Source: Heterodera schachtii
Taxonomy: Eukaryota > Nematoda > Chromadorea > Rhabditida > Heteroderidae
Length of the DNA: 64,000 bases
Direction: 5' to 3'
Assembly (NCBI GenBank): GCA_023374025.1
Contig: SIJG01000006.1
Coordinates: forward strand, 109,596-173,595
Both the position numbers and the translations under genes were made by a program. Of this stretch, positions 1 through 64,000 are shown piece after piece. Below the pieces are notes generated by a model. The model worked only from the letters and a program-made list of their open reading frames with translations. It was not told where the DNA came from and did no database searches. Within the stretch, counting starts at the first letter, position 1, and every line of letters starts with the position of its first letter.

Positions 1-49
1 TTTTTTTATAATATGCAGTTAAAAATATTTTTTTATAAATTTTTCTAAT

Positions 50-1160
50 TAGGAAATTTTGGGGCTGGGATCACCAACAGATCCGGATCTACATATATCT
101 CCTCTATAAATGAACAAATTCAACACACATACACATTTTAGTTATAAAAATTTGTAAGAATTTTTTAAGGAAGCGGGAGGAAAATTTCAAAATGAGTTTT
201 TTATTTTTTTATAATACGCAGTTAAAATTTTTTTCAAAAATTTTTCATTTATTTTAAATTTTGGGGCTGGGATCAGCAGCAGATCCGGATCTACATATAT
301 CTATCTCCTCTATAAATGAACAAATTCAACATGCACACTACACTTTTCAGTTATAAAAATTTGCTAATGAGAATTTGATTTTTTTTAAAGGGGATGGAAG
401 GGGAGGAGTTAAATTTCAAAATGAGTTTTTTTAAAGTGCATTGTTAAAAGTTTTTTTCAAAAATTCTCTATAAAACTAGGAAATTTTGGGGCTGGGATCA
501 GCAACAGATCCGGATCTACATATATCTATTATGGATGAACAAATCTAATACACACCACACACTTTTCAGTTATAAAAATTTGCTAATGAGAATTTTTAAA
601 GGAGGCGGGGAATTTAAAATGAATTTTCTTTTTTTTTATAATATGCAGTTAAAAATTTTTTTTATAAATTTTTATAAAATTTGCTAATGAAGAAGAATTT
701 TTTAAGGGAAGTGGCGGGAAATTTCAAAATGAGTTTTTTATTTTTTTTATAATATGAAGAATTTTACACACACACACACTCTTTTCTGTTTTGGTAAAAA
801 TTGCTAATTAAGAATTTTATTTTTTAAGGAGGGGAGGAAGATGGGGGTTAAATGAACTTTAACAAATGTGAAAAATGAAATTGGCTTAAATTTTAAAAAT
901 GAGTTTTTGTTTTTTATAATTTAGTTGCGGCTCCATTCAAAAATTCTCTATTGAAATTTTGAGGCTGGGATCAGCAGATCCGGGTTTCTGTATCTATAGA
1001 CCAACACAACAAATTCAGTTTTCAGTTAAGAAAATTTGATAAAAAAATTTTCGAATTTTTCTGTGACTTAATCCGAAAACATTTTTTTCAGAAATTTCAA
1101 CAATAAATTATAAAATTTTTAGTTTAGGCTCAGCAGATCCGGATCTATAATCATGAGAAG
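50..1160 (+). repeat. Degenerate tandem repeat with GATCCGGATCT core
   Basis: About five imperfect units share GGGGCTGGGATCA, then CAGATCCGGATCTACATAT, then a stretch resembling 'ctctataaatgaacaaattcaacac...ttttcagttataaaaattt'. The core recurs near 79, 279, 507, 976 and 1136, so spacing is irregular (about 160-470 bp). No coding potential seen. A diverged same-orientation copy of the 700-1250 part lies at 29905-30420, and a single CTCAGCAGATCC core sits inside the inverted-repeat element near 14140. Confidence 0.75.
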
Positions 1161-1249
1161 AACAACTTCAACACTCATATAAATTTTTAAATGAGTTGTA
1201 AAAATTTTTTTGCAACCAACTAAAGAAAAATAATTAATTTAAATTTTAG

Positions 1250-1900
1250 CATAAATAAAATTCGTAATTGTCATAATTTGTAATAATAAATTTAAATAAA
1301 AAAAAGTCATCAAAGAAGAACAAAAATAGAAAAAATAAAAAAAAATTTCTCATTTCACCTTCTGCCTCAGCATAAAGAATTAATTTATTCCAAACACTGA
1401 AGAAAATGCACTAAAGAATAAATTATTTTAATATTTTTCAAATTTATTTCATTATGAAATAAAATAAATGCATTAAATTAATATTTTATTGATAAATTTA
1501 TTAAAATATTATTCAAAATTTAATGTCTTCTGAGAATGAATAATAATTTCTTCTCACATTTGGCTTTCCATCTCAAAATGTTCAATGCAAAAGTATTAAT
1601 CATTTTAACAATTTTCTGATCATTCATTTTAGTTTTTCTTTTAGAATTTGCTAAAATTTTCAATTTTCCCATTTCTTTCCTTCGTTTGATTATTTTTTAG
1701 GCTAATTCCAATTTTTTTTCTATTTTCTAATCATATATTAAAAAACTCACAGAAAATTCGGTAGAATTTAATTAATTAATTTGTTTTTTTCATATTTATG
1801 CCATTTAAAAAAAATAAAATAAAATTTTATGCAAATTTAAATAAAATATCTCAACAAATCAATTTCTTCTTCTTAATAATTAAAAAAAATTGGTACACTT
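1250..1900. other. AT-rich intergenic DNA, nothing recognised
   Basis: Very AT-rich, with homopolymer runs and no open frame that resembles a gene in the window. It is the 3' flank of the degraded HTH copy that follows on the minus strand. Confidence 0.5.
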
Positions 1901-1904
1901 TTAA

Positions 1905-2723
1905 AAATGAAGATTTATTATCACAAAATTGTTTCTTCCATTTTTGAATTGTGAATTGGCTTACTCCAATTTTCTTACAAATTTCGGCATAATTTTGGCG
2001 CCATTCTTTTCTTGAATATTTTTTTTGGTCATTTTAATGAATTTTTGAACAATTTCTAACTTTTCTTCGTAAGTTTTTGGTTTGTATTTATAGAGGCCTA
2101 ATTGTTTAATCCATTGATAAATTGTCGTTCGATTTGTTCCCAATTTCTTCGTTATTTTATATTCAATTTTATTCCATTCTTTTGTTGAATATTTCTTTCC
2201 CTTTTCCTTTATTTTCTCTTTTATTTTGTTGAATTTTCCAATTATTTCTCTTTTTTCTTCCAATTTTTCCTCTTCTTTTTCTTCCCATTTTTTCCGAATA
2301 TTTCTTTAAATGATTTTTGTTCCAATTTTTTCTTTTCTGTTCGATTTGATATAATTTCTATTTTTTCTTCATCAGTTTTTAATTTATGACTTTTATAGAT
2401 TTTTTGATTAAGGCCCAATTCCTTAATCCATTCATAAATATTGGCAATTTGTTCCCAATTTTTCGCAATTTTTGAATTAATTTTATGCCATTCTTTTATT
2501 GGATATTTTATTCCTTTTTCCTTTATTTTTTCTTTTATTTTATGGAATTTGCCAATTATTTATCTTTTTTTCTCTTCAATTCGTTGTTTTTCTTCTTTTT
2601 CTTCCCATTTTCTCCAAATATTTCATCAAAAGATTTTTGTTCCAACTTTTTCTTTTCTGTTCCGATTTGATTAATTTGGTTGATCAAAAATATAATTAAA
2701 ATGAAGAACAGGGGAAATTTCAT
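1905..2723 (-). pseudogene. Degraded secreted tandem-HTH gene, subfamily 2
   Basis: Reading leftwards from an ATG at 2723, the copy opens with a hydrophobic signal peptide (MKFPLFFILIIFLINQINQ), then GTEKKKLEQKSFDEIFGE. It loses frame near 2615, where one A is missing before the usual GEKWEEKEEE motif. Further left, a second stretch of the same N-terminal motifs (2264-2340) is followed by a 100-codon open segment (1961-2263) with module 1 (GTNRTTIYQWIKQLGL) and the start of module 2. This looks like a partial internal duplication plus frameshifts. The copy lacks the inverted-repeat upstream block found at the intact genes. Not expected to make a full protein. Confidence 0.7.
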
Positions 2724-3420
2724 TTTCAATAGACAATAATTCTGTTAATTAATTTAATGATGACGGAAATTGTGAAATTATTTGCTATAATATTTATAAA
2801 TGAAAAAAATGAGAATTTATTGCTTTGGATTGATTATAAATGGATGTTCATTCAAAAACTGAAAAAAAATTAATGAAATTTATGGTATAATTAAGAACTG
2901 TAAGAAATAATTGGGTGTAAGCATAAAATATAACCGAGAAAGCATAATCTGTTTTTCCGCCAATTTTTAATGGAATTGTTGACATTTTCTTGATTCAGCT
3001 TTTTTTTTAATTTAAAAATAAAAAAAAAGATTAAATTTTTCAAAATTTATTTTTTTAAATTATTTTATTTATATGGCAAAAATATACAGCTATAAAAAAG
3101 AACTGTAATATTTTGTTCCGATTATTTGGCATAAAAAATTAACGAAAACTTATTTTTCATTGCCAAATTTGGCATCTCGAAAAAAATGCATAAAATTTTC
3201 ATTTTTGGAAGTGATTTTTTTTTTTTGTAGTAATCAGATTGATTTCTGTTAAATTAAAATATAAATTTTCCAAAATTTATTTTGCAAAAAGATATATTAA
3301 AATCAAGTTAATTACTATTAAAAAATTTCTTCTATTACTTCGCGATTTTACTTCGGCACATTTTTAAAATTAATATTAGGCATTTGTAATTAAGAATATT
3401 TTTTAAAATAATTATATTTA

Positions 3421-3515
3421 TACTCTACTGATCATCAAAATTTGTAATAAAGTAGGGAATTAAAAAACTATTTTTTTGATCAGTAGGGATAAAAATGTTT
3501 ATTTAATCGTGGAAT
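3421..3515 (+). promoter_or_regulatory. Conserved upstream inverted-repeat block, HTH gene at 3676
   Basis: CTACTGATCA (3425-3434) and TGATCAGTAG (3477-3486) form a perfect 10-bp inverted repeat. It is followed by GGATAAAAATGTTTATTTAA and TCGTGGAAT. The same block precedes ten other copies of this gene family. It ends about 160 bp before the ATG. A promoter or enhancer role is inferred from its conservation and position. Confidence 0.6.
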
Positions 3516-3675
3516 ACTTTAGTTTTTATTTCATTAAATATTTTAAAATTAATTTATTGTATATTCTATTTATTTATGTATGTATTTGCCATAATAATAT
3601 TCTGTCACATCAAAAAAAAAAATTAATTTTTTAATGATTTAAATTAATTTGTTTTTAGGAATATCTCTTTTTAAA

Positions 3676-4395
3676 ATGAAATTATGCTTAATATTTTTTT
3701 TAATTTTGTTTTTGATCGTCCTAATTAATATTCATTATGTTGGATCAGAGGATAAAAAATTGCAACAGAAATTTTTTGAGGAAATATTTGGAGAAAAATG
3801 GGAAGAAAAAGAAGAAGAAAAACGAAATGAACTCAAAAAAAGAGAAAAAATTGAAAAATATTATAAAATAAAAGAAAAAATAAAGCAAAAAGGAAAAAAA
3901 TATTCAGCAAAAGAATGGAGTAAAATTGAGGTAAAAATAGCAAAAAATTTTGGAACAAGTCGAAATAATATTCAAAAATGGATTAAACAATTAGGGCTTA
4001 ATCAAAAAATACATAAATGTTACAAATCAAAGACTGACGAAGAAAAAATTGAAATTGTCAAAAAATTTATTGAAATGACAAATGAATTTAAACAAAAAAG
4101 AAAATATTCGAAAAAAGAATGGCACCAAAATTATGCCGAAATTTGTAAGAAAATTGGAATTAGCATTGGAACAATTAATAGATGGAAGAAGCAATTTGAA
4201 ATTAGAAAGAAAAGAATAACGGAGGAAGAAAAAATAGTAAAAATGAAAATTTATTGGAAAATTAAAAAAGAAAATCCGAAAATTAGTGACAATGAAATTG
4301 CAAAAATATTGAAAATTCACCAAAATAGCATTTTAAATTGGAAGAAGCAATTTGGAGAAGAAATGTTTAAGAAAAGAGCAGAAGAAGAAGAGTGA
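3676..4395 (+). CDS. Secreted tandem-HTH protein, three modules
   Basis: Intact intronless 239-aa frame. The start is the ATG at 3676 because all paralogs begin MKLCL there; a possible trans-splice acceptor (TTTTTAG, ending at 3658) lies 17 nt upstream. Residues 1-23 are a hydrophobic signal peptide (cleavage near YVGS-ED). Residues 36-48 are acidic (EEIFGEKWEEKEE). Three HTH-like modules follow, with second-helix ends near 87-108 (GTSRNNIQKWIKQLGL), 154-175 (GISIGTINRWKKQFEI) and 206-227 (LKIHQNSILNWKKQF); each has an upstream Trp (W81, W149, W194). The tail is RAEEEE. The repeats resemble homeodomain-like HTHs of transposases, but there is no DDE domain. A secreted DNA-binding protein is my inference; I do not recognise a named family. 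Its inverted-duplicate partner (42083-42812) is frameshifted. Confidence 0.85.
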   Translation: MKLCLIFFLILFLIVLINIHYVGSEDKKLQQKFFEEIFGEKWEEKEEEKRNELKKREKIEKYYKIKEKIKQKGKKYSAKEWSKIEVKIAKNFGTSRNNIQKWIKQLGLNQKIHKCYKSKTDEEKIEIVKKFIEMTNEFKQKRKYSKKEWHQNYAEICKKIGISIGTINRWKKQFEIRKKRITEEEKIVKMKIYWKIKKENPKISDNEIAKILKIHQNSILNWKKQFGEEMFKKRAEEEE

Positions 4396-4749
4396 TTTAT
4401 TTGTTTGCGATTTTCAATTTAATATATTTTTTTTGTCGCTTTTTTCTTTTTTACTTTGCCAAATTATAAATTTCCTATTTTTCAAAAAAAATTGGAATTA
4501 GTCGTTTAGATATTGAAAACTGGAAGAACCAATTGAAAAATGGATCAACTAATTTGGCATTCACATCTTTGCATTTTCGAATTAAATTTATTCAAAAATC
4601 CACCAGATTTCTAAGTATTTTAAAAAAAATTCTGAAGAATTTGAAATTTTTATCCAAAAATGGTTAAAAGTATTTTTTGTGTTAGATTTCGAGGGCGCTT
4701 TCATAAGCTAAGTCCCGGATTTTTTTTTAAGTGTTGTGCATTTTTGGAA

Positions 4750-4802
4750 GTGAATTGTTTCTCTCATTTTTGCCGCATTTTCTTCCATTTATTTGGGAAA
4801 GG
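4750..4802 (+). pseudogene. GPCR TM6 exon remnant
   Basis: The sequence from GTGAATTGTTTCTC to TGGGAAAGGGTA matches the 3' two thirds of the better preserved exon at 22531-22614 on the other strand (SELFLSFLPHFLPFIWER), and it ends at the same splice-donor position. The 5' part is replaced. A third copy is at 41478-41560 (minus). It may have belonged to the same old receptor gene as the tail exon at 5029, but this is a guess from order and orientation. Confidence 0.35.
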
Positions 4803-5028
4803 GTACGCCGAAATATTTTTTATCAATTATTATTTAAAAAATATCTTTTCAAATATTACATTAATAAAATTAATCATGAGTTATTTTTGTTTTGTATTTA
4901 TAGAAATATTAATAATATAATTACATAAACACAATTATATTCCTTTAGGTTTAAAATTAATTTTCAAAAATTTAACAAAATATAAACCATGCTTGTATTA
5001 TTTTTAATTATTTTCTCATATCTTTTAG

Positions 5029-5337
5029 CTCGATCGAAGCATTGTGTTCTCCTACATATATTCGCACATGTTTTCGGCACGGGATGACACTTCAGTGCAT
5101 GGCACGGGAGGAACATTTAATAATAATGCCACACAACAACAACAACAACAAAATCAACAACAGCCATACCGCATGGAAGAGATGAATTACAGTAAGCAGA
5201 ATGTGGGACGAAGGCGATCGGACCGTGTGGTGCCAATGGCACTAGGACATCCTCAGCCGGCACAAATCCCTGTCCTCGAAGTTACGCCCGTTGAGAATGT
5301 AAACGGCAGGCCTAGAACATCGATGGCACGCTATTGA
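5029..5337 (+). pseudogene. Orphan 3' exon, polyglutamine-containing tail of an unknown protein
   Basis: A TCTTTTAG acceptor at 5028 opens a 103-codon, phase-0 frame running to a TGA at 5335-5337. It begins LDRSIVFSYIYSHMF (possible end of a membrane segment), then SARDDTSVHGTGG, a Gln-rich run (QQQQQQNQQQ), and a basic, Pro-containing tail ending RPRTSMARY. Base composition is clearly richer in GC than the flanks, as expected of old coding DNA. A diverged minus-strand copy of the last ~55 codons lies at 25800-25985. No upstream exons are convincing, so I treat it as an orphan exon. It could be the cytoplasmic tail of a receptor, which I cannot confirm. Confidence 0.45.
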
Positions 5338-5339
5338 GA

Positions 5340-6590
5340 AGACTCGACAAATTTTTGAGATGAAAAAAATTGATTATTCCTTTTTATTAAATTGTCCTGA
5401 TTCGGAGGGAGTCGTATTTTCAAAGATTGTCCTTATTTGAAGAAGACAAAAAGCTCTTGTTTCAAGGTTTTTTTAATATTTACCATAAATTTTTCAAAAA
5501 CTTCAAAAATAAACTTTTAATAAAAAAAATTTAGGCAAAATTAAATTTAAATATCACTTTCATTGAAAAATTAAAAGTCTCATTTAACCAGCATTTAAAT
5601 TCAAATTCAAAAAAATAAATAAATCTTAATTTATTCCAAAATTCTCAAATATTACCAGTTTTTTAATAAAATTTTTTATTACGCCTAATTTTGGGCGGAG
5701 TTTTTTACACAAATTGAATTGCACTTTTGTATATTTTCTAATATTTTTAAAATAATTTATAATCTAACTGAATCAATATTTAAGAGAAAAGCCCAGTTTA
5801 AATATTCAAAAAACATCTGATCATTCCAAAACTTTCGGGAGTTACCAAGTTTTTTTTAATGAAATTTATTTTTAGGCCAAATTTGTTGGGGTGTGGCGGA
5901 TTTTTTATACCCTGTAGATAAAAAAAATTGAAAATGTTGATAAATTGTTTTTTGTCACCTTTGATTGGCTATTTCAAAATCTGGTAATTTTGTGTAAAAA
6001 TCTGTTAAATTTTTCGTCTGACAATAAACATTGAAATATGCAATTATAATTTTCATAGAGGCACCCATTCTTCAATACTCCAATCAGGGACGGTCCCAGC
6101 AATTCGGCTTGGTGGGGAGGTACCTCCCGCCCTGGGCGACGAACTATTTTTGTATTTTTAATGCGATTTGTTAATTGATTTTGTCCAAAAATGATAATTT
6201 TTCGATTTTGAGCCATTTTTAGCAGATTTTCATCAAAAATTTGTTGGTTTTTTGAAAAATTAAGCGAAATTTTTGGAAATTTTGTGTTAGGCTAGAAGGT
6301 GGGGGAGGGGGCAATTGTCTAATCCAATTATGAAAATTCTGATGAGAAGTAATCACAATGTTTATCTTTTTTAATTTATTATGTTTTAAGAAAATTTATT
6401 TAAATTAGCCTCATAATAATTTTTTTTTCAATATTTTAGTTATTATTTGTGGCATAAAATAATTAGTTTTTGGTCTTTTTTTAATTTGGATTAAATATTT
6501 AACAAATTCGTGCACTTTGAGCCTACAACTCAGACAATTGTTTTTATACATGAAAAAATGGTAATACTATGGTTTTCTGAAAATGTGCAA
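5340..6590. other. Noncoding duplicated DNA
   Basis: No gene seen. The stretches 5440-5775 and 6165-6540 recur inverted around the gypsy insertion at 36170-36540 and 40980-41330. This shows the segment was duplicated before the retroelement landed. A short GC-richer island at 6080-6150 shows no supported frame. Confidence 0.55.
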
Positions 6591-6599
6591 TGTTAAATA

Positions 6600-6930
6600 T
6601 AAAACAATCATGTCCCGACATTTTTTCGACAGTGGACATTTGGACAGTGAAAACATTTGGACCGAAGCGGACAATTGGACAATGGACATTACGACAGTGA
6701 GTAAATTTTTTTAATATTATAAATGGTTTTATCAGCAATAAAAAATTTTTTTTTTAAATAGAAAATATTTTTGTAGTTGCTAAAGCCATTTATAATAGTA
6801 AAAAAAATTCACTCACTGTCATAATGTCCACTGTCCGATTGTCCGGATCTGTCTAAATGACTTCACTGTCCAAATGTCCACTGTCGATATGTCCTTTGTC
6901 CAGATGTCCACTGTCCAAATGTCCGGGAGC
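6600..6930. repeat. Foldback minisatellite of GGACAGTGGACATTT units
   Basis: The left arm (about 6610-6705) carries repeated forms of GACAGTGGACATTTGGACAG. The right arm (about 6815-6930) carries their complement (CACTGTCCAAATGTCC). They are separated by about 100 bp of AT-rich sequence, so the DNA can fold into a long hairpin. An outer inverted pair (TATCAGGG-containing) follows at 6955-7000 and 7120-7180. An inverted duplicate copy is at 35630-36110. Confidence 0.7.
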
Positions 6931-7370
6931 CCCAGACATTTGCTCGGGTACAAAATTAAGTTTTTCAACCCTGATAGTCTAAATAGCATTAAATAAGTGA
7001 TAGAAAAATGATTATGCCTGAAAATTTTGATAGTCACTAAATTTTTTGACAAAAATCATTAATTATTCAAACAACATAAATAATGCTCCAAATAAACTAG
7101 AGAACAAAGATTTCTTAATTTTAATGCAGTTTAGGCTATCAGGGCTTGAAAAAATTCAACTTAGAATCCGATTTATGACACAAGAGCAAAAAGTCGGGGC
7201 CGCGAATGTCGCTCAGAATAATCTCATTTTTTCAATAATGAAAATTTTTTGGGCAAATAAAATTTGATTATTTTTTTTTATTTCCGATATTTTGTTCAAA
7301 CAAATAATTCCTATCTTTCAAGGCGTCGATCGGAGAGGGACTCAACGAAATTTCTTACAATCATCCGTTT

Positions 7371-8054
7371 TTAATTCTCAAACATTTCTTCTCCAAATTG
7401 TTTCTTCCAATAATAAATATTCGCATTTGAAGTGCTCACAATTTTAGCAATTGCATTATCACTCATTTTTGGATTTTCTCTTTTTATTTGCCAATAAATT
7501 TTCATTTTCTGCATTTTTTCTTCTTCCATTATTCTTTTCTTGCTAATTGCAAATTGTTTCTTCCATTTTTTAATTATTCCATGGCCAACTCCAATTTTCT
7601 TACAAATTTCAGCATAATTTTGTTCCCATTCTTTGCATGAATATTTTCTTTTTTGTTTATATTCATTTTTCATTTCAATAAATTCCTGCATAATTTTAAA
7701 TTTTTCTTCATCAGTATTTGATTTGTGAGATTTGATCCTTTGAAGACCAAATTCTTTGATCCATTTATAAATATTTTTGCGATTTGGCCCCAATTTTTTC
7801 GCTATTTTTTCTTCAATTTTAGTCCGTTCTTTTGTTGAAAATTTTCTTCCTTTTTCCTTTATTTTCTCTTTGATTTTATAAAATTTTGCAATTATTTCTC
7901 TTTTTTTGAGTTCATTTCGTTTTTCTTCTTCTTTTTCTTCCCATTTTTCTCCAAATATTTCATCAAATGATTTCTGTTGCAATTTTTTATCCACTGATCC
8001 AACATAATTAATATTAATTAGGACGATCAAAATTAATATTAGGCATAATTTCAT
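7371..8054 (-). CDS. Secreted tandem-HTH protein, three modules, no acidic tail
   Basis: Intact 227-aa intronless frame from the ATG at 8054; a TTTTAG acceptor lies about 18 nt upstream. Signal peptide is MKLCLILILIVLININYVGS, then the acidic motif, then three modules: GPNRKNIYKWIKEFGL, GVGHGIIKKWKKQFAI and VSTSNANIYYWKKQF. The protein stops at GEEMFEN, so the Glu-rich tail of most paralogs is absent. The first Trp of module 1 is Arg here (STKER instead of SxKEW), a change shared with its inverted-duplicate partner at 34500-35180. The two partners differ mainly in modules 2 and 3. It is convergent with the gene at 3676. Confidence 0.85.
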   Translation of the reverse strand: MKLCLILILIVLININYVGSVDKKLQQKSFDEIFGEKWEEKEEEKRNELKKREIIAKFYKIKEKIKEKGRKFSTKERTKIEEKIAKKLGPNRKNIYKWIKEFGLQRIKSHKSNTDEEKFKIMQEFIEMKNEYKQKRKYSCKEWEQNYAEICKKIGVGHGIIKKWKKQFAISKKRIMEEEKMQKMKIYWQIKRENPKMSDNAIAKIVSTSNANIYYWKKQFGEEMFEN

Positions 8055-8221
8055 TTTAAATATGATTTATTTCTAAAACAAATTAAGTTTAAAATATTAA
8101 AAAATGAATTTATTATTTAATTTGACAGAATATTATTCATAGCAAATATATATATATATATAATAAATATTTTTCAGATTAAATAATTTTAACAAGATTG
8201 TAATAAAATAAAAAATAAAGT

Positions 8222-8316
8222 AATTCCACGATTAAATAAACATTTTTATCCTATTGATCAAAAATATATTTATTTTTCCCTACTTTCATTGCAATTTTGA
8301 TGACAAAAGTAGAGTA
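8222..8316 (-). promoter_or_regulatory. Conserved upstream inverted-repeat block, HTH gene at 8054
   Basis: Complement of the family block: ATTCCACGATTAAATAAACA, TTTTTATC, then CTATTGATCA (one change from CTACTGATCA), and ending GTAGAGTA. The distal repeat arm is degraded. It lies about 170 bp before the ATG. Confidence 0.55.
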
Positions 8317-8639
8317 TAAACATATTTAAAAATTATTTTTTAATTACTTCTTTTAAAAAGTGTTCTAATGTCAAATCGCGAATTAATTGAACAAAATTTT
8401 TAATCAAAAAAAATCGGATATTGAAAATGGATGAAACAATGGAGGATTAATTCAGAAAAATTTTTTAGTGAAATTAATGGGTTTTTATTTCTTTTTTTAA
8501 TGCAAGAATTCCATGCCCAAAATTTTCTTATCCATTGAATAAATTTATCAATTTCAAAGGAGAGATAATTTGGTTTAATTTATTTTGGTTGCAAACATAA
8601 AAAAATGAACTCAAACAAAAGTTTGTAACATTTTTTTTT

Positions 8640-8960
8640 TGAAGACCAAATTCTTTGACCCATTTTTGAATATAATTTTGATTTGTCTCCAATTTATTTG
8701 CTATTTTTCTTATAATTTGCTCCGTTCATTTTTTTGAAAAAGTTTTTACTCTTTTTTTTGTTTTTTATTTTTTTAAAATATTTTGCAATTTTTTCTTCCA
8801 AACTTTCTTCTTGTAACCGTACCATTTTTCTCCAAATATTTAGTCAAATGTTTTTTGCTGAAGTTTTTTCTTTTCTGCTACGATTTGATCAATTTTTTCT
8901 GTTCAATAAAATAAAAAATAAGCGCTAAAATTTGTTTAATTTATTCAATTTGATGACAGA
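8640..8960 (-). pseudogene. Degraded HTH-gene 5' remnant
   Basis: Minus-strand sequence still shows the EKKKLQQK-like segment, a stop where FDEIF should be (TTTGACTAAATATTTGGAG), and scraps of the KIKEKIK and module 1 regions. Many frameshifts and stops. Its inverted counterpart is at 33430-33700. Confidence 0.6.
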
Positions 8961-9019
8961 AATTGTACAATTTTACATTAAAATGTTGGGCATATATAAA
9001 TTTATGTGAAACTATTAAG

Positions 9020-9226
9020 TCATTTTAAATTTATAAAATTATTAATGAAATTTATAGCCAGACTTTGATTTGGTAGCTTTAGGTTTTCTATGAGACAAAA
9101 AAAATATTTTATTAGAAAATAAACATCATTTTTTGGGAAGTGCTGAATAAAATTAATGATAAAATTAAAGTTTAAAAAAATTGTGTAAAATTTTAAAGTT
9201 TTCATTTTCTCCCAATTTGCGTAAAA
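9020..9226. repeat. Dispersed flank sequence
   Basis: The block containing GACTTTGATTTGGTAGCTTT, GAAAACCTAAAGC complement, and GGGAAGTGCTGAATAAAATT recurs inverted at 33140-33350 and in part at 16040-16165 and 17125-17190. It marks the outer edge of the duplicated 3-9 kb segment. No gene. Confidence 0.6.
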
Positions 9227-12200
9227 TCCAAATGACATTAAACAGAATGCCAAATCCCATTGTAAACAAACAGAATATGTTTTTTATAAAACGAAAGTCA
9301 GTTAGGCTCATTCCGAAATTTGGCGTATTTTAGCAAATATAAATACGGGGGGGCCCTGCTTTTTAATATAAGAATTAATAAAATTAAAAATTATATAAAA
9401 ATTATTAAATTTAAAATTTACTTTGCTGTAAATGCGCAATTGCTTTGGAGTGTGTCGGACAATCAAATGAATCCAAATGACATTAAACAGAATGCCAAAT
9501 CCCATTGTAAACAAACAGAATATGTTTTTTGTAAAACGAAAGTCATTTAGGCCCATTCCGAAATTTGGCGTATTTTAGCAAATATAAATGCGGGGCCCTG
9601 CTTTTTAATATAAGAATTAATAAAATTAAAAAAATTATATAAAAATTATTAAATTTAAAATTTACTTTGCTGTAAATGCGCAATTGCTTTGGAGTATGTC
9701 GAACAATCAAATGAATCCAAATGACATTAAACATAATGCCAAATCCCATTGCAAACAAACAGAATGTGTTTTTTGTAAAACGAAAGTCAGTTAGGCCCAT
9801 TCCGAAATTTGGCGTATTTTAGCAAATATAAATACGGGGCCCTGCTTTTTAATATAAGAATTAATAAAATTAAAAATTATTAAATTTAAAATTTACTTTG
9901 CTGTAAATGCGCAATTGCTTTGGAGTGTGTCGGACAATCAAATGAATCCAAATGACATTAAACAGAATGCCAAATCCCATTGTAAACAAACAGAATATGT
10001 TTTTTGTAAAACGAAAGTCAGTTAGGCTCATTCCGAAATTTGGCGTATTTTAGCAAATATAAATACGGGGCCCTGCTTTTTAATATAAGAATTAATAAAA
10101 TTAAAAATTATATAAAAATTATTAAATTTAAAATTTACTTTGCTGTAAATGCGCAATTGCTTTGAAGCGTGTCGGACAATCAAATGAATCCAAATGACAT
10201 TAAACAGAATGCCAAATCCCATTGTAAACAAACAGAATATGTTTTTTGTAAAACGAAAGTCATTTAGGCCCATTCCGAAATTTGGCGTATTTTAGCAAAT
10301 ATAAATGCGGGGCCCTGCTTTTTAATATAAGAATTAATAAAATTAAAAAAATTATATAAAAATTATTAAATTTAAAATTTACTTTGCTGTAAATGCGCAA
10401 TTGCTTTGGAGTATGTCGAACAATCAAATGAATCCAAATGACATTAAACAGAATGCCAAATCCCATTGTAAACAAAAGAATATGTTTTTTGTAAAACGAA
10501 AGTCAGTTAGGCCCATTCCGAAATTTGGCGTATTTTAGCAAATATAAATGCGGGGCCCTGCTTTTTAATGAATTAATAAAATTAAAAATTATATAAAAAT
10601 TATTAAATTTAAAATTTACTTTGCTGTAAATGCGCAATTGCTTTGGAGTGTGTCGGACAATCAAATGAATCCAAATGACATTAAACAGAATGCCAAATCC
10701 CATTGTAAACAAACAGAATATGTTTTTTGTAAAACGAAAGTCAGTTAGGCCCATTCCGAAATTTGGCGTATTTTAGCAAATATAAATGCGGGGCCCTGCT
10801 TTTTAATATAAGAATTAATAAAATTAAAAAATTATATAAAAATTATTAAATTTAAAATTTACTTTGCTGTAAATGCGCAATTGCTTTGGAGTATGTCGAA
10901 CAATCAAATGAATCCAAATGACATTAAACATAATGCCAAATCCCATTGCAAACAAACAGAATGTGTTTTTTGTAAAACGAAAGTCAGTTAGGCCCATTCC
11001 GAAATTTGGCGTATTTTAGCAAATATAAATACGGGGCCCTGCTTTTTAATATAAGAATTAATAAAATTAAAAATTATTAAATTTAAAATTTACTTTGCTG
11101 TAAATGCGCAATTGCTTTGGAGTGTGTCGGACAATCAAATGAATCCAAATGACATTAAACAGAATGCCAAATCCCATTGTAAACAAACAGAATATGTTTT
11201 TTGTAAAACGAAAGTCAGTTAGGCTCATTCCGAAATTTGGCGTATTTTAGCAAATATAAATACGGGGCCCTGCTTTTTAATATAAGAATTAATAAAATTA
11301 AAAATTATATAAAAATTATTAAATTTAAAATTTACTTTGCTGTAAATGCGCAATTGCTTTGAAGCGTGTCGGACAATCAAATGAATCCAAATGACATTAA
11401 ACAGAATGCCAAATCCCATTGTAAACAAACAGAATATGTTTTTTGTAAAACGAAAGTCATTTAGGCCCATTCCGAAATTTGGCGTATTTTAGCAAATATA
11501 AATGCGGGGCCCTGCTTTTTAATATAAGAATTAATAAAATTAAAAAATTATATAAAAATTATTAAATTTAAAATTTACTTTGCTGTAAATGCGCAATTGC
11601 TTTGGAGTATGTCGAACAATCAAATGAATCCAAATGACATTAAACATAATGCCAAATCCCATTGCAAACAAACAGAATGTGTTTTTTGTAAAACGAAAGT
11701 CAGTTAGGCCCATTCCGAAATTATGCGTATTTTAGCAAATATAAATGCGGGGCCCTGCTTTTTAATATAAGAATTAATAAAATTAAAAAAATTATATAAA
11801 AATTATTAAATTTAAAATTTACTTTGCTGTAAATGCGCAATTGCTTTGGAGTATGTCGAACAATCAAATGAATCCAAATGACATTAAACAGAATGCCAAA
11901 TCCCATTGTAAACAAAAGAATATGTTTTTTGTAAAACGAAAGTCAGTTAGGCCCATTCCGAAATTTGGCGTATTTTAGCAAATATAAATGCGGGGCCCTG
12001 CTTTTTAATATAAGAATTAATAAAATTAAAAATTATATAAAAATTATTAAATTTAAAATTTACTTTGCTGTAAATGCGCAATTGCTTTGGAGTGTGTCGG
12101 ACAATCAAATGAATCCAAATGACATTAAACAGAATGCCAAATCCATTGTAAACAAACAGAATATGTTTTTTGTAAAACGAAAGTCAGTTAGGCCCATTCC

Positions 12201-12548
12201 GAAATTTGGCGTATTTTAGCAAATATAAATGCGGGGCCCTGCTTTTTAATATGAATTAATAAAATTAAAAATTATATAAAAATTATTAAATTTAAAATTT
12301 ACTTTGCTGTAAATGCGCAATTGCTTTGGAGTGTGTCGAACAATCAAGTGAATCCAAATGACATTAAACAGAATGCCAAATCCCATTGTAAACAAACAGA
12401 ATATGTTTTTCGTAAAACGAAAGACAGTTAGGCCCATTCCGAAACTTGGCGTATTTTAGCAAATATAAATGCGGGGCCCTGCTTTTTAATATAAGAATTA
12501 ATAAAATTAAAAAATTATATAAAAATTATTAAATTTAAAATTTACTTT
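9226..12548 (+). repeat. Satellite array, ~241-bp monomer, about 14 units
   Basis: The landmark GGGGCCCTGC recurs near 9352, 9592, 9838, 10070, 10312, 10554, 10792, 11036, 11266, 11508, 11752, 11994, 12235 and 12475 (spacing 230-246). Each monomer includes CCCATTCCGAAATTTGGCGT, an AT-rich stretch, GTAAATGCGCAATTGCTTTG and AATGACATTAAACAGAATGC. Variant monomers recur at a distance of about 1.2 kb (five units), for example the GAAGCGTGTCGG form near 10166 and 11362, which indicates higher-order duplication. The array ends at the gypsy LTR. Confidence 0.95.
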
Positions 12549-13931
12549 TGTTGGGACGACATTTTAAATGTTATTATTTTGGCATTTTATTTATGTCCAT
12601 TTCAGTCCCTCACACATATTGATTTGACCCCTTCAAATTTCTTTTATTTGTTTCACCATTTTCCACTGACAATAAATTGTTCACCGGCACAACAGTGGCG
12701 ACGCCCGTCCTACTTCGAACAAATTCAACAAATTTGTGTAAATTCGAACAAAGTCAGAGGTGAAATAAATATTCAGGCGGAACTTTCGAACACTAATTGT
12801 GTCGAAATCATTCTTCATCACCGCCATATTTCGTACACCATTTGTGTCGAAATAAATTCGGTCAAGTTAAACAAAAGCCAACACTGTTAGCCAAGTGCTA
12901 CAGATTAACTTGTCAGCAACAAGTTTGGCTCATCGATTTAAGCCCAACTGATAGCCAGGTGCTACAGACGACTTTTTCAGTATCAAGTCGGGCTATTATC
13001 AATTCTGTGGACAATTTCAAGACAAAATGGACAACAAAAATTTGGAAAGCATTTTGACCCAATTGACAAACATAGTCAAGCAGCAACAAAATACGGCAAA
13101 CCAACCAGTGCAGAGCAACATCACACTGCCGGACATTCTGCCATTCTCAAATGAGGACGATTCGGTCGACTTCGAAGAATGGTTAGAGCGCCTCCATTCA
13201 GCGCTTCCAATCGTAAACAACGAATTGGACCGATTGGAGAAAATAAATGTCATCAAGCCAGTGGAACACACCGAGTGGGCCGCCCCAATTTTGGTGGTGA
13301 AAAAAGCCAACGGATCAACGAGGTTGTGTGCCGATTTCTCAACTGGCCTAAACGACTGTCTCCAGCTGAACAAGCATCCATTGCCACTTCCGTCCGACAT
13401 TTTTTCAACTTTAAATGGCGGAAAATTCTTTTCAAAAGTGGACCTTTCGGATGCATATCTTCAAATTGAATTGGACGAGGACTCAAAGAAAATGTGTGCC
13501 ATTTCAACACACCGTGGTCATTTTCAATACGAAAGACTACCATTCAGAGTAAAATCAGCTCCGGGAATCTTCCAATCAATAATGGATAATATGCTTTCTG
13601 ATTATCCATTTGCAATCGCATTAAAATATTTGGGTGTCATAATCGACCAAAATGGCAGAAAGCCCGATTCCAAGAAAATCGCCGCAATTGCAGAAATGCC
13701 GGCTCCTTCAAATTTAAATGAACTGCGTTCATACCTTGGGATGGTAAATTATTACCAGGAATTTGTCAAAAATTTCCGTTTCATTCGCCAACCCTTGGAT
13801 GATTTGCTCAAGAAGGACAAAATATGGGATTGGACTTCGGCTTGTCAAAAAGCATTTGACAAAATCATCAAATTGCTTCAATCGGATTTTGCTTTAATGC
13901 ACTATGATCCGTTATTGCCAATAATTGAATT
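12549..13931 (+). mobile_element. Truncated Ty3/gypsy-like LTR retrotransposon
   Basis: A short LTR-like sequence (12549-12694) begins TGTTGGGACGAC and ends GGCACAACA. One base later comes TGGCGACGCCCG, a plausible tRNA primer-binding site. An untranslated leader and a gag-pol remnant follow. The 3' end is cut by the inverted-repeat element at 13932, and no second LTR is visible. It interrupts the satellite, whose units to the right run in the opposite orientation. Confidence 0.75.
13027..13931 (+). pseudogene. gypsy gag-RT fusion remnant, internally deleted
   Basis: The frame opens MDNKNLESILTQLTNIV with Gag-like sequence to about residue 60, then passes directly into reverse transcriptase (NELDRLEKINVIKPVEHTEW, WAAPILVVKKANGSTRLCAD). 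It continues with KVDLSDAYLQIELDEDS and LPFRVKSAPGIFQSIMDNML. It then jumps to LKYLGVIIDQNGRKP and the LRSYLGMVNYYQEFV connection region. The rest of Gag, the protease and the YxDD catalytic box are therefore missing through deletions that kept the frame. The gene cannot encode an active polymerase. Downstream RNase H and integrase are lost where the 443-bp element begins. Confidence 0.85.
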
Positions 13932-14374
13932 CTTTTTTAACTCTGGGAAAATAAGAAAAAATTTTATTTTCTAATTTTTTCTAAATGTCAATTTGAATCT
14001 CAAATGCTCTTATTATCTGCCAAGCCAATTATTTTTTTACGGTCCAAGTCAATTAACTTTTAATGATTAAAATTATTTGTAACCAAAAAGTGACGTGGAT
14101 AATCAAAAGGCGTCAGAAATTGCACTTTTATTAATTGGGCTCAGCAGATCCTTTGCCTAGACAATAAATGAGTTGGGCAACAATTACTTACTTTTCATTT
14201 TCAACATTGGTCAAATAAGCCATGGTGATGCATTTAAACTTTAATTTTTTGCAAAACTTGATATAATTCATTTAAGAATTTATTGGCAGATAATAAGAGC
14301 ATTTGAGATTCAAATTGACATTTAGAAAAAAATAGAAAATAAAATTTTTTCTTATTTTCCCAGAGTTAAAAAAG
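13932..14374. mobile_element. 443-bp foldback / MITE-like element with ~92-bp inverted repeats
   Basis: The left arm at 13932-14023 (CTTTTTTAACTCTGGGAAAA to TATTATCTGCCAA) matches the reverse complement of 14283-14374 almost perfectly. The loop is about 260 bp of AT-rich DNA with no frame. AATT flanks both ends and may be a target-site duplication, though 4 bp in AT-rich DNA is weak support. It sits at the junction between the gypsy remnant and the inverted satellite block. Confidence 0.8.
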
Positions 14375-15725
14375 AATTTTCATTTTCGGAATGGTCCTAA
14401 CTGAGTTTTCGTTTTACAAAAAATATTTTCTGTTGGTTTACAATGGGATTTGGCATTTTGTTTAATGTCATTTGGATTCATTTGATTGTCCGACACACTC
14501 CAAAGCAATTGCGCATTTACAGCAAAGTAAATTTTAAATTTAATTTATGTAATTTTTTAATTTTATTTATTCTTATATTAAAAAGCAGGGCCCCGGATTT
14601 ATTTTGCTAAAATACGCCAAATTTCGGAATGGGCCTAACTGACTTTCGTTTTACAAAAAACATATTCTTTTGTTTACAATGGGATTTGGCATTTTGTTTA
14701 ATGTCATTTGGATTCATTTGATTGTTCGACACACTCCAAAGCAATTGCGCATTTACATAATTTTTATATAATTTTTTAATTTTATTAATTCTTATATTAA
14801 AAAGCAGGGCCCCGGATTTATTTTGCTAAAATACGCCAAATTTCGGAATGGGCCTAACTGACTTTCGTTTTACAAAAAACATATTCTTTTGTTTACAATG
14901 GGATTTGGCATTTTGTTTAATGTCATTTGGATTCATTTGATTGTTCGACACACTCCAAAGCAATTGCGCATTTACATAATTTTTATATAATTTTTTAATT
15001 TTATTTATTCTTATATTAAAAAGCAGGGCCCCGGATTTATTTTGCTAAAATACGCCAAATTTCGGAATGGGCCTAACTGACTTTCGTTTTACAAAAAACA
15101 TATTCTTTTGTTTACAATGGGATTTGGCATTTTGTTTAATGTCATTTGGATTCATTTGATTGTCCGACACACTCCAAAGCAATTGCGCATTTACAGCAAA
15201 GTAAATTTTAAATTTAATTTATGTAATTTTTTAATTTTATTTATTCTTATATTAAAAAGCAGGGCCCCGGATTTATTTTGCTAAAATACGCCAAATTTCG
15301 GAATGGGCCTAACTGACTTTCGTTTTACAAAAAACATATTCTTTTGTTTACAATGGGATTTGGCATTTTGTTTAATGTCATTTGGATTCATTTGATTGTC
15401 CGACACACTCCAAAGCAATTGCGCATTTACAGCAAAGTAAATTTTAAATTTAATTTATGTAATTTTTTAATTTTATTTATTCTTATATTAAAAAGCAGGC
15501 CCCGGATTTATTTTGCTAATACGCCAAATTTCGGAATGGGCCTAACTGACTTTCGTTTTACAAAAAACATATTCTTTTGTTTACAATGGGATTTGGCATT
15601 TTGTTTAATGTCATTTGGATTCATTTGATTGTCCGACACACTCCAAAGAAATTGCGCATTTACAGCAAAGTAAATTTAAATTTAACTAATTTTTATGTAA
15701 TTTTTTAATTTTAATTGTTCTTATA
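14375..15725 (-). repeat. Inverted block of the same satellite, about 5-6 units
   Basis: The complement landmark GCAGGGCCCC recurs near 14585, 14806, 15025, 15260 and 15496. Units here are shorter (about 190-235 bp) because two lack part of the AT-rich section between GCGCATTTAC and the landmark. The orientation is opposite to 9226-12548, so the locus has a head-on satellite arrangement around the inserted elements. Confidence 0.92.
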
Positions 15726-15729
15726 TTAA

Positions 15730-17660
15730 TTAATAAGATTATATTGCAAATATGTGTGACTGAATTTATTATTAACAATGACATTTCTCTTCTGTCCGGT
15801 ATAATTTAAATTAAATAATTAGTTCAATTTTCATTAATTATTTTAGTATGCAATTACGACGGAAAAAGGCGAATTAGTGGCAACAAGAGCAATCAGCAAA
15901 ATGGACAATCATTGTTTTCCTAATTAATTCAATTTTGAATATATCGTGGACGGATTTTCAAGAATTTCTTTTAGTTAATGAATTATTACATTTAATAAAA
16001 AATTAAAGTTTTATTATTTGGAGCAAAAAATGCATTTACGCAAAATTAGGAGACAATGAAAACTGTAAAATTTTACACAATTTTTTAAACTTTAATTTTG
16101 TCATCAATTTTATTCAGCACTTCCCAAAAAAGGATGTTTATTTTCTAATAAAATATTTATAAAAAAAAACTATTCAGATATTTTATTTATTTGAAAAAAA
16201 AATATTTAATTATTTTTTTCGTAAATGTATATTTTAAAAACAATTGTCATTACATCACGTGAAAAAAGAATTATTTTAATTTCTCTGACAATTTTTAAAA
16301 TTTTTTTGGCATAACTTTTGGTGATTTTTACGATTGCTCTTTCAAATATAAAGCAGATAAATCTCATTTTCTTCATATAGCTAATATTATACAATTTCTG
16401 TCTTCAAATTGAATAAATTAACAAATTTTATCGCCAATTGAAAACGAAATTCTGTGTTTTATTATTTTTTATAATTTTTTGGACGAACAAAATTGATATA
16501 ATCGGATCAGAAAAGAAAAGACTTAAGCAAAAATCATTTAATAAAATATATTGAGTAAAATAGGAAGAAAAGTTTTTTATGCAAATACCAAATTATTTCT
16601 TAAATTTCATAATTACATCATCATAAATAGGGTTATAAATTGTATGCACTAAAAAATGCCAAATATTTGCATAAAATATGCACTAAAATCCCCCAAATAT
16701 GCCAATTTTCTCGGGTTATTTCTATTATCAGCACCGGTGGCATTTTGAAATTAAAAAATAAATGTAAAATTAATTCAAACTTAATTTTCTTCTTATTGGA
16801 AGCCTAAAGATAATTGGACATGGATAATGAATTAGCCACCATATAAATCATCGATAAGCCGATACTTTAATAAAAATGTTTATAGTTGAAATTTTTTAAA
16901 ATTAAATTTTATGAAAAGCTTTTTAAAAATGAAAAACCTTCCAAAATTGTGGAAGTCTCTCTTTCTCATGTTACTCGGTTTGTCTTTTTTATACCGTAAT
17001 TAAATTTTTGAAAAAAATAGGAAATTAATAATTAATTATAAGAAAAAAGAATCAAAAATTTTTATTAAATTCTGAAGTGTTGAAATTAAAAATATAGCAA
17101 AATTAAGTTAAACTAAATTTTTGTCTTATAGAAAACCTAAAGCTACCAAATCAATGTCTGGCTATAAATTTCATTAATAATTTTATAAATTTAAAATTTT
17201 GGAAACTTTTTTTAAATTTTGGAGATTCTTCTCTTTATAGGAATGTGCTTTGTTTTTCAAAAAAATATGATGTACAAAAAGGCCATAAAATTTGCTGGAC
17301 AAAACATTTGTAGCCTTTTTTCAATGGTATAAATCAATTAGCCAAGTTAAATAAAGCAATTAAATTCTAAAATTATCAAAAATATTGCTATATAATATGC
17401 TTATTTATGAATTGGAAAAATCCATGTATATGAATGCCAAATTAGTTCATCATTTTCAATATAATTTCAGCATTTGAATTCAAAAATTACTTTAAAAATT
17501 TAGGAGGAAATACCTTCCAAAATTGTGGCAGTCTCTCATTTTCATGTTACTCAGTTTATCTTTTTTAAACTGTAATTACATTTTTCGAAAAAATAAAGAA
17601 ATTTATAATTTAGCTTAATTAATAAATAAAAAAGCACCAAAAATAATATTTTAAATTCAA
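15730..17660. other. Mosaic of noncoding and degraded sequence
   Basis: No intact gene. At 15870-15940 is the 3' end of the chemoreceptor unit (GCAACAAGAGCAATCAGC). At 16020-16165 and 17110-17190 are copies of the 9.0-9.2 kb flank. At 16430-16590 is a subfamily-2 HTH remnant on the plus strand, with a degraded signal peptide and GSEKKRLKQKSFNKIY before a stop. At 17395-17580 is the 3' flank repeated after each unit of this class (20190 and 30905). Confidence 0.55.
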
Positions 17661-17671
17661 AAGCAAGCAAA

Positions 17672-18235
17672 TCACTCTTCTTTTTCTGCTGTTCTCTGAA
17701 ACATTTCTTCTCCAAATTGTTTCTTCCATTTTTTAATTATTCCATGGCCAACTCCAATTTTCTTACAAATTTCGGCATAATTTTGTTTCCATTCATCATG
17801 TGAATATTTTCTTTTTTGCTTATATTCATTTGTCATTGCAATGAATTTTTGTACAATTGCGAGTTTTTCATCATCAGTTTTTGATTTATGACATTTATGT
17901 ATTTGTTTATTTAATCCTAATTCTTTAATCCATCCATAAACATTTTTGCGATTTGTCCCCAATTTTTTCGCTATTTTTCTTTCAATTTTCCCCCATTCTT
18001 TTTTTGGATATTTCCTCCCTTTTTCCTTTATTTTCTCTTTTATTTTATAAAATTTTTCAATTATTTCTCTTTTTTTGAATTCATTTCTTTTTTCTTCTTC
18101 TTTTTCTTCCCATTTTTCTCCAAATATTTCTTCAAATGATTTCTGTTGCAAATTTTTCTTTTTTGGTTCAACATAATTAATATTAATTATGTTGATCAAA
18201 AATAAAATTAAAGAAAATATTAGGCATAATTTCAT
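17672..18235 (-). CDS. Secreted tandem-HTH protein, two modules
   Basis: Intact 187-aa frame. Signal peptide is MKLCLIFSLILFLINIININ, then EPKKKNLQQKSFEEIFGEKW and the basic KIKEKIKEKGRKYPKKEW helix. Module 1 is GTNRKNVYGWIKELGL and module 2 is GVGHGIIKKWKKQFG. The sequence then joins directly to EEMFQRTAEKEE, so module 3 is absent. It reads as a clean deletion between the homologous KKQFG sites of modules 2 and 3, which would keep the frame. The 20465-21028 copy shares this architecture. The upstream block is at 18411-18501, with a chemoreceptor fragment pointing the other way beyond it. Confidence 0.85.
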   Translation of the reverse strand: MKLCLIFSLILFLINIININYVEPKKKNLQQKSFEEIFGEKWEEKEEEKRNEFKKREIIEKFYKIKEKIKEKGRKYPKKEWGKIERKIAKKLGTNRKNVYGWIKELGLNKQIHKCHKSKTDDEKLAIVQKFIAMTNEYKQKRKYSHDEWKQNYAEICKKIGVGHGIIKKWKKQFGEEMFQRTAEKEE

Positions 18236-18410
18236 TTTAAAGATGAGATATATTTCTAAAAATAATTAAATATTAAAACATTAAAAAGTGAATTTATTAT
18301 TTAATTTGTCAGTAATTATTTATGTCAATTACATATAAATTTAATATATTTTCTCACTAATATTTAATGAATATATTTAATAAGACTGAAATTAAATAAA
18401 AAATAAAGTA

Positions 18411-18501
18411 ATTCCACGATTAAATAAACATTTTTATCCCTACTGATCAAAAAATATTTTTTATTCCCTACTTTCATTACAATTTTAGGCCCAGTAGAGT
18501 A
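18411..18501 (-). promoter_or_regulatory. Conserved upstream inverted-repeat block, HTH gene at 18235
   Basis: ATTCCACGATTAAATAAACA, TTTTTATCCCTACTGATCA, then TTCCCTACTTTCATTACAAT, ending CAGTAGAGTA. The proximal CTACTGATCA is intact; the distal arm is reduced to CCAGTAGAG. It is only about 45 bp from the first recognisable chemoreceptor codon on the plus strand, so it could act on both sides. Confidence 0.6.
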
Positions 18502-18544
18502 AGAAATATAATTGTGCAAAAATTAATTTTTATTCACAATTGTC

Positions 18545-20072
18545 TATGCTGCTTTTCCTGATACTTTTGTTCCCGTTTGCATATTGCGTTAATATGTTCA
18601 TTTGCTTTTTTCCACCTGCTGATCACGCAATATTGGACGACAAATCTGTCGCGGAAATTTTCGGCATAAATCTCGACGACCAAATTATTTTGGCTGCATA
18701 TTCAATTAATGTAACGGTAAATCAATAAAATTTGAAAATTCGTTTTTTAATTTTACGTGGTGAGCCGAAGCGACAAAAATATAAGTGTGGGCGAAGCGAC
18801 AAAAATATGGGTGTTTGTAATAATTAAATTTAATTATAATATTAATTTTATTTGCTAAGTAATTAATCATAGCTTAGCTTAAACTTAGTCAAATTAATGA
18901 AATTTAGTGTTTAGAGAGCTCGAAGCATCCACTAGTATTTATGTAATTTTTAAAAAATTAGTATTTATGGTCATCCAAAAAATGTAAGGTCGTTTAAATG
19001 CATGAAAATTGTTGAAACTTAAATTAATTCACTCGATGCTTAATACGAAAAGATAGCCCAAAGATAACTCTATTATTCTGCTAAACTTCAAAAAATTTTA
19101 TTGAATTTCAAGAAAGTTAGGGTCAAAATTGTTGAGTCAAAATTTTTGTACTTTTTTGGTCATAATTTTTTGTTAATTTTTACTATTTTAAAAATTACAT
19201 AAATAGTAGTGGATGCTTCGAGCTCTCTCTAAACACTAAATTTCATTAATTTGACTAAGTTTAAGCTAAGCTATGATTAATTACTTAGCAAATAAAATTA
19301 AAATTAAATTTAATTATTACAAACACCCATATTTTTGTCGCTTCGCCCACACTTATATTTTTGTCGCTTCGTCATAGCACCTTAATTTTAGGATAACCAT
19401 TTGGCTTTTAGTTTATATTACCTTATCCTTATAAGCACTTTTGCTTATATCATAATGTTTGGACTAGCATATTGTATCAAACAATTCTTGGACATGAAAT
19501 CGAAATGGTAAATTAATTTAAAAATATTAATTTATTTTAATTTTTATGTTTGAAGCGTTTCATCTTCTTCTGAACTAGCCAAAAAGATGGTTGAAGTGAA
19601 TAAACAAGTTTCTCGAAATCTTATCTTTCAGGTTAATTAAAGCACTTTTATTGTACTATTTAAATATAAATTATTCAATATTTTGTTATTTAATTTACAT
19701 TTATTATTTAGGCTTTTATGCCCATCATCATTTATTTTTCATTTACTTTTCAACTTGTGCTTCTGCTCTTCAAAATTGATATACAAGGATGGGATTGGCT
19801 TCTGTATTTCAATACATTCTCACCTTTCCCAATTTTTTACCGTCCGCTATAAATCCAATCGTATCATTTTGCACCATCAATGCTTACCGTATCAAATTTG
19901 TTTCGAACATAAAATGTTTCGGTATGTGATAATTAAGTTGACTGTTTGATTTTCATTTGTTTAATTGTTTTTAATTTATGTTGATTATTTAGGAAAAAAC
20001 ATCAAGCGTTTGTTTCGCATGAAAATTGGTGATCAAAATGCGGTTTCAAATATTCAGATGCAGCAACATTAG
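18545..20072 (+). pseudogene. Str/Srh-type chemoreceptor fragment, copy 1
   Basis: Five exons can be traced. About 18545-18716 holds a membrane segment (LLFLILLFPFAYCVNMFICF) and the DDKSVAEIFGINLDDQ loop, with donor GTAAAT. 19392-19507 holds HLAFSLYYLILISTFAYII (TM5-like). 19556-19631 holds SSSSELAKKMVEVNKQVSRN, ending LIFQ. 19712-19921 holds TM6-TM7, with LNPIVSFCTINAYR. 19993-20072 is the tail ending NIQMQQH. Phases agree across junctions. The K/RxxxxxxxLIxQ junction and NPIV...YR are typical of nematode str/srh chemoreceptors. TM1-TM3 are missing. In the fourth exon the T-run is one base short, giving a stop (FYRPL*). A 626-bp element interrupts intron 1. Confidence 0.75.
18756..19381. 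mobile_element. 626-bp MULE-like nonautonomous element with 9-bp TSD
   Basis: Flanked by TTAATTTTA at 18747-18755 and 19382-19390. Copy 3 of the same intron (32280-32296) has a single uninterrupted TTAATTTTA. The arms (about 18765-18960 and 19190-19372) are long inverted repeats carrying GAAGCGACAAAAATAT twice, the GGGTGTTTGTAATAATTAAA stretch and GCTCGAAGCATCCACTAGTA. Long terminal repeats with a 9-bp duplication are typical of Mutator-like elements. There is no transposase frame. Confidence 0.8.
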
Positions 20073-20464
20073 TAGCAAAAAGAGCAATCAGCGAAATGGA
20101 CAATCATTGTTTTCATAATTAATTTAATTTTAATATTGAATAATTGTCAAGAATTTCTTTCAGTTAATGAGATTAATATTGCTAGATAATATGCTTATTT
20201 ATGAATTGGAAAAATCCATGTATATGAATGCCAAATTAGTTCATCATTTTCAATATAATTTCAGCATTTGAATTCAAAAATTACTTTAAAAATTTAGGAG
20301 GAAATACCTTCCAAAATGTGGCAGTCTCTCATTTTCATGTTACTCAGTTTATCTTTTTTAAACTGTAATTACATTTTTCGAAAAAATAAAGAAATTTATA
20401 ATTTAGCTTAATTAATAAATAAAAAAGCACCAAAAATAATATTTTAAATTCAAAAGCAAGCAAA

Positions 20465-21028
20465 TCACTCTTCTTTTTCTGCTGTTCTCTGAAACATTTC
20501 TTCTCCAAATTGTTTCTTCCATTTTCTAATTACTGTTTGACTAACTCCAATTTTCTTACAAATTTCGGCATAATTTTGTTTCCATTCTTTATTTGAATAT
20601 TTTCTTTTTTGCTTATATTCATTTGTCATTGCAATGAATTTTTGTACAATTGCGAGTTTTTCTTCATCAGTTTTTGATTTATGACATTTATGTATTTGTT
20701 TATTTAATCCTAATTCTTTGATCCATCCATAAACATTTTTGCGATTTGTCCCCAATTTTTTCGCTATTTTTCTTTCAATTTTCCCCCATTCTTTTTTTGG
20801 ATATTTCCTCCCTTTTTCCTTTATTTTCTCTTTTATTTTATAAAATTTTTCAATTATTTCTCTTTTTTTGAATTCATTTCTTTTTTCTTCTTCTTTTTCT
20901 TCCCATTTTTCTCCAAATATTTCTTCAAATGATTTCTGTTGCAAATTTTTCTTTTTTGGTTCAACATAATTAATATTAATTATGTTGATCAAAAATAAAA
21001 TTAAAGAAAATATTAGGCATAATTTCAT
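20465..21028 (-). CDS. Secreted tandem-HTH protein, two modules, paralog of 17672
   Basis: Intact 187-aa frame nearly identical to the gene at 17672-18235 over signal peptide, acidic motif and module 1. Apart from one TDDEK/TDEEK change, the differences cluster in module 2: SNKEW replaces SHDEW, and the recognition helix reads GVSQTVIRKWKKQFG instead of GVGHGIIKKWKKQFG. Flanking DNA is also nearly identical, so duplication is recent and the clustered change stands out. The upstream block and a chemoreceptor fragment follow on the right, as in the first copy. Confidence 0.87.
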   Translation of the reverse strand: MKLCLIFSLILFLINIININYVEPKKKNLQQKSFEEIFGEKWEEKEEEKRNEFKKREIIEKFYKIKEKIKEKGRKYPKKEWGKIERKIAKKLGTNRKNVYGWIKELGLNKQIHKCHKSKTDEEKLAIVQKFIAMTNEYKQKRKYSNKEWKQNYAEICKKIGVSQTVIRKWKKQFGEEMFQRTAEKEE

Positions 21029-21202
21029 TTTAAAGATGAGATATATTTCTAAAAATAATTAAATATTAAAACATTAAAAAGTGAATTTATTATTTAATTT
21101 GTCAGTAATTATTTATGTCAATTACATATAAATTTAATATATTTTCTCACTAATATTTAATGAATATATTTAATAAGACTGAAATTAAATAAAAAATAAA
21201 GT

Positions 21203-21300
21203 AATTCCACGATTAAATAAACATTTTTATCCCTACTGATCAAAAAAAATATTTTTTATTCGCTACTTTCATTACAATTTTATGCCCAGTAGTAGAGTAC
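21203..21300 (-). promoter_or_regulatory. Conserved upstream inverted-repeat block, HTH gene at 21028
   Basis: Same order as at 18411: ATTCCACGATTAAATAAACA, TTTTTATCCCTACTGATCA, CGCTACTTTCATTACAATTT, ending CAGTAGTAGAGTA. It lies about 175 bp before the ATG. Confidence 0.6.
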
Positions 21301-21339
21301 GAAATATAATTGTGGCAAAAATTAATTTTATCACAATTT

Positions 21340-22110
21340 CTATGAGCTTTTACTGATACTTTTGTTCCCGTTTGCATATTGCGTTAATATGTTCATTTGC
21401 TTTTTCACTGCTGATCACGAATATTGGACGAAAATCTGTCGCGGAAATTTCGGCATAAATCTCGACGACCAAATTATTTTGCCTGCATATTCAATAATGT
21501 AACGGTAAATCAATAAAATTTGAAAATTCGTTTTTTAATTTTAGGATACCATTTGAAATTATTAATTTATTTTAAATTTTTGTGTTTGAAGCGTTTCATC
21601 TTCTTCTGAACTAGCCAAAAAGATGGTTGAAATGAATAAACAAGTTTCTCGAAATCTTATCTTTCAGGTTAATTAAAGCACTTTTATTGTACTATTTAAA
21701 TATAAATTATTAAATTTTTGTTATTTAATTTACATTTATTATTTAGGCTTTTATGCCCATCATCATTTATTTTTCATTTATTTTTCAACTTGTGCTTCTG
21801 CTTTTCAAAATTGATATACAAGGATGGGATTGGCTTCTGTATTACAACACACTCTCACCTTTCCCAATTTTTTTACCGTCCGCTTTAAATCCAATCGTAT
21901 CATTTTGCACCATCAATGCTTACCGTATCAAATTTGTTTCGAACATAAAATGTTTCGGTATGTGATAATTATTAGTTGACTGTTTGATTTTCATTTGTTT
22001 AATTGTTTTTAATTTATGTTGATTATTTAGGAAAAAGCATCAAGCGTTTGTTTCGCATGAAAATTGGTGACCAAAATGTTGTTCAAAATATTCAGATGCA
22101 GCAACATTAG
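21340..22110 (+). pseudogene. Str/Srh-type chemoreceptor fragment, copy 2
   Basis: The first exon is eroded by several single-base deletions relative to copy 1 (for example TTTTTCACTGCTGATC versus TTTTTCCACCTGCTGATC). The TM5 exon is deleted except for its first bases. The SSSSELAKKMVEMNKQ exon and the TM6-TM7 exon (about 21750-21960) remain; the latter has the full-length T-run, so it reads FPIFLPSALNPIV without the stop of copies 1 and 3. The final exon ends at 22110 (NIQMQQH). Overall a pseudogene. Confidence 0.72.
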
Positions 22111-22530
22111 TGGCAACAAGAGCAATCAGCGAAATGGACAATCATTGTTTTCACAAAATGCAATTTTAATTTTGTATTTTTCCTGGCATTGATTTTCAAG
22201 AATTTCTTTTCATTAATGAAATTAATAGATTTAACAAAAAACTGCAATAAGTTATTTAAAAAGGAAATTAATTAAAAAGTAAATTAAGATTTTTTAAATT
22301 TAATCAATAAAATATGAGAAAATAATTAAAAATAATACAAGCATGGTTTATATATTCGTTAAATTTTTGAAAATTAATTTTAAACCTAAAGGAATATAAT
22401 TGTATTTATATAATTATATTATTAATATTTCTATAAATACAAAACAAAAATAACTCTTGATCAATTTTATTAATGTAATATTTGAAAAGATATTTTTTAA
22501 ATAATAATTGATAAAAATATTTCAGCTTAC

Positions 22531-22724
22531 CCTTTCCCAAATAAATGGAAGAAAATGCGGCAAAAATGAGAGAAACAATTCACTGACAATTGCAACGGAT
22601 GTCAACAAATTCTTCTAAAGAAATTTGAATAATATTTAATTTTTCAGGAAATTTCTTTATGAAATACCGCGCGATTGGCACGACGAATTTGCAAGTGTCC
22701 AAAATGATTATTATTAGGACCAAT
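22531..22724 (-). pseudogene. GPCR fragment: loop 3 and TM6 exons
   Basis: Two phase-0 exons fit on the minus strand. 22668-22724 (19 codons, acceptor TTTTACAG) reads IGPNNNHFGHLQIRRANRA. After a 53-nt intron (GTATTT...TTTAG), 22531-22614 (28 codons) reads KNLLTSVAIVSELFLSFLPH followed by FLPFIWER, with donor GTAAGC. A basic loop running into a hydrophobic helix suggests the third cytoplasmic loop and TM6 of a rhodopsin-like receptor. No other exon is convincing. Related scraps are at 4750 (plus) and 41478 (minus). The exon structure is seen directly; the family call is tentative. Confidence 0.45.
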
Positions 22725-23154
22725 CTGTAAAATAAATTTCAATATTAATAAAAGATTTAATTTTAAATAATTTTATATACACTAATTTGGGTTGCCACAA
22801 TTTCCAAAAATGGACAAAAACTTAAAATATCCCGGGGCTTAGCTTATGAAAGCGCCCTCGAATTCTAACACAAAAAATACTTTTAACCATTTTTGGATAA
22901 AAACTTCAAATTCTTCAGAAATTTTTTTTTTAAATACAGAAATTTGGTGGATTTTTGAACAAATTTAATTCGAAAATGCAAAGATGTGAATGCCAAATTA
23001 GTTGATCCATTTTTGAATGGGTTCTTCTAGTTTTCAATATATAAACGACGAATTCCAATTTTTTTTTTTTTTGGAAAAATAGGAAATTTATAATTTGGCA
23101 AATTAAATAAAGAAAAAGCGACAAAAAATATATTAAATTGAAAATCACAACAAA

Positions 23155-23870
23155 TCACTCTTCTTCTTCTTCTTCTGCTCTTTTCATAAACATTTCTTCT
23201 TCAAATTGTTTCTTCCAATTAAGAATATTCTGATTTGAAGTGTTTACAATTTTGGCAATTGCATTATCACTCATTTTCGCATTTTCTTTTTTAATTTCCC
23301 AATAAATTTTCATTTTTTCTATTTTTTCTTCCTCCGTTAATCTTTTCTTTCTAATTCCAAATTGCTTCTTCCATCTATTAATTGTTGCATGACTAACTCC
23401 AATTTTCTTACAAATTTCGGCATAATTTTGGTGCCATTCCTTTAATGAATATTTTCTTCCTTTTTGTCTGTATTCATTTGTCATTTCAATAAATTTTTGA
23501 CAATTTCAATTTTTTCTTCGTCAGTCTTTGATTTGTAGCATTTATTTTGATTAATACCAAATTGTTTAATCCATTTATAAATTTTGTCTCGATTTGTTCC
23601 CAATTTTTTTGCTATTTTCGTACTTATTTTACTCCATTCTTTTGTTGAGTATTTTCTTCCTTTTTGCTTTATTTTCTCTTTTATTTTATAAAATTTTGCA
23701 ATTATTTCTCTTTTTTCTTCCAATTTTTCTTCTTCTTTTTCTTCCCATTTTTCTCCAAATATTTCATCAAATGATTTCTGTTGCAATTTTTTCTTTTCTG
23801 ATCCAACATAATTAATTTTTATTAAGACGATCAAAAACAAAATTAAAGAAAATATTAAGCATAATTTCAT
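23155..23870 (-). pseudogene. Frameshifted secreted tandem-HTH gene, three modules
   Basis: Opens with an intact signal peptide at 23870 and reads through GEKWEEKEEEK and module 1 (GTNRDKIYKWIKQFGI). It loses frame near 23497, where paralogs have TTTTTGCACAATTTC and this copy has TTTTTGACAATTTC (one base lost). The second part (23155-23484) is open and carries module 2 (GVSHATINRWKKQFGI), module 3 (VNTSNQNILNWKKQFEEEMF) and a long Glu tail. A single indel is the only damage, so an assembly error or a very recent mutation is possible. Confidence 0.8.
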
Positions 23871-24033
23871 TTTAAAGAAGAGATATTCCTAAAAACAAAT
23901 TAATTTAAAACATTAAAAAATGAATTTATTATTTTAATATGACAGAATATTTTTCATGGCAAATACATACATAAGTAAATAGAATACACAATAAATTAAT
24001 TTTAAAAAGATTATAATGAAATAAAAACTAAAG

Positions 24034-24130
24034 TATTCCACGATTAAATAAACATTTTTATCCCTACTGATCAAAAATATTTTTTTTATTTCCCTACTTT
24101 CATTACAATTTTGATGATCAGTAGAGTATA
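24034..24130 (-). promoter_or_regulatory. Conserved upstream inverted-repeat block, HTH copy at 23870
   Basis: ATTCCACGATTAAATAAACA, TTTTTATCCCTACTGATCA, TTTCCCTACTTTCATTACAA and TGATGATCAGTAGAGTATA. Both arms are present (CTACTGATCA and TGATCAGTAG). It lies about 165 bp before the ATG. Confidence 0.62.
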
Positions 24131-24720
24131 AATATAATTATTTTAAAAATATCCTTAATTACAAATGCCTAATATTCATTTCAAAATGTGTCGATGTAAA
24201 ATCGCGAAGTAATAGAAGAAAATTTTTAATAGTTAATTAACTTGATTGTAATCAAATGAATAACTTAAATTATGTCCTACAATTATCAAAGAATTTTCAT
24301 TTTTAAAAATCAAATAAATATCTTTTTTGGCCAATCTAAAACCCGAAACAGAAATGAAATAGAAAACTATTCGAAAATTCTCTCCTTTTTGCAAAATAAA
24401 ATTTGGAAAATTTATATTTTAATTTTACAGAAATCAAACTGATTACAGCAAAAACAATCACTTCCAAAAATAATTTTTGAAGACATAAAATTCAAATGAT
24501 AAAGAAACTACAAAAAATTCTCATCATTCCAAATTAATAAAACAAAACAATTTGCTTACGTATGAAATAGCCAATTTTTGATGGAATTATTTTAATAATG
24601 GGAAAATTGTTTTTCATTCAATTAGGTGTATGTTTTTTGTCACACAAATTAAACAATATTTTTAAATATGTGAAAATGAATTTTTTAGAAAATGGAAATT
24701 ACTAAAAGACATTTTATAAA

Positions 24721-25121
24721 ATGTTAGGGCCACGTTCAGCAGCCGTCTCTGATGTTGTTGTTGGCGATGACGTCGTAGCAATGGGCCAATGTAGGGATCA
24801 TGTCGCGGACGGTACGGCATGTTGGCTGCGGGTCGGTCTTCGCAACTTGTTTTTCGGACGATGGTTCATGAGCAGACACAATTGCATCATCTGTACACAG
24901 CAAAATCATTTGTTAAAAACTACAAGAAATATTCCGACCCGTAAGACCAACACAGCAATGAAGAACAGAAGCAGGACTGATTGCAAATCGGACGGTTGCT
25001 GCTCGATGAATATCACCAGAAATGCGGCCATTCGCCGTTGCGCCATTGTTAGTGTTGTTGTTCCGCTGTTGCTGACCAGTGAAAAATCATTGTTCCAGTT
25101 CGAGTTTGGCGAGAAGGACAT
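24721..25121 (-). pseudogene. Unknown gene fragment in a GC-rich island, copy 1
   Basis: This island is far richer in GC than its flanks, as expected of exon DNA. On the minus strand an ATG at 25121 opens 71 codons (MSFSPNSNWNNDFSLVSNSG...) with a hydrophobic helix near the end (SVLLLFFIAVLVLRVGIFLV). Past a possible short intron ending TGTGTACAG, a second open stretch reads AIVSAHEPSSEKQVAKTDPQ and then CRTVRDMIPTLAHCYDVIAN. Splice phases did not join cleanly in my reading, so the model is uncertain. A direct copy at 43582-44471 carries a large insertion. A plus-strand 142-codon frame overlaps but looks less protein-like. Function unknown. Confidence 0.35.
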
Positions 25122-25149
25122 TTTTATAAAAATTCAGATTGTAATGTAA

Positions 25150-26660
25150 ATTGAGCAAAAAGAAAGAGGAAATTTTATAAGAAAAAAGTTAATGAAAAAT
25201 ATAAATGTTTGTAGATTTGTTGACTAAAACATTGAAAATGACCAATTGGAAAAAATCGATGATACGCAATGGGAATCGATGGTGAGAGGATTGGGACTGA
25301 AAGATAATGTGGAAAAAAGTAGAGGAAAAATAGAAACAAAATGGGGGATAGTGCAAAAATACTTGTTGTGCATGAGGAATGTTATGGGAATATAGGCATA
25401 GAATGGGAATAATATGGGATATATATTAGGGAAATCATTGATACTAATAACACGGGGGATGACAGCGGGAATGCCACGGGGGATGGGAATAATATGGTTG
25501 ATGACAGCGGGAAATATTTAGTGCCAATTGAAAATGAAAGCATTAGTTTTATTATTTTTAATTATATTTCTGATCAACAAAATTGATCAAAACGGAACAG
25601 AAAAGAGCAATTTCATAATTAAGAAATGTAAGATAATATTTATATATCAATTTTTAGTTTATTCAAAATACAAAGAAAAATTTGGGTGAGTTTATCATAA
25701 ATATTCTATGAATTATTTCAAATCAGGACAATTTAAGAAAAGATAAGAACAAATGATATATTTGTTATAAACCGTAAATCATCTCAAAAATTTCTCGAGT
25801 CTTCTCAATAGCGTGCCATCGAAGTTCTGTGCCTGCCTTTTACCTTTTCAACGGGCATTATTTTGCGGATCGGCATTTGTGCCGGCTGAGGCTGTCCCTG
25901 TGCCATTGGCATTTCACGGTCCGACCGACTTCCTCCCAAATTCTTCCTACTGTCATTCATCTACTCCATTCGAAAGCCCCTATTATTAAGAACCTCTCTT
26001 GGGTCAATTCAAAACATTGGCCAATAAAAGGTGAAGTTTTTGCTTATGAAATTTCTTATTTCTGTCTCAGCTTTTTCAGTAAAACTTTTGTTTTCGAAAA
26101 ATTAAAAAATTTGGGACTGAGTTGTGCCACCTGAACTGTAGTGGTTTTAGCACGGCATTTGCCATTCACTAGGCCATAACTTGGTGAAGTCAAATTAAAA
26201 ATCCTAATCAATTGGTGAAAAACTAGGGCTAACCTAAGAGAATAATCTGGCAAAGATTTAATTAAATAACTTTATTATTCTAATTATATGATTTTTCAAG
26301 TAAATTGTTGATCGCTATGCATAGAGTTTTCGTTGACCCCAATATTAAAAAATGTTGAAGATATTTTTATTCTTTTTTTCTGTTTCAATCCCTCAAGGAG
26401 TAAAAACTTTAATGTTTTTCTTTCTCTACGGGAATTAAAAACAAAAAATTTTCGCAAATTTTATACAACAAAAATAAGTTGATGACGAAATATGATTATT
26501 TTTTGAAAAACGAAATATATTTTTAGAAATATTAATTACAAATTGTCCTGATTTTGGTAAGCAATGCAAAGCTTTTCATTTTTTTATGGCTAATCCCTAG
26601 CGTTTGAAATCATTTCTTAAATTCATCGAAAAATATATTTTATAAAATTTCGCTCGTCAT
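25150..26660. other. Intergenic region with two small remnants
   Basis: Mostly noncoding. 25260-25520 is G-rich and degenerate (repeated GGGGGATGACAGCGGGAA). 25535-25620 (plus) holds only the signal peptide of a subfamily-2 HTH gene (MKALVLLFLIIFLINKIDQN, then GTEKS). 25800-25985 (minus) is a diverged copy of the orphan tail exon at 5029, still showing MPMAQGQPQPAQMP-like codons and RTSMARY followed by a stop. 26280-26640 recurs directly at 44950-45310. Confidence 0.55.
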
Positions 26661-26679
26661 ATTATTACTAGAGACCGGA

Positions 26680-26785
26680 CGGGATCGGGATCCCGCGGGA
26701 TTTCTTCGGGATCGGGATCCCGCGGGATTTCTTCGGGATCCCGCGGGATTAACTTCGGGATCCCGACATCGGGACCGTCCCGAAA
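26680..26785. repeat. GC-rich palindromic tandem repeat (CGGGATCCCGCGGGATT)
   Basis: Several overlapping units of GGGATCGGGATCCCGCGGGA are separated by TTTCTTC, each unit self-complementary through GGGATCCC. The composition is far above the local background. It is directly followed by GTTTTCGCGCGAACCGTTTT. A longer relative is at 45340-45520. Confidence 0.85.
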
Positions 26786-26859
26786 TATGGGCCAGGACGT
26801 TTTCGCGCGAACCGTTTTCGCGCGGGGGTCGTTTTCGCGCCAGTATTGTATAGGTGGAT

Positions 26860-27480
26860 TATTTCTGAGAATTTGATAACCCTCTTCCACATAAATTAAA
26901 GGAAGAAACTAAATCGCCGACAATGATCTCTCTGATTTTCTAAAACCGATATCCACTAAGAATTGTGGTGCCAGTCCTTCCCTCTGCACTCTTCGATTTA
27001 CTGATTGTGATAGGTGAAAAGACAGTGTCTCAGTGTCTCATCACTGAGCTCGGCCAAACTTCAAGAAATGCCGATCTTGCAGCTAAATGATCAAATATTA
27101 AAAACAAAACCGATTAAATATCAGTAAAACCAGGTTCAAAATCCAGCATAAAACTGCTTGGTATTACGCCTTCAACTCTATCACGTATAACAGAGAAGGC
27201 TCGACGGTATGTTTGCTGCATCCGATTTGCCATTATTATACAGGCGCATGGTATGCTTGAGTGTTGGACAATAATGTTTAGGGTATATAAGGGTATAAAA
27301 TTCGATGGTCGCACTAAAAAACTTAAGGGATGATTTATTATGCAAAAAAAGGCTGACGCCGATTTTGATTTGGAAAAATTAAATCGAAACGAATTCTTGC
27401 AAAAATCATCGAAAATCGTCGTCATCCCTGGTATAAAATCACTTTTGAAAGTGCCGTCGCCGGTCCAAATCGGGGCGCAA
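26860..27480 (-). pseudogene. MULE-type transposase fragment, copy 1
   Basis: The minus-strand frame at 27425-27114 reads VRPSNFIPLYTLNIIVQHSS, then CACIIMANRMQQTYRRAFSV, then IPSSFMLDFEPG. This is the central RNase H-like part of Mutator-like transposases (L-P-N-K-T-x-x-T-Y and DFE motifs are typical). Further left are scraps of the C-terminal part, ending VEEGYQILRNNPPIQ, after which the GC-rich repeat begins. Frames are broken by stops, and the zinc-finger end and most of the N-terminus are missing. Two relatives are at 48740-49520 and 60700-61470. Confidence 0.65.
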
Positions 27481-27605
27481 ATGTTCGGGGCGTAAATAAT
27501 TTAATTTAATATAAATTTATTGAAAAAATTGGAAATTTATAATTTGGCAAATTAATAAAGGAAAAGGCACCAAAAATAAATGAATTAAAAATCAAAAACA
27601 AATCA

Positions 27606-28322
27606 CTATTCTTCTTCTTCTTCTTCTGCTATTCTCTGAAACATTTCTTCTCCAAATTGTTTCTTCCATTTTGAAATGCTATTTTGATGAATTTTCAATG
27701 TCTTTCCAATTTCCTTATCACTCATTTTTGGATTTTCTCCTTTTATTTCCCAATATTTTTTCATTTTTTCCACTTTTTCTTTCTCCGTTATTCTTCTAGT
27801 GTAAATCCCAAATTTTCTCTTCCATTTTTCAATTACTGAACGGCTAACTCCAATTTTCTTGCAAATTTCTTTATAATTTTGTTGCCATTCATTTTTAGAA
27901 TATTTTCTGTTTTGTTTGTATTCATTTGTCATTTTAATGAATTTTTGCACAATTTCAAATTTTTCTTCATCAGTTTTCGATTTATGACTTTTATATTTTT
28001 GTTTATTCAATCCCAATTCTTTAATCCATTCAAAAATATATGTGCGATTTGTCCCCAATTTTTTTGCAATTTTTCTGTCAGTTTTATGCCATTCTTTTGA
28101 TGAATATTCTCTTGCTTTTTCCTTTATTTTCTCTTTTATTTTGTAAAATTTTCTAATGATTTCTCTTTTTTTTCCCAAATTTTCTTCTTTTTCTTCCCAT
28201 TTTTCTCCAAATATTTCATCAAATGATTTCTGTTGCAAACTTTTCTTTTTTGGTTCAACATAATTAATTTTTATTAAGACAATCAAAAATAAAATTAAAG
28301 AAAGTATTTGAAATAATTTCAT
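27606..28322 (-). CDS. Secreted tandem-HTH protein, three modules
   Basis: Intact 238-aa frame from the ATG at 28322. Signal peptide MKLFQILSLILFLIVLIKIN, then EPKKKSLQQKSFDEIFGEKW and EEKEENLGKK. The modules read GTNRTYIFEWIKELGL, GVSRSVIEKWKRKFGI and LKIHQNSISKWKKQF, and the tail is RIAEEEEEE. The third module is introduced by MSDKEIGKT rather than MSDNEIAK. It is the direct-duplicate counterpart of the broken copy at 46283-46983, from which it differs in modules 2 and 3. Confidence 0.86.
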   Translation of the reverse strand: MKLFQILSLILFLIVLIKINYVEPKKKSLQQKSFDEIFGEKWEEKEENLGKKREIIRKFYKIKEKIKEKAREYSSKEWHKTDRKIAKKLGTNRTYIFEWIKELGLNKQKYKSHKSKTDEEKFEIVQKFIKMTNEYKQNRKYSKNEWQQNYKEICKKIGVSRSVIEKWKRKFGIYTRRITEKEKVEKMKKYWEIKGENPKMSDKEIGKTLKIHQNSISKWKKQFGEEMFQRIAEEEEEE

Positions 28323-28487
28323 TTAAAAATCCTAAAAACAAATTAATTTTAATACATTAAAAAATTAATTATTATTTTAATTTGATAGCATATTATTCAT
28401 GGCAAATACATATATAATTAATAAATTTTCTCATTAATTATGTAATAAATTAATTTTAAAAAGATGGTAATGAAATAAAAACTAAAG

Positions 28488-28583
28488 TATTCCACGATTA
28501 AATAAACATTTTTATCCCTACTGATCAAAAAATATTTTTTTAATTCCCTACTTTATTACAAATTTTAGTCATAAGTAGAGTAT
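28488..28583 (-). promoter_or_regulatory. Conserved upstream inverted-repeat block, HTH gene at 28322
   Basis: ATTCCACGATTAAATAAACA, TTTTTATCCCTACTGATCA, TTCCCTACTTTATTACAAAT and ATAAGTAGAGTATA. The proximal arm is intact and the distal arm partly lost. It lies about 165 bp before the ATG. Confidence 0.6.
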
Positions 28584-28589
28584 AAATAT

Positions 28590-29330
28590 AATTATTTTAA
28601 AAATATTCTTAATTACAAATGCCTAATATTTATTTTAAAAATGTGTCGATGTAAAATCGCGAAGTAATAGAAGAAAATCTTTAACAGCTAATTAACTTGT
28701 TGTAATCAAATGAATAACTTAAATTTGTCCTACAATTATCGAGGAATTTTCATTTTTAAAAATCAAATAAATATTTTTTTTGGCCAATCTAAAACCCGAA
28801 ACAGAAAAGAAATAGAAAACTATTTCTAAATTCTCTCCTTTATGAAAATAAATTTTGGAAAATTTATATTTTACTTCACAGAAATCAAATTAATTACAAA
28901 AAATCACTTCCAAATAAATGAATATATCCAATTTTATTTAATTTTTATTATAAATTTAAATGTCCAATTTACATTTTGCCACACACATAAAATGCCATTC
29001 ACTGGTTGGACAAAATTCTTTAGCTTTATTCGAGATGCCAAGTTTCGTAAATTCATATTTTTTTTTTCTTGAAAAAACAAAATTTTCTTAGGTATGAAAT
29101 AGCCTATTTTTGATGGATTATTTTAATAATTGATGTGGGAAAACTGTTTTAGCATTCAATTAGATGTAATATTTTAGGCATACCAATGAAGGAAAAATTA
29201 AAACTTTAAGAAAATGTGTGAAAATGAATTTTTTTTAAGGTTCATAGAAATTACTGGAAGAAATTTTCTAAAAAAAATTAACAAATTTATATGCAAAAAT
29301 TCAATTCTTATTTTTGATTTTTAAATCCAA
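28590..29330. other. Extended upstream homology, noncoding
   Basis: No gene. The segment recurs at 49545-50130 (direct) and 60070-60700 (inverted), including CCATTCACTGGTTGG and TTTAGCTTTATTCGAGATGC. It also contains the family's TAAAATCGCGAAGTAATAG element. Confidence 0.6.
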
Positions 29331-29340
29331 AAAAAAAGCC

Positions 29341-29547
29341 GAATAAATGTGGATTTTGAAGAAATGGAAGAAACAATTTGGATTAAACAATAAAAAGATA
29401 ACTGAAGAAGAAAAAATGGAAAAAATGAAAATTTATTGGCAATTAAAAAGCGAAAATCCAAAAATGAATGACAATGAAATTGCGAAAATTATGAAAATTA
29501 ACCAGTCAAGCATTTCAAAATGGAAGAAAAAATTGGAGAAGAAATAA
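29341..29547 (+). pseudogene. HTH-gene 3' fragment: end of module 2 and module 3
   Basis: An open 66-codon stretch begins inside module 2 (WILKKWKKQFGLNNKKITEE) and ends with module 3 (MKINQSSISKWKKKLEKK). The module 3 ending is the variant also seen at 58446-59112, not the usual GEEMF. It has no signal peptide or upstream block, so it is a 5'-truncated copy. Confidence 0.7.
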
Positions 29548-29645
29548 ATGAGGGATGAAAACGGATTATTAAATTTAAAAATTGTGGCGTTTTGTTGTCT
29601 TCCTTATTTGATTTTTGTGTTCCCCTTATTTTATTCATTCTCATA

Positions 29646-29905
29646 ATTAGAGACCGCAAAAAAAGGCATGAAAAAAGGCATCTAAATTTTTTCTTTATTA
29701 CGATTTTTAGGGAGAAAAACACGTAAAACTTATGCAAAAACTTAATTTTTGTCATTTAAATGATTATTAAATGTTTTATAATAGTTACTCGAATAAGGAA
29801 AATTTTTAAATAAAAATTTTTTACAGAGAAAACATGAAATTTTGGTGATCATTTTTTAGAAAATTTTTCCATTCTTAGGGGGTGTATTTACTGAAAATTT
29901 TTCAG
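29646..29905. mobile_element. Truncated copy of the hAT-like MITE
   Basis: Begins TAGAGACCGCAAAAAAAGGC directly after CTCATAAT, the same target sequence (complement ATTATGAG) that flanks the full element at 57820-58335. It matches the last ~255 bp of that element in reverse, then is cut off at the CAGCAGATC repeat. The shared target site shows the insertion predates duplication of the segment. Confidence 0.75.
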
Positions 29906-30420
29906 GTTCAGCAGCAGATCTGGATCTACATATATCTCCTCTATAGATGAACAAATTCAACATGCACACTTTTCAGTTATAAAATTTGCTAATGCAGAAT
30001 TTTTTAAGTGGCGTGGGAAAGTTCAAAATGAATTTTATTTTTTTAACACACCCAAGTTTCTTGATAAAATTTACTAATGAAGAATTTTATTTTTTTAATG
30101 AGGGGATGAAGATGGGGGTTAAATGAACTTAAACATATGTGAAAAATGAAATTGGCTTAAATTTTAAAAATGAGTTTTATAATTTAGTTGCGGCTCCATC
30201 CGCCGAGACTGCTAAAAATATTTTAAAAAATTCTCTATAAATAGGAAATTTTGCGGCTGGAATTAGCAGGTCCGTGTATTCAGTATTTCTCCAATAAATT
30301 AATTATAAATTTTTAGCTTAGGCTCAGCAGATCCGAATCTATATCTTGACAAGAACAACTTCAACACTCACCTAAATTTTTAAAATGAGTTGTAAATTTT
30401 TTTTTGCAAACAACTAAAGA
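29905..30420 (+). repeat. Copy of the GATCCGGATC-type repeat block
   Basis: Same order and orientation as 700-1250, including CAGCAGATCTGGATCTACAT, GGGATGAAGATGGGGGTTAA and GTTGCGGCTCCATCC. No frame. Confidence 0.75.
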
Positions 30421-30429
30421 AAAAGAATT

Positions 30430-31140
30430 AATTTAAATCAGGGTTCGGATTCCTCCTTGAATGACAAGGATAGGCCCTCTCACTTGAAAATTTGTAAAAT
30501 ATCCTTGAATTAAGATGTCCTTGAAAATTGCATTCGAAAGAACTTTCTACTTTTTAAATATAGCTAAAAACACACCAAAAAGCGTTAAAAATTGGTCAAT
30601 TTTGGACTAACTCTGTTAACAAATTCTTCAAATTTAAAAAGTTTTTCGGAAAGATCGCACCGCAAAAAGTGGTGTGAAAAGTAAAAAATATCGTCGCCAT
30701 AATATGATAAAAAAATTTAAATGTCCAGGAATTCAATGCAATTTTCACCTTATGTCCTTGGAAACCGGTATAGCCGTCCTTGGAAATGGAGTTTTTAATT
30801 TTGTATTTATCCTGGCATGGATTTTCAAGAAATTATTTCCGTTAATGAAATTATTAGATTTAACAAAAAATTAAAGTTTTTATCATTTGGAGCAAAAAAT
30901 GCATTTATGAATGCCAAATTAGTTCATCATTTTCAATATAATTTCAGCATTTGAATTCAAAAATCACTTTTAAAAATTTAGGAGGAAATACCTTCCAAAA
31001 TTGTGGCAATCTCTCATTTTCATGTTACTCAGTTTATCTTTTTTAAAGTGTAATTACATTTTTCGAAAAAATAAAGAAGTTTATAATTTAGCTTAATTAA
31101 TAAATAAAAAAGCACCAAAAATAATATTTTAAATTCAAAA
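30430..31140. other. Noncoding, with short TCCTTGGAA-type repeats
   Basis: No supported gene. At 30450-30790 there are several short CCTTGAAA/TCCTTGGAAA repeats. From 30895 the sequence is the shared 3' flank of the HTH unit (also at 17425 and 20215). Confidence 0.45.
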
Positions 31141-31149
31141 GCAAGCAAA

Positions 31150-31866
31150 TCACTCTTCTTTTTCTGCTGTTCTCTGAAACATTTCTTCTCCAAATTGTTT
31201 CTTCCATTTGAAGATGCTCTTTAGATGAATTTTCAATACTTTTGCAATTTCCTTATCACTCATTTTTGGTTTTTCTTTTTTTATTTGCCAATAAATTTTA
31301 ATTTTTTCCATTTTTTCTTTCTTCATTATTCTTTTACTGCTTAATCCATATTGTTTCTTCCATTTAAAAATTGTTACAAGTCCAACTCCAATTTTCTTAC
31401 AAATTTCGGCATAATTTTGTTGCCATTCTTTTTTTGAATATTTTCCTTTTTGCTTATAATCATTTGTCATTGCATTAAATTTTTCTACTATTTCAATTTT
31501 TTCTTCATTGGTTTTTGATTTATGACTTTTATATTTTTGTTTATTCAATCCCAATTCTTTAATGCATTCAAAAATATATGTGCGATTTGTCCCCAATTTT
31601 TTCGCTATTTTTGTTTCAATTTTCCCTCATTCTTTTTTTGGATATTTCCTCCCTTTTTCCTTTATTTTCTCTTTTATTTTATAAAATTTTTCAATTATTT
31701 CTCTTTTTTTGAATTCATTTCTTTTTTCTTCTTTTTCTTCCCATTTTTCTCCAAATATTTCTTCAAATGATTTCTCTTGCAAATTTTTCTTTTTTGGTTC
31801 AACATAATTAATATTAATTATGTTGATCAAAAATAAAATTAAAGAAAATATTAGGCATAATTTCAT
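31150..31866 (-). pseudogene. HTH gene with one nonsense codon, three modules
   Basis: The frame starts at 31866 (MKLCLIFSLILFLINIININ) and runs to KYPKKE, where the conserved Trp codon TGG has become TGA at 31627-31629. The frame is otherwise continuous to 31150. Downstream of the stop are GTNRTYIFECIKELGL (Trp to Cys in module 1), GVGLVTIFKWKKQYGL and LKIHLKSIFKWKKQF, then RTAEKEE. It differs from the two-module genes at 17672 and 20465 by retaining module 3. Confidence 0.85.
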
Positions 31867-32014
31867 TTTAAAGATGAGATATTTCTAAAAACAAAATAAA
31901 TATTAAAACATTAAAAAGTGAATTTAATGTCAATTACATATAAATTTAATATATTTTCTCACTAATATTTATTGAATACATTTAATAAGACTGAAATTAA
32001 ATAAAAAATAAAGT

Positions 32015-32107
32015 AATTCCACGATTAAATAAACATTTTTATCCCTACTGATCAAAAAATATTTTTTATTCCCTACTTTCATTACAATTTTAGGCCCAGT
32101 AGAGTAG
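32015..32107 (-). promoter_or_regulatory. Conserved upstream inverted-repeat block, HTH copy at 31866
   Basis: ATTCCACGATTAAATAAACA, TTTTTATCCCTACTGATCA, TTCCCTACTTTCATTACAAT and CCAGTAGAGTA. Nearly identical to 18411-18501. Confidence 0.6.
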
Positions 32108-32149
32108 GTATATAATTGTGCAAAAAAATTTCGTCCCCTAAATATTTTT

Positions 32150-32979
32150 TGCTGCTTTTTCTGATACTTTTGTTCCCGTTTGCATATTGCGTTAATTCTC
32201 GGCATAAATCTCGACGACCAAATTATTTTGGCTGCATATTCAATTAATGTAACGGTAAATTAATAAAATTTGAAAATTCGTTTTTTAATTTTAGGATAAC
32301 CATTTGGCTTTTAGTTTATATTACCTTATCCTTATAAGCACTTTTGCTTATATCATAATGTTTGGACTAGCTTATTGTATCAAACAATTCTTGGATATGA
32401 AAACGAAATGGTAAATTAATTTAAAATTATTTTTTATTTTAATTTTTGTGTTTGAAGCGTTTCATCTTCTTCTGAAATAGCCAAAAAGATGATTGAAGTG
32501 AATAAACAAGTTTCTCGAAATCTTATCTTTCAGGTTAATTAAAGCACTTTTTTGTACTATTTTAAATATAAATTATTCAATATTTTGTTATTTAATTTAC
32601 ATTTATTATTTAGGCTTCTATGGCCATCATCATTTATTTTTCATTTATTTTTCAACTTGTGCTTCTGCTCTTCAAAATTGATATACAAGGATGGGATTGG
32701 CTTCTGTATTACAACACCCTCTCACCTTTCCCAATTTTTTACCGTCCGCTTTAAATCCAATCGTATCATTTTGCACCATCAATGCTTACCGTATCAAATT
32801 TGTTTCGAACATAAAATGTTTCGGTATGTGATAATTATTGTAGTTGACTGTTTGATTTTCATTTATTTAATTGTTTTTAATTTATGTTGATTATTTTAGG
32901 AAAATGCATCAAGCATTTGTTTCGCATGAAAATTGGTGACCAAAATGTTGTTCAAAATATTCAGATGCAGCAACATTAG
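32150..32979 (+). pseudogene. Str/Srh-type chemoreceptor fragment, copy 3
   Basis: The first exon has lost about 85 bp (GCATATTGCGTTAAT joins CTCGGCATAAATCTCG). The TM5 exon (about 32296-32411), the loop exon (SSSSEIAKKMIEVNKQ) and the TM6-TM7 exon remain; the last has the short T-run and so a stop, as in copy 1. The final exon ends at 32979. Intron 1 here lacks the MULE-like element and shows its empty target site. Confidence 0.72.
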
Positions 32980-33429
32980 TAGCAACAAGAGCAATCAGCG
33001 AAATGGACAATCATTGTTTTCATAATTAATTTAATTTTAATATTGAATAATTTTCAAGAATTTCTTTTAGTTAATGAAATTATTAGATTTAATAAAAAAT
33101 TAAAGTTTTATTATTTGGAGCAAAAAATGCATTTACGCAAAATTAGGAGACAATGAAAACTTTAAAATTTTACACAATTTTTTTAAACTTTAATTTTATC
33201 ATTAATTTTATTCAGCACTTCCCAAAAAATGATGTTTATTTTCTAATAAAATATTTTTTTTTGTCTTATAGAAAACCTAAAGCTACCAAATCAAAGTCTG
33301 GCTATAAATTTCATTAATAATTTTATAAATTTAAAATGACTTAATAGTTTAACATAAATTTATATATGCCCAACACTTTAATGTAAAATTGTACAATTTC
33401 TGTCATCAAATTGAATAAATTAAACAAAT

Positions 33430-33700
33430 TTTAGCGCTTATTTTTTTATTTTATTGAACAGAAAAAATTGATAAAATCATAGCAGAAAAGAAAAAACTTC
33501 AGCAAAAAACATTTGACTAAAATTTGGAGAAAAATGGTACGATTACAAGAATAAAGTTTGGAAGAAAAAATTGCAAAATATTTTAAAAAAAATTAAAAAA
33601 GAGTAAAAACTTTTCAAAAAAATAGAACGGAGCAAATTAAAAGAAAATAGCAAATAAATTGGAGACAAATCAAAATTATATTCAAAATTTGATCTTCAAA
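33430..33700 (+). pseudogene. Degraded HTH-gene 5' remnant
   Basis: Inverted counterpart of 8640-8960. It retains AEKKKLQQKTFD followed by a stop codon and a KIxEK-like Lys-rich stretch, with several frameshifts. The following 33700-34230 has no gene. Confidence 0.6.
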
Positions 33701-34233
33701 AAAATTTTTACAAACTTTTATTTGAGTTCATTTTTTATATTTGCAACCAAAATTAATTAAAACAAATTATCTCTCCTTTGAAATTGATAAATTTATTCAA
33801 TGGATAAGAAAATTTTGGGCATGGAATTCTTGCATTAAAAAAAGAAATAAAACCCCATTAATTTAACTAAAAAAATTTCTGAATTAATCCTCCATTGTTT
33901 CATCTCCAAATTGTTTCCTCCATTTTCAAATTACATCATAAAATCGTAGTCAAATGACTCATATCAGTTTTCTCGAAAATGTCCTAACTTTTATATAAAA
34001 TGTCCTGATTTTAAATTCATAATTTATAAAGAAAACCGCTTTTTTAATGTTTTTCTATTACTGATAAGTTAATATACAATAATTGTATCAAATGAGTTGC
34101 ACGATTTTTTCATAATCTCATGAAGTTATCCGATTTTATTTGATTAAAAATTTTCTTCAATTAATTCGGGATTTGACATTAGAATATTTTTTAAAAATAT
34201 GTAAATAAAAAATAATTTTTGAATAATTCTATT

Positions 34234-34328
34234 TCTACTCTTCTGATGACCAAAATTGCAATAAAAGTAGGGCAAAACAAATATGTTTTTTGATCAGTAG
34301 GATAAAAATGTTTATTTAATCGTGGAAT
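34234..34328 (+). promoter_or_regulatory. Conserved upstream inverted-repeat block, HTH gene at 34500
   Basis: TACTCTTCTGATGACC (degraded distal arm), AGTAGGGCAAAAC, TTTTTTGATCAGTAGGATAA, AATGTTTATTTAATCGTGGA. The proximal arm TGATCAGTAG is intact. It ends about 170 bp before the ATG. Confidence 0.6.
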
Positions 34329-34499
34329 TACTTTATTTATTTATTTTATTACAATCTTGTTAAAATTATTTAATCTGATAAAATATTTATTATATATATA
34401 TATATATTTGCTATGAATAATATTATGTCAAATTAAAATAATAATTTCATTTTTTAATATATTAAATTTAATTTGTTTTAGAAATAAATCATATTTAAA

Positions 34500-35180
34500 A
34501 TGAAATTATGCCTAATTTTAATTTTGATCGTCCTAAGTAATATTAATTATGTTGGGTCAGTGGATAAAAAATTGCAACAGAAAACATTTGATGAAATATT
34601 TGGAGAAAAATGGGAAAAAAAAGAAGAAAATTTGGAAGAACAGAAAAGAAGAGAAATAATTCAAAAATATTATAAAATCAAAGAGAAAATAAAGCAAAAA
34701 GGAAGAAAATTTTCAACAAAAGAACGGACTAAAATTGAAGAAAAAATAGCGAAAAAATTGGGGACAAATCGCAAAAATATTTATAAATGGATCAAAGAAT
34801 TTGGTCTTCAAAAACTCAAATCTCACAAATCAAAAACTGATGAAGAAAAATTAAAAATTGTGCAGGAATTTATTGAAATGAAAAATGAATATAAACAAAA
34901 AAGAAAATTTTCAACAAAAGAATGGGATCAAAATTATGCCGAAATATGCAAGAAAATCGGAGTGAAATATGCGACAATTATGAGATGGAAAAAACAATTT
35001 GACATTAGCTGTAAAAGAATAACTGAGAAAGAAATAATAGAAAAAATGAAAATTTATTGGCAAATAAAAAGAGAAAACCCAAAAATGAGTGATAATGAAA
35101 TTGGAAAAATTGTGAACACTTCAAATCAGAATATTTATAATTGGAAGAAAAAATTTGGAGAAGAAATGTTTGAGAATTAA
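34500..35180 (+). CDS. Secreted tandem-HTH protein, three modules, no acidic tail
   Basis: Intact 226-aa frame, with a TTTTAG acceptor (34480-34481) 18 nt before the ATG. Signal peptide MKLCLILILIVLSNINYVGS, then KWEKKEENLEEQKRRE. Modules: GTNRKNIYKWIKEFGL, GVKYATIMRWKKQFDI, VNTSNQNIYNWKKKF; it ends GEEMFEN. It shares STKERTK in place of SxKEW with its inverted-duplicate partner at 7371-8054. Module 2 is KYATIMR here and GHGIIKK there. Shared noncoding flanks continue into the foldback minisatellite at 35630. Confidence 0.86.
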   Translation: MKLCLILILIVLSNINYVGSVDKKLQQKTFDEIFGEKWEKKEENLEEQKRREIIQKYYKIKEKIKQKGRKFSTKERTKIEEKIAKKLGTNRKNIYKWIKEFGLQKLKSHKSKTDEEKLKIVQEFIEMKNEYKQKRKFSTKEWDQNYAEICKKIGVKYATIMRWKKQFDISCKRITEKEIIEKMKIYWQIKRENPKMSDNEIGKIVNTSNQNIYNWKKKFGEEMFEN

Positions 35181-35629
35181 AAACGGATGATTGTAAGAAA
35201 TTTCGTTGAGTCCCTCTCCGATCGACGCCTTAAAAGATAGGAATTATTTGTTTGAACAAAATATCGGAAATAAAAAAAAATAATCAAATTTTATTTGCCC
35301 AAAAAATTTTCATTATTGAAAAATGAGATTATTCTGAGCGACATTCGCGGCCCCGACATTTGCGCTTATGTCAAAAATCGGATTCTAAGTTGAATTTTTC
35401 AAGCCCTGATAGCCTAAACTGCACTAAAATTAAGAAATCTTAGTCCTCTAGTTTATTAGGAGCATTAATTATGTTATTTAAAGAATTAATGATTTTTGTC
35501 AAAAAATTTAGTGACTATCAAAATTATCAGACACAATCACTTTCTATCACTTATATAATGCTGTTTAGGCTATCAGGGTTTAAAAAACTTAATTTTGCAC
35601 CCGATTTTTGACATAGGCGCAAATGTCTG

Positions 35630-36110
35630 GGGCTCCTGGACATTTGGACAGTGGACATTTCGACAGAGGACATTTGGACAGTGAACTCATTTAGACAGAA
35701 TCGGACAATTGGACAGAGGACATCAAGACAGTGAGTGAATTTTTTTACTATTAAAAAAATGGCTTTAGCAATTACAAAAATATTTTCTTTGGACATTTGA
35801 CAATTGATCAGATCCGATTATTCAATTCATAAGCGCCTGACTCATTAATAAACAACATTAAATTTCATTTTGTTTATTTAAAAAAAACATTCTTTATCTT
35901 GGTTTTCGAAGGAATCAATTACCTATTTTAGTGCCTGATTACTTAAGAAAATCAATTTACCTAAATATTTAAATAAATTTTTTTATTGCTGATAAAGCCA
36001 TTTATAATAGTAAAAAATTCACTACTGTCTAATGTTCCATTGCCCAATTGTCCGCTTCTGTCCAAATGTTTTCACTGTCCAAATGTCCACTGTCGGAAAA
36101 ATGTCGGGAC
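35630..36110. repeat. Foldback minisatellite, inverted copy
   Basis: Inverted relative of 6600-6930. The left arm (about 35635-35735) has GGACATTTGGACAGTGGACA-type units and the right arm (about 36020-36110) has their complement. The loop is about 200 bp longer here, with an extra insertion around 35790-35980. Confidence 0.7.
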
Positions 36111-36540
36111 ATGATTATTTTATATTTTAACATTGCACCTTTTCAGAAAACCATAGTATTACCGTTTTTTCATGTATAAAAACCATTGTCTGAGTTGTAG
36201 GCTCAAAGTGCACGAATTTGTTAAATATTTAATCCAAATTAAAAAAGACCAAAAACTAATTATTTTATGCCACAAATAATAACGAAAATATTGAAAAAAA
36301 ATTATTATGTTCTTAAAGCATAATAAATTAAAAAAGTTAAACATAGTGATTACTTCTCATCAGAATTTTCATAATTGGATTAGACAATTGCGCCCTTCCC
36401 CACCAGTTCTAGCCTGACACAAAATTTCCAAAAATTTCGCTTAATGTTTCAAAAAACCAACAAAATTTTGATGAAAATCTGCTAAAAATGGCTCAAAATC
36501 GCAAAATTTTTAATTTTTGGACAAAATCAATTAACAAATC

Positions 36541-36855
36541 TGTTGTGTCTTTCGCTTGACCACAACACTTAGATAGAATAAACTTTAATAAATAAAATAA
36601 GTCCACAAATAAATATAATGAAACAAATAAATTGGAGACAGAGAATAAATGCAAAATGAATGAAAGATGGCAAATGACATGGACTGACAAAGACTGACTG
36701 TTTGTTCGGCTATTTATGAGGATGAACACAGGTAAGAGACGCATGAATCATGAAGGAGAGAGACATGACCAAGCGAGAGAGTGTAGCGAGAGAGAAATAG
36801 AGAAATGACCAAAAGGGAAATGAGCGAAGGGCAAATATTGATTGGCTACCCAACA
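36541..36855 (-). repeat. LTR, 3' copy of the gypsy element
   Basis: 315 bp, TG...CA ends, adjoining a polypurine tract on the minus strand. It differs from the 39733-40047 copy at only a few positions (for example AGATAGAAT versus AGAGAGAAT). Confidence 0.9.
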
Positions 36856-36882
36856 TCTCCCCTTTTAAGATCAGAACCCCGA

Positions 36883-39308
36883 TCAGACATAATCATATCT
36901 GGCTTTTGAGGCATCCGGGTTCAAAATCTTCGGTGCCTTTCTTTCGCGTGTTGAACGTCGCACAGTCTGTGGCGATTGTGCTCTCTCCAATGGTTCGTTC
37001 AGTTCGTCCGCAAATCGTACACGACGTGGCGATTTGGGATGAACTTCTTCTGGCTGATCATTTGGCGGTTGTTGCTGTGGTTGTTCGTCGGGCAACTGTT
37101 CATGGTGTTCTTTGTATGGGATGGGATAAAATTTTCTCATTTGATTTGAATGCCGAGTGACTACGGCATTCAACTTCGGTGCCCGAACTTTCCAAACTAC
37201 ACCATTGCCTGATTCGATCATGCCTTTCAACCAAGTTTTTGTGCCATGTTGGTAGTTGATGAACTGCACTTGATCACCAATGCCAAATTTTCGTTCGCGT
37301 GTGCCAGTGGTGCTGATTGAACTGTTTGACCATTCCGCTGCTTGTATTTGTCGTTGCCTTCCTTTTCCTGCTTGTTTTCTTGGGGTTTAACAAGGGAAAG
37401 GATTGTAAGAACCGGACGGCCCAAAAACAACTCGGCGGGCGTGCGCCCGTTCAAACTTGCGTTCGGCGTGCTTCTGTAGGCCAAGAGCGAATTTTGCACC
37501 CAATGTGCGTCGTCTCGGGCGCATTTCTTCATTTGGCGCTTCAATGTGTCGACAAATCGTTCGGCACGTCCGTTGCTCTGTGGATGAAATGGTGGTGAAA
37601 ATGTCTGTTTGATGCCATGATTTCTGCAAAATTGGGAAATTTCATTTGATTTGAATGTCGGACCGTTGTCCGTGACAATTTCCTTAGGAAAACCATACCG
37701 CGAGAACAACCAAACAAACTTTTCGATGAGCATTTTGGCGGTTGTCGTGTTCATTTTGATGACTTCCGGCCACTTGCTGTAGGAGTCGACCACAACAAGG
37801 TACTTGTTTCCGTCGGCACAAGGACCAGCGAAATCCATGTGCAGTCTTTCGTAGACTTCGGTCGATGATGGCCATGGATGAACTTCGGGAAATTTTTGCT
37901 TGAGTTTGCTGGCCAGGTCTGCGGATGACGATGTGGCCATGAATGTTGCTTCGGGTTGGACAATGTGAAGTGTTGTGGCGATTGGGCGTTGAAGTGCCAA
38001 CTCAAATGCTCGAATCCACGGGAGACCAAAGAGATTGAGTGCTCCCGTCGGTGCCACAAAACATTCCAACTCCAATTTAATGCCTGCGAACTCAACTGTA
38101 CAATCAAATGAACCAATTAACTCGAAATTATGCCCTGAATATGATTTTCCGAAAGTTTGGCCCGTTTTAAATTTGGGTTTTCCCAATTTCTCCCAAATGG
38201 GCGTTTGAATGATGGTTTTTCGGGCGGCTGTGTCTGCCACCAATGAAACCGGCCTGCCGTTGATCACACAATCCACAGTGATCCATCCGTCAGTGTCGTC
38301 GGACACATTCATGACGGACATCGAGTCGTTGTTGTTGGCCTTCTTTTTGCTTCGGCACTCTCGTGCAAAATGTCCGACTCGATCGCAGTTGTAGCATTTT
38401 GGGCCTCGTTTGTTGTCGCACTCGTTGTTCCAATGACTTCCTCCACACCATTTGCATGGAAAAGGCGGACGCGGCTTTGATGAATGGCGGCCATTTTCTG
38501 ATTGACTGCGCGTCCGTCCTTCATTGAAATGCTCTGAGCGCGATGATGTGCTGAACTGTCTCTGTCTTCCTTGTCGCTCCTTCTCACGCTGCGGCTTAAC
38601 TGAAATTGAATTGGCCTGCCAACCATGACCGGGATGTTCGAGTGCTGCGGCGGCACTCCTGAGCGACAAAATGGCGCGGCATTCTTCGACGAGCCGCTCA
38701 AACTTGATGTCCGTGTTCTTGGCTCTGTCCTCTTCCATCATTTTGAGACAGCGCTCCCTCAACTCACGGTCGCCCGAACTTAGACCGCTGATGAACACGA
38801 GAGCTTTGATCTCCTCTTTGGTCAGTGTCATTTGTGCCCGTTCACACTGTGCGCTGACTTGTGCCGCGAAATCGATTGGACTCTGTGTTGGCGCTTTCTG
38901 CAACTGAAAGCACTCAAAACCTTTAACAAAAATTGATTTTGTGAACAAAACAGACCCTTTAACTTGCTTACTGTGACATTGTATGACAGGTCTGTTGGTT
39001 TTTGCGGGAGAATGCTCTCCGTGAATCGCGCGTATTCCTTGCGCACCAAGCTTACCAACCAACAGACGTGTTTTCATTTCATCTGGCAAAGATTGTCCAT
39101 CGGTCTCAAGAAATGGCCCGTAACGTTCGTGCCAAATTTCAAAAACCAAATCCGCCTCCGGGTTGTAGATGAATTCGGACAATTGGGAATTAATTGTAGC
39201 GAATAGGTCGGAGTTTTGTTTATTGGGATTTGCATTTTGATTTGCAATGTTTTTGAGAGTGTCTGTTAGCTGTTGGAACAGCAGTGCCATGTCCGCGGGA
39301 TTTGCCAT
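36883..39308 (-). pseudogene. gypsy gag-protease-integrase gene with in-frame RT deletion and 3' frameshift
   Basis: From the ATG at 39308 a 693-codon frame runs to 37227. It has a Gag-like region, two zinc knuckles near residues 285-318 (CKWCGGSHWNNEC and CYNCDRVGHFAREC) and a protease-like LVADTAARKTII (DTA where DS/TG is usual). The frame then passes straight from SSSADLASKLKQKFPEVHPW into the pre-integrase and the integrase core (MDFAGPCADGNKYLVVVDSY, VTDNGP, PQSNGRAERF). The whole RT and RNase H region is missing without loss of frame. Near 37300-37350 two extra bases shift the frame; the integrase tail continues at 37269-36883 (RFADELNEPLERAQSP and a basic end). Not autonomous. Confidence 0.88.
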
Positions 39309-39732
39309 GATTATGAGTGAAATGAAGACAATGAAATGATTGAGTCCAAATGAGAGTCAAATGAAATGTGCGGCGTCAGCAATGGCTTTTGATGTAAATG
39401 TTTATGAATGGCCAGTCCGCAGGTCAAATAAAATGATGAAATGCGAATAAAGTGATTGGCGTTTAAACCGTCGGCTGTTTAGGGGAATGCGCAGCGAATG
39501 GAATACACATATGTTGGCTTCACTGTCCACCTCAATGTGTTCTCATTCACTTTCAACTGTGCGGGTGTTCACAGAGCTCGCAATGAGTTGGAATTCCACA
39601 CAGAGTGTTACGTGGAGGTGGCCTCGGGTTTTGCCAAAGATGAATGAATGAGGAGAGAAATGAAAGATGCCTGGGACTGCCAAAATTTAAATGAAAATGG
39701 ATGAAAATGCCTTATGCTGACTGCGCCAAAAA

Positions 39733-40047
39733 TGTTGTGTCTTTCGCTTGACCACAACACTTAGAGAGAATAAACTTTAATAAATAAAATAAGTCCACAA
39801 ATAAATATAATGAAACAAATAAATTGGAGACAGAGGATAAATGCAAAATGAATGAAAGATGGCAAATGACATGGACTGACAAAGAATGACTGTGTGCTCG
39901 GCTATTTATGAGGATGAGCACAGGGAAGAGACGCATGAATCATGAAGGAGAGAGACATGACAAAGCGAGAGAGTGTAGCGCGAGAGAAATAGAGAAATGA
40001 CCAAAAGGGAAATGAGCAAAGGGCAAATATTGATTGGCTACCCAACA
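39733..40047 (-). repeat. LTR shared by two tandem gypsy copies
   Basis: 315 bp. On its left is a primer-binding-site-like sequence, making it the 5' LTR of the element at 36541-40047. On its right is the purine-tract complement TCTCCCCTTTTAAGATCAG followed by integrase, making it also the 3' LTR of the next, partial element. Confidence 0.9.
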
Positions 40048-40979
40048 TCTCCCCTTTTAAGATCAGACCCCGATCAGACATAATCATATCTGGCTTTTGA
40101 GGCATCCGGGTTCAAAATTTTCGGTGCCTTTCTTTCACGCGTTGATCGTCTCACTGCTGGTGGCGATTGTGCTCTCTCCAATGGTTCGTTCTGTTCGTCC
40201 GCAAATCGTACACGACGTGGCGATTTGGGATGAACTTCTTCTGGCTGATCATTTGGCGGTTGTTGCTGTGGTTGTTCGTCGGGCAACTGTTCATGGTGTT
40301 CTTTGTATGGGATGGGATAAAATTTTCTCATTTGATTTGAATGCCGAGTGACTACGGCATTCAACTTCGGTGCCCGAACTTTCCAAACTACACCATTGCC
40401 TGATTCGATCATGCCTTTCAACCAAGTTTTTGTGCCATGTTGGTAGTTGATGAACTGCACTTGATCACCAATGCCAAATTTTCGTTCGCGTGTGCCATGG
40501 TGCTGATTGAACTCTTTGACCATCCGCTGCTTGTACTTGTCGTTGCCTTCCTTTTCCTGCTTGTTTTCTTGGGGTTGAACAAGGGAAAGGATTGTAAGAA
40601 CCGGACGGCCCAAAAACAACTCGGCGGGCGTGCGCCCGTTCAAACTTGCGTTCGGCGTGCTTCTGTAGGCCAAGAGCGAATTTTGCACCCAATGTGCGTC
40701 GTCTCGGGCGCATTTCTTCATTTGGCGCTTCAATGTGTCGACAAATCGTTCGGCACGTCCGTTGCTCTGTGGATGAAATGGTGGTGAAAATGTCTGTTTG
40801 ATGCCATGATTTCTGCAAAATTGGGAAATTTCATTTGATTTGAATGGCGGACCGTTGTCCGTGACAATTTCCTTAGGAAAACCATACCGCGAGAACAACC
40901 AAACAAACTTTTCGATGAGCATTTTGGCGGTTGTCGTGTTCATTTTGATGACTTCCGGCCACTTGCTGTAGGAGTCGAC
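40048..40979 (-). mobile_element. Second gypsy element, 3' part only
   Basis: A continuous minus-strand integrase frame (40943-40074, 289 codons) includes VTDNGPPFKSNEISQF, HPQSNGRAERFVDTLKRQ and the GIGDQVQFINYQHGTKTW region, and it ends ASKARYDYV. It lacks the two frame-shifting insertions of the neighbouring copy. It breaks off abruptly at GGAGTCGACT/TGATTCAG (40979), inside the sequence upstream of the integrase core. The sequence beyond is old duplicated DNA. Confidence 0.88.
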
Positions 40980-42080
40980 TTGATTCAGTTAGATTATAAA
41001 TTAGTTTAATAATATTAGAAAATATACAAAAATGCAATTTAATTTGTGTAAAAAACTCCGCCCAAAATTAGGCGTAATAAAAAATTTCATGAAAAAACTG
41101 GTAATATTTGAGATTTTTTGAATAAATTAAGATTTTTTTTGAATTTTAATTTAATGCTGGTTAAATGAGATTTTAAATTTTTCATTGAAAATGATATTTA
41201 AATTTAATTGTGCCTAAAAATTTTTAAAGTGGTTATTTTTGAAGTTTTTGAAACATTAATGGTAAATATTAAAAAGAAAATCTTGAAACAAGAGTTTTTT
41301 GTCTCCTTCAAATAAGGACAATCTTCGAAAATAAAGATAAAAATTTGTATTTATGTAATTATCTTATTAGTATTTCTATAAATACAAAACATAAAATAAC
41401 TCATGATTAATTTTATTAATTAATATTTGAAAATAATTTTTTTAAATAATAATTGATAAAAAAATATTTCGGCGTACCCTTTCCCAAATAAATGGAAGAA
41501 AATGCGGCAAAAATGAGAGAAACAATTCACTGACAATTGCAACGGATGTCAGCAAATTATTTTAAATAAATAAAAATGAAATGCCACTGACTGTGCTCAA
41601 AATGGCAAAAAAAGCTCGACAGCCGAGGTACAATTGGACGGAAATGCCAAGGATGCAGCCAAAATTTCACACTCAAATGATTAAAAAATGAATATTATTA
41701 GGGCCAAGATGTAAAATAAATTTCAATATTAATAAAAGAATTAATTTTAAATAATTTTTATATACCCGGGGCTTAGTTTATGAAAGCGTCCTCGAATTCT
41801 AACACAAAAAAATACTTTTAACCATTTTTGGATAAAATTTCAAACTCTTCAGAATTTTTTTTTAAATACCTAGAAATTTGGTGGATTTTTGAATAAATTT
41901 AATTCGAAAATGCAAAGATGTGAATGCCAAATTAGTTAATCCATTTTTCAATTGGTTCTTCCAGTTTTCAATATCTAAACGACTAATTCCAATTTTTTTT
42001 GAAAAATAGGAAATTTATAATTTGTCAAATTAAAGAAAAAAGCGACAAAACTATATTAAATTGAAAATCACAAACAAATA
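40980..42080. other. Duplicated noncoding DNA
   Basis: 40980-41330 matches the complement of 5440-5775. 41330-41560 matches the complement of about 4735-4920 and includes a TM6 exon remnant. 41580-41700 (ACTGACTGTGCTCAAAATGG) recurs at 44570-44690. 41760-41880 (CCGGGGCTTAGTTTATGAAA) recurs at 22830, 44750 and, in complement, 4680. No gene. Confidence 0.6.
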
Positions 42081-42082
42081 AA

Positions 42083-42812
42083 TCACTCTTCTTCTTCTTC
42101 TTCTGCTCTTTTCTTAAACATTTCTTCTTCAAATTGTTTCTTCCAATTAAAAATGCTTTTGCTATGAATTTTCAATATTTTTGCAATTTCATTATCATTC
42201 ATTTTTGAGATTTTCGCTTTTTATTTGACAATAAATTTTCATTTTTACTATTTTTTCTTCCTCCGTTATTCTTTTACGACTAATTCCAAATTGTTTCTTC
42301 CAATTTTCAATTGTTCTATGTTTAACTCTAATTTTCTTACAAATTTCTTCATTAATTTGCTCGCCTTCTTTTTTCGAATACTTTCTTTCTTTTTGTTTAT
42401 ATTCATTTTTCATTTCAATAAATTTTTGTACAATTTCAATTTTTTCTTCATTTGTTTTTAATTTATGACATTTATATATTTTTTGATTAAGCCCCAATTC
42501 TTTAATCCATTCAAAAATATATGTGCGATTTGTTCCCAATTTTCTTCCAATTTTTCTTTCAATTTTATTCCATTGTTTATTTGAATATTTTCTTCCTTTT
42601 TGCTTTATTTTCTCTTTTATTTTGTTGAATTTTTCAATTATTACTCTTTTTTTCAGTTCATTTCGTTTTTCTTCTTCCTTTTCTTCCCATTTTTCTCCAA
42701 ATATTTCATCAAATGATTTCTGTTTCAATTTTTTATCCTCTGATCCAACATAATGAATATTAATTAGGACGATCAAAAATAAAATTAAAGAAAATATTAG
42801 GCATACTTTCAT
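42083..42812 (-). pseudogene. Frameshifted secreted tandem-HTH gene, three modules
   Basis: The frame from 42812 (MKVCLIFSLILFLIVLINIH) passes through the acidic motif, module 1 (GTNRTYIFEWIKELGL) and module 2 (GVKHRTIENWKKQFGI). It is then shifted by one extra base near 42210 (AAAATCTCAAAAATG where others have AAAATCCAAAAATG), so the open frame ends at 42195. The old frame continues past it with module 3 (LKIHSKSIFNWKKQF) and a long Glu tail to about 42083. It is the inverted-duplicate partner of the intact gene at 3676, from which it differs in all three recognition helices. Confidence 0.83.
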
Positions 42813-42894
42813 TTTAAAGAAGAGATATTCCTAAAAACAAATTAATTTAAAACAACAAAATTTAAAAAGATTATAATGAAATAAAAACTAAAGT

Positions 42895-42988
42895 ATTCCA
42901 CGATTAAATAAACATTTTTATCCCTACTGATCAAAAATATTTTTTTATTTCCCTACTTTCATTACAATTTTGATGATCAGTAGAGTAT
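42895..42988 (-). promoter_or_regulatory. Conserved upstream inverted-repeat block, HTH copy at 42812
   Basis: ATTCCACGATTAAATAAACA, TTTTTATCCCTACTGATCA, TTTCCCTACTTTCATTACAA and TGATGATCAGTAGAGTATA. It is closer to the ATG here (about 83 bp) because about 80 bp found between block and gene at 24034 are missing. Confidence 0.6.
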
Positions 42989-43581
42989 AAATCTAATTAT
43001 TTAAAAAATATCCTTAATTATAAATGCCTAATATTTATTTTAAAAATGTGTCGATGTAAAATCGCGAAGTAATAGAAGAAAATTTTTAATAGTTAATTAA
43101 CTTGATTGTAATCAAATGAATAACTTAAATTATGTCCTACAATTATCAAAGAATTTTCATTTTTAAAAATCAAATAAATATCTTTTTTGGCCAATCTAAA
43201 ACCCGAAACAGAAATGAAATAGAAAACTATTCGAAAATTCTCTCCTTTTTGCAAAATAAAATTTGGAAAATTTATATTTTAATTTTACAGAAATCAAACT
43301 GATTACAGCAAAAACAATCACTTCCAAAAATAATTTTTGAAGACATAAAATTCAAATGATAAAGAAACTACAAAAAATTCTCATCATTCCAAATTAATAA
43401 AACAAAACAATTTGCTTACGTATGAAATAGCCAATTTTTGATGGAAACATTTTAATAATGGGAAAATTGTTTTTCATTCAATTAGGTGTATGTTTTTTGT
43501 CATACAAATTAAAGAATATTTTTAAATATGTGAAAATGAAATTTTTTAGAAAATGGAAATTACTAAAAGACATTTTATAAA

Positions 43582-44471
43582 ATGTTCGGGCCACGTTCAG
43601 CAGCCGTCTCTGATGTTGTTGTTGGCGATGACGTCGTAGCAATGGGCCAATGTAGGGATCATGTCGCGGACGGTACGGCATGTTGGCTGCGGGTCGGTCT
43701 TCGCAACTTGTTTTTCGGACGATGGTTCATGAGCAGACACAATTGCATCATCTGTACACAGCAAAATCATTTGTTAAAAAACTACAACAAATATTCCGAC
43801 CTGTAAGACCAACACAGCAATGAAGAACAGAAGCAGGACTGATTGCAAATCGGACGGTTGCTGCTTTGGATGCTGCACTCCTTCAGCAAGAAATTGGGTG
43901 AAATTGAGGAAACTTTTATGTATACACAAAAGTGGTTTCAAATAGTTAAGGGGACGTAGACAGTAGAGATTTTGGGGAAAGTACAGTTATCAGCAGCGAT
44001 CCACAGCATCACTAAATTTTTTAACAAAGAAACAGGGAAATGGAAACGAAATGGGACCCCTCCCCTCCAACGATCACCAACTAACCAATTCTTCAATATG
44101 AAATTTTATTTTGGTAGGGGCAATCAAAAAAAGAGATCACAAAAAATGATCACATTGTGAAAAATCAAAAAATTTTTTTTATCGTCCTTTAATCAACGTC
44201 TGTTCAGCAGCACGATGAACATCACCAGAAAATGGGCCATGTTGACCAGAAGCATCAGCAGGAGCAGAAGAGAGACTCGCTTTAATTAAAACAAAAAAAT
44301 TTTATATGAGGTAAAGTAAATTTTATGATTATGATGTCTTATCACGAACACACCACCCGAGGGGAGAACTGTTGCGGCCATTCGCCGTTGCGCCATTGTT
44401 CGTGTTGTTGTTCCGCTGTTGCTGACCAGTGAAAAATCATTGTTCCAGTTCGAGTTTGGCGAGAAGGACAT
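43582..44471 (-). pseudogene. Unknown gene fragment in a GC-rich island, copy 2, interrupted
   Basis: Direct copy of 24721-25121. The outer parts (about 43582-43863 and 44375-44471) match closely, but about 510 bp of unrelated DNA replaces the middle, joining GGACGGTTGCTGCT to GCGGCCATTCGCC. The inserted piece itself contains CAGCACGATGAACATCACCA, which resembles the displaced sequence, so a complex rearrangement is likely. Not expected to be functional. Confidence 0.4.
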
Positions 44472-44479
44472 TTTTATAA

Positions 44480-45330
44480 AAATTCAGATTGTAATGTAAA
44501 TTGAGCAAAAAGAAAGAGGAAATTTTATAAGAAAAAAAGTTAATGAAAAATATAAATGTTTGTAGACACTGACTGTGCTCAAAATGGCACAAAAAGCTCG
44601 ACAGCCGAGGTACAATTGGACGGAAATGCCATGAATGTACCCGAAAATAACACACTCAAATGATTAAAAAATGAATATTATTAGGGCCAAGATGTAAAAT
44701 AAATTTCAATATTAATAAAAGAATTAATTTTAAATAATTTTTATATACCCGGGGCTTAGTTTATGAAAGCGTCCTCGAATTCTAACACAAAAAATACTTT
44801 TAACCATTTTTGGATAAAATTTCAAACTCTTCAGAATTTTTTTTTTAAATACCTAGAAATTTGGTGGATTTTTGAATAAATTTAATTCGAAAATGCAAAG
44901 ATGTGAATGCCAAATTAGTTGATCCATTTTTCAATTTTTAATTACTATGATTTTTCAAGTAAATTGTTGATCGCTATGCAAAGAGTTTTCGTTGACCCCA
45001 ATATTAAAAAATGTTGAAAATATTTTTATTCTTTTTTTCTGGTTCAATCCCTCAAGGAGTAAAAACTTTAATGTTTTTCTTTCTATACGGGAATTAAAAA
45101 CAAAAAATTTTCACAAATTTTATACAACAAAAATAAGTTCATGACGAAATATGATTATTTTTTGAAAAACGAAATATATTTTTAGAAATATTAATCATAA
45201 ATTGTCCTGATTTTGGTAAACAATGCAAAGCTTTTCATTTTTTAATGGGTAATCCTTAGCGTTTGAAATCATTTCTTAAATTCATTGAAAAAATATAATT
45301 TTATAAAATTTCGCTCGTCATATTATTACT
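44480..45330. other. Duplicated noncoding DNA
   Basis: 44480-44570 continues the direct duplication of 25150-25230. 44570-44940 repeats 41580-41940. 44945-45330 repeats 26280-26680. No gene. Confidence 0.55.
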
Positions 45331-45339
45331 AGAGACCGG

Positions 45340-45605
45340 ACGGGATCGGGATCCCGCGGGATTTCTTCGGGATCCCGCGGGATTAACTTCGGGATCCCGA
45401 CATCGGGATCCGTCCCGAGCGATTTTTTAAATTCATCGGGATTGATCGGGATCGGGATTTCATCGGGATCCCGAACCGGGAACCCTCCCGACCATTTTAC
45501 CAATCCCGCGGGATCCCGCGGGAATTAGTAAAAAAAGAATTTTCTCTAATACACATATTTCTTTTACACATATGCAACCGCGCGAAAACGGCGGCGCGAA
45601 AACGA
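45340..45605. repeat. GC-rich palindromic repeat, longer copy
   Basis: CGGGATCCCGCGGGATT units run as at 26680, then ATCGGGATTGATCGGGATCG and further palindromic units to about 45520. The segment closes with CGCGAAAACGGCGGCGCGAA, echoing the GTTTTCGCGCG beside the first copy. Confidence 0.85.
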
Positions 45606-45609
45606 CCCG

Positions 45610-46280
45610 GAACGTAAAAAATATTGTCATTTGCTTATTTTTCTTTAAAAATCCCTTAAAATCCCAAAAAATTTTCAAGGGTCTCCAAAATTCGACTAAA
45701 ATTTTTAAAATTTGACGCAAATGTTTACATTAGTAATTTTATCAAGCTTTATCATTGAAAAATATTAAAATGCATTTGTTTTTATTTTATTTATATTTTA
45801 ATTGTTGAAACTACAAAAGTTGGAACAACAGAGAAAAAGCAGAAACAAAAATCATTTAATGAATAGATAAATAAAATGCCTTTATGAAATCAAATTAGCC
45901 CTGTTAAATAAAGCAATTAAATTCAAAAATTTATCAAAAAATTGCTAGATAATACGCATGTTTTGACTCAGTAACTTTAATCGGAAAAATCCATGTATGT
46001 GAATGCCAAATTGGTTGTTCCATTTTTCAATAACTGAACGGCTAACTATAATTTTCTTACCTCGGTATTTGAGGAAATTCAAAAATTCCAATAATTTTGA
46101 GAATTTGGTACGAAAAACCCTCCAAAATTGTGGCAGTCTCTAATTCGCATGTTACTCGATATGTCTTTTTTATACCGTAATGAAATTTTTGAAAAATAAG
46201 GAAATTAATTTAGCATATTTAAAGGAAAATGCACCAAAAATAATATATATTAAATTGGAATAGGTCTAACAAATCACTCT
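45610..46280. other. Noncoding, with an HTH-gene scrap
   Basis: 45770-45870 (plus) contains a subfamily-2 scrap with TTEKKQKQKSFNE before a stop. 46030-46180 is the shared 3' flank (CCTCCAAAATTGTGGCAGTC). Nothing else seen. Confidence 0.5.
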
Positions 46281-46282
46281 TC

Positions 46283-46983
46283 TTCTTCTTTTTCTGCAAT
46301 TCTCTAAAACATTTCTTCTACAAATTGTTTTTTCCATCTTAGAATAGTATTTTTATGAATTTTCAATATTTTTGCAATTTCCTTATCACTCATTTTTGGA
46401 TTTTCTCCTTTTATTTCCCAATATTTTTTCATTTTTTCCACTTTTTCTTTCTCCGTTATTCTTTTCTTGCTAATTCCAAATTGTTTCTTCCATTTATCAA
46501 TTGTTCTATAAGTGACTCCAATTTTCTTACCAATTTCGGCATAATTTTGTTTCCATTCTTTTTTTGAATATTTTCCTTTTTGTTTGTATTCATTTGACAT
46601 TGCAATAAATTTTTGTACTATTTCAATTTTTTCTTCATCAGTTTTTGATTTATGACTTTTATATTTTGTTTATTCAATCCCAATTCTTTAATCCATTCAA
46701 AAATATATGTGCGATTTGTCCCCAATTTTTTTGCAATTTTTCTGTCAATTTTTCCCCATTCTTTTCTTGGATATTTTCTTCCTTTTTCCTTTATTTTCTC
46801 TTTTATTTTATAATATTTTTCAATTATTTCTCTTTTTTCTTCCAATTTTTCTTCTTCTTTTTCTTCCCATTTTTCTCCAAATATTTCATCAAATGATTTC
46901 TGTTGCAATTTTTTATTCACTGATCCAACGTGATTAACGACGATCCAAAAAACATTTAAAGAGAATAATAGGCATAATTTCAT
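46283..46983 (-). pseudogene. Frameshifted HTH gene in the left arm of the large inverted repeat
   Basis: From 46983 the frame reads MKLCLLFSLNVFWIVVNHVG, the acidic motif and module 1 (GTNRTYIFEWIKELGL). It loses one base near 46664 (TTTATATTTTGTTTATTC versus TTTATATTTTTGTTTATTC). Modules 2 (GVTYRTIDKWKKQFGI) and 3 (LKIHKNTILRWKKQF) are open in the next frame. The C-terminal CAG codon is TAG, so the frame ends VEEMF* before RIAEKEEE. The right-arm partner at 63203 shares this stop but has no frameshift. Confidence 0.85.
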
Positions 46984-47157
46984 TTTAAAAAAAGAGATAT
47001 TCCTAAAAATAAATTAAATATTAAAACATTAAAAAGTGAATTTATTATTTTAATTAGACAGCATATTATTCATGGCAAATACATATATAATTAATATATT
47101 TTCTCACTAATATTTAATGAATATTTTTATAAGATGTAAATTAAAAAATAAAATTAT

Positions 47158-47247
47158 TTCTACGATTAAATAAACATTTTTATCCCTACTGATCAAAAAA
47201 TGTTTTTATTCCCTACTGTTATTACAATTTATGATCAGTAGAGTAGG
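47158..47247 (-). promoter_or_regulatory. Conserved upstream inverted-repeat block, HTH copy at 46983
   Basis: CTACGATTAAATAAACATTT, TTATCCCTACTGATCA, TTCCCTACTGTTATTACAAT and ATGATCAGTAGAGTA. Both 10-bp arms are recognisable. Mirror image of 62939-63030. Confidence 0.62.
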
Positions 47248-47955
47248 TATATAATTATTTAAAATTATACTTATTTTTTTAAATGTGCCGTTGTAAAATC
47301 GCGAAGTAATAGAAGAAAATTTTTAATAATTAATTAATTTGATTGTAATGAAATGAATAACTTAAATTATATCCTCCATTATCAATTTTCATTTTTAAAA
47401 ATAAATAAATATCTTTTTTGGCCAATCTAAAGCCCGAAACCGAAAAGAAATAGAAAACTATTTCAAAATTCTCTCCGTTTGGCAAAATAAATTTTGGAAA
47501 ATTTATGTTTTACTTTCATAGAAATCAATTAATTACAAAAAATCACTTCCAAAGAAATGAATATTATTATCCAATTTTATTTAATTTTTTTTAATTACAA
47601 ATTAAAGTAATTAAATTTTCTAAATGAGTAAATGCCAATTTTTCAATTGCCTCCCTTTATATAAACAAAATTAAATTATCCCACAAACATAAAATGCCAT
47701 TCACTGATTGCGTAAAATTCTTTAGCTTTATTCGAGATGCCAAATTTGGCAAAATGAAAAATTAGTTTTCGCTAATTTATATGCCAAGCAATCGCAACAA
47801 AATAATACGGTAATTTATGAAGACATAAAATTCCATTGATTAATGAAATCTACAGAAAATTCTCACATTTATTCATTTATTAAATAATATAGCAAATAAT
47901 TTCACAATTTCCGTCACCAAATTAAATTAATTAACAGAATTATTGTCAATTGAAA

Positions 47956-48120
47956 ATGAAATTATCCCAATTATTATTTTTAATTGTATTTTTGGTCAAC
48001 CAAATTAATCAAATCGGAACAGAAAAGAAAAAATTGGAACAAAAATCATTTGATGAAATATTTGGAGAAAATTTGGAAGAAAAATACCTGAAATTTGGTA
48101 TATTTTTGAATGAATTTAAT
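47956..48120 (+). pseudogene. Truncated subfamily-2 HTH gene
   Basis: The signal peptide (MKLSQLLFLIVFLVNQINQI) and EKKKLEQKSFDEIFGENLEE are open, but the sequence then departs into unrelated DNA (YLKFGIFLNEFNCK) that elsewhere occurs as intergenic sequence (GAATGCCAAATTGATTCATC). No HTH module. The right-arm copy is at 62110-62230 (minus). Confidence 0.7.
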
Positions 48121-48449
48121 TGCAAAATGCATATATGTGAATGCCAAATTGATTCATCCATTTTTCAATTGGTACGACTCACTCCAATTTTCTTACTAAT
48201 TCGGCATTTGAAGAAATTCAAAGTTCTAATAATTTAATAAATTTCTAATTTAGCATAATTAATAAAGAAAAAAGCACCAAAAATAATACTTTTAAATTGA
48301 AAATAACAGACAAATAAATCACTCTTCTTCTTTAATGAATCTACAGAAAATTCACACATTTATTCATTTATTAAATAATATTGCAAATTTTAATATTTCC
48401 ATCATGAAATGGTATTAATTTAAAAAAATATATATTTATTGCCAATTGA

Positions 48450-48660
48450 AATGGGAAGAAAAGGAAGAACAAACATTGGAAGAACAGAAAAGAACAGAAA
48501 TAATCAGAAAATATTATAAAATAAATGAGAAAATTAAGCAAAAAGGAAGAAAATATTCAACAAAAGAATGGGAAAAATTAATTTGAAAATATCAAAAAAT
48601 TAGGGACAAACAGTAATTACATTCAAAAAATTCATTAATGTTTCAAGTAATATAAACTGA
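48450..48660 (+). pseudogene. Internal fragment of an HTH gene
   Basis: Sequence for WEEKEEQTLEEQKRTEIIRK, then KYYKIN and KQKGRKYSTKEW, then a stop (TTAATTTGAAAATATC). No signal peptide or modules 2-3. The mirror copy is at 61560-61770 (minus). Confidence 0.6.
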
Positions 48661-48739
48661 AAAGAAAATATTCAAGAAATAAATTGCAACAAAATAATTC
48701 CGAAATTGGTAGGAAAATTGGAGTTGGCAATATTATTAG

Positions 48740-49520
48740 TGCGTCCTAAATTATCAAGGACAGAATCATGCATATTCCATGTTTCTGGCACAAATAAATC
48801 AGGTCGTCGATTTCCATTTCCATCAACACGGAAGAGATATGTACTATAAAAAAAACGCCACAACAATTTAAAAACATAATCTACGATGCAAAGTAATCAA
48901 AGATTGGAAGCGTTTGTATAGGTGCATTATTTCTGAGAATTTGATAACCCTCTTCCACATAAATTAAAGGAAGAAACTAAATCGCCGACAATGATCGCAC
49001 AGATTTTCTAAAACCGATATCCACTAAGAATTGTGGTGCCAGTCCTTCCCTCTGCACTCTTCGATTTACTGATTGTGATAGGTGAAAAAGACAGTGTCTC
49101 ATCACTGAGCTCGGCCAAACTTCAAGAAATGCCGATCTTGCAGCTAAATGATCAAATATTAAAAATAAAATCGATTAAATATCAGTAGAACCAGGTTCAA
49201 AATCCAGCATAAAACTGCTTGGTATTACGCCTTCAACTCTATCACGTATACCAGAGAAAGCTCGACGGTATGTTTGCTGCATCCGATTTGCCATTATTAT
49301 ACAGGCGCATGGTATGCTTGAGTGTTGGACAATAATGTTTAGGGTAAATAACTGTAATAAATTCGATGGTCGCACTAAAAACTTAGGGATGATTTATTAT
49401 GCAAAAAAAGGCTGACGCCGATTTTGATTTGGAAAAATTAAATCGAAATTCGAATTCTTGCAAAAATCATCGAAAATCGTCGTCATCCCTGGTATAAAAT
49501 CACTTTTGAAAGTGCCGTCG
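48740..49520 (-). pseudogene. MULE-type transposase fragment, copy 2
   Basis: 49375-49175 (minus) reads LFTLNIIVQHSSIPCACIIM, then RMQQTYRRAFSGIRDRVEGV and SSFMLDFEPGSTDI. 48970-48880 gives VEEGYQILRNNAPIQTLPIF. After a possible intron, 48850-48740 reads RPDLFVPETWNMHDSVLDNL, then RTNN. The last motif is the typical C-terminal 'RTNN' block of these transposases. Stops interrupt the middle. It abuts HTH-family scraps on its 3' side. Confidence 0.68.
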
Positions 49521-50387
49521 CCGGCCCAAATCGTCCTACAATTACCGAGGAATTTTCATTTTTGAAAATCAAATAACTATTTTTTTTGGCCAATCTAAAG
49601 CCCAAAACAGAAAAGAAATAGAAAACTATTTCAAAATTCTCTCCTTTATGGAAAATAAATTTTGGAAAATTTATATTTTACTTCACAGAAATCAAATTAA
49701 TTACTAAAAATCACTTCCAAATAAATGAATATATCCAATTTTATTTAATTTTTATTATAAATTTAAATGTCCAATTTACATTTTGCCACACACATAAAAT
49801 GCCATTCACTGGTTGGGCAAAATTCTTTAGCTTTATTCGAGATGCCAAGTTTCGTAAATTCAAATTTTTTTTCTTGAAAAAACAAAATTTTCTTACGTAT
49901 GAAATAGCCTATTTTTGATGGATTATTTTAATAATTGATGTGGGAAAACTGTTTTAACATTCAATTAGATGTAATATTTTTAGGCATACCAATGAAGGAA
50001 AAATTAAAATTTTAAAAAATGTGTGAAAATGAATTTTTTTAAGGTTCATAGAAATTACTGGAAGAAATTTTCTAAAAAAAAATTAACAAATTTATATGCA
50101 AAAAGTTCAATTCTTATTTTTGATTTTTAAATCCATGTACTCACATTTATCCAGTGTATATTAATTTTATATGCATTTTTGTTGTAAATTAATGCAAAAT
50201 ATTTCTTCTTTTCAATGAAATATTCATTGGTAATTGTACTGATTTTTTTTATTTCTTTTGACTTTTTATAATTAATCCAAAGCAATAAAATCACTTTTCT
50301 TCATTTATTAAATATAAAAGCAAAAAATATCATAATTTCTGTCATCAAATTGTAATAATTTTTACATTTATTTATTGTCAAATTTAA

Positions 50388-50705
50388 ATGAAATCATTTA
50401 TTTTCTTATTTTTAATTATATTTTTGGTCAACAAAACTGATCAAAGCGGAACAAAAAAGAAAAAATTGGAACAAAAATCATTTGATGAAATATTTGGAGA
50501 AAAATGGGAAGAAAAAGAAGAAGAAGATTTGAAAGAAAAAAGAATGGAATAAAATTAATTCGAAAATAGCGAAAAAATTGGGAACAAATCGCAAATATAT
50601 TCAAAAATGGATTAAAGAATTTGGTCTAAATAAAAACATAAATCCTTCGAAATTCAAAACTGATGAAGAAAAATTTGAAATCGTACAAAAATTCATTACA
50701 TTTTA
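50388..50705 (+). pseudogene. Broken subfamily-2 HTH gene
   Basis: ATG at 50388 opens MKSFIFLFLIIFLVNKTDQS, KKLEQKSFDEIFGEKWEEK and EEEDLKEKRME, then a stop. Module 1 follows out of frame (GTNRKYIQKWIKEFGL) and the copy fades after KFITF. No upstream block of the main class. The mirror copy is at 59505-59814. Confidence 0.72.
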
Positions 50706-51075
50706 AACTATATTTTTTTCTTTAATCAATATTGTTGTAATATTATGATTTAAACGGCAATATTTTTAATTTCTTCATCTTTTATAAATAAAACTCATTT
50801 TTTGTCATAATAAAAAAAATGAAACAAAAATCAATAATTATGATGCAAATAAAGTTAAAAATTTCATTCAAATATAATAATTGTAAAATGATGATTATCT
50901 CATTAATCATAAAATATTGGGCTAATAATATGAATATAAATTATATCATTATTTTTTCAATATTTGAATATAATTTTACGAACTAATAACATATTATTTA
51001 TATTCTGTTTCAAATTTGTATGAAGTCCATCAAAATATCAATAATATTTTTAGACAAAATATCATTGTAATAAAA

Positions 51076-51787
51076 ATGAAACTCCGCCTATTATTCATTT
51101 TAATTCTATTTTTGATCATCGAAATTCACCAAATTAAAATGGAAACGAAAAAATTACAACAAAAATCATTTGATGAAATATTTGGAGAAAAATGGGAAGA
51201 AAAAGAAGAAGAAAAATTGGAAGAAAAAAGAGAAATAATTGTAAAATATTATAAAATCAAAGAAAAAATCAAAGCAAAAAGGAAGAAAATACTCAACAAA
51301 AGAATGGAGTAAAATTGAATTAAAAATAGCGAAAAAATTGGGGACAAATCGAATGAAAATTTATGAATGGATTAAAGAATTAGGCCTTTATCAAAAATTA
51401 CAAAAAAGCTACAAATCAAAAAGTGATGAAGAAAAGTTAGAAATTGTTCAAAAATTCATTAAAATGTCAAATGAATATAAGCAAAAAGGAAAATATTCTT
51501 TAAAAGAATGGGAGAAAAATTATGGTCAAATTTGTAATAAAATTGGAGTTAGCCATACCGTAATTAAGACATGGAAGAAACAATTTGGAATTAGCAAAAA
51601 AAGAATAACTGAGAAAGTAAAAATGGAAAAAATGAAAATATATTGGGAAATTAAAAAAGAAAATCCGATAATAAATGATAATGAAATTGCAAAAATATTG
51701 AAAATTCATAGCAGAAGCATTTTAAATTGGAAGAAGCAATTTGGAGAAGAAATGTTTAAGAAAAGAACAGAAGAAGAAGAAGAGTGA
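51076..51787 (+). pseudogene. Frameshifted HTH gene, left-arm copy, three modules
   Basis: The start is the ATG at 51076 (MKLRLLFILILFLIIEIHQI; METKKLQQKSFDEIF). One extra A near 51271 (ATCAAAGCAAAAAGG versus ATCAAGCAAAAAGG in the right-arm copy) ends the frame at 51312. The rest is open from 51338 and has GTNRMKIYEWIKELGL, GVSHTVIKTWKKQFGI, LKIHSRSILNWKKQF and RTEEEEE. Its upstream DNA is unlike the main class and lacks the inverted-repeat block. Confidence 0.8.
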
Positions 51788-51903
51788 ATGGGAAATCCAA
51801 ATTTTACAGATATAAAAGAAATTTCTTGAATAAAAGATATTTTTAAATGTAATTAATTTAAATATTTTTTTGATTAAAGGAATTTTCATATTTGTTTTTT
51901 TAC

Positions 51904-54900
51904 CTGTTTATTAGCGGCAGCAATCAGTTTGTCCAATTGTGTGAACCACATATTTGAATTTGTGTAATGAAAATCACCGCCCATTGTCAACATCACATGC
52001 TTAAATGAATTTTGTCGATTTTAGAATTAAATTTTTTTTTTTTTTATATTAAATTTAAATCATTTTTTATTCGGAATTAATGAAAAATGGGCAAAGCACA
52101 TAATTTTCAATCAAACACTTTAGTTTTTTTCAATCAAAAAATTTAGTTTGTTGATGCCTTCATTACAATATCCTAGATGGTAAAATAATTCGTTTTTTTT
52201 TTGTAGCTAAGCCCCATGCCCCCGAAAAAACATCGAGCTCACCTAATTTTTCTGAAATTTTCTACAATTTTAGGCCTGAAACTGGAACATGACAAGATTA
52301 TTTGAAATTATATTTGACTATTTTTGGGATTCTTAAATTTTCCTTTAATCCCTCTAACCTCTTTTAAAATGATCTGAACCACAAAAAAAAAAATTGAAAG
52401 GCATAATAGGGAAACAAAAATAAGCATAAGAAATAAAAATAATGATTTTGAAATTTTTCTTTAAAAAATTATCATTTTCTTAAATTTTCAAATATGACTC
52501 ATTGCTTTTATCAGAGAGCTGAAATCATTTTATTATCTAATTAATTATCTCTCACTCACCTTAACTTCATCACTGGGCCAATTTGGCCGAACAGAAACCT
52601 GTGCCAATTATATGAAATATATTTATTAATAGTTTTTTTCCTAAATAATTTACTTCGTTGTGCACTTCTTTGTAAAATCTAAAAAAAAACGAAAAACAAA
52701 AAAAAAATCGGCTTGGAAGAAAAAAACCTTGCCAATTTTGCGTCTAGGTTATAACTGCTAAAGGCAGGATTGTCCACAATTGGTTCATTGCCTGGAGAAT
52801 GAATGAATTAATTTTCTTTTTTCTATTTTTCAAACCAACAAAAAAAACAAATGAATTAATTAGTTAATTAACAATGAGTTATCTTTTTTCGATTTTTCGG
52901 CGGAATTAAAAAATCAAAATAATTAATTCCCCATTTTGATTATAGAATGTATCTTTGCTTAAAAGGTATATTTCTCACCACATAAGGCATCAAAACATAA
53001 TCCGTCAGGTGCCGCTAAAAATTCAAAAAAATTTTTGCTACAGTAATTAGTTTTTTTGCTTACCGTAAGTCCCGCGCAAAAAGCCGCCGGTGAGAATATT
53101 TGTTTCTAAAAAATGCGAAAATTAGAGAAATTTTATTATTATTATTTTTAGGTACTGATATCATCGGAAACATTCCAAATCATTTCCAGCGCTTTTTGTT
53201 CTGCACGTTTTTCCTGAAAAAAAGAGAAAAAAACAGGTGTAAAAGGAGGAGAGTGGAAAAGAGGTGAGCGCAATCAAAAAATAGTACAATGTGATATTGG
53301 AGATAAGCGGAAGAGAAAGAGAGATAAATGAGAGAGTGAAGCAAAAGAAAGGAAAACACGTAAGAAAAATTGAAAAATTTCCTCTGCAATTTATATATGT
53401 TTTTTACCAATTCAATGTAGTGCATACGAGAAAAGAACAGTGCTTCATAGCCAATCTGAACAGTCCATTTTAGATAATTTAAATTAAAACAAAAAAAAAT
53501 TTTTAATATTAAATTAGCACCGGAAAAAATATCGAGGATCAAAAATAGAAAATTAAATTTTTAAAAAAAAAATTTTCAATTAAAATTTACAACCAGGAAA
53601 AAATCTGAGGCTCTTATGCATGTATTCATTGTATATAAGTTAATCATTCAATTATTTTATTAAATATTTAAACTATGTTTCTCGACCATTGCGGCCAAAT
53701 TGGCATGTTCCCTGCTGTGGCCAAATGGATCAATTTGCCAGGCCACTTTGGCGTGTCCGCAATCGCCTGAATTGATCAATTAATTAATTAATAACTAATT
53801 ATGCAATCATATTAACCAACTTTTATAATATGAACTTTTGGCATTATATTCTCTACAGTTCAAATGCCAAAGCTCTCGAGCAGCTTTAACAATTACCATA
53901 GCTGGCATTGAGTAAGTCGAGTCCAATGGTGTACTGATCAATGATGTCCAAATAGTGGGTGCAGGCCTCGTCCGGCTGGGCCCAACCCCCGCCGATCAGT
54001 TCCAGTTGGCCTACACAAGAGGATTGTGAAAGGGATAGTTGAAGCAAATACATATTGTACTAAGATACACGAGGGTCTCGTAAGGAAATTTTTGAAAATA
54101 TTTTTGAGATTTTTTTGTAAAATAATCATTAAGGAGAATTTTTAGGGGCAAAAAAAAGTCCAATATGCGCCTAAATAAGGGCGAAAAAATCGCGAAATAG
54201 GGGCGAAAATTTTGTTTTTTGTGCTTTTCTCATTGAATTAAAGCCGCAGAAAAGTTAAAAAACTATTATCCACACTCTAATGATCACTTAAAATTATTCG
54301 AAAAATACTAAGAACAAAAATTTTAAGAAGCTAAATATATATAACGTCAGAGAACAACTTTTTTTCAAATTGATCCGTAGCTTAATTAACTGAGTTAATC
54401 CTAAGATTAAAAAAAAACACTGATCACGGATCCCACCCGTCTCAGTGATCAGCCGGCGCAATGCCGCGCGTTGCTTTTCTCCGTGATCAATCAGCCACCG
54501 GTGCAAAAAGCCGGTTTCAGCGTAGGAAAAGCGGCGAGATGGATCGCTGAGAAATCGATAAATATTTATTGATTAGAATTTAAAAAATAAATCACCTTTC
54601 CAACTCTTCAATTACGGTATTCAGAATGAACTGTACACCGACCGGAACAATTGCAGCTTTTGCTTTAATAAATAATAATAAAATTCGAAATTTTGGTTTC
54701 TTAAATGATTGATAAATTAAAATTTTTATAATAATGAGATTGTTAAATTTTAAATTTTTCATTAAAAATGATTAAAAAATGAAAATATTTTTAATTAAGT
54801 CTTTAAATGATAAACAATTGTTTATAATAAAAATTTTGTTCAAGGAAATTTTGAATTTTTATCATTATATGAATACAGCATTTTTTATTATGTCTTTTTA

Positions 54901-55347
54901 AAGCGGCTTGATTAAATGTTTTATTATTTATTTAATATTTAAAAATTTTTTAGCTTACTTCCCGTGTAGTAATCGTCGGCCGTCTTCAGCCAACCCAAAT
55001 CGTCATGGCTTAATTTTTTCACATATTTACGCATAATTATACATTAATTAGTGCTATTAAATAGAGATGGGCAGGAATCGCGGCTTTACTTTTCAGCCTT
55101 TTCGACTATTACCGAAAACCCTAATAACCGACTGACCATTTGCGCCCATCTCAACTAATAATAATTACGTGTGAGCAATTAAATGAACGTTGATTGCGCC
55201 TGGTTTTGTGGACCATTTATTACAATTCTAAAAATTTTAAAATTAAAAAAAAATTATTTTCTAATTTTTATGGACCTGCCAAGCACAATTTGGTGACGCT
55301 TTGCCAAAAATCAGTGCATTTAAAAATAGAATTAGAAAAAATAACAT
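51904..55347 (-). CDS. Alpha-mannosidase (GH38, lysosomal type), 5' part only
   Basis: Fifteen exons fit by phase and homology: 55347-55276, 55227-55169, 55008-54959, 54662-54596, 54546-54437, 54011-53897, 53766-53687, 53455-53408, 53213-53156, 53105-53064, 53014-52979, 52791-52728, 52678-52654, 52598-52560, 51999-51904. They encode about 320 residues: signal peptide ([18 protein letters not shown]), [18 protein letters not shown] (zinc-binding His/Asp), [18 protein letters not shown] (nucleophile Asp), and [19 protein letters not shown]. The enzyme would trim mannose from glycoproteins in the lysosome. Family members are about 1000 aa, so roughly two thirds is missing: the gene stops at the left arm of the inverted repeat. 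Exons 5 and 6 do not join in phase; an extra A near 54000-54002 would explain it. Probably a truncated copy or rearranged allele; the gene call itself is firm. Confidence 0.88.
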
Positions 55348-55349
55348 GG

Positions 55350-57180
55350 AGATTTTGTTGAAAAATTGACTTAAAGCATTAAATTAAATTCAGGAAATAA
55401 GGAACTTTTATTAAATTCAAAAAAAATATTTTTTTCATTAAAATTTATAATGCGAAAATGCCATAATTAAAAATTTAAATTAAATATTTATTATTTTTAA
55501 TTGCGAATAAACAATAAATAAATAATTCTTTTTCTTTTATTTATTGCATATGAAATGTTTTGGAAAATGAATTTGAGTTTTTCATATTATAAATATTTTT
55601 TAAGCCATTTAAAAATAAATTCTGCAGATAGAACAACAACTGTTCAATGCTTTGTAGTAATTTGCTCCAAAACTTTTGGTTTATCGAGCAAGAATGAGAA
55701 GTGACCTTGGCAATGTGTAAGAGTAATTAATTAGTTAATTGAGAGGCGAATAGCAACAAATGATAGGCGGAGTTCAGTTGCCTCTCATTTATTTGTTCAT
55801 TACACAGTGGACATTATTATTATTATTATTATTATTAGTGCTGCTCGAGACCGAAAGTTTCCCGAGAATTGAGTCCAATACCAAAAAAAACTCCGGATTT
55901 TTGTCGAGTCGAGACTCGACAACAGCACTAATTATATACCAAAATTGGGCCTGATAATTCGACACCAAATTTTATTTATTGTAAAATAAAGTAAAAAAAA
56001 ACAAACAAATATTCTCAGAAATAATGGATTAATAATAAAATTCAATTTCGAATAAAAGATTTATATAATACTCAGTTCTTTGTCTGTCAAATAAGCATGT
56101 TGCTCAAGAAAGGTTGGTACCGAGTCGAAAAAATGTTTAATTTTCCATTGTCTAATTTTTCGGGAGCCAAACCAAATTGCTTCTCAAATGGAAGAGTAAA
56201 AAAAAAAAAAAGTTAAAACGATAGAAAAGGTGAAACAATGAACAATCAATCTTTGCTAAAAGAAAATCTGAAAAATTCATCAAAAAATTGGATTTAAATA
56301 TTGTGGGCCAAAAATTAAAAAAAAAATTTTATTTATTAATTTATATATTTTTAAACCAAAAAATTATTTGTTGGCCAACCAAATTTATCAAAAAAATTCA
56401 TTAGTTTCCATATAGATTTTTAGTAAAATAAAATTTATGGAATAAATTAAAATGGGGGGGGGGGGAAATTCTTTTAAATGGCCAATTAATATGTCTTAAG
56501 AGGGGCACCTGCTTCTTCCGCTGTTGGAGTGAAGCATAAATTAAACAAATTACACATTTTGTAATTAATGTGACGGAAAAACGGACGGATCGATTTTCAT
56601 TTCCTTTTTAAATAATTAATATTATTTAATTGAATAAATTTTGGTAAAAATTTAAATAATAATATTTTTTATATAGCAAGAATAAGCTTTCCATAAATTT
56701 ATGTAATATTTTGATAATTGGTTAAAGAAGAAGTAAAATAATTTATTTAAATGTAACTCATTTAATTAATAAAATGCCAAAATATGTGAGAAAAATTACA
56801 AAAAAAAAAAAAAAAAAAAAGCGTGAAATATTTGGCATTTTGTTTCTCGAACTGAATAATATTTATGTAAAAATAAATAAATGGAATCATTCAAAGCTTT
56901 CAATCAATGCTAAAAGATGTCCCCAGCAGGAGATAGCATCATCCGCCGTGTCATCCGTCTGTTTATACTAATGATGATTGTTCTGCTCATGGCTAACATA
57001 GATGTGCAAATTTTGTGTCGTTTTCGTTTCGTCACCCTTTTCGGCACTTTTTTCTGTTTTGTTTTCGTGTTTTCGCTTTCATCCTTTAAAAAAATTTTTC
57101 ATTTCGTTTTCGGTTTTAAAAATGTAAAATTTCGTTTCGTTTTCGTCAAACAAAATTTGGATGAAAAGTGACATATATTT
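55350..57180. other. Intergenic, unique-looking
   Basis: 5' flank of the alpha-mannosidase gene. Simple repeats: a run of ATT triplets (55815-55836), poly-G (56454-56465) and poly-A (56801-56820). 56918-57010 has a GC-richer stretch with a possible short frame (MSPAGDSIIRRVIRLFILMM) I could not assign. No supported gene. Confidence 0.45.
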
Positions 57181-57290
57181 ACAAGAAAAACTTGTTTTAG
57201 ACTAAAATGGTTTTTCTCTTCTGATCCGCTTTGATCAATTTTGTTGATCAAAATATAATAAAAAAATAAATGCTTTCATCTTCAATTGGC
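57180..57290 (-). pseudogene. Subfamily-2 HTH signal-peptide remnant
   Basis: The minus strand from about 57280 begins MKAFIFLLYF and loses frame in the signal peptide; TTGATCAAAGCGGATCAGAA matches the GTEKKK region of relatives. Nothing further downstream. Confidence 0.5.
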
Positions 57291-57819
57291 AATAAATATT
57301 TTTAAATTAATACATTTATTTTGTTGATGCAAAAAGTTTTGCTATATTACTTTTAATAAATAAAGAAAATGAGAATTTATTGCTTTGGATTGATTATAAA
57401 AAGTCAGGACAAATGAAAAAAATAAGAACAATTACCAATGAATATTTTATCCAAAAACATAAATAATTTTATATTATTTTTAACAAAAAAATGCATATAA
57501 AATAAACACAGGATAAATGTGAGTACACATTTGAAAAATAAGAATCATTTTTAATTGGATTTTATAACCAAAATATCCCCAAATCGCAACCAAAAAAAAA
57601 AATTAATGAAATTTATGAAATAATTAAGAAATGGAAGAAATAATTGCCGCTTAATCCACACGTAAAAGTTTTTAGTTAACAGTTATTTAATTTAATTAAA
57701 AATTATATTATTAAAATAATTATTTGTAATCATAATAATCTTTTCTCATGAGAACAAAAAATGTTATCGCGTTTAATAGACATAAAAGAAATTTTTGAAT
57801 GGACTACATAAATTATGAG

Positions 57820-58335
57820 TAGAGACCGCATTTTGAGGCATATGCCTTTTTTTCTGCGCACTAGTTTCGATATATTAAGCATAAAAAACGCATTTTCCAC
57901 TTGGTTTTGAGGCTTCTACGTTGACTTTTATTATGCCTTTTTTGCCTTTTTCGGGATTTTCGTGCCTCAAATGACTTTTTGGCAATTTGCCGTTTTGGTG
58001 CCTTTTTTGGCGTTTTTTCCGAAAAATTCCATAAAAATGCAATAAAATCGGGAAAATACACCGCTAATAAATGACCTGAAAAATTTTCAGTAAATACACC
58101 CCCTAAGAATGGAAAAATTTTCTAAAAAAATGATCACCAAAATTTCATGTTTTCTCGATAAAAAATTTTTTATTTAAAAATTTTCCTTATTCGAGTAACT
58201 ATTATAAAACATTTAATAATCATTTAATGACAAAAAATAAGTTTTTTGCATAAGTTTTACGTGTTTTTCTCCCTAAAAATCGTAATAAAGAAAAAATTTA
58301 GATGCCTATTTTCATGCCTTTTTTTGCGGTCTCTA
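57820..58335. mobile_element. 516-bp hAT-like MITE with 8-bp TSD
   Basis: Ends TAGAGACCGCA...TGCGGTCTCTA (11-bp terminal inverted repeats), flanked by ATTATGAG at 57812-57819 and 58336-58343. An 8-bp duplication and TAGAG-type ends fit the hAT superfamily. The interior has many GCCTTTTTTGCC-like motifs and no transposase. A truncated copy with the same flank is at 29646-29905. Confidence 0.82.
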
Positions 58336-58445
58336 ATTATGAGAATGAATAAAATAAGGGGAACACAAAAATCAAATAAGGAAGACAACAAAACGCCACA
58401 ATTTCTAAATTTAATAATCCGTCTTCACTCCTCATTTATTTCTTC

Positions 58446-59112
58446 TCCAATTTTTTCTTCCATTTTGAAATGGTCGATTGATCAATTTTCAGTAATTTTG
58501 CAATTCGGTGTCACTCATTTTTTGATTTTCTTTTTTTATTTGCCAATAAATTTTCATTTTGTCCATTTTTTCTTCCTTCATTATTCTTTTTTTGCTAATG
58601 CCAAATTGTTTCTTCCATTTCATAATTGTTCCATAACCAACTCCAATTTTATTACAAATTTGACCATAATTTTTCTCCCATTCTTTTAAAGAATATTTTC
58701 CTTTTTGCTTATATTCATTTGACATTTTAATGAATTTTTGAACAATTTCTAACTTTTCTTCGTCAGTTGTTAATTTATAGCTTTTAGGTTTTTGTTTGTA
58801 AAGGCCCAATTCTTTAATCCATTTATAAATTTTCGTTCGATTTGTGCCCAATTTTTTCGCTATTTTTAATTCAATTTTATTCCATTCTTTTCTTGGATAT
58901 TTTCTTCCTTTTTGCTTGATTTTTTCTTTGATTTTATAATATTTTACAATTATTTCTCTTTTTTCTTCCAATTTTTCTTCTTCTTTTTCTTCCCATTTTT
59001 CTCCAAATATTTCATCAAATGATTTTTGTTGTAATTTTTTCGTTTCCATTTTAATTTGGTGAATTTCGATGATCAAAAATAGAATTAAAATGAATAATAG
59101 GCGGAGTTTCAT
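58446..59112 (-). pseudogene. HTH gene, right-arm copy, frameshifted only at module 3
   Basis: From the ATG at 59112 the frame is open through the signal peptide, acidic motif, module 1 (GTNRTKIYKWIKELGL) and module 2 (GVGYGTIMKWKKQFGI). It shifts near 58505 (GACACCGAATTGC, one A fewer than the GAAATTGC of relatives) and ends at 58489 as SDTELQNY. The old frame continues LKIDQSTISKWKKKLEK to about 58446. A two-module secreted protein of about 207 aa could still be made. Its left-arm partner is broken at a different place. Confidence 0.78.
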
Positions 59113-59504
59113 TTTTATTACAATGATATTTTGTCTAAAAATATTATTGATATTTTGATGGACTTCATACAAATTTGAAACAGAATATAAATAATATGTT
59201 ATTAGTTCGTAAAATTATATTCAAATAATATTTTGAAAAAATAATGATATAATTTATATTCATATTATTATCTCAATATTTTATGATTAATGAGATAATC
59301 ATCATTTTAAAATGATTATATTTGAATGAAATTTTTAACTTTATTTGCATCATAATTATTGATTTTTGTTTCATTTTTTTTATTATGACAAAAAATGAGT
59401 TTTATTTATAAAAGATGAAGAAATTAAAAATATTGCCGTTTAAATCATAATATTACAACAATATTGATTAAAGAAAAAAATATAATTTAAAATGTAATGA
59501 ATTT

Positions 59505-59814
59505 TTGTACGATTTCAATTTTTTCTTCATCACTTTTTGATGTGTAACTTTTGTGTATTTGTTTATTAAGCCCAAATTGTTTAATCCATTTTTGAATATA
59601 TTTGCGATTTGTTCCCAATTTTTTCGCTATTTTCGAATTAATTTTATTCCATTCTTTTTTCTTTCAAATCTTCTTCTTCTTTTTCTTCCCATTTTTCTCC
59701 AAATATTTCATCAAATGATTTTTGTTCCAATTTTTTCTTTTTTGGTTCAACATAATTAATATTAATTATGTTGATCAAAAATAAAATTAAAAATAAGAAA
59801 ATAAATGATTTCAT
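59505..59814 (-). pseudogene. Broken subfamily-2 HTH gene, right-arm copy
   Basis: Mirror of 50388-50705. ATG at 59814 (MKSFIFLFLILFLINIININ), EPKKKKLEQKSFDEIFGEKW and EEKEEEDLKERME, then a stop. Module 1 follows out of frame (GTNRKYIQKWIKQFGL). Its signal-peptide and EPKKK stretch is of the main class rather than subfamily 2, unlike the left-arm copy, which suggests gene conversion from a neighbour. Confidence 0.7.
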
Positions 59815-60699
59815 TTAAATTTGACAATAAATAAATGTAAAAATTATTACAATTTGATGACAGAAATTATGATATTTTTTGCTTTTCTATTTAATAAATG
59901 AAGAAAAATGATTTTATTGCTTTGGATTAATTATAAAAAGTCAAAAGAAATAAAAAAAATCAGTACAATTACCAATGAATATTTCATTGAAAAGAAGAAA
60001 TATTTTGCATTAATTTACAACAAAAAAATGCATATAAAATTAATATACACTGGATAAATGTGAGTACATGGATTTAAAAATCAAAAATAAGAATTGAACT
60101 TTTTGCATATAAATTTGTTAATTTTTTTTAGAAAATTTCTTCCAGTAATTTCTATGAACCTTAAAAAAATTCATTTTCACACATTTTTTTATATTTTAAT
60201 TTTTCCTTCATTGGTATGCCTAAAAATATTACATCTAATTGAATGTTAAAACAGTTTTCCCACATCAATTATTAAAATAATCCATCAAAAATAGGCTATT
60301 TCATACGTAAGAAAATTTTGTTTTTTCAAGAAAAAAAATTTGAATTTACGAAACTTGGCATCTCGAATAAAGCTAAAGAATTTTGCCCAACCAGTGAATG
60401 GCATTTTATGTGTGTGGCAAAATGTAAATTGGACATCTATCCATTTATTAAACTCAAATTCATTTAATTTATAATAAAAATTAAATAAAATTGGATATAT
60501 TCATTTATTTGGAAGTGATTTTTAGTAATTAATTTGATTTCTGTGAAGTAAAATATAAATTTTCCAAAATTTATTTTCCATAAAGGAGAGAATTTTGAAA
60601 TAGTTTTCTATTTCTTTTCTGTTTCGGGCTTTAGATTGGCCAAAAAAAATAGTTATTTGATTTTCAAAAATGAAAATTCCTCGATAATTGTAGGACGAT

Positions 60700-61470
60700 T
60701 TGGGCCGGCGACGGCACTTTCAAAAGTGATTTTATACCAGGGATGACGACGATTTTCGATGATTTTTGCAAGAATTCGAATTTCGATTTAATTTTTCCAA
60801 ATCAAAATCGGCGTCAGCCTTTTTTTGCATAATAAATCATCCCTAAGTTTTTAGTGCGACCATCGAATTTATTACAGTTATATACCCTAAACATTATTGT
60901 CCAACACTCAAGAATACCATGCGCCTGTATAATAACGGCAAATCGGATGCAGCAAACATACCGTCGATTATTCTCTGGTATACGTGATAGAGTTGAAGGC
61001 GTAATACCAAGCAGTTTTATTCTGGATTTTGAACCTGGTTGTACTGATGTTTAATCGATTTTATTTTTAATATTTGATCATTTAGCTGCAAGATCGGCAT
61101 TTCTTGAAGTTTGGCCGAGCTCAGTGATGAGACACTGTCTTTTTCACCTATCACAATCAGTAAATCGAAGAGTGCAGAGGGAAGGACTGGCACCACAATT
61201 CTTAGTGGATATCGGTTTTAGAAAATCTGTGCGATCATTGTCGGCGATTTAGTTTCTTCCTTTAATTTATGTGGAAGAGGGTTATCAAATTCTCAGAAAT
61301 AATGCACCTATACAAACGCTTCCAATCTTTGATTACTTTGCATCGTAGATTATGTTTTTAAATTGTTGTGGCGTTTTTTTTTATAGTACATATCTCTTCC
61401 GTCGACGACCTGATTTATTTGTGCCAGAAACATGGAATATGCATGATTCTGTCCTTGATAATTTAGCACG
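60700..61470 (+). pseudogene. MULE-type transposase fragment, copy 3
   Basis: Mirror copy of 48740-49520. 60854-61054 reads LYTLNIIVQHSRIPCACIIT, then RMQQTYRRLFSGIRDRVEGV and FILDFEPG. VEEGYQILRNNAPIQTLPIF is at 61270-61345. RRPDLFVPETWNMHDSVLDN, LARTNN is at 61400-61475. Relative to the left-arm copy, about 18 bp are missing before RRPDLF. Stops occur in between. Confidence 0.68.
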
Positions 61471-61489
61471 CACTAATAATATTGCCAAC

Positions 61490-62230
61490 TCCAATTTTCC
61501 TACCAATTTCGGCATTATTTTGTTGCAATTTATTTCTTGAATATTTTCTTTTCAGTTTATATTACTTGAAACATTAATGAATTTTTTGAATGTAATTACT
61601 GTTTGTCCCTAATTTTTTGATATTTTCAAATCAATTTTTCCCATTCTTTTGTTGAATATTTTCTTCCTTTTTGCTTAATTTTCTCATTTATTTTATAATA
61701 TTTTCTGATTATTTCTGTTCTTTTCTGTTCTTCCAATGTTTGTTCTTCTTTTTCTTCCCATTTCAATTGGCAATAAATATATATATTTTTTAATTAATAC
61801 AATTTGATGATGGAAATATTAAAATTTGCAATATTATTTAATAAATGAATAATGTGTGAATTTTCTGTAGATTTCATTAAAGAAGAAGAGTGATTTATTT
61901 GTTTGTGATTTTCAATTTAAAATATTATTTTTGGTACTTTTTTCTTTAATAATTATGCTAAATTAGAAATTTATTAAATTATTAGAACTTTGAATTTCTT
62001 CAAATGCCGAATTAGTAAGAAAATTGGAGTGAGTCGTACCAATTGAAAAATGGATGAATCAATTTGGCATTCACATATATGCATTTTGCAATTAAATTCA
62101 TTCAAAAATATACCAAATTTCAGGTATTTTTCTTCCCATTTTTCTCTACCAATTTTTTCTTTTCTGTTCCGATTTGATTAATTTGGTTGACCAAAAATAC
62201 AATTAAAAATAATAATTGGGATAATTTCAT
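61490..62230 (-). pseudogene. Scraps of subfamily-2 HTH genes, right arm
   Basis: 61560-61770 mirrors 48450-48660 (KQKGRKYSTKEW with stops). 62110-62230 mirrors 47956-48120: ATG at 62230, MKLSQLLFLIVFLVNQINQI, then EKKKLV and a short deletion removing the FDEIF motif. The DNA between is shared intergenic sequence. Confidence 0.6.
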
Positions 62231-62938
62231 TTTCAATTGACCATAATTCTGTTAATTAATTTAATTTGGTGACGGAAATTGTGAAATTATTTGCTATATT
62301 ATTTAATAAATGAATAAATGTGAGAATTTTCTGTAGATTTCATTAATCAATGGAATTTTATGTCTTCATAAATTACCGTATTATTTTGTTGCGATTGCTT
62401 GGCATATAAATTAGCGAAAACTAATTTTTCATTTTGCCAAATTTGGCATCTCGAATAAAGCTAAAGAATTTTACGCAATCAGTGAATGGCATTTTATGTT
62501 TGTGGGATAATTTAATTTCGTTTATATAAAGGGAGGCAATTGAAAAATTGGCATTTACTCATTTAGAAAATTTAATTACTTTAATTTGTAATTAAAAAAA
62601 ATTAAATAAAATTGGATAATAATATTCATTTCTTTGGAAGTGATTTTTTGTAATTAATTGATTTCTATGAAAGTAAAACATAAATTTTCCAAAATTTATT
62701 TTGCCAAACGGAGACAATTTTGAAATAGTTTTCTATTTCTTTTCGGTTTCGGGCTTTAGATTGGCCAAAAAAGATATTTATTTATTTTTAAAAATGAAAA
62801 TTGATAATGGAGGATATAATTTAAGTTATTCATTTCATTACAATCAAATTAATTAATTATTAAAAATTTTCTTCTATTACTTCGCGATTTTACAACGGCA
62901 CATTTAAAAAAATAAGTATAATTTTAATAATTATATAC

Positions 62939-63030
62939 CTACTCTACTGATCATAAAATTGTAATAACAGTAGGGAATAAAAAAATTTTTTGATCAGTAG
63001 GGATAAAAATGTTTATTTAATCGTAGAAAT
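62939..63030 (+). promoter_or_regulatory. Conserved upstream inverted-repeat block, HTH gene at 63203
   Basis: CTACTGATCA at 62944-62953 and TGATCAGTAG at 62991-63000, followed by GGATAAAAATGTTTATTTAA and TCGTAGAAAT. Both arms are intact. It ends about 175 bp before the ATG. Confidence 0.62.
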
Positions 63031-63202
63031 AATTTTATTTTTTAATTTGCATCTTATAAAAATATTCATTAAATATTAATGAGAAAATATATTAATTATA
63101 TATGTATTTGCCATGAATAATATGTTGTCTAATTAAAATAATAAATTCACTTTTTAATGTTTTAATATTTAATTTGTTTTTAGGAATATCTCTTTTTTTA
63201 AA

Positions 63203-63892
63203 ATGAAATTATGCCTATTATTTTCTTTAATTTTATTTTTGATCGTCTTAATAAAAATTAATTATGTTGAACCAAAAAAGAAAAAGGCACAACAGAAATC
63301 ATTTGATGAAATATTTGGAGAAAAATGGGAAGAAAAAGAAGAAGAAAAATTGGAAGAAAAAAGAGAAATAATTGAAAAATATTATAAAATAAAAGAGAAA
63401 ATAAAGGAAAAAGGAAGAAAATATTCAAGAAAAGAATGGAATAAAATTGACATAAAAATTGCAAAAAAATTGGGGACAAATCGCACATATATTTTTGAAT
63501 GGATTAAAGAAATGGGTTTGAATAAACAAAAATATAAAAGTCATAAATCAAAAACTGATGAAGAAAAAATTGAAATAGTACAAAAATTTATTGAAATGAC
63601 AAAAGAATATAAGCAAAAAAGAAACTATTCAAAAAAAGAATGGAAAGAAAATTATGCCGAAATTTACAAGAAAATCGGAGTCACTTATAGAACAATTGAT
63701 AAATGGAAGAAACAATTTGGAATTAGCAAAAAAATGTTAACGCAGGAAGAAAAAATAGTAAAAATGAAAATTTATTGGGAAATAAAAGGAGAAAATTCAA
63801 AAATGAGTGATAAGGAAATTGGAAAAATATTGAAAATTCATCAAAATACTATTCTAAGATGGAAAAAACAATTTGTGAAAGAAATGTTTTAG
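63203..63892 (+). CDS. Secreted tandem-HTH protein, three modules
   Basis: Intact 229-aa frame, with a TTTTTAG acceptor (ending at 63183) 19 nt upstream of the ATG. Signal peptide MKLCLLFSLILFLIVLIKIN, then EPKKKKAQQKSFDEIFGEKW and EEKEEEKLEEKRE. Modules: GTNRTYIFEWIKEMGL, GVTYRTIDKWKKQFGI, LKIHQNTILRWKKQF. It ends VKEMF because a TAG replaces the CAG of relatives; the old tail (RIAEKEEE) is still readable after the stop. The same stop in the left-arm copy shows it arose before the inverted duplication. Confidence 0.86.
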   Translation: MKLCLLFSLILFLIVLIKINYVEPKKKKAQQKSFDEIFGEKWEEKEEEKLEEKREIIEKYYKIKEKIKEKGRKYSRKEWNKIDIKIAKKLGTNRTYIFEWIKEMGLNKQKYKSHKSKTDEEKIEIVQKFIEMTKEYKQKRNYSKKEWKENYAEIYKKIGVTYRTIDKWKKQFGISKKMLTQEEKIVKMKIYWEIKGENSKMSDKEIGKILKIHQNTILRWKKQFVKEMF

Positions 63893-64000
63893 AGAATTGC
63901 AGAAAAAGAAGAAGAATAGTGATTTGTTAGACCTATTTCAATTTAATAAATATTATTTTTGGTGCTTTTTCCTTTAAATATGCTAAATTAATTTCCTTAT

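What the first reader, a model, noticed from the sequence alone, without database searches (positions are those of the whole stretch)
3676..63892. Secreted multi-HTH family with hypervariable recognition helices
At least 11 well-preserved copies share an almost invariant framework (signal peptide, FDEIFGEKWEEKEEE, KIKEKIK, KEWxxNYAEICKKIGV, WKKQFG, MKIYW, EEMF). The residues between GV and W in module 2 vary strongly: SIGTINR, GHGIIKK, SQTVIRK, SHATINR, SRSVIEK, GLVTIFK, KYATIMR, KHRTIEN, TYRTIDK, SHTVIKT, GYGTIMK. Modules 1 (NNIQK, KNIYK, KNVYG, TYIFE, DKIYK, MKIYE) and 3 (HQNSILN, SNANIYY, SNQNIYN, HLKSIFK, HKNTILR) vary at the equivalent sites. In HTH folds these sites lie in the DNA-reading helix. 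This suggests a combinatorial, secreted DNA-recognition system, perhaps acting in host nuclei.
Basis: partly seen in the sequence, partly recalled or inferred. Interest (0 to 1): 0.93.

Follow-up and report, generated by a model that had tools for sequence, protein, structure and literature searches.

The report
Nematode repertoire of variable DNA-reading proteins
The genome of a plant-parasitic cyst nematode, probably the beet cyst nematode, holds about 1,200 copies or fragments of one gene family whose proteins are predicted to be secreted and to fold into up to three DNA-binding units, and the residues that would touch DNA vary far more than the framework around them, which suggests a reshuffled repertoire likely made to recognise many DNA sequences, possibly in the host plant.

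Summary
The window has 7 intact members, 6 long interrupted ones and shorter fragments. The genome has 590 exact and 1,240 near matches to one family signature (44 control hits). Pfam and an AlphaFold model (mean pLDDT 81.5) give up to three HTH units behind a hydrophobic N-terminus. On average, variation is highest at HTH positions 12, 13, 16 and 17 in each of three modules and in two Globodera modules; a helix-2 face also varies. Omega is 0.80-0.99 at reading codons, 0.21-0.27 in the HTH core, and above 1 in two site sets picked after seeing the variation (1.63, 1.40). The 95 complete proteins hold 89 distinct triples of reading strings. Linkage along the gene is almost nil, and long shared tracts indicate gene conversion. 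One tandem pair differs mainly in a single reading helix. So the HTH fold, variable reading positions and combinatorial make-up are supported. Secretion and DNA binding are predictions. Host-nuclear action is untested: nuclear signals are not enriched, and a published male-biased giant family could be the same one. Many Globodera relatives are filed as 'Transposase', but no catalytic domain was found.

The parts
34500..35180 (+). intact member, 226 aa, three HTH modules; the modelled protein
   Evidence: ORF; HTH_28 E 5e-14; models
34500..34559 (+). hydrophobic N-terminus, predicted signal peptide (residues 1-20)
   Evidence: Kyte-Doolittle 12-aa mean >=2.0 within first 30 residues in 104 of 108 family ORFs
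34587..34607 (+). FDEIFGE motif, shared with Globodera homologues
34770..34799 (+). module 1 recognition helix (residues 91-100)
   Evidence: model; entropy
34968..34997 (+). module 2 recognition helix (residues 157-166), highest omega of the three
   Evidence: model; omega
35124..35153 (+). module 3 recognition helix (residues 209-218)
   Evidence: model; entropy
34301..34327 (+). conserved upstream element (GATAAAAATGTTTATTTAATCGTNGAA type)
   Evidence: G000:C6:143896-143922; the 11 hits inside the window all lie about 80-200 bp upstream of the start of a family copy (arithmetic)
3676..4395 (+). intact member, 239 aa, three modules
7371..8054 (-). intact member, 227 aa; its module-2 reading segment matches that of 17672-18235 over 61 nt exactly
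17672..18235 (-). intact two-module member, 187 aa (module 3 lost)
20465..21028 (-). intact two-module tandem sister of 17672-18235; 9 codons differ, 5 of them in module-2 HTH positions 11-14 and 16
17732..17749 (-). module-2 reading codons 163-168 of the 17672 copy
20525..20542 (-). module-2 reading codons 163-168 of the 20465 copy
27606..28322 (-). intact member, 238 aa, three modules
63203..63892 (+). intact member, 229 aa, three modules; query of the genome search
23158..23870 (-). near-full-length copy, interrupted
31153..31866 (-). near-full-length copy, interrupted
42086..42812 (-). near-full-length copy, interrupted
46277..46983 (-). near-full-length copy, interrupted
51076..51784 (+). 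near-full-length copy, interrupted; different upstream region
58441..59112 (-). near-full-length copy, interrupted; different upstream region

Best explanation
These genes encode likely secreted proteins predicted to bind DNA through up to three tandem helix-turn-helix units, and the family keeps its framework fixed while diversifying selection and short-tract gene conversion appear to reshuffle the residues that would read DNA, so that the genome holds a large repertoire of predicted DNA specificities, most likely used against host-plant DNA. Shown by the calls: family size, HTH sequence signal, placement of the variable sites, unequal replacement rates, near-absence of linkage along the gene, tract sharing, a homologous family in Globodera. 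Predicted: signal peptide and fold. Inferred: DNA binding, additive reading by the modules, entry into host cells and nuclei, and a transcriptional effect there. A mature charge of about +27 and conserved lysines at the end of each reading helix would grip the backbone; the reading residues would set the sequence.
For: HTH_28 E 5e-14 to 1.5e-6 in 8 of 8 window proteins scanned, all above the curated cut-off; 38 of 42 aligned members match HTH_23 and 35 of 42 HTH_28. AlphaFold with 42 sequences: mean pLDDT 81.5, helices placed as three units, reading helices at residues 91-100, 157-166, 209-218. Mean entropy at HTH positions 12, 13, 16, 17 against the other 17 positions: 1.76/0.65, 2.53/0.60, 2.72/1.15 in the three modules and 2.45/0.89, 1.92/0.68 in two Globodera modules; 0.0005 to 0.018 of random four-position sets score as high (the four positions were fixed after the profiles were seen). 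Omega scaled by the fourfold-site spectrum, 44 independent pairs: reading codons 0.99 (0.88-1.12), HTH core 0.27 (0.21-0.33), rest 0.53 (0.49-0.57); chosen after seeing the variation: positions 12/13/16 of module 2 1.63 (1.22-2.19), helix-2 face 1.40 (1.17-1.65). 89 distinct reading triples in 95 proteins; r2 falls from 0.079 (<=3 nt) to 0.016, shuffled 0.011. The longest tract shared by pairs under 85% identity exceeds all 100 column permutations. Tandem pair 17672/20465: 9 of 188 codons differ, 1 synonymous, 5 in the module-2 reading helix. Median net charge +27; hydrophobic N-terminus in 104 of 108 ORFs and 31 of 39 Globodera homologues. Precedent: HsvG/HsvB, type III effectors with five HTH motifs that act as transcriptional activators (PMC12886408, section 6 read).
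Against: No binding, localisation or expression data here. NLS-like motifs: 78 of 98 bipartite against 80.7 in shuffled sequences, 63 of 98 monopartite against 96.2. The recalled DOG-box hexamer is not enriched upstream: 13 occurrences against 16.1 expected in 98 upstream regions. NG86 omega at reading codons is 0.80 (0.69-0.93), below 1; in the 7 closest pairs 0.56. The two site sets with omega above 1 were picked after seeing the variation, which biases them upward. Synonymous differences are also raised at reading codons (P 0.02). Module 1 reads less variably (its helix-2 position 2 is its most variable site, and position 11 is nearly fixed), and position 16 is conserved in the Globodera penultimate module (0.52). 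Foldseek gives no PDB match at E <= 0.001 for either model, and pTM is low (0.33, 0.39). The family may be the published male-biased one, which would speak against a feeding-site effector.
Confidence: 0.45

Rival explanations
1. The proteins bind DNA but act inside the nematode, in males: either as germ-line factors against mobile DNA (as KRAB zinc-finger proteins do in mammals, recalled) or as secreted seminal or gut proteins. Diversification would follow the worm's own genome or mating conflict, not the host.
For: H. schachtii has 3,094 genes similar to ADI82807.1, making up 860 of the 2,881 genes of its male-specific cluster, with 2,235 of 3,094 in segmental duplications; G. pallida has 474 relatives of the same H. 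avenae gene, some expressed only in males, some seen in the digestive system by in situ, none of those tested in gland (passages of PMC9582021 and PMC4054857). The copy numbers found here (1,240 signature sites; 3,656 first-look candidates) are compatible.
Against: ADI82807.1 is not held here, so identity with this family is untested. A conserved hydrophobic N-terminus in two genera argues against a nuclear germ-line factor.
Confidence: 0.27
2. The HTH fold is a scaffold for binding host proteins; the variable helix escapes recognition by, or follows, a plant protein, and DNA is not the ligand.
For: A second hypervariable face in helix 2 (positions -6, -2, 2; omega 1.40) lies beyond the classic reading helix.
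Against: The conserved lysines, the +27 charge and the rise of variation at HTH reading positions in five module sets suit DNA better.
Confidence: 0.15
3. The variation is relaxed constraint in a decaying repeat family; exposed sites drift and no function is selected.
For: Many interrupted copies: 32 of the 150 listed matches carry in-frame stops. Reading-codon omega is 0.80 to 0.99 overall.
Against: The core and framework are under purifying selection (omega 0.27 and 0.53), positions 19-21 at the end of the reading helices are conserved (0.48, 0.31-0.73), and two site sets exceed 1, though picked after the fact. The pattern recurs in Globodera.
Confidence: 0.1
4. It is a transposase family or its remains, as the database names of many Globodera homologues say.
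For: 18 of 39 homologues are named Transposase; HTH_Tnp_1 and IS630/IS3/IS481 models match the HTH parts.
Against: No catalytic domain found: the only DDE hit is 8.7 bits against a cut-off of 24.8. The IS models score below their cut-offs. The whole protein is N-terminus plus HTH units.
Confidence: 0.03

Closest known systems
HsvG / HsvB of Pantoea agglomerans
   Same: secreted effectors with several HTH motifs forming a putative DNA-binding domain (PMC12886408, section 6 read)
   Different: two bacterial proteins with two NLSs, not a nematode family of about 1,200 copies or fragments with variable reading helices; no sequence comparison made
TAL effectors of Xanthomonas and Ralstonia
   Same: modular secreted DNA readers whose specificity residues vary on a fixed framework (what it would work like; recalled)
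   Different: TAL repeats are about 34 aa with a two-residue code (recalled); here the units are HTH modules with several variable sites each
GLAND4 of cyst nematodes
   Same: cyst-nematode effector secreted into the plant nucleus that suppresses host genes (PMC12886408); called a DNA-binding protein in the title of Barnes 2018 (reference list seen)
   Different: sequence not held, so homology untested; the paper itself is not held
[quoted passage not shown]
   Same: giant cyst-nematode family: 3,094 genes in H. schachtii, mostly in segmental duplications, and 474 in G. pallida (passages)
   Different: no HTH or reading-site variation mentioned in the passages seen; [quoted passage not shown]
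Hgg-20 of Heterodera glycines
   Same: effector with 144 relatives in tandem duplications (PMC6367775, passage)
   Different: sequence not held; relation unknown
HYP effectors of Globodera pallida
   Same: large modular, hypervariable secreted family (PMC4177990, abstract and outline)
   Different: apoplastic, from amphid-associated cells; the abstract mentions no DNA-binding fold
Globodera rostochiensis proteins filed as 'Transposase'
   Same: homologous by profile, E down to 8e-32: hydrophobic N-terminus, FDEIFGE, HTH units variable at similar positions
   Different: often a longer repeat region before the HTH units, and two recognised modules in 28 of 39; the name rests on the HTH alone

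Membership tests
HTH_28/HTH_23 helix-turn-helix domains | profile score above the curated cut-off | tested here: met
   HTH_28 above its 25-bit cut-off in 8 of 8 window proteins
HTH_28/HTH_23 helix-turn-helix domains | tri-helical fold with helix 3 as reading helix | tested here: met
   predicted helices in three units, block means of pLDDT about 75-97 within the units; a prediction, with no PDB match at E <= 0.001
Transposase (IS630/IS3/mariner type) | catalytic DDE domain | tested here: not met
   no DDE match above cut-off in 8 window proteins; no DDE family among the 25 of 27 families shown for 42 members
TAL effectors | tandem repeats of about 34 aa with a repeat-variable diresidue (recalled) | tested here: not met
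   units are HTH modules, W to W spacing 66 and 52 residues; Pfam scan to E 10 listed no TAL repeat
HsvG-like effectors | multiple HTH motifs in a secreted protein | tested here: inconclusive
   HTH modules met (three in 94 of 108 ORFs); secretion only predicted; no sequence comparison
HsvG-like effectors | nuclear localisation signals | tested here: inconclusive
   motifs present but not above shuffled composition
ADI82807.1 dorsal-gland-like family | sequence similarity to ADI82807.1 | not testable with these tools
   sequence not held; copy numbers are compatible
GLAND4 | homology to GLAND4 | not testable with these tools
   sequence and paper not held
Cyst-nematode effector | gland-cell expression plus signal peptide | tested here: inconclusive
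   hydrophobic N-terminus in 104 of 108; expression not available

The most novel reading that the evidence does not exclude
Cyst nematodes carry an animal-encoded, secreted, combinatorial DNA-recognition system: about 1,200 gene copies (intact and broken) of a three-reader protein whose reading helices are exchanged between copies by gene conversion and driven apart by selection, so that each worm deploys a repertoire of host-DNA-targeting proteins, working like TAL effectors but built from helix-turn-helix units.
Probability: 0.33. Interest if true: 0.96.

Novelty: new variant of a known kind. Interest (0 to 1): 0.82.

Why it matters
The transcription-factor-like effectors named in the review read here (PMC12886408, section 6) are mostly single bacterial or fungal proteins. 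A nematode family of this size, with a fixed framework and hypervariable DNA-reading positions, would be a natural library linking recognition-helix sequence to target. It would explain what one very large gene family of a major crop pest is for, and it would make host reprogramming at feeding sites testable at the DNA level. If the family proves to be male-expressed instead, it would point to an unknown DNA-directed conflict inside the worm. The database label 'Transposase' may have hidden the Globodera members from effector surveys (inference).

Tried and rejected
Mobile element: window self-comparison shows homology units ending about 95 bp after the stop and about 600 bp before the ATG in several copies. 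A flank comparison of 30 loci (97 and 94 of 435 pairs with a collinear hit) is not reliable: the script took every locus as plus-oriented, but its own printout shows that only 12 of 30 begin with ATG at the expected place, so upstream and downstream flanks were mixed. I read flanks of 13 window copies by eye and saw no clear terminal repeats; not settled.

Nuclear localisation signals: not above shuffled sequences. DOG box (hexamer recalled, from no call): not enriched. N-glycosylation sequons: no excess.

Searches for a published description: listings; word finds in PMC11817004, PMC2640417, PMC12886408, PMC11309470, PMC6367775, PMC2662880, PMC9582021, PMC4054857, PMC4011697, PMC5478601, PMC6555003; section 7 of PMC11309470. 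None of what I saw describes a secreted multi-HTH family with variable reading helices. PMC4927581 and PMC3661543, listed with one mention of helix-turn-helix each, were not opened; subscription papers and preprints are not held. Scaffold 23 of the published assembly, rich in male genes, could not be matched to a contig here: the 31 places include none on C23, but scaffold numbering may differ.

Dropped rows: 12 of 108 ORFs (fewer than 205 of 226 aligned codons) before the selection tests; one more with a gap in the triple count (95 of 96); P0016, P0019, P0023 and P0028 left out of A4, so 35 of 39 homologues were used with 7 window proteins. 120 of the 150 listed matches got no locus from that call; 69 regions were fetched afterwards. 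The sample favours copies close to one query. I did not test pseudogene copies as a neutral control.


Full report
What is there. The window lies at C6:109596-173595 of an assembly of 178,491,932 bases in 356 contigs. It is AT-rich (27.7% GC from the base counts). SPRY domains match at all 150 places scored, as expected of a cyst nematode. H. schachtii v1.2 is reported as about 179 Mb in 395 scaffolds, with 90% of the sequence on 154 scaffolds longer than 281,463 bp (PMC9582021, passages); contig C154 here is 289,789 bp long. I take the species to be very likely Heterodera schachtii; no call names it.

The family. Seven intact genes, six long interrupted ones and shorter stretches lie in the window. 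Genome-wide, a 24-nt pattern coding FGEKWEEK has 590 exact sites (0 in the reversed control) and 1,240 sites with up to 3 mismatches (44 in the control). The protein search scored 150 of 3,656 candidates; 118 of the 150 listed have no in-frame stop. A Globodera homologue used as query also finds a second group of longer open frames (up to 386 aa) on other islands, such as C5:438-706 kb and C6:2.09-2.34 Mb.

Anatomy. The seven intact window genes are single open frames of 187-239 aa. A hydrophobic N-terminus (104 of 108 family ORFs) is followed by a stretch like KKLQQKSFDEIFGEKWEEK, a long charged helix, and HTH modules: by a simple pattern, three in 94 of 108 ORFs, two in 10, one in 4. HTH_28 reaches E 5e-14. 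Two AlphaFold models of the same protein agree on the helices of three units (mean pLDDT 74.8 and 81.5); the relative placement of units is uncertain (pTM 0.33, 0.39). The mature part is very basic (median net charge +27, 24% lysine).

Where variation sits. I set G154 of module 2 as position 9 of the classic HTH; the numbering and the list of DNA-contacting positions (11, 12, 13, 16, 17) are recalled knowledge of HTH structures. In modules 1 and 2 the core positions 4, 8, 9, 10, 15 and 18 are conserved; in module 3 positions 8-10 vary moderately (0.9-1.5 bits). Mean entropy at positions 12, 13, 16 and 17 exceeds that elsewhere in all five module sets: three in this genome and the last two modules of 38 and 33 Globodera homologues. 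I fixed those four positions after seeing the profiles. Single sites differ: in module 1 position 2 is the most variable and position 11 nearly fixed; in the Globodera penultimate module position 16 is conserved. Positions 19-21, at the end of the reading helix, are conserved (omega 0.48).

Selection. Among 96 full-length members of 108 ORFs, Nei-Gojobori omega over 44 independent pairs is 0.80 (0.69-0.93) at the 18 reading codons (positions 11-14, 16, 17), 0.39 in the remainder and 0.21 in the core; module 2 alone is 1.38. Scaled by the substitution spectrum of fourfold sites, the values are 0.99, 0.53 and 0.27, and 1.25 (0.99-1.68) for module 2; two sets picked after seeing the variation give 1.63 (1.22-2.19; positions 12, 13, 16 of module 2) and 1.40 (1.17-1.65; helix-2 face). 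Nine of the 18 reading codons are among the 25 most replaced sites (P 2e-5). Synonymous change is also higher at reading codons (mean pS 0.46 against 0.33, P 0.02), so some of the excess may come from clustered events such as conversion. In the seven closest pairs the reading-codon omega is 0.56.

Reshuffling. Distinct reading strings: 58 of 96, 81 of 96 and 74 of 95 in modules 1-3; 89 distinct triples among 95 proteins, six triples occurring twice. Pairwise distances of four gene segments are nearly uncorrelated (r -0.03 to 0.18), and r2 between sites falls to 0.016 against 0.011 when shuffled. Among 4,492 pairs under 85% identity the longest shared run is 67 polymorphic columns; no permutation of 100 reached that, and 50 pairs have runs of at least 41 columns against 0.27 expected. 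The tandem pair 17672/20465 is 97.3% identical over 1,381 bp, yet 5 of its 9 codon differences lie in module-2 positions 11-14 and 16, and two more in helix 2 of that module. The two versions match the 7371 copy over 61 nt and a copy on another contig (L073) over 62 nt exactly; much of each match is conserved framework. Exact reading cassettes are shared by divergent pairs more than permutation gives: 29 against 5.0, 3 against 0.5, 2 against 0.0; for module 2, 4 of 200 permutations reached the observed number.

Regulation. An upstream element is found 71 times in the genome with up to 2 mismatches and 0 times in the control. Its 11 places in the window lie about 80-200 bp before the start of 11 of the 13 long copies. 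A splice-acceptor-like TTTTAG or similar stands within 60 nt of the ATG in 42 of 98 (8 in simulated sequences), suggesting trans-splicing or a 5' UTR intron.

What it most likely does. The sequence pattern is that of a fixed scaffold with a diversified DNA-reading surface, in proteins predicted to leave the cell. The simplest joint reading is a repertoire of secreted DNA-binding proteins. In a plant parasite with known nuclear effectors the host nucleus is the most plausible address, but that step is inference. The chief rival is a role in males: the literature describes a giant cyst-nematode family of compatible scale that is male-biased. Whether it is this family could not be tested.

Known or new. 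In what I saw of the held papers (calls listed under Tried and rejected) there is no description of the HTH modules or their variable reading sites. Members have probably been counted in annotations, and 18 of 39 Globodera homologues carry the automatic name Transposase. I rate it a new variant of a known kind (transcription-factor-like effectors), with a bolder reading kept open.

Noticed in passing
window 9225-12548 and 14384-15729: Tandem array with a period of about 240 bp, several units coding a membrane-protein-like fragment (MGLNDFRFTKNIFCLFTMGFGILFNVIW...), with an inverted copy nearby.
   Followed up: no
window 36883-40943: Retrotransposon-like open frames with zinc-knuckle-like and integrase-like parts (by eye); 36535-37790 and 39727-40979 are 97.8% identical. 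Observed only.
   Followed up: no
window 13027-13974: Reverse-transcriptase-like open frame of 315 aa (by eye).
   Followed up: no
window 46196-51753 and 58438-64000: Inverted segmental duplication of 5.6 kb, 94.9% identical, carrying several family copies.
   Followed up: no
G000 C5:438-706 kb, C6:2.09-2.34 Mb, C36:54-77 kb, C40 about 1.0 Mb: Second, longer subfamily closer to the Globodera type, most listed matches without in-frame stops, on separate islands.
   Followed up: partly
window about 200-260 bp upstream of many members: Inverted repeat CTACTGATCA ... TGATCAGTAG before the conserved GATAAAAATGTTTATTTAATCG element; could be a regulatory site or even a target of such proteins.
   Followed up: partly
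window 17672-18235 and 20465-21028: Two-module members in which module 2's WKKQF runs straight into the GEEMF tail, as if the repeated WKKQFG motif had recombined.
   Followed up: partly
window 51076-51784 and 58441-59112: Copies with a different upstream region and a METKKLQQK stretch after the N-terminus, perhaps another subfamily.
   Followed up: no
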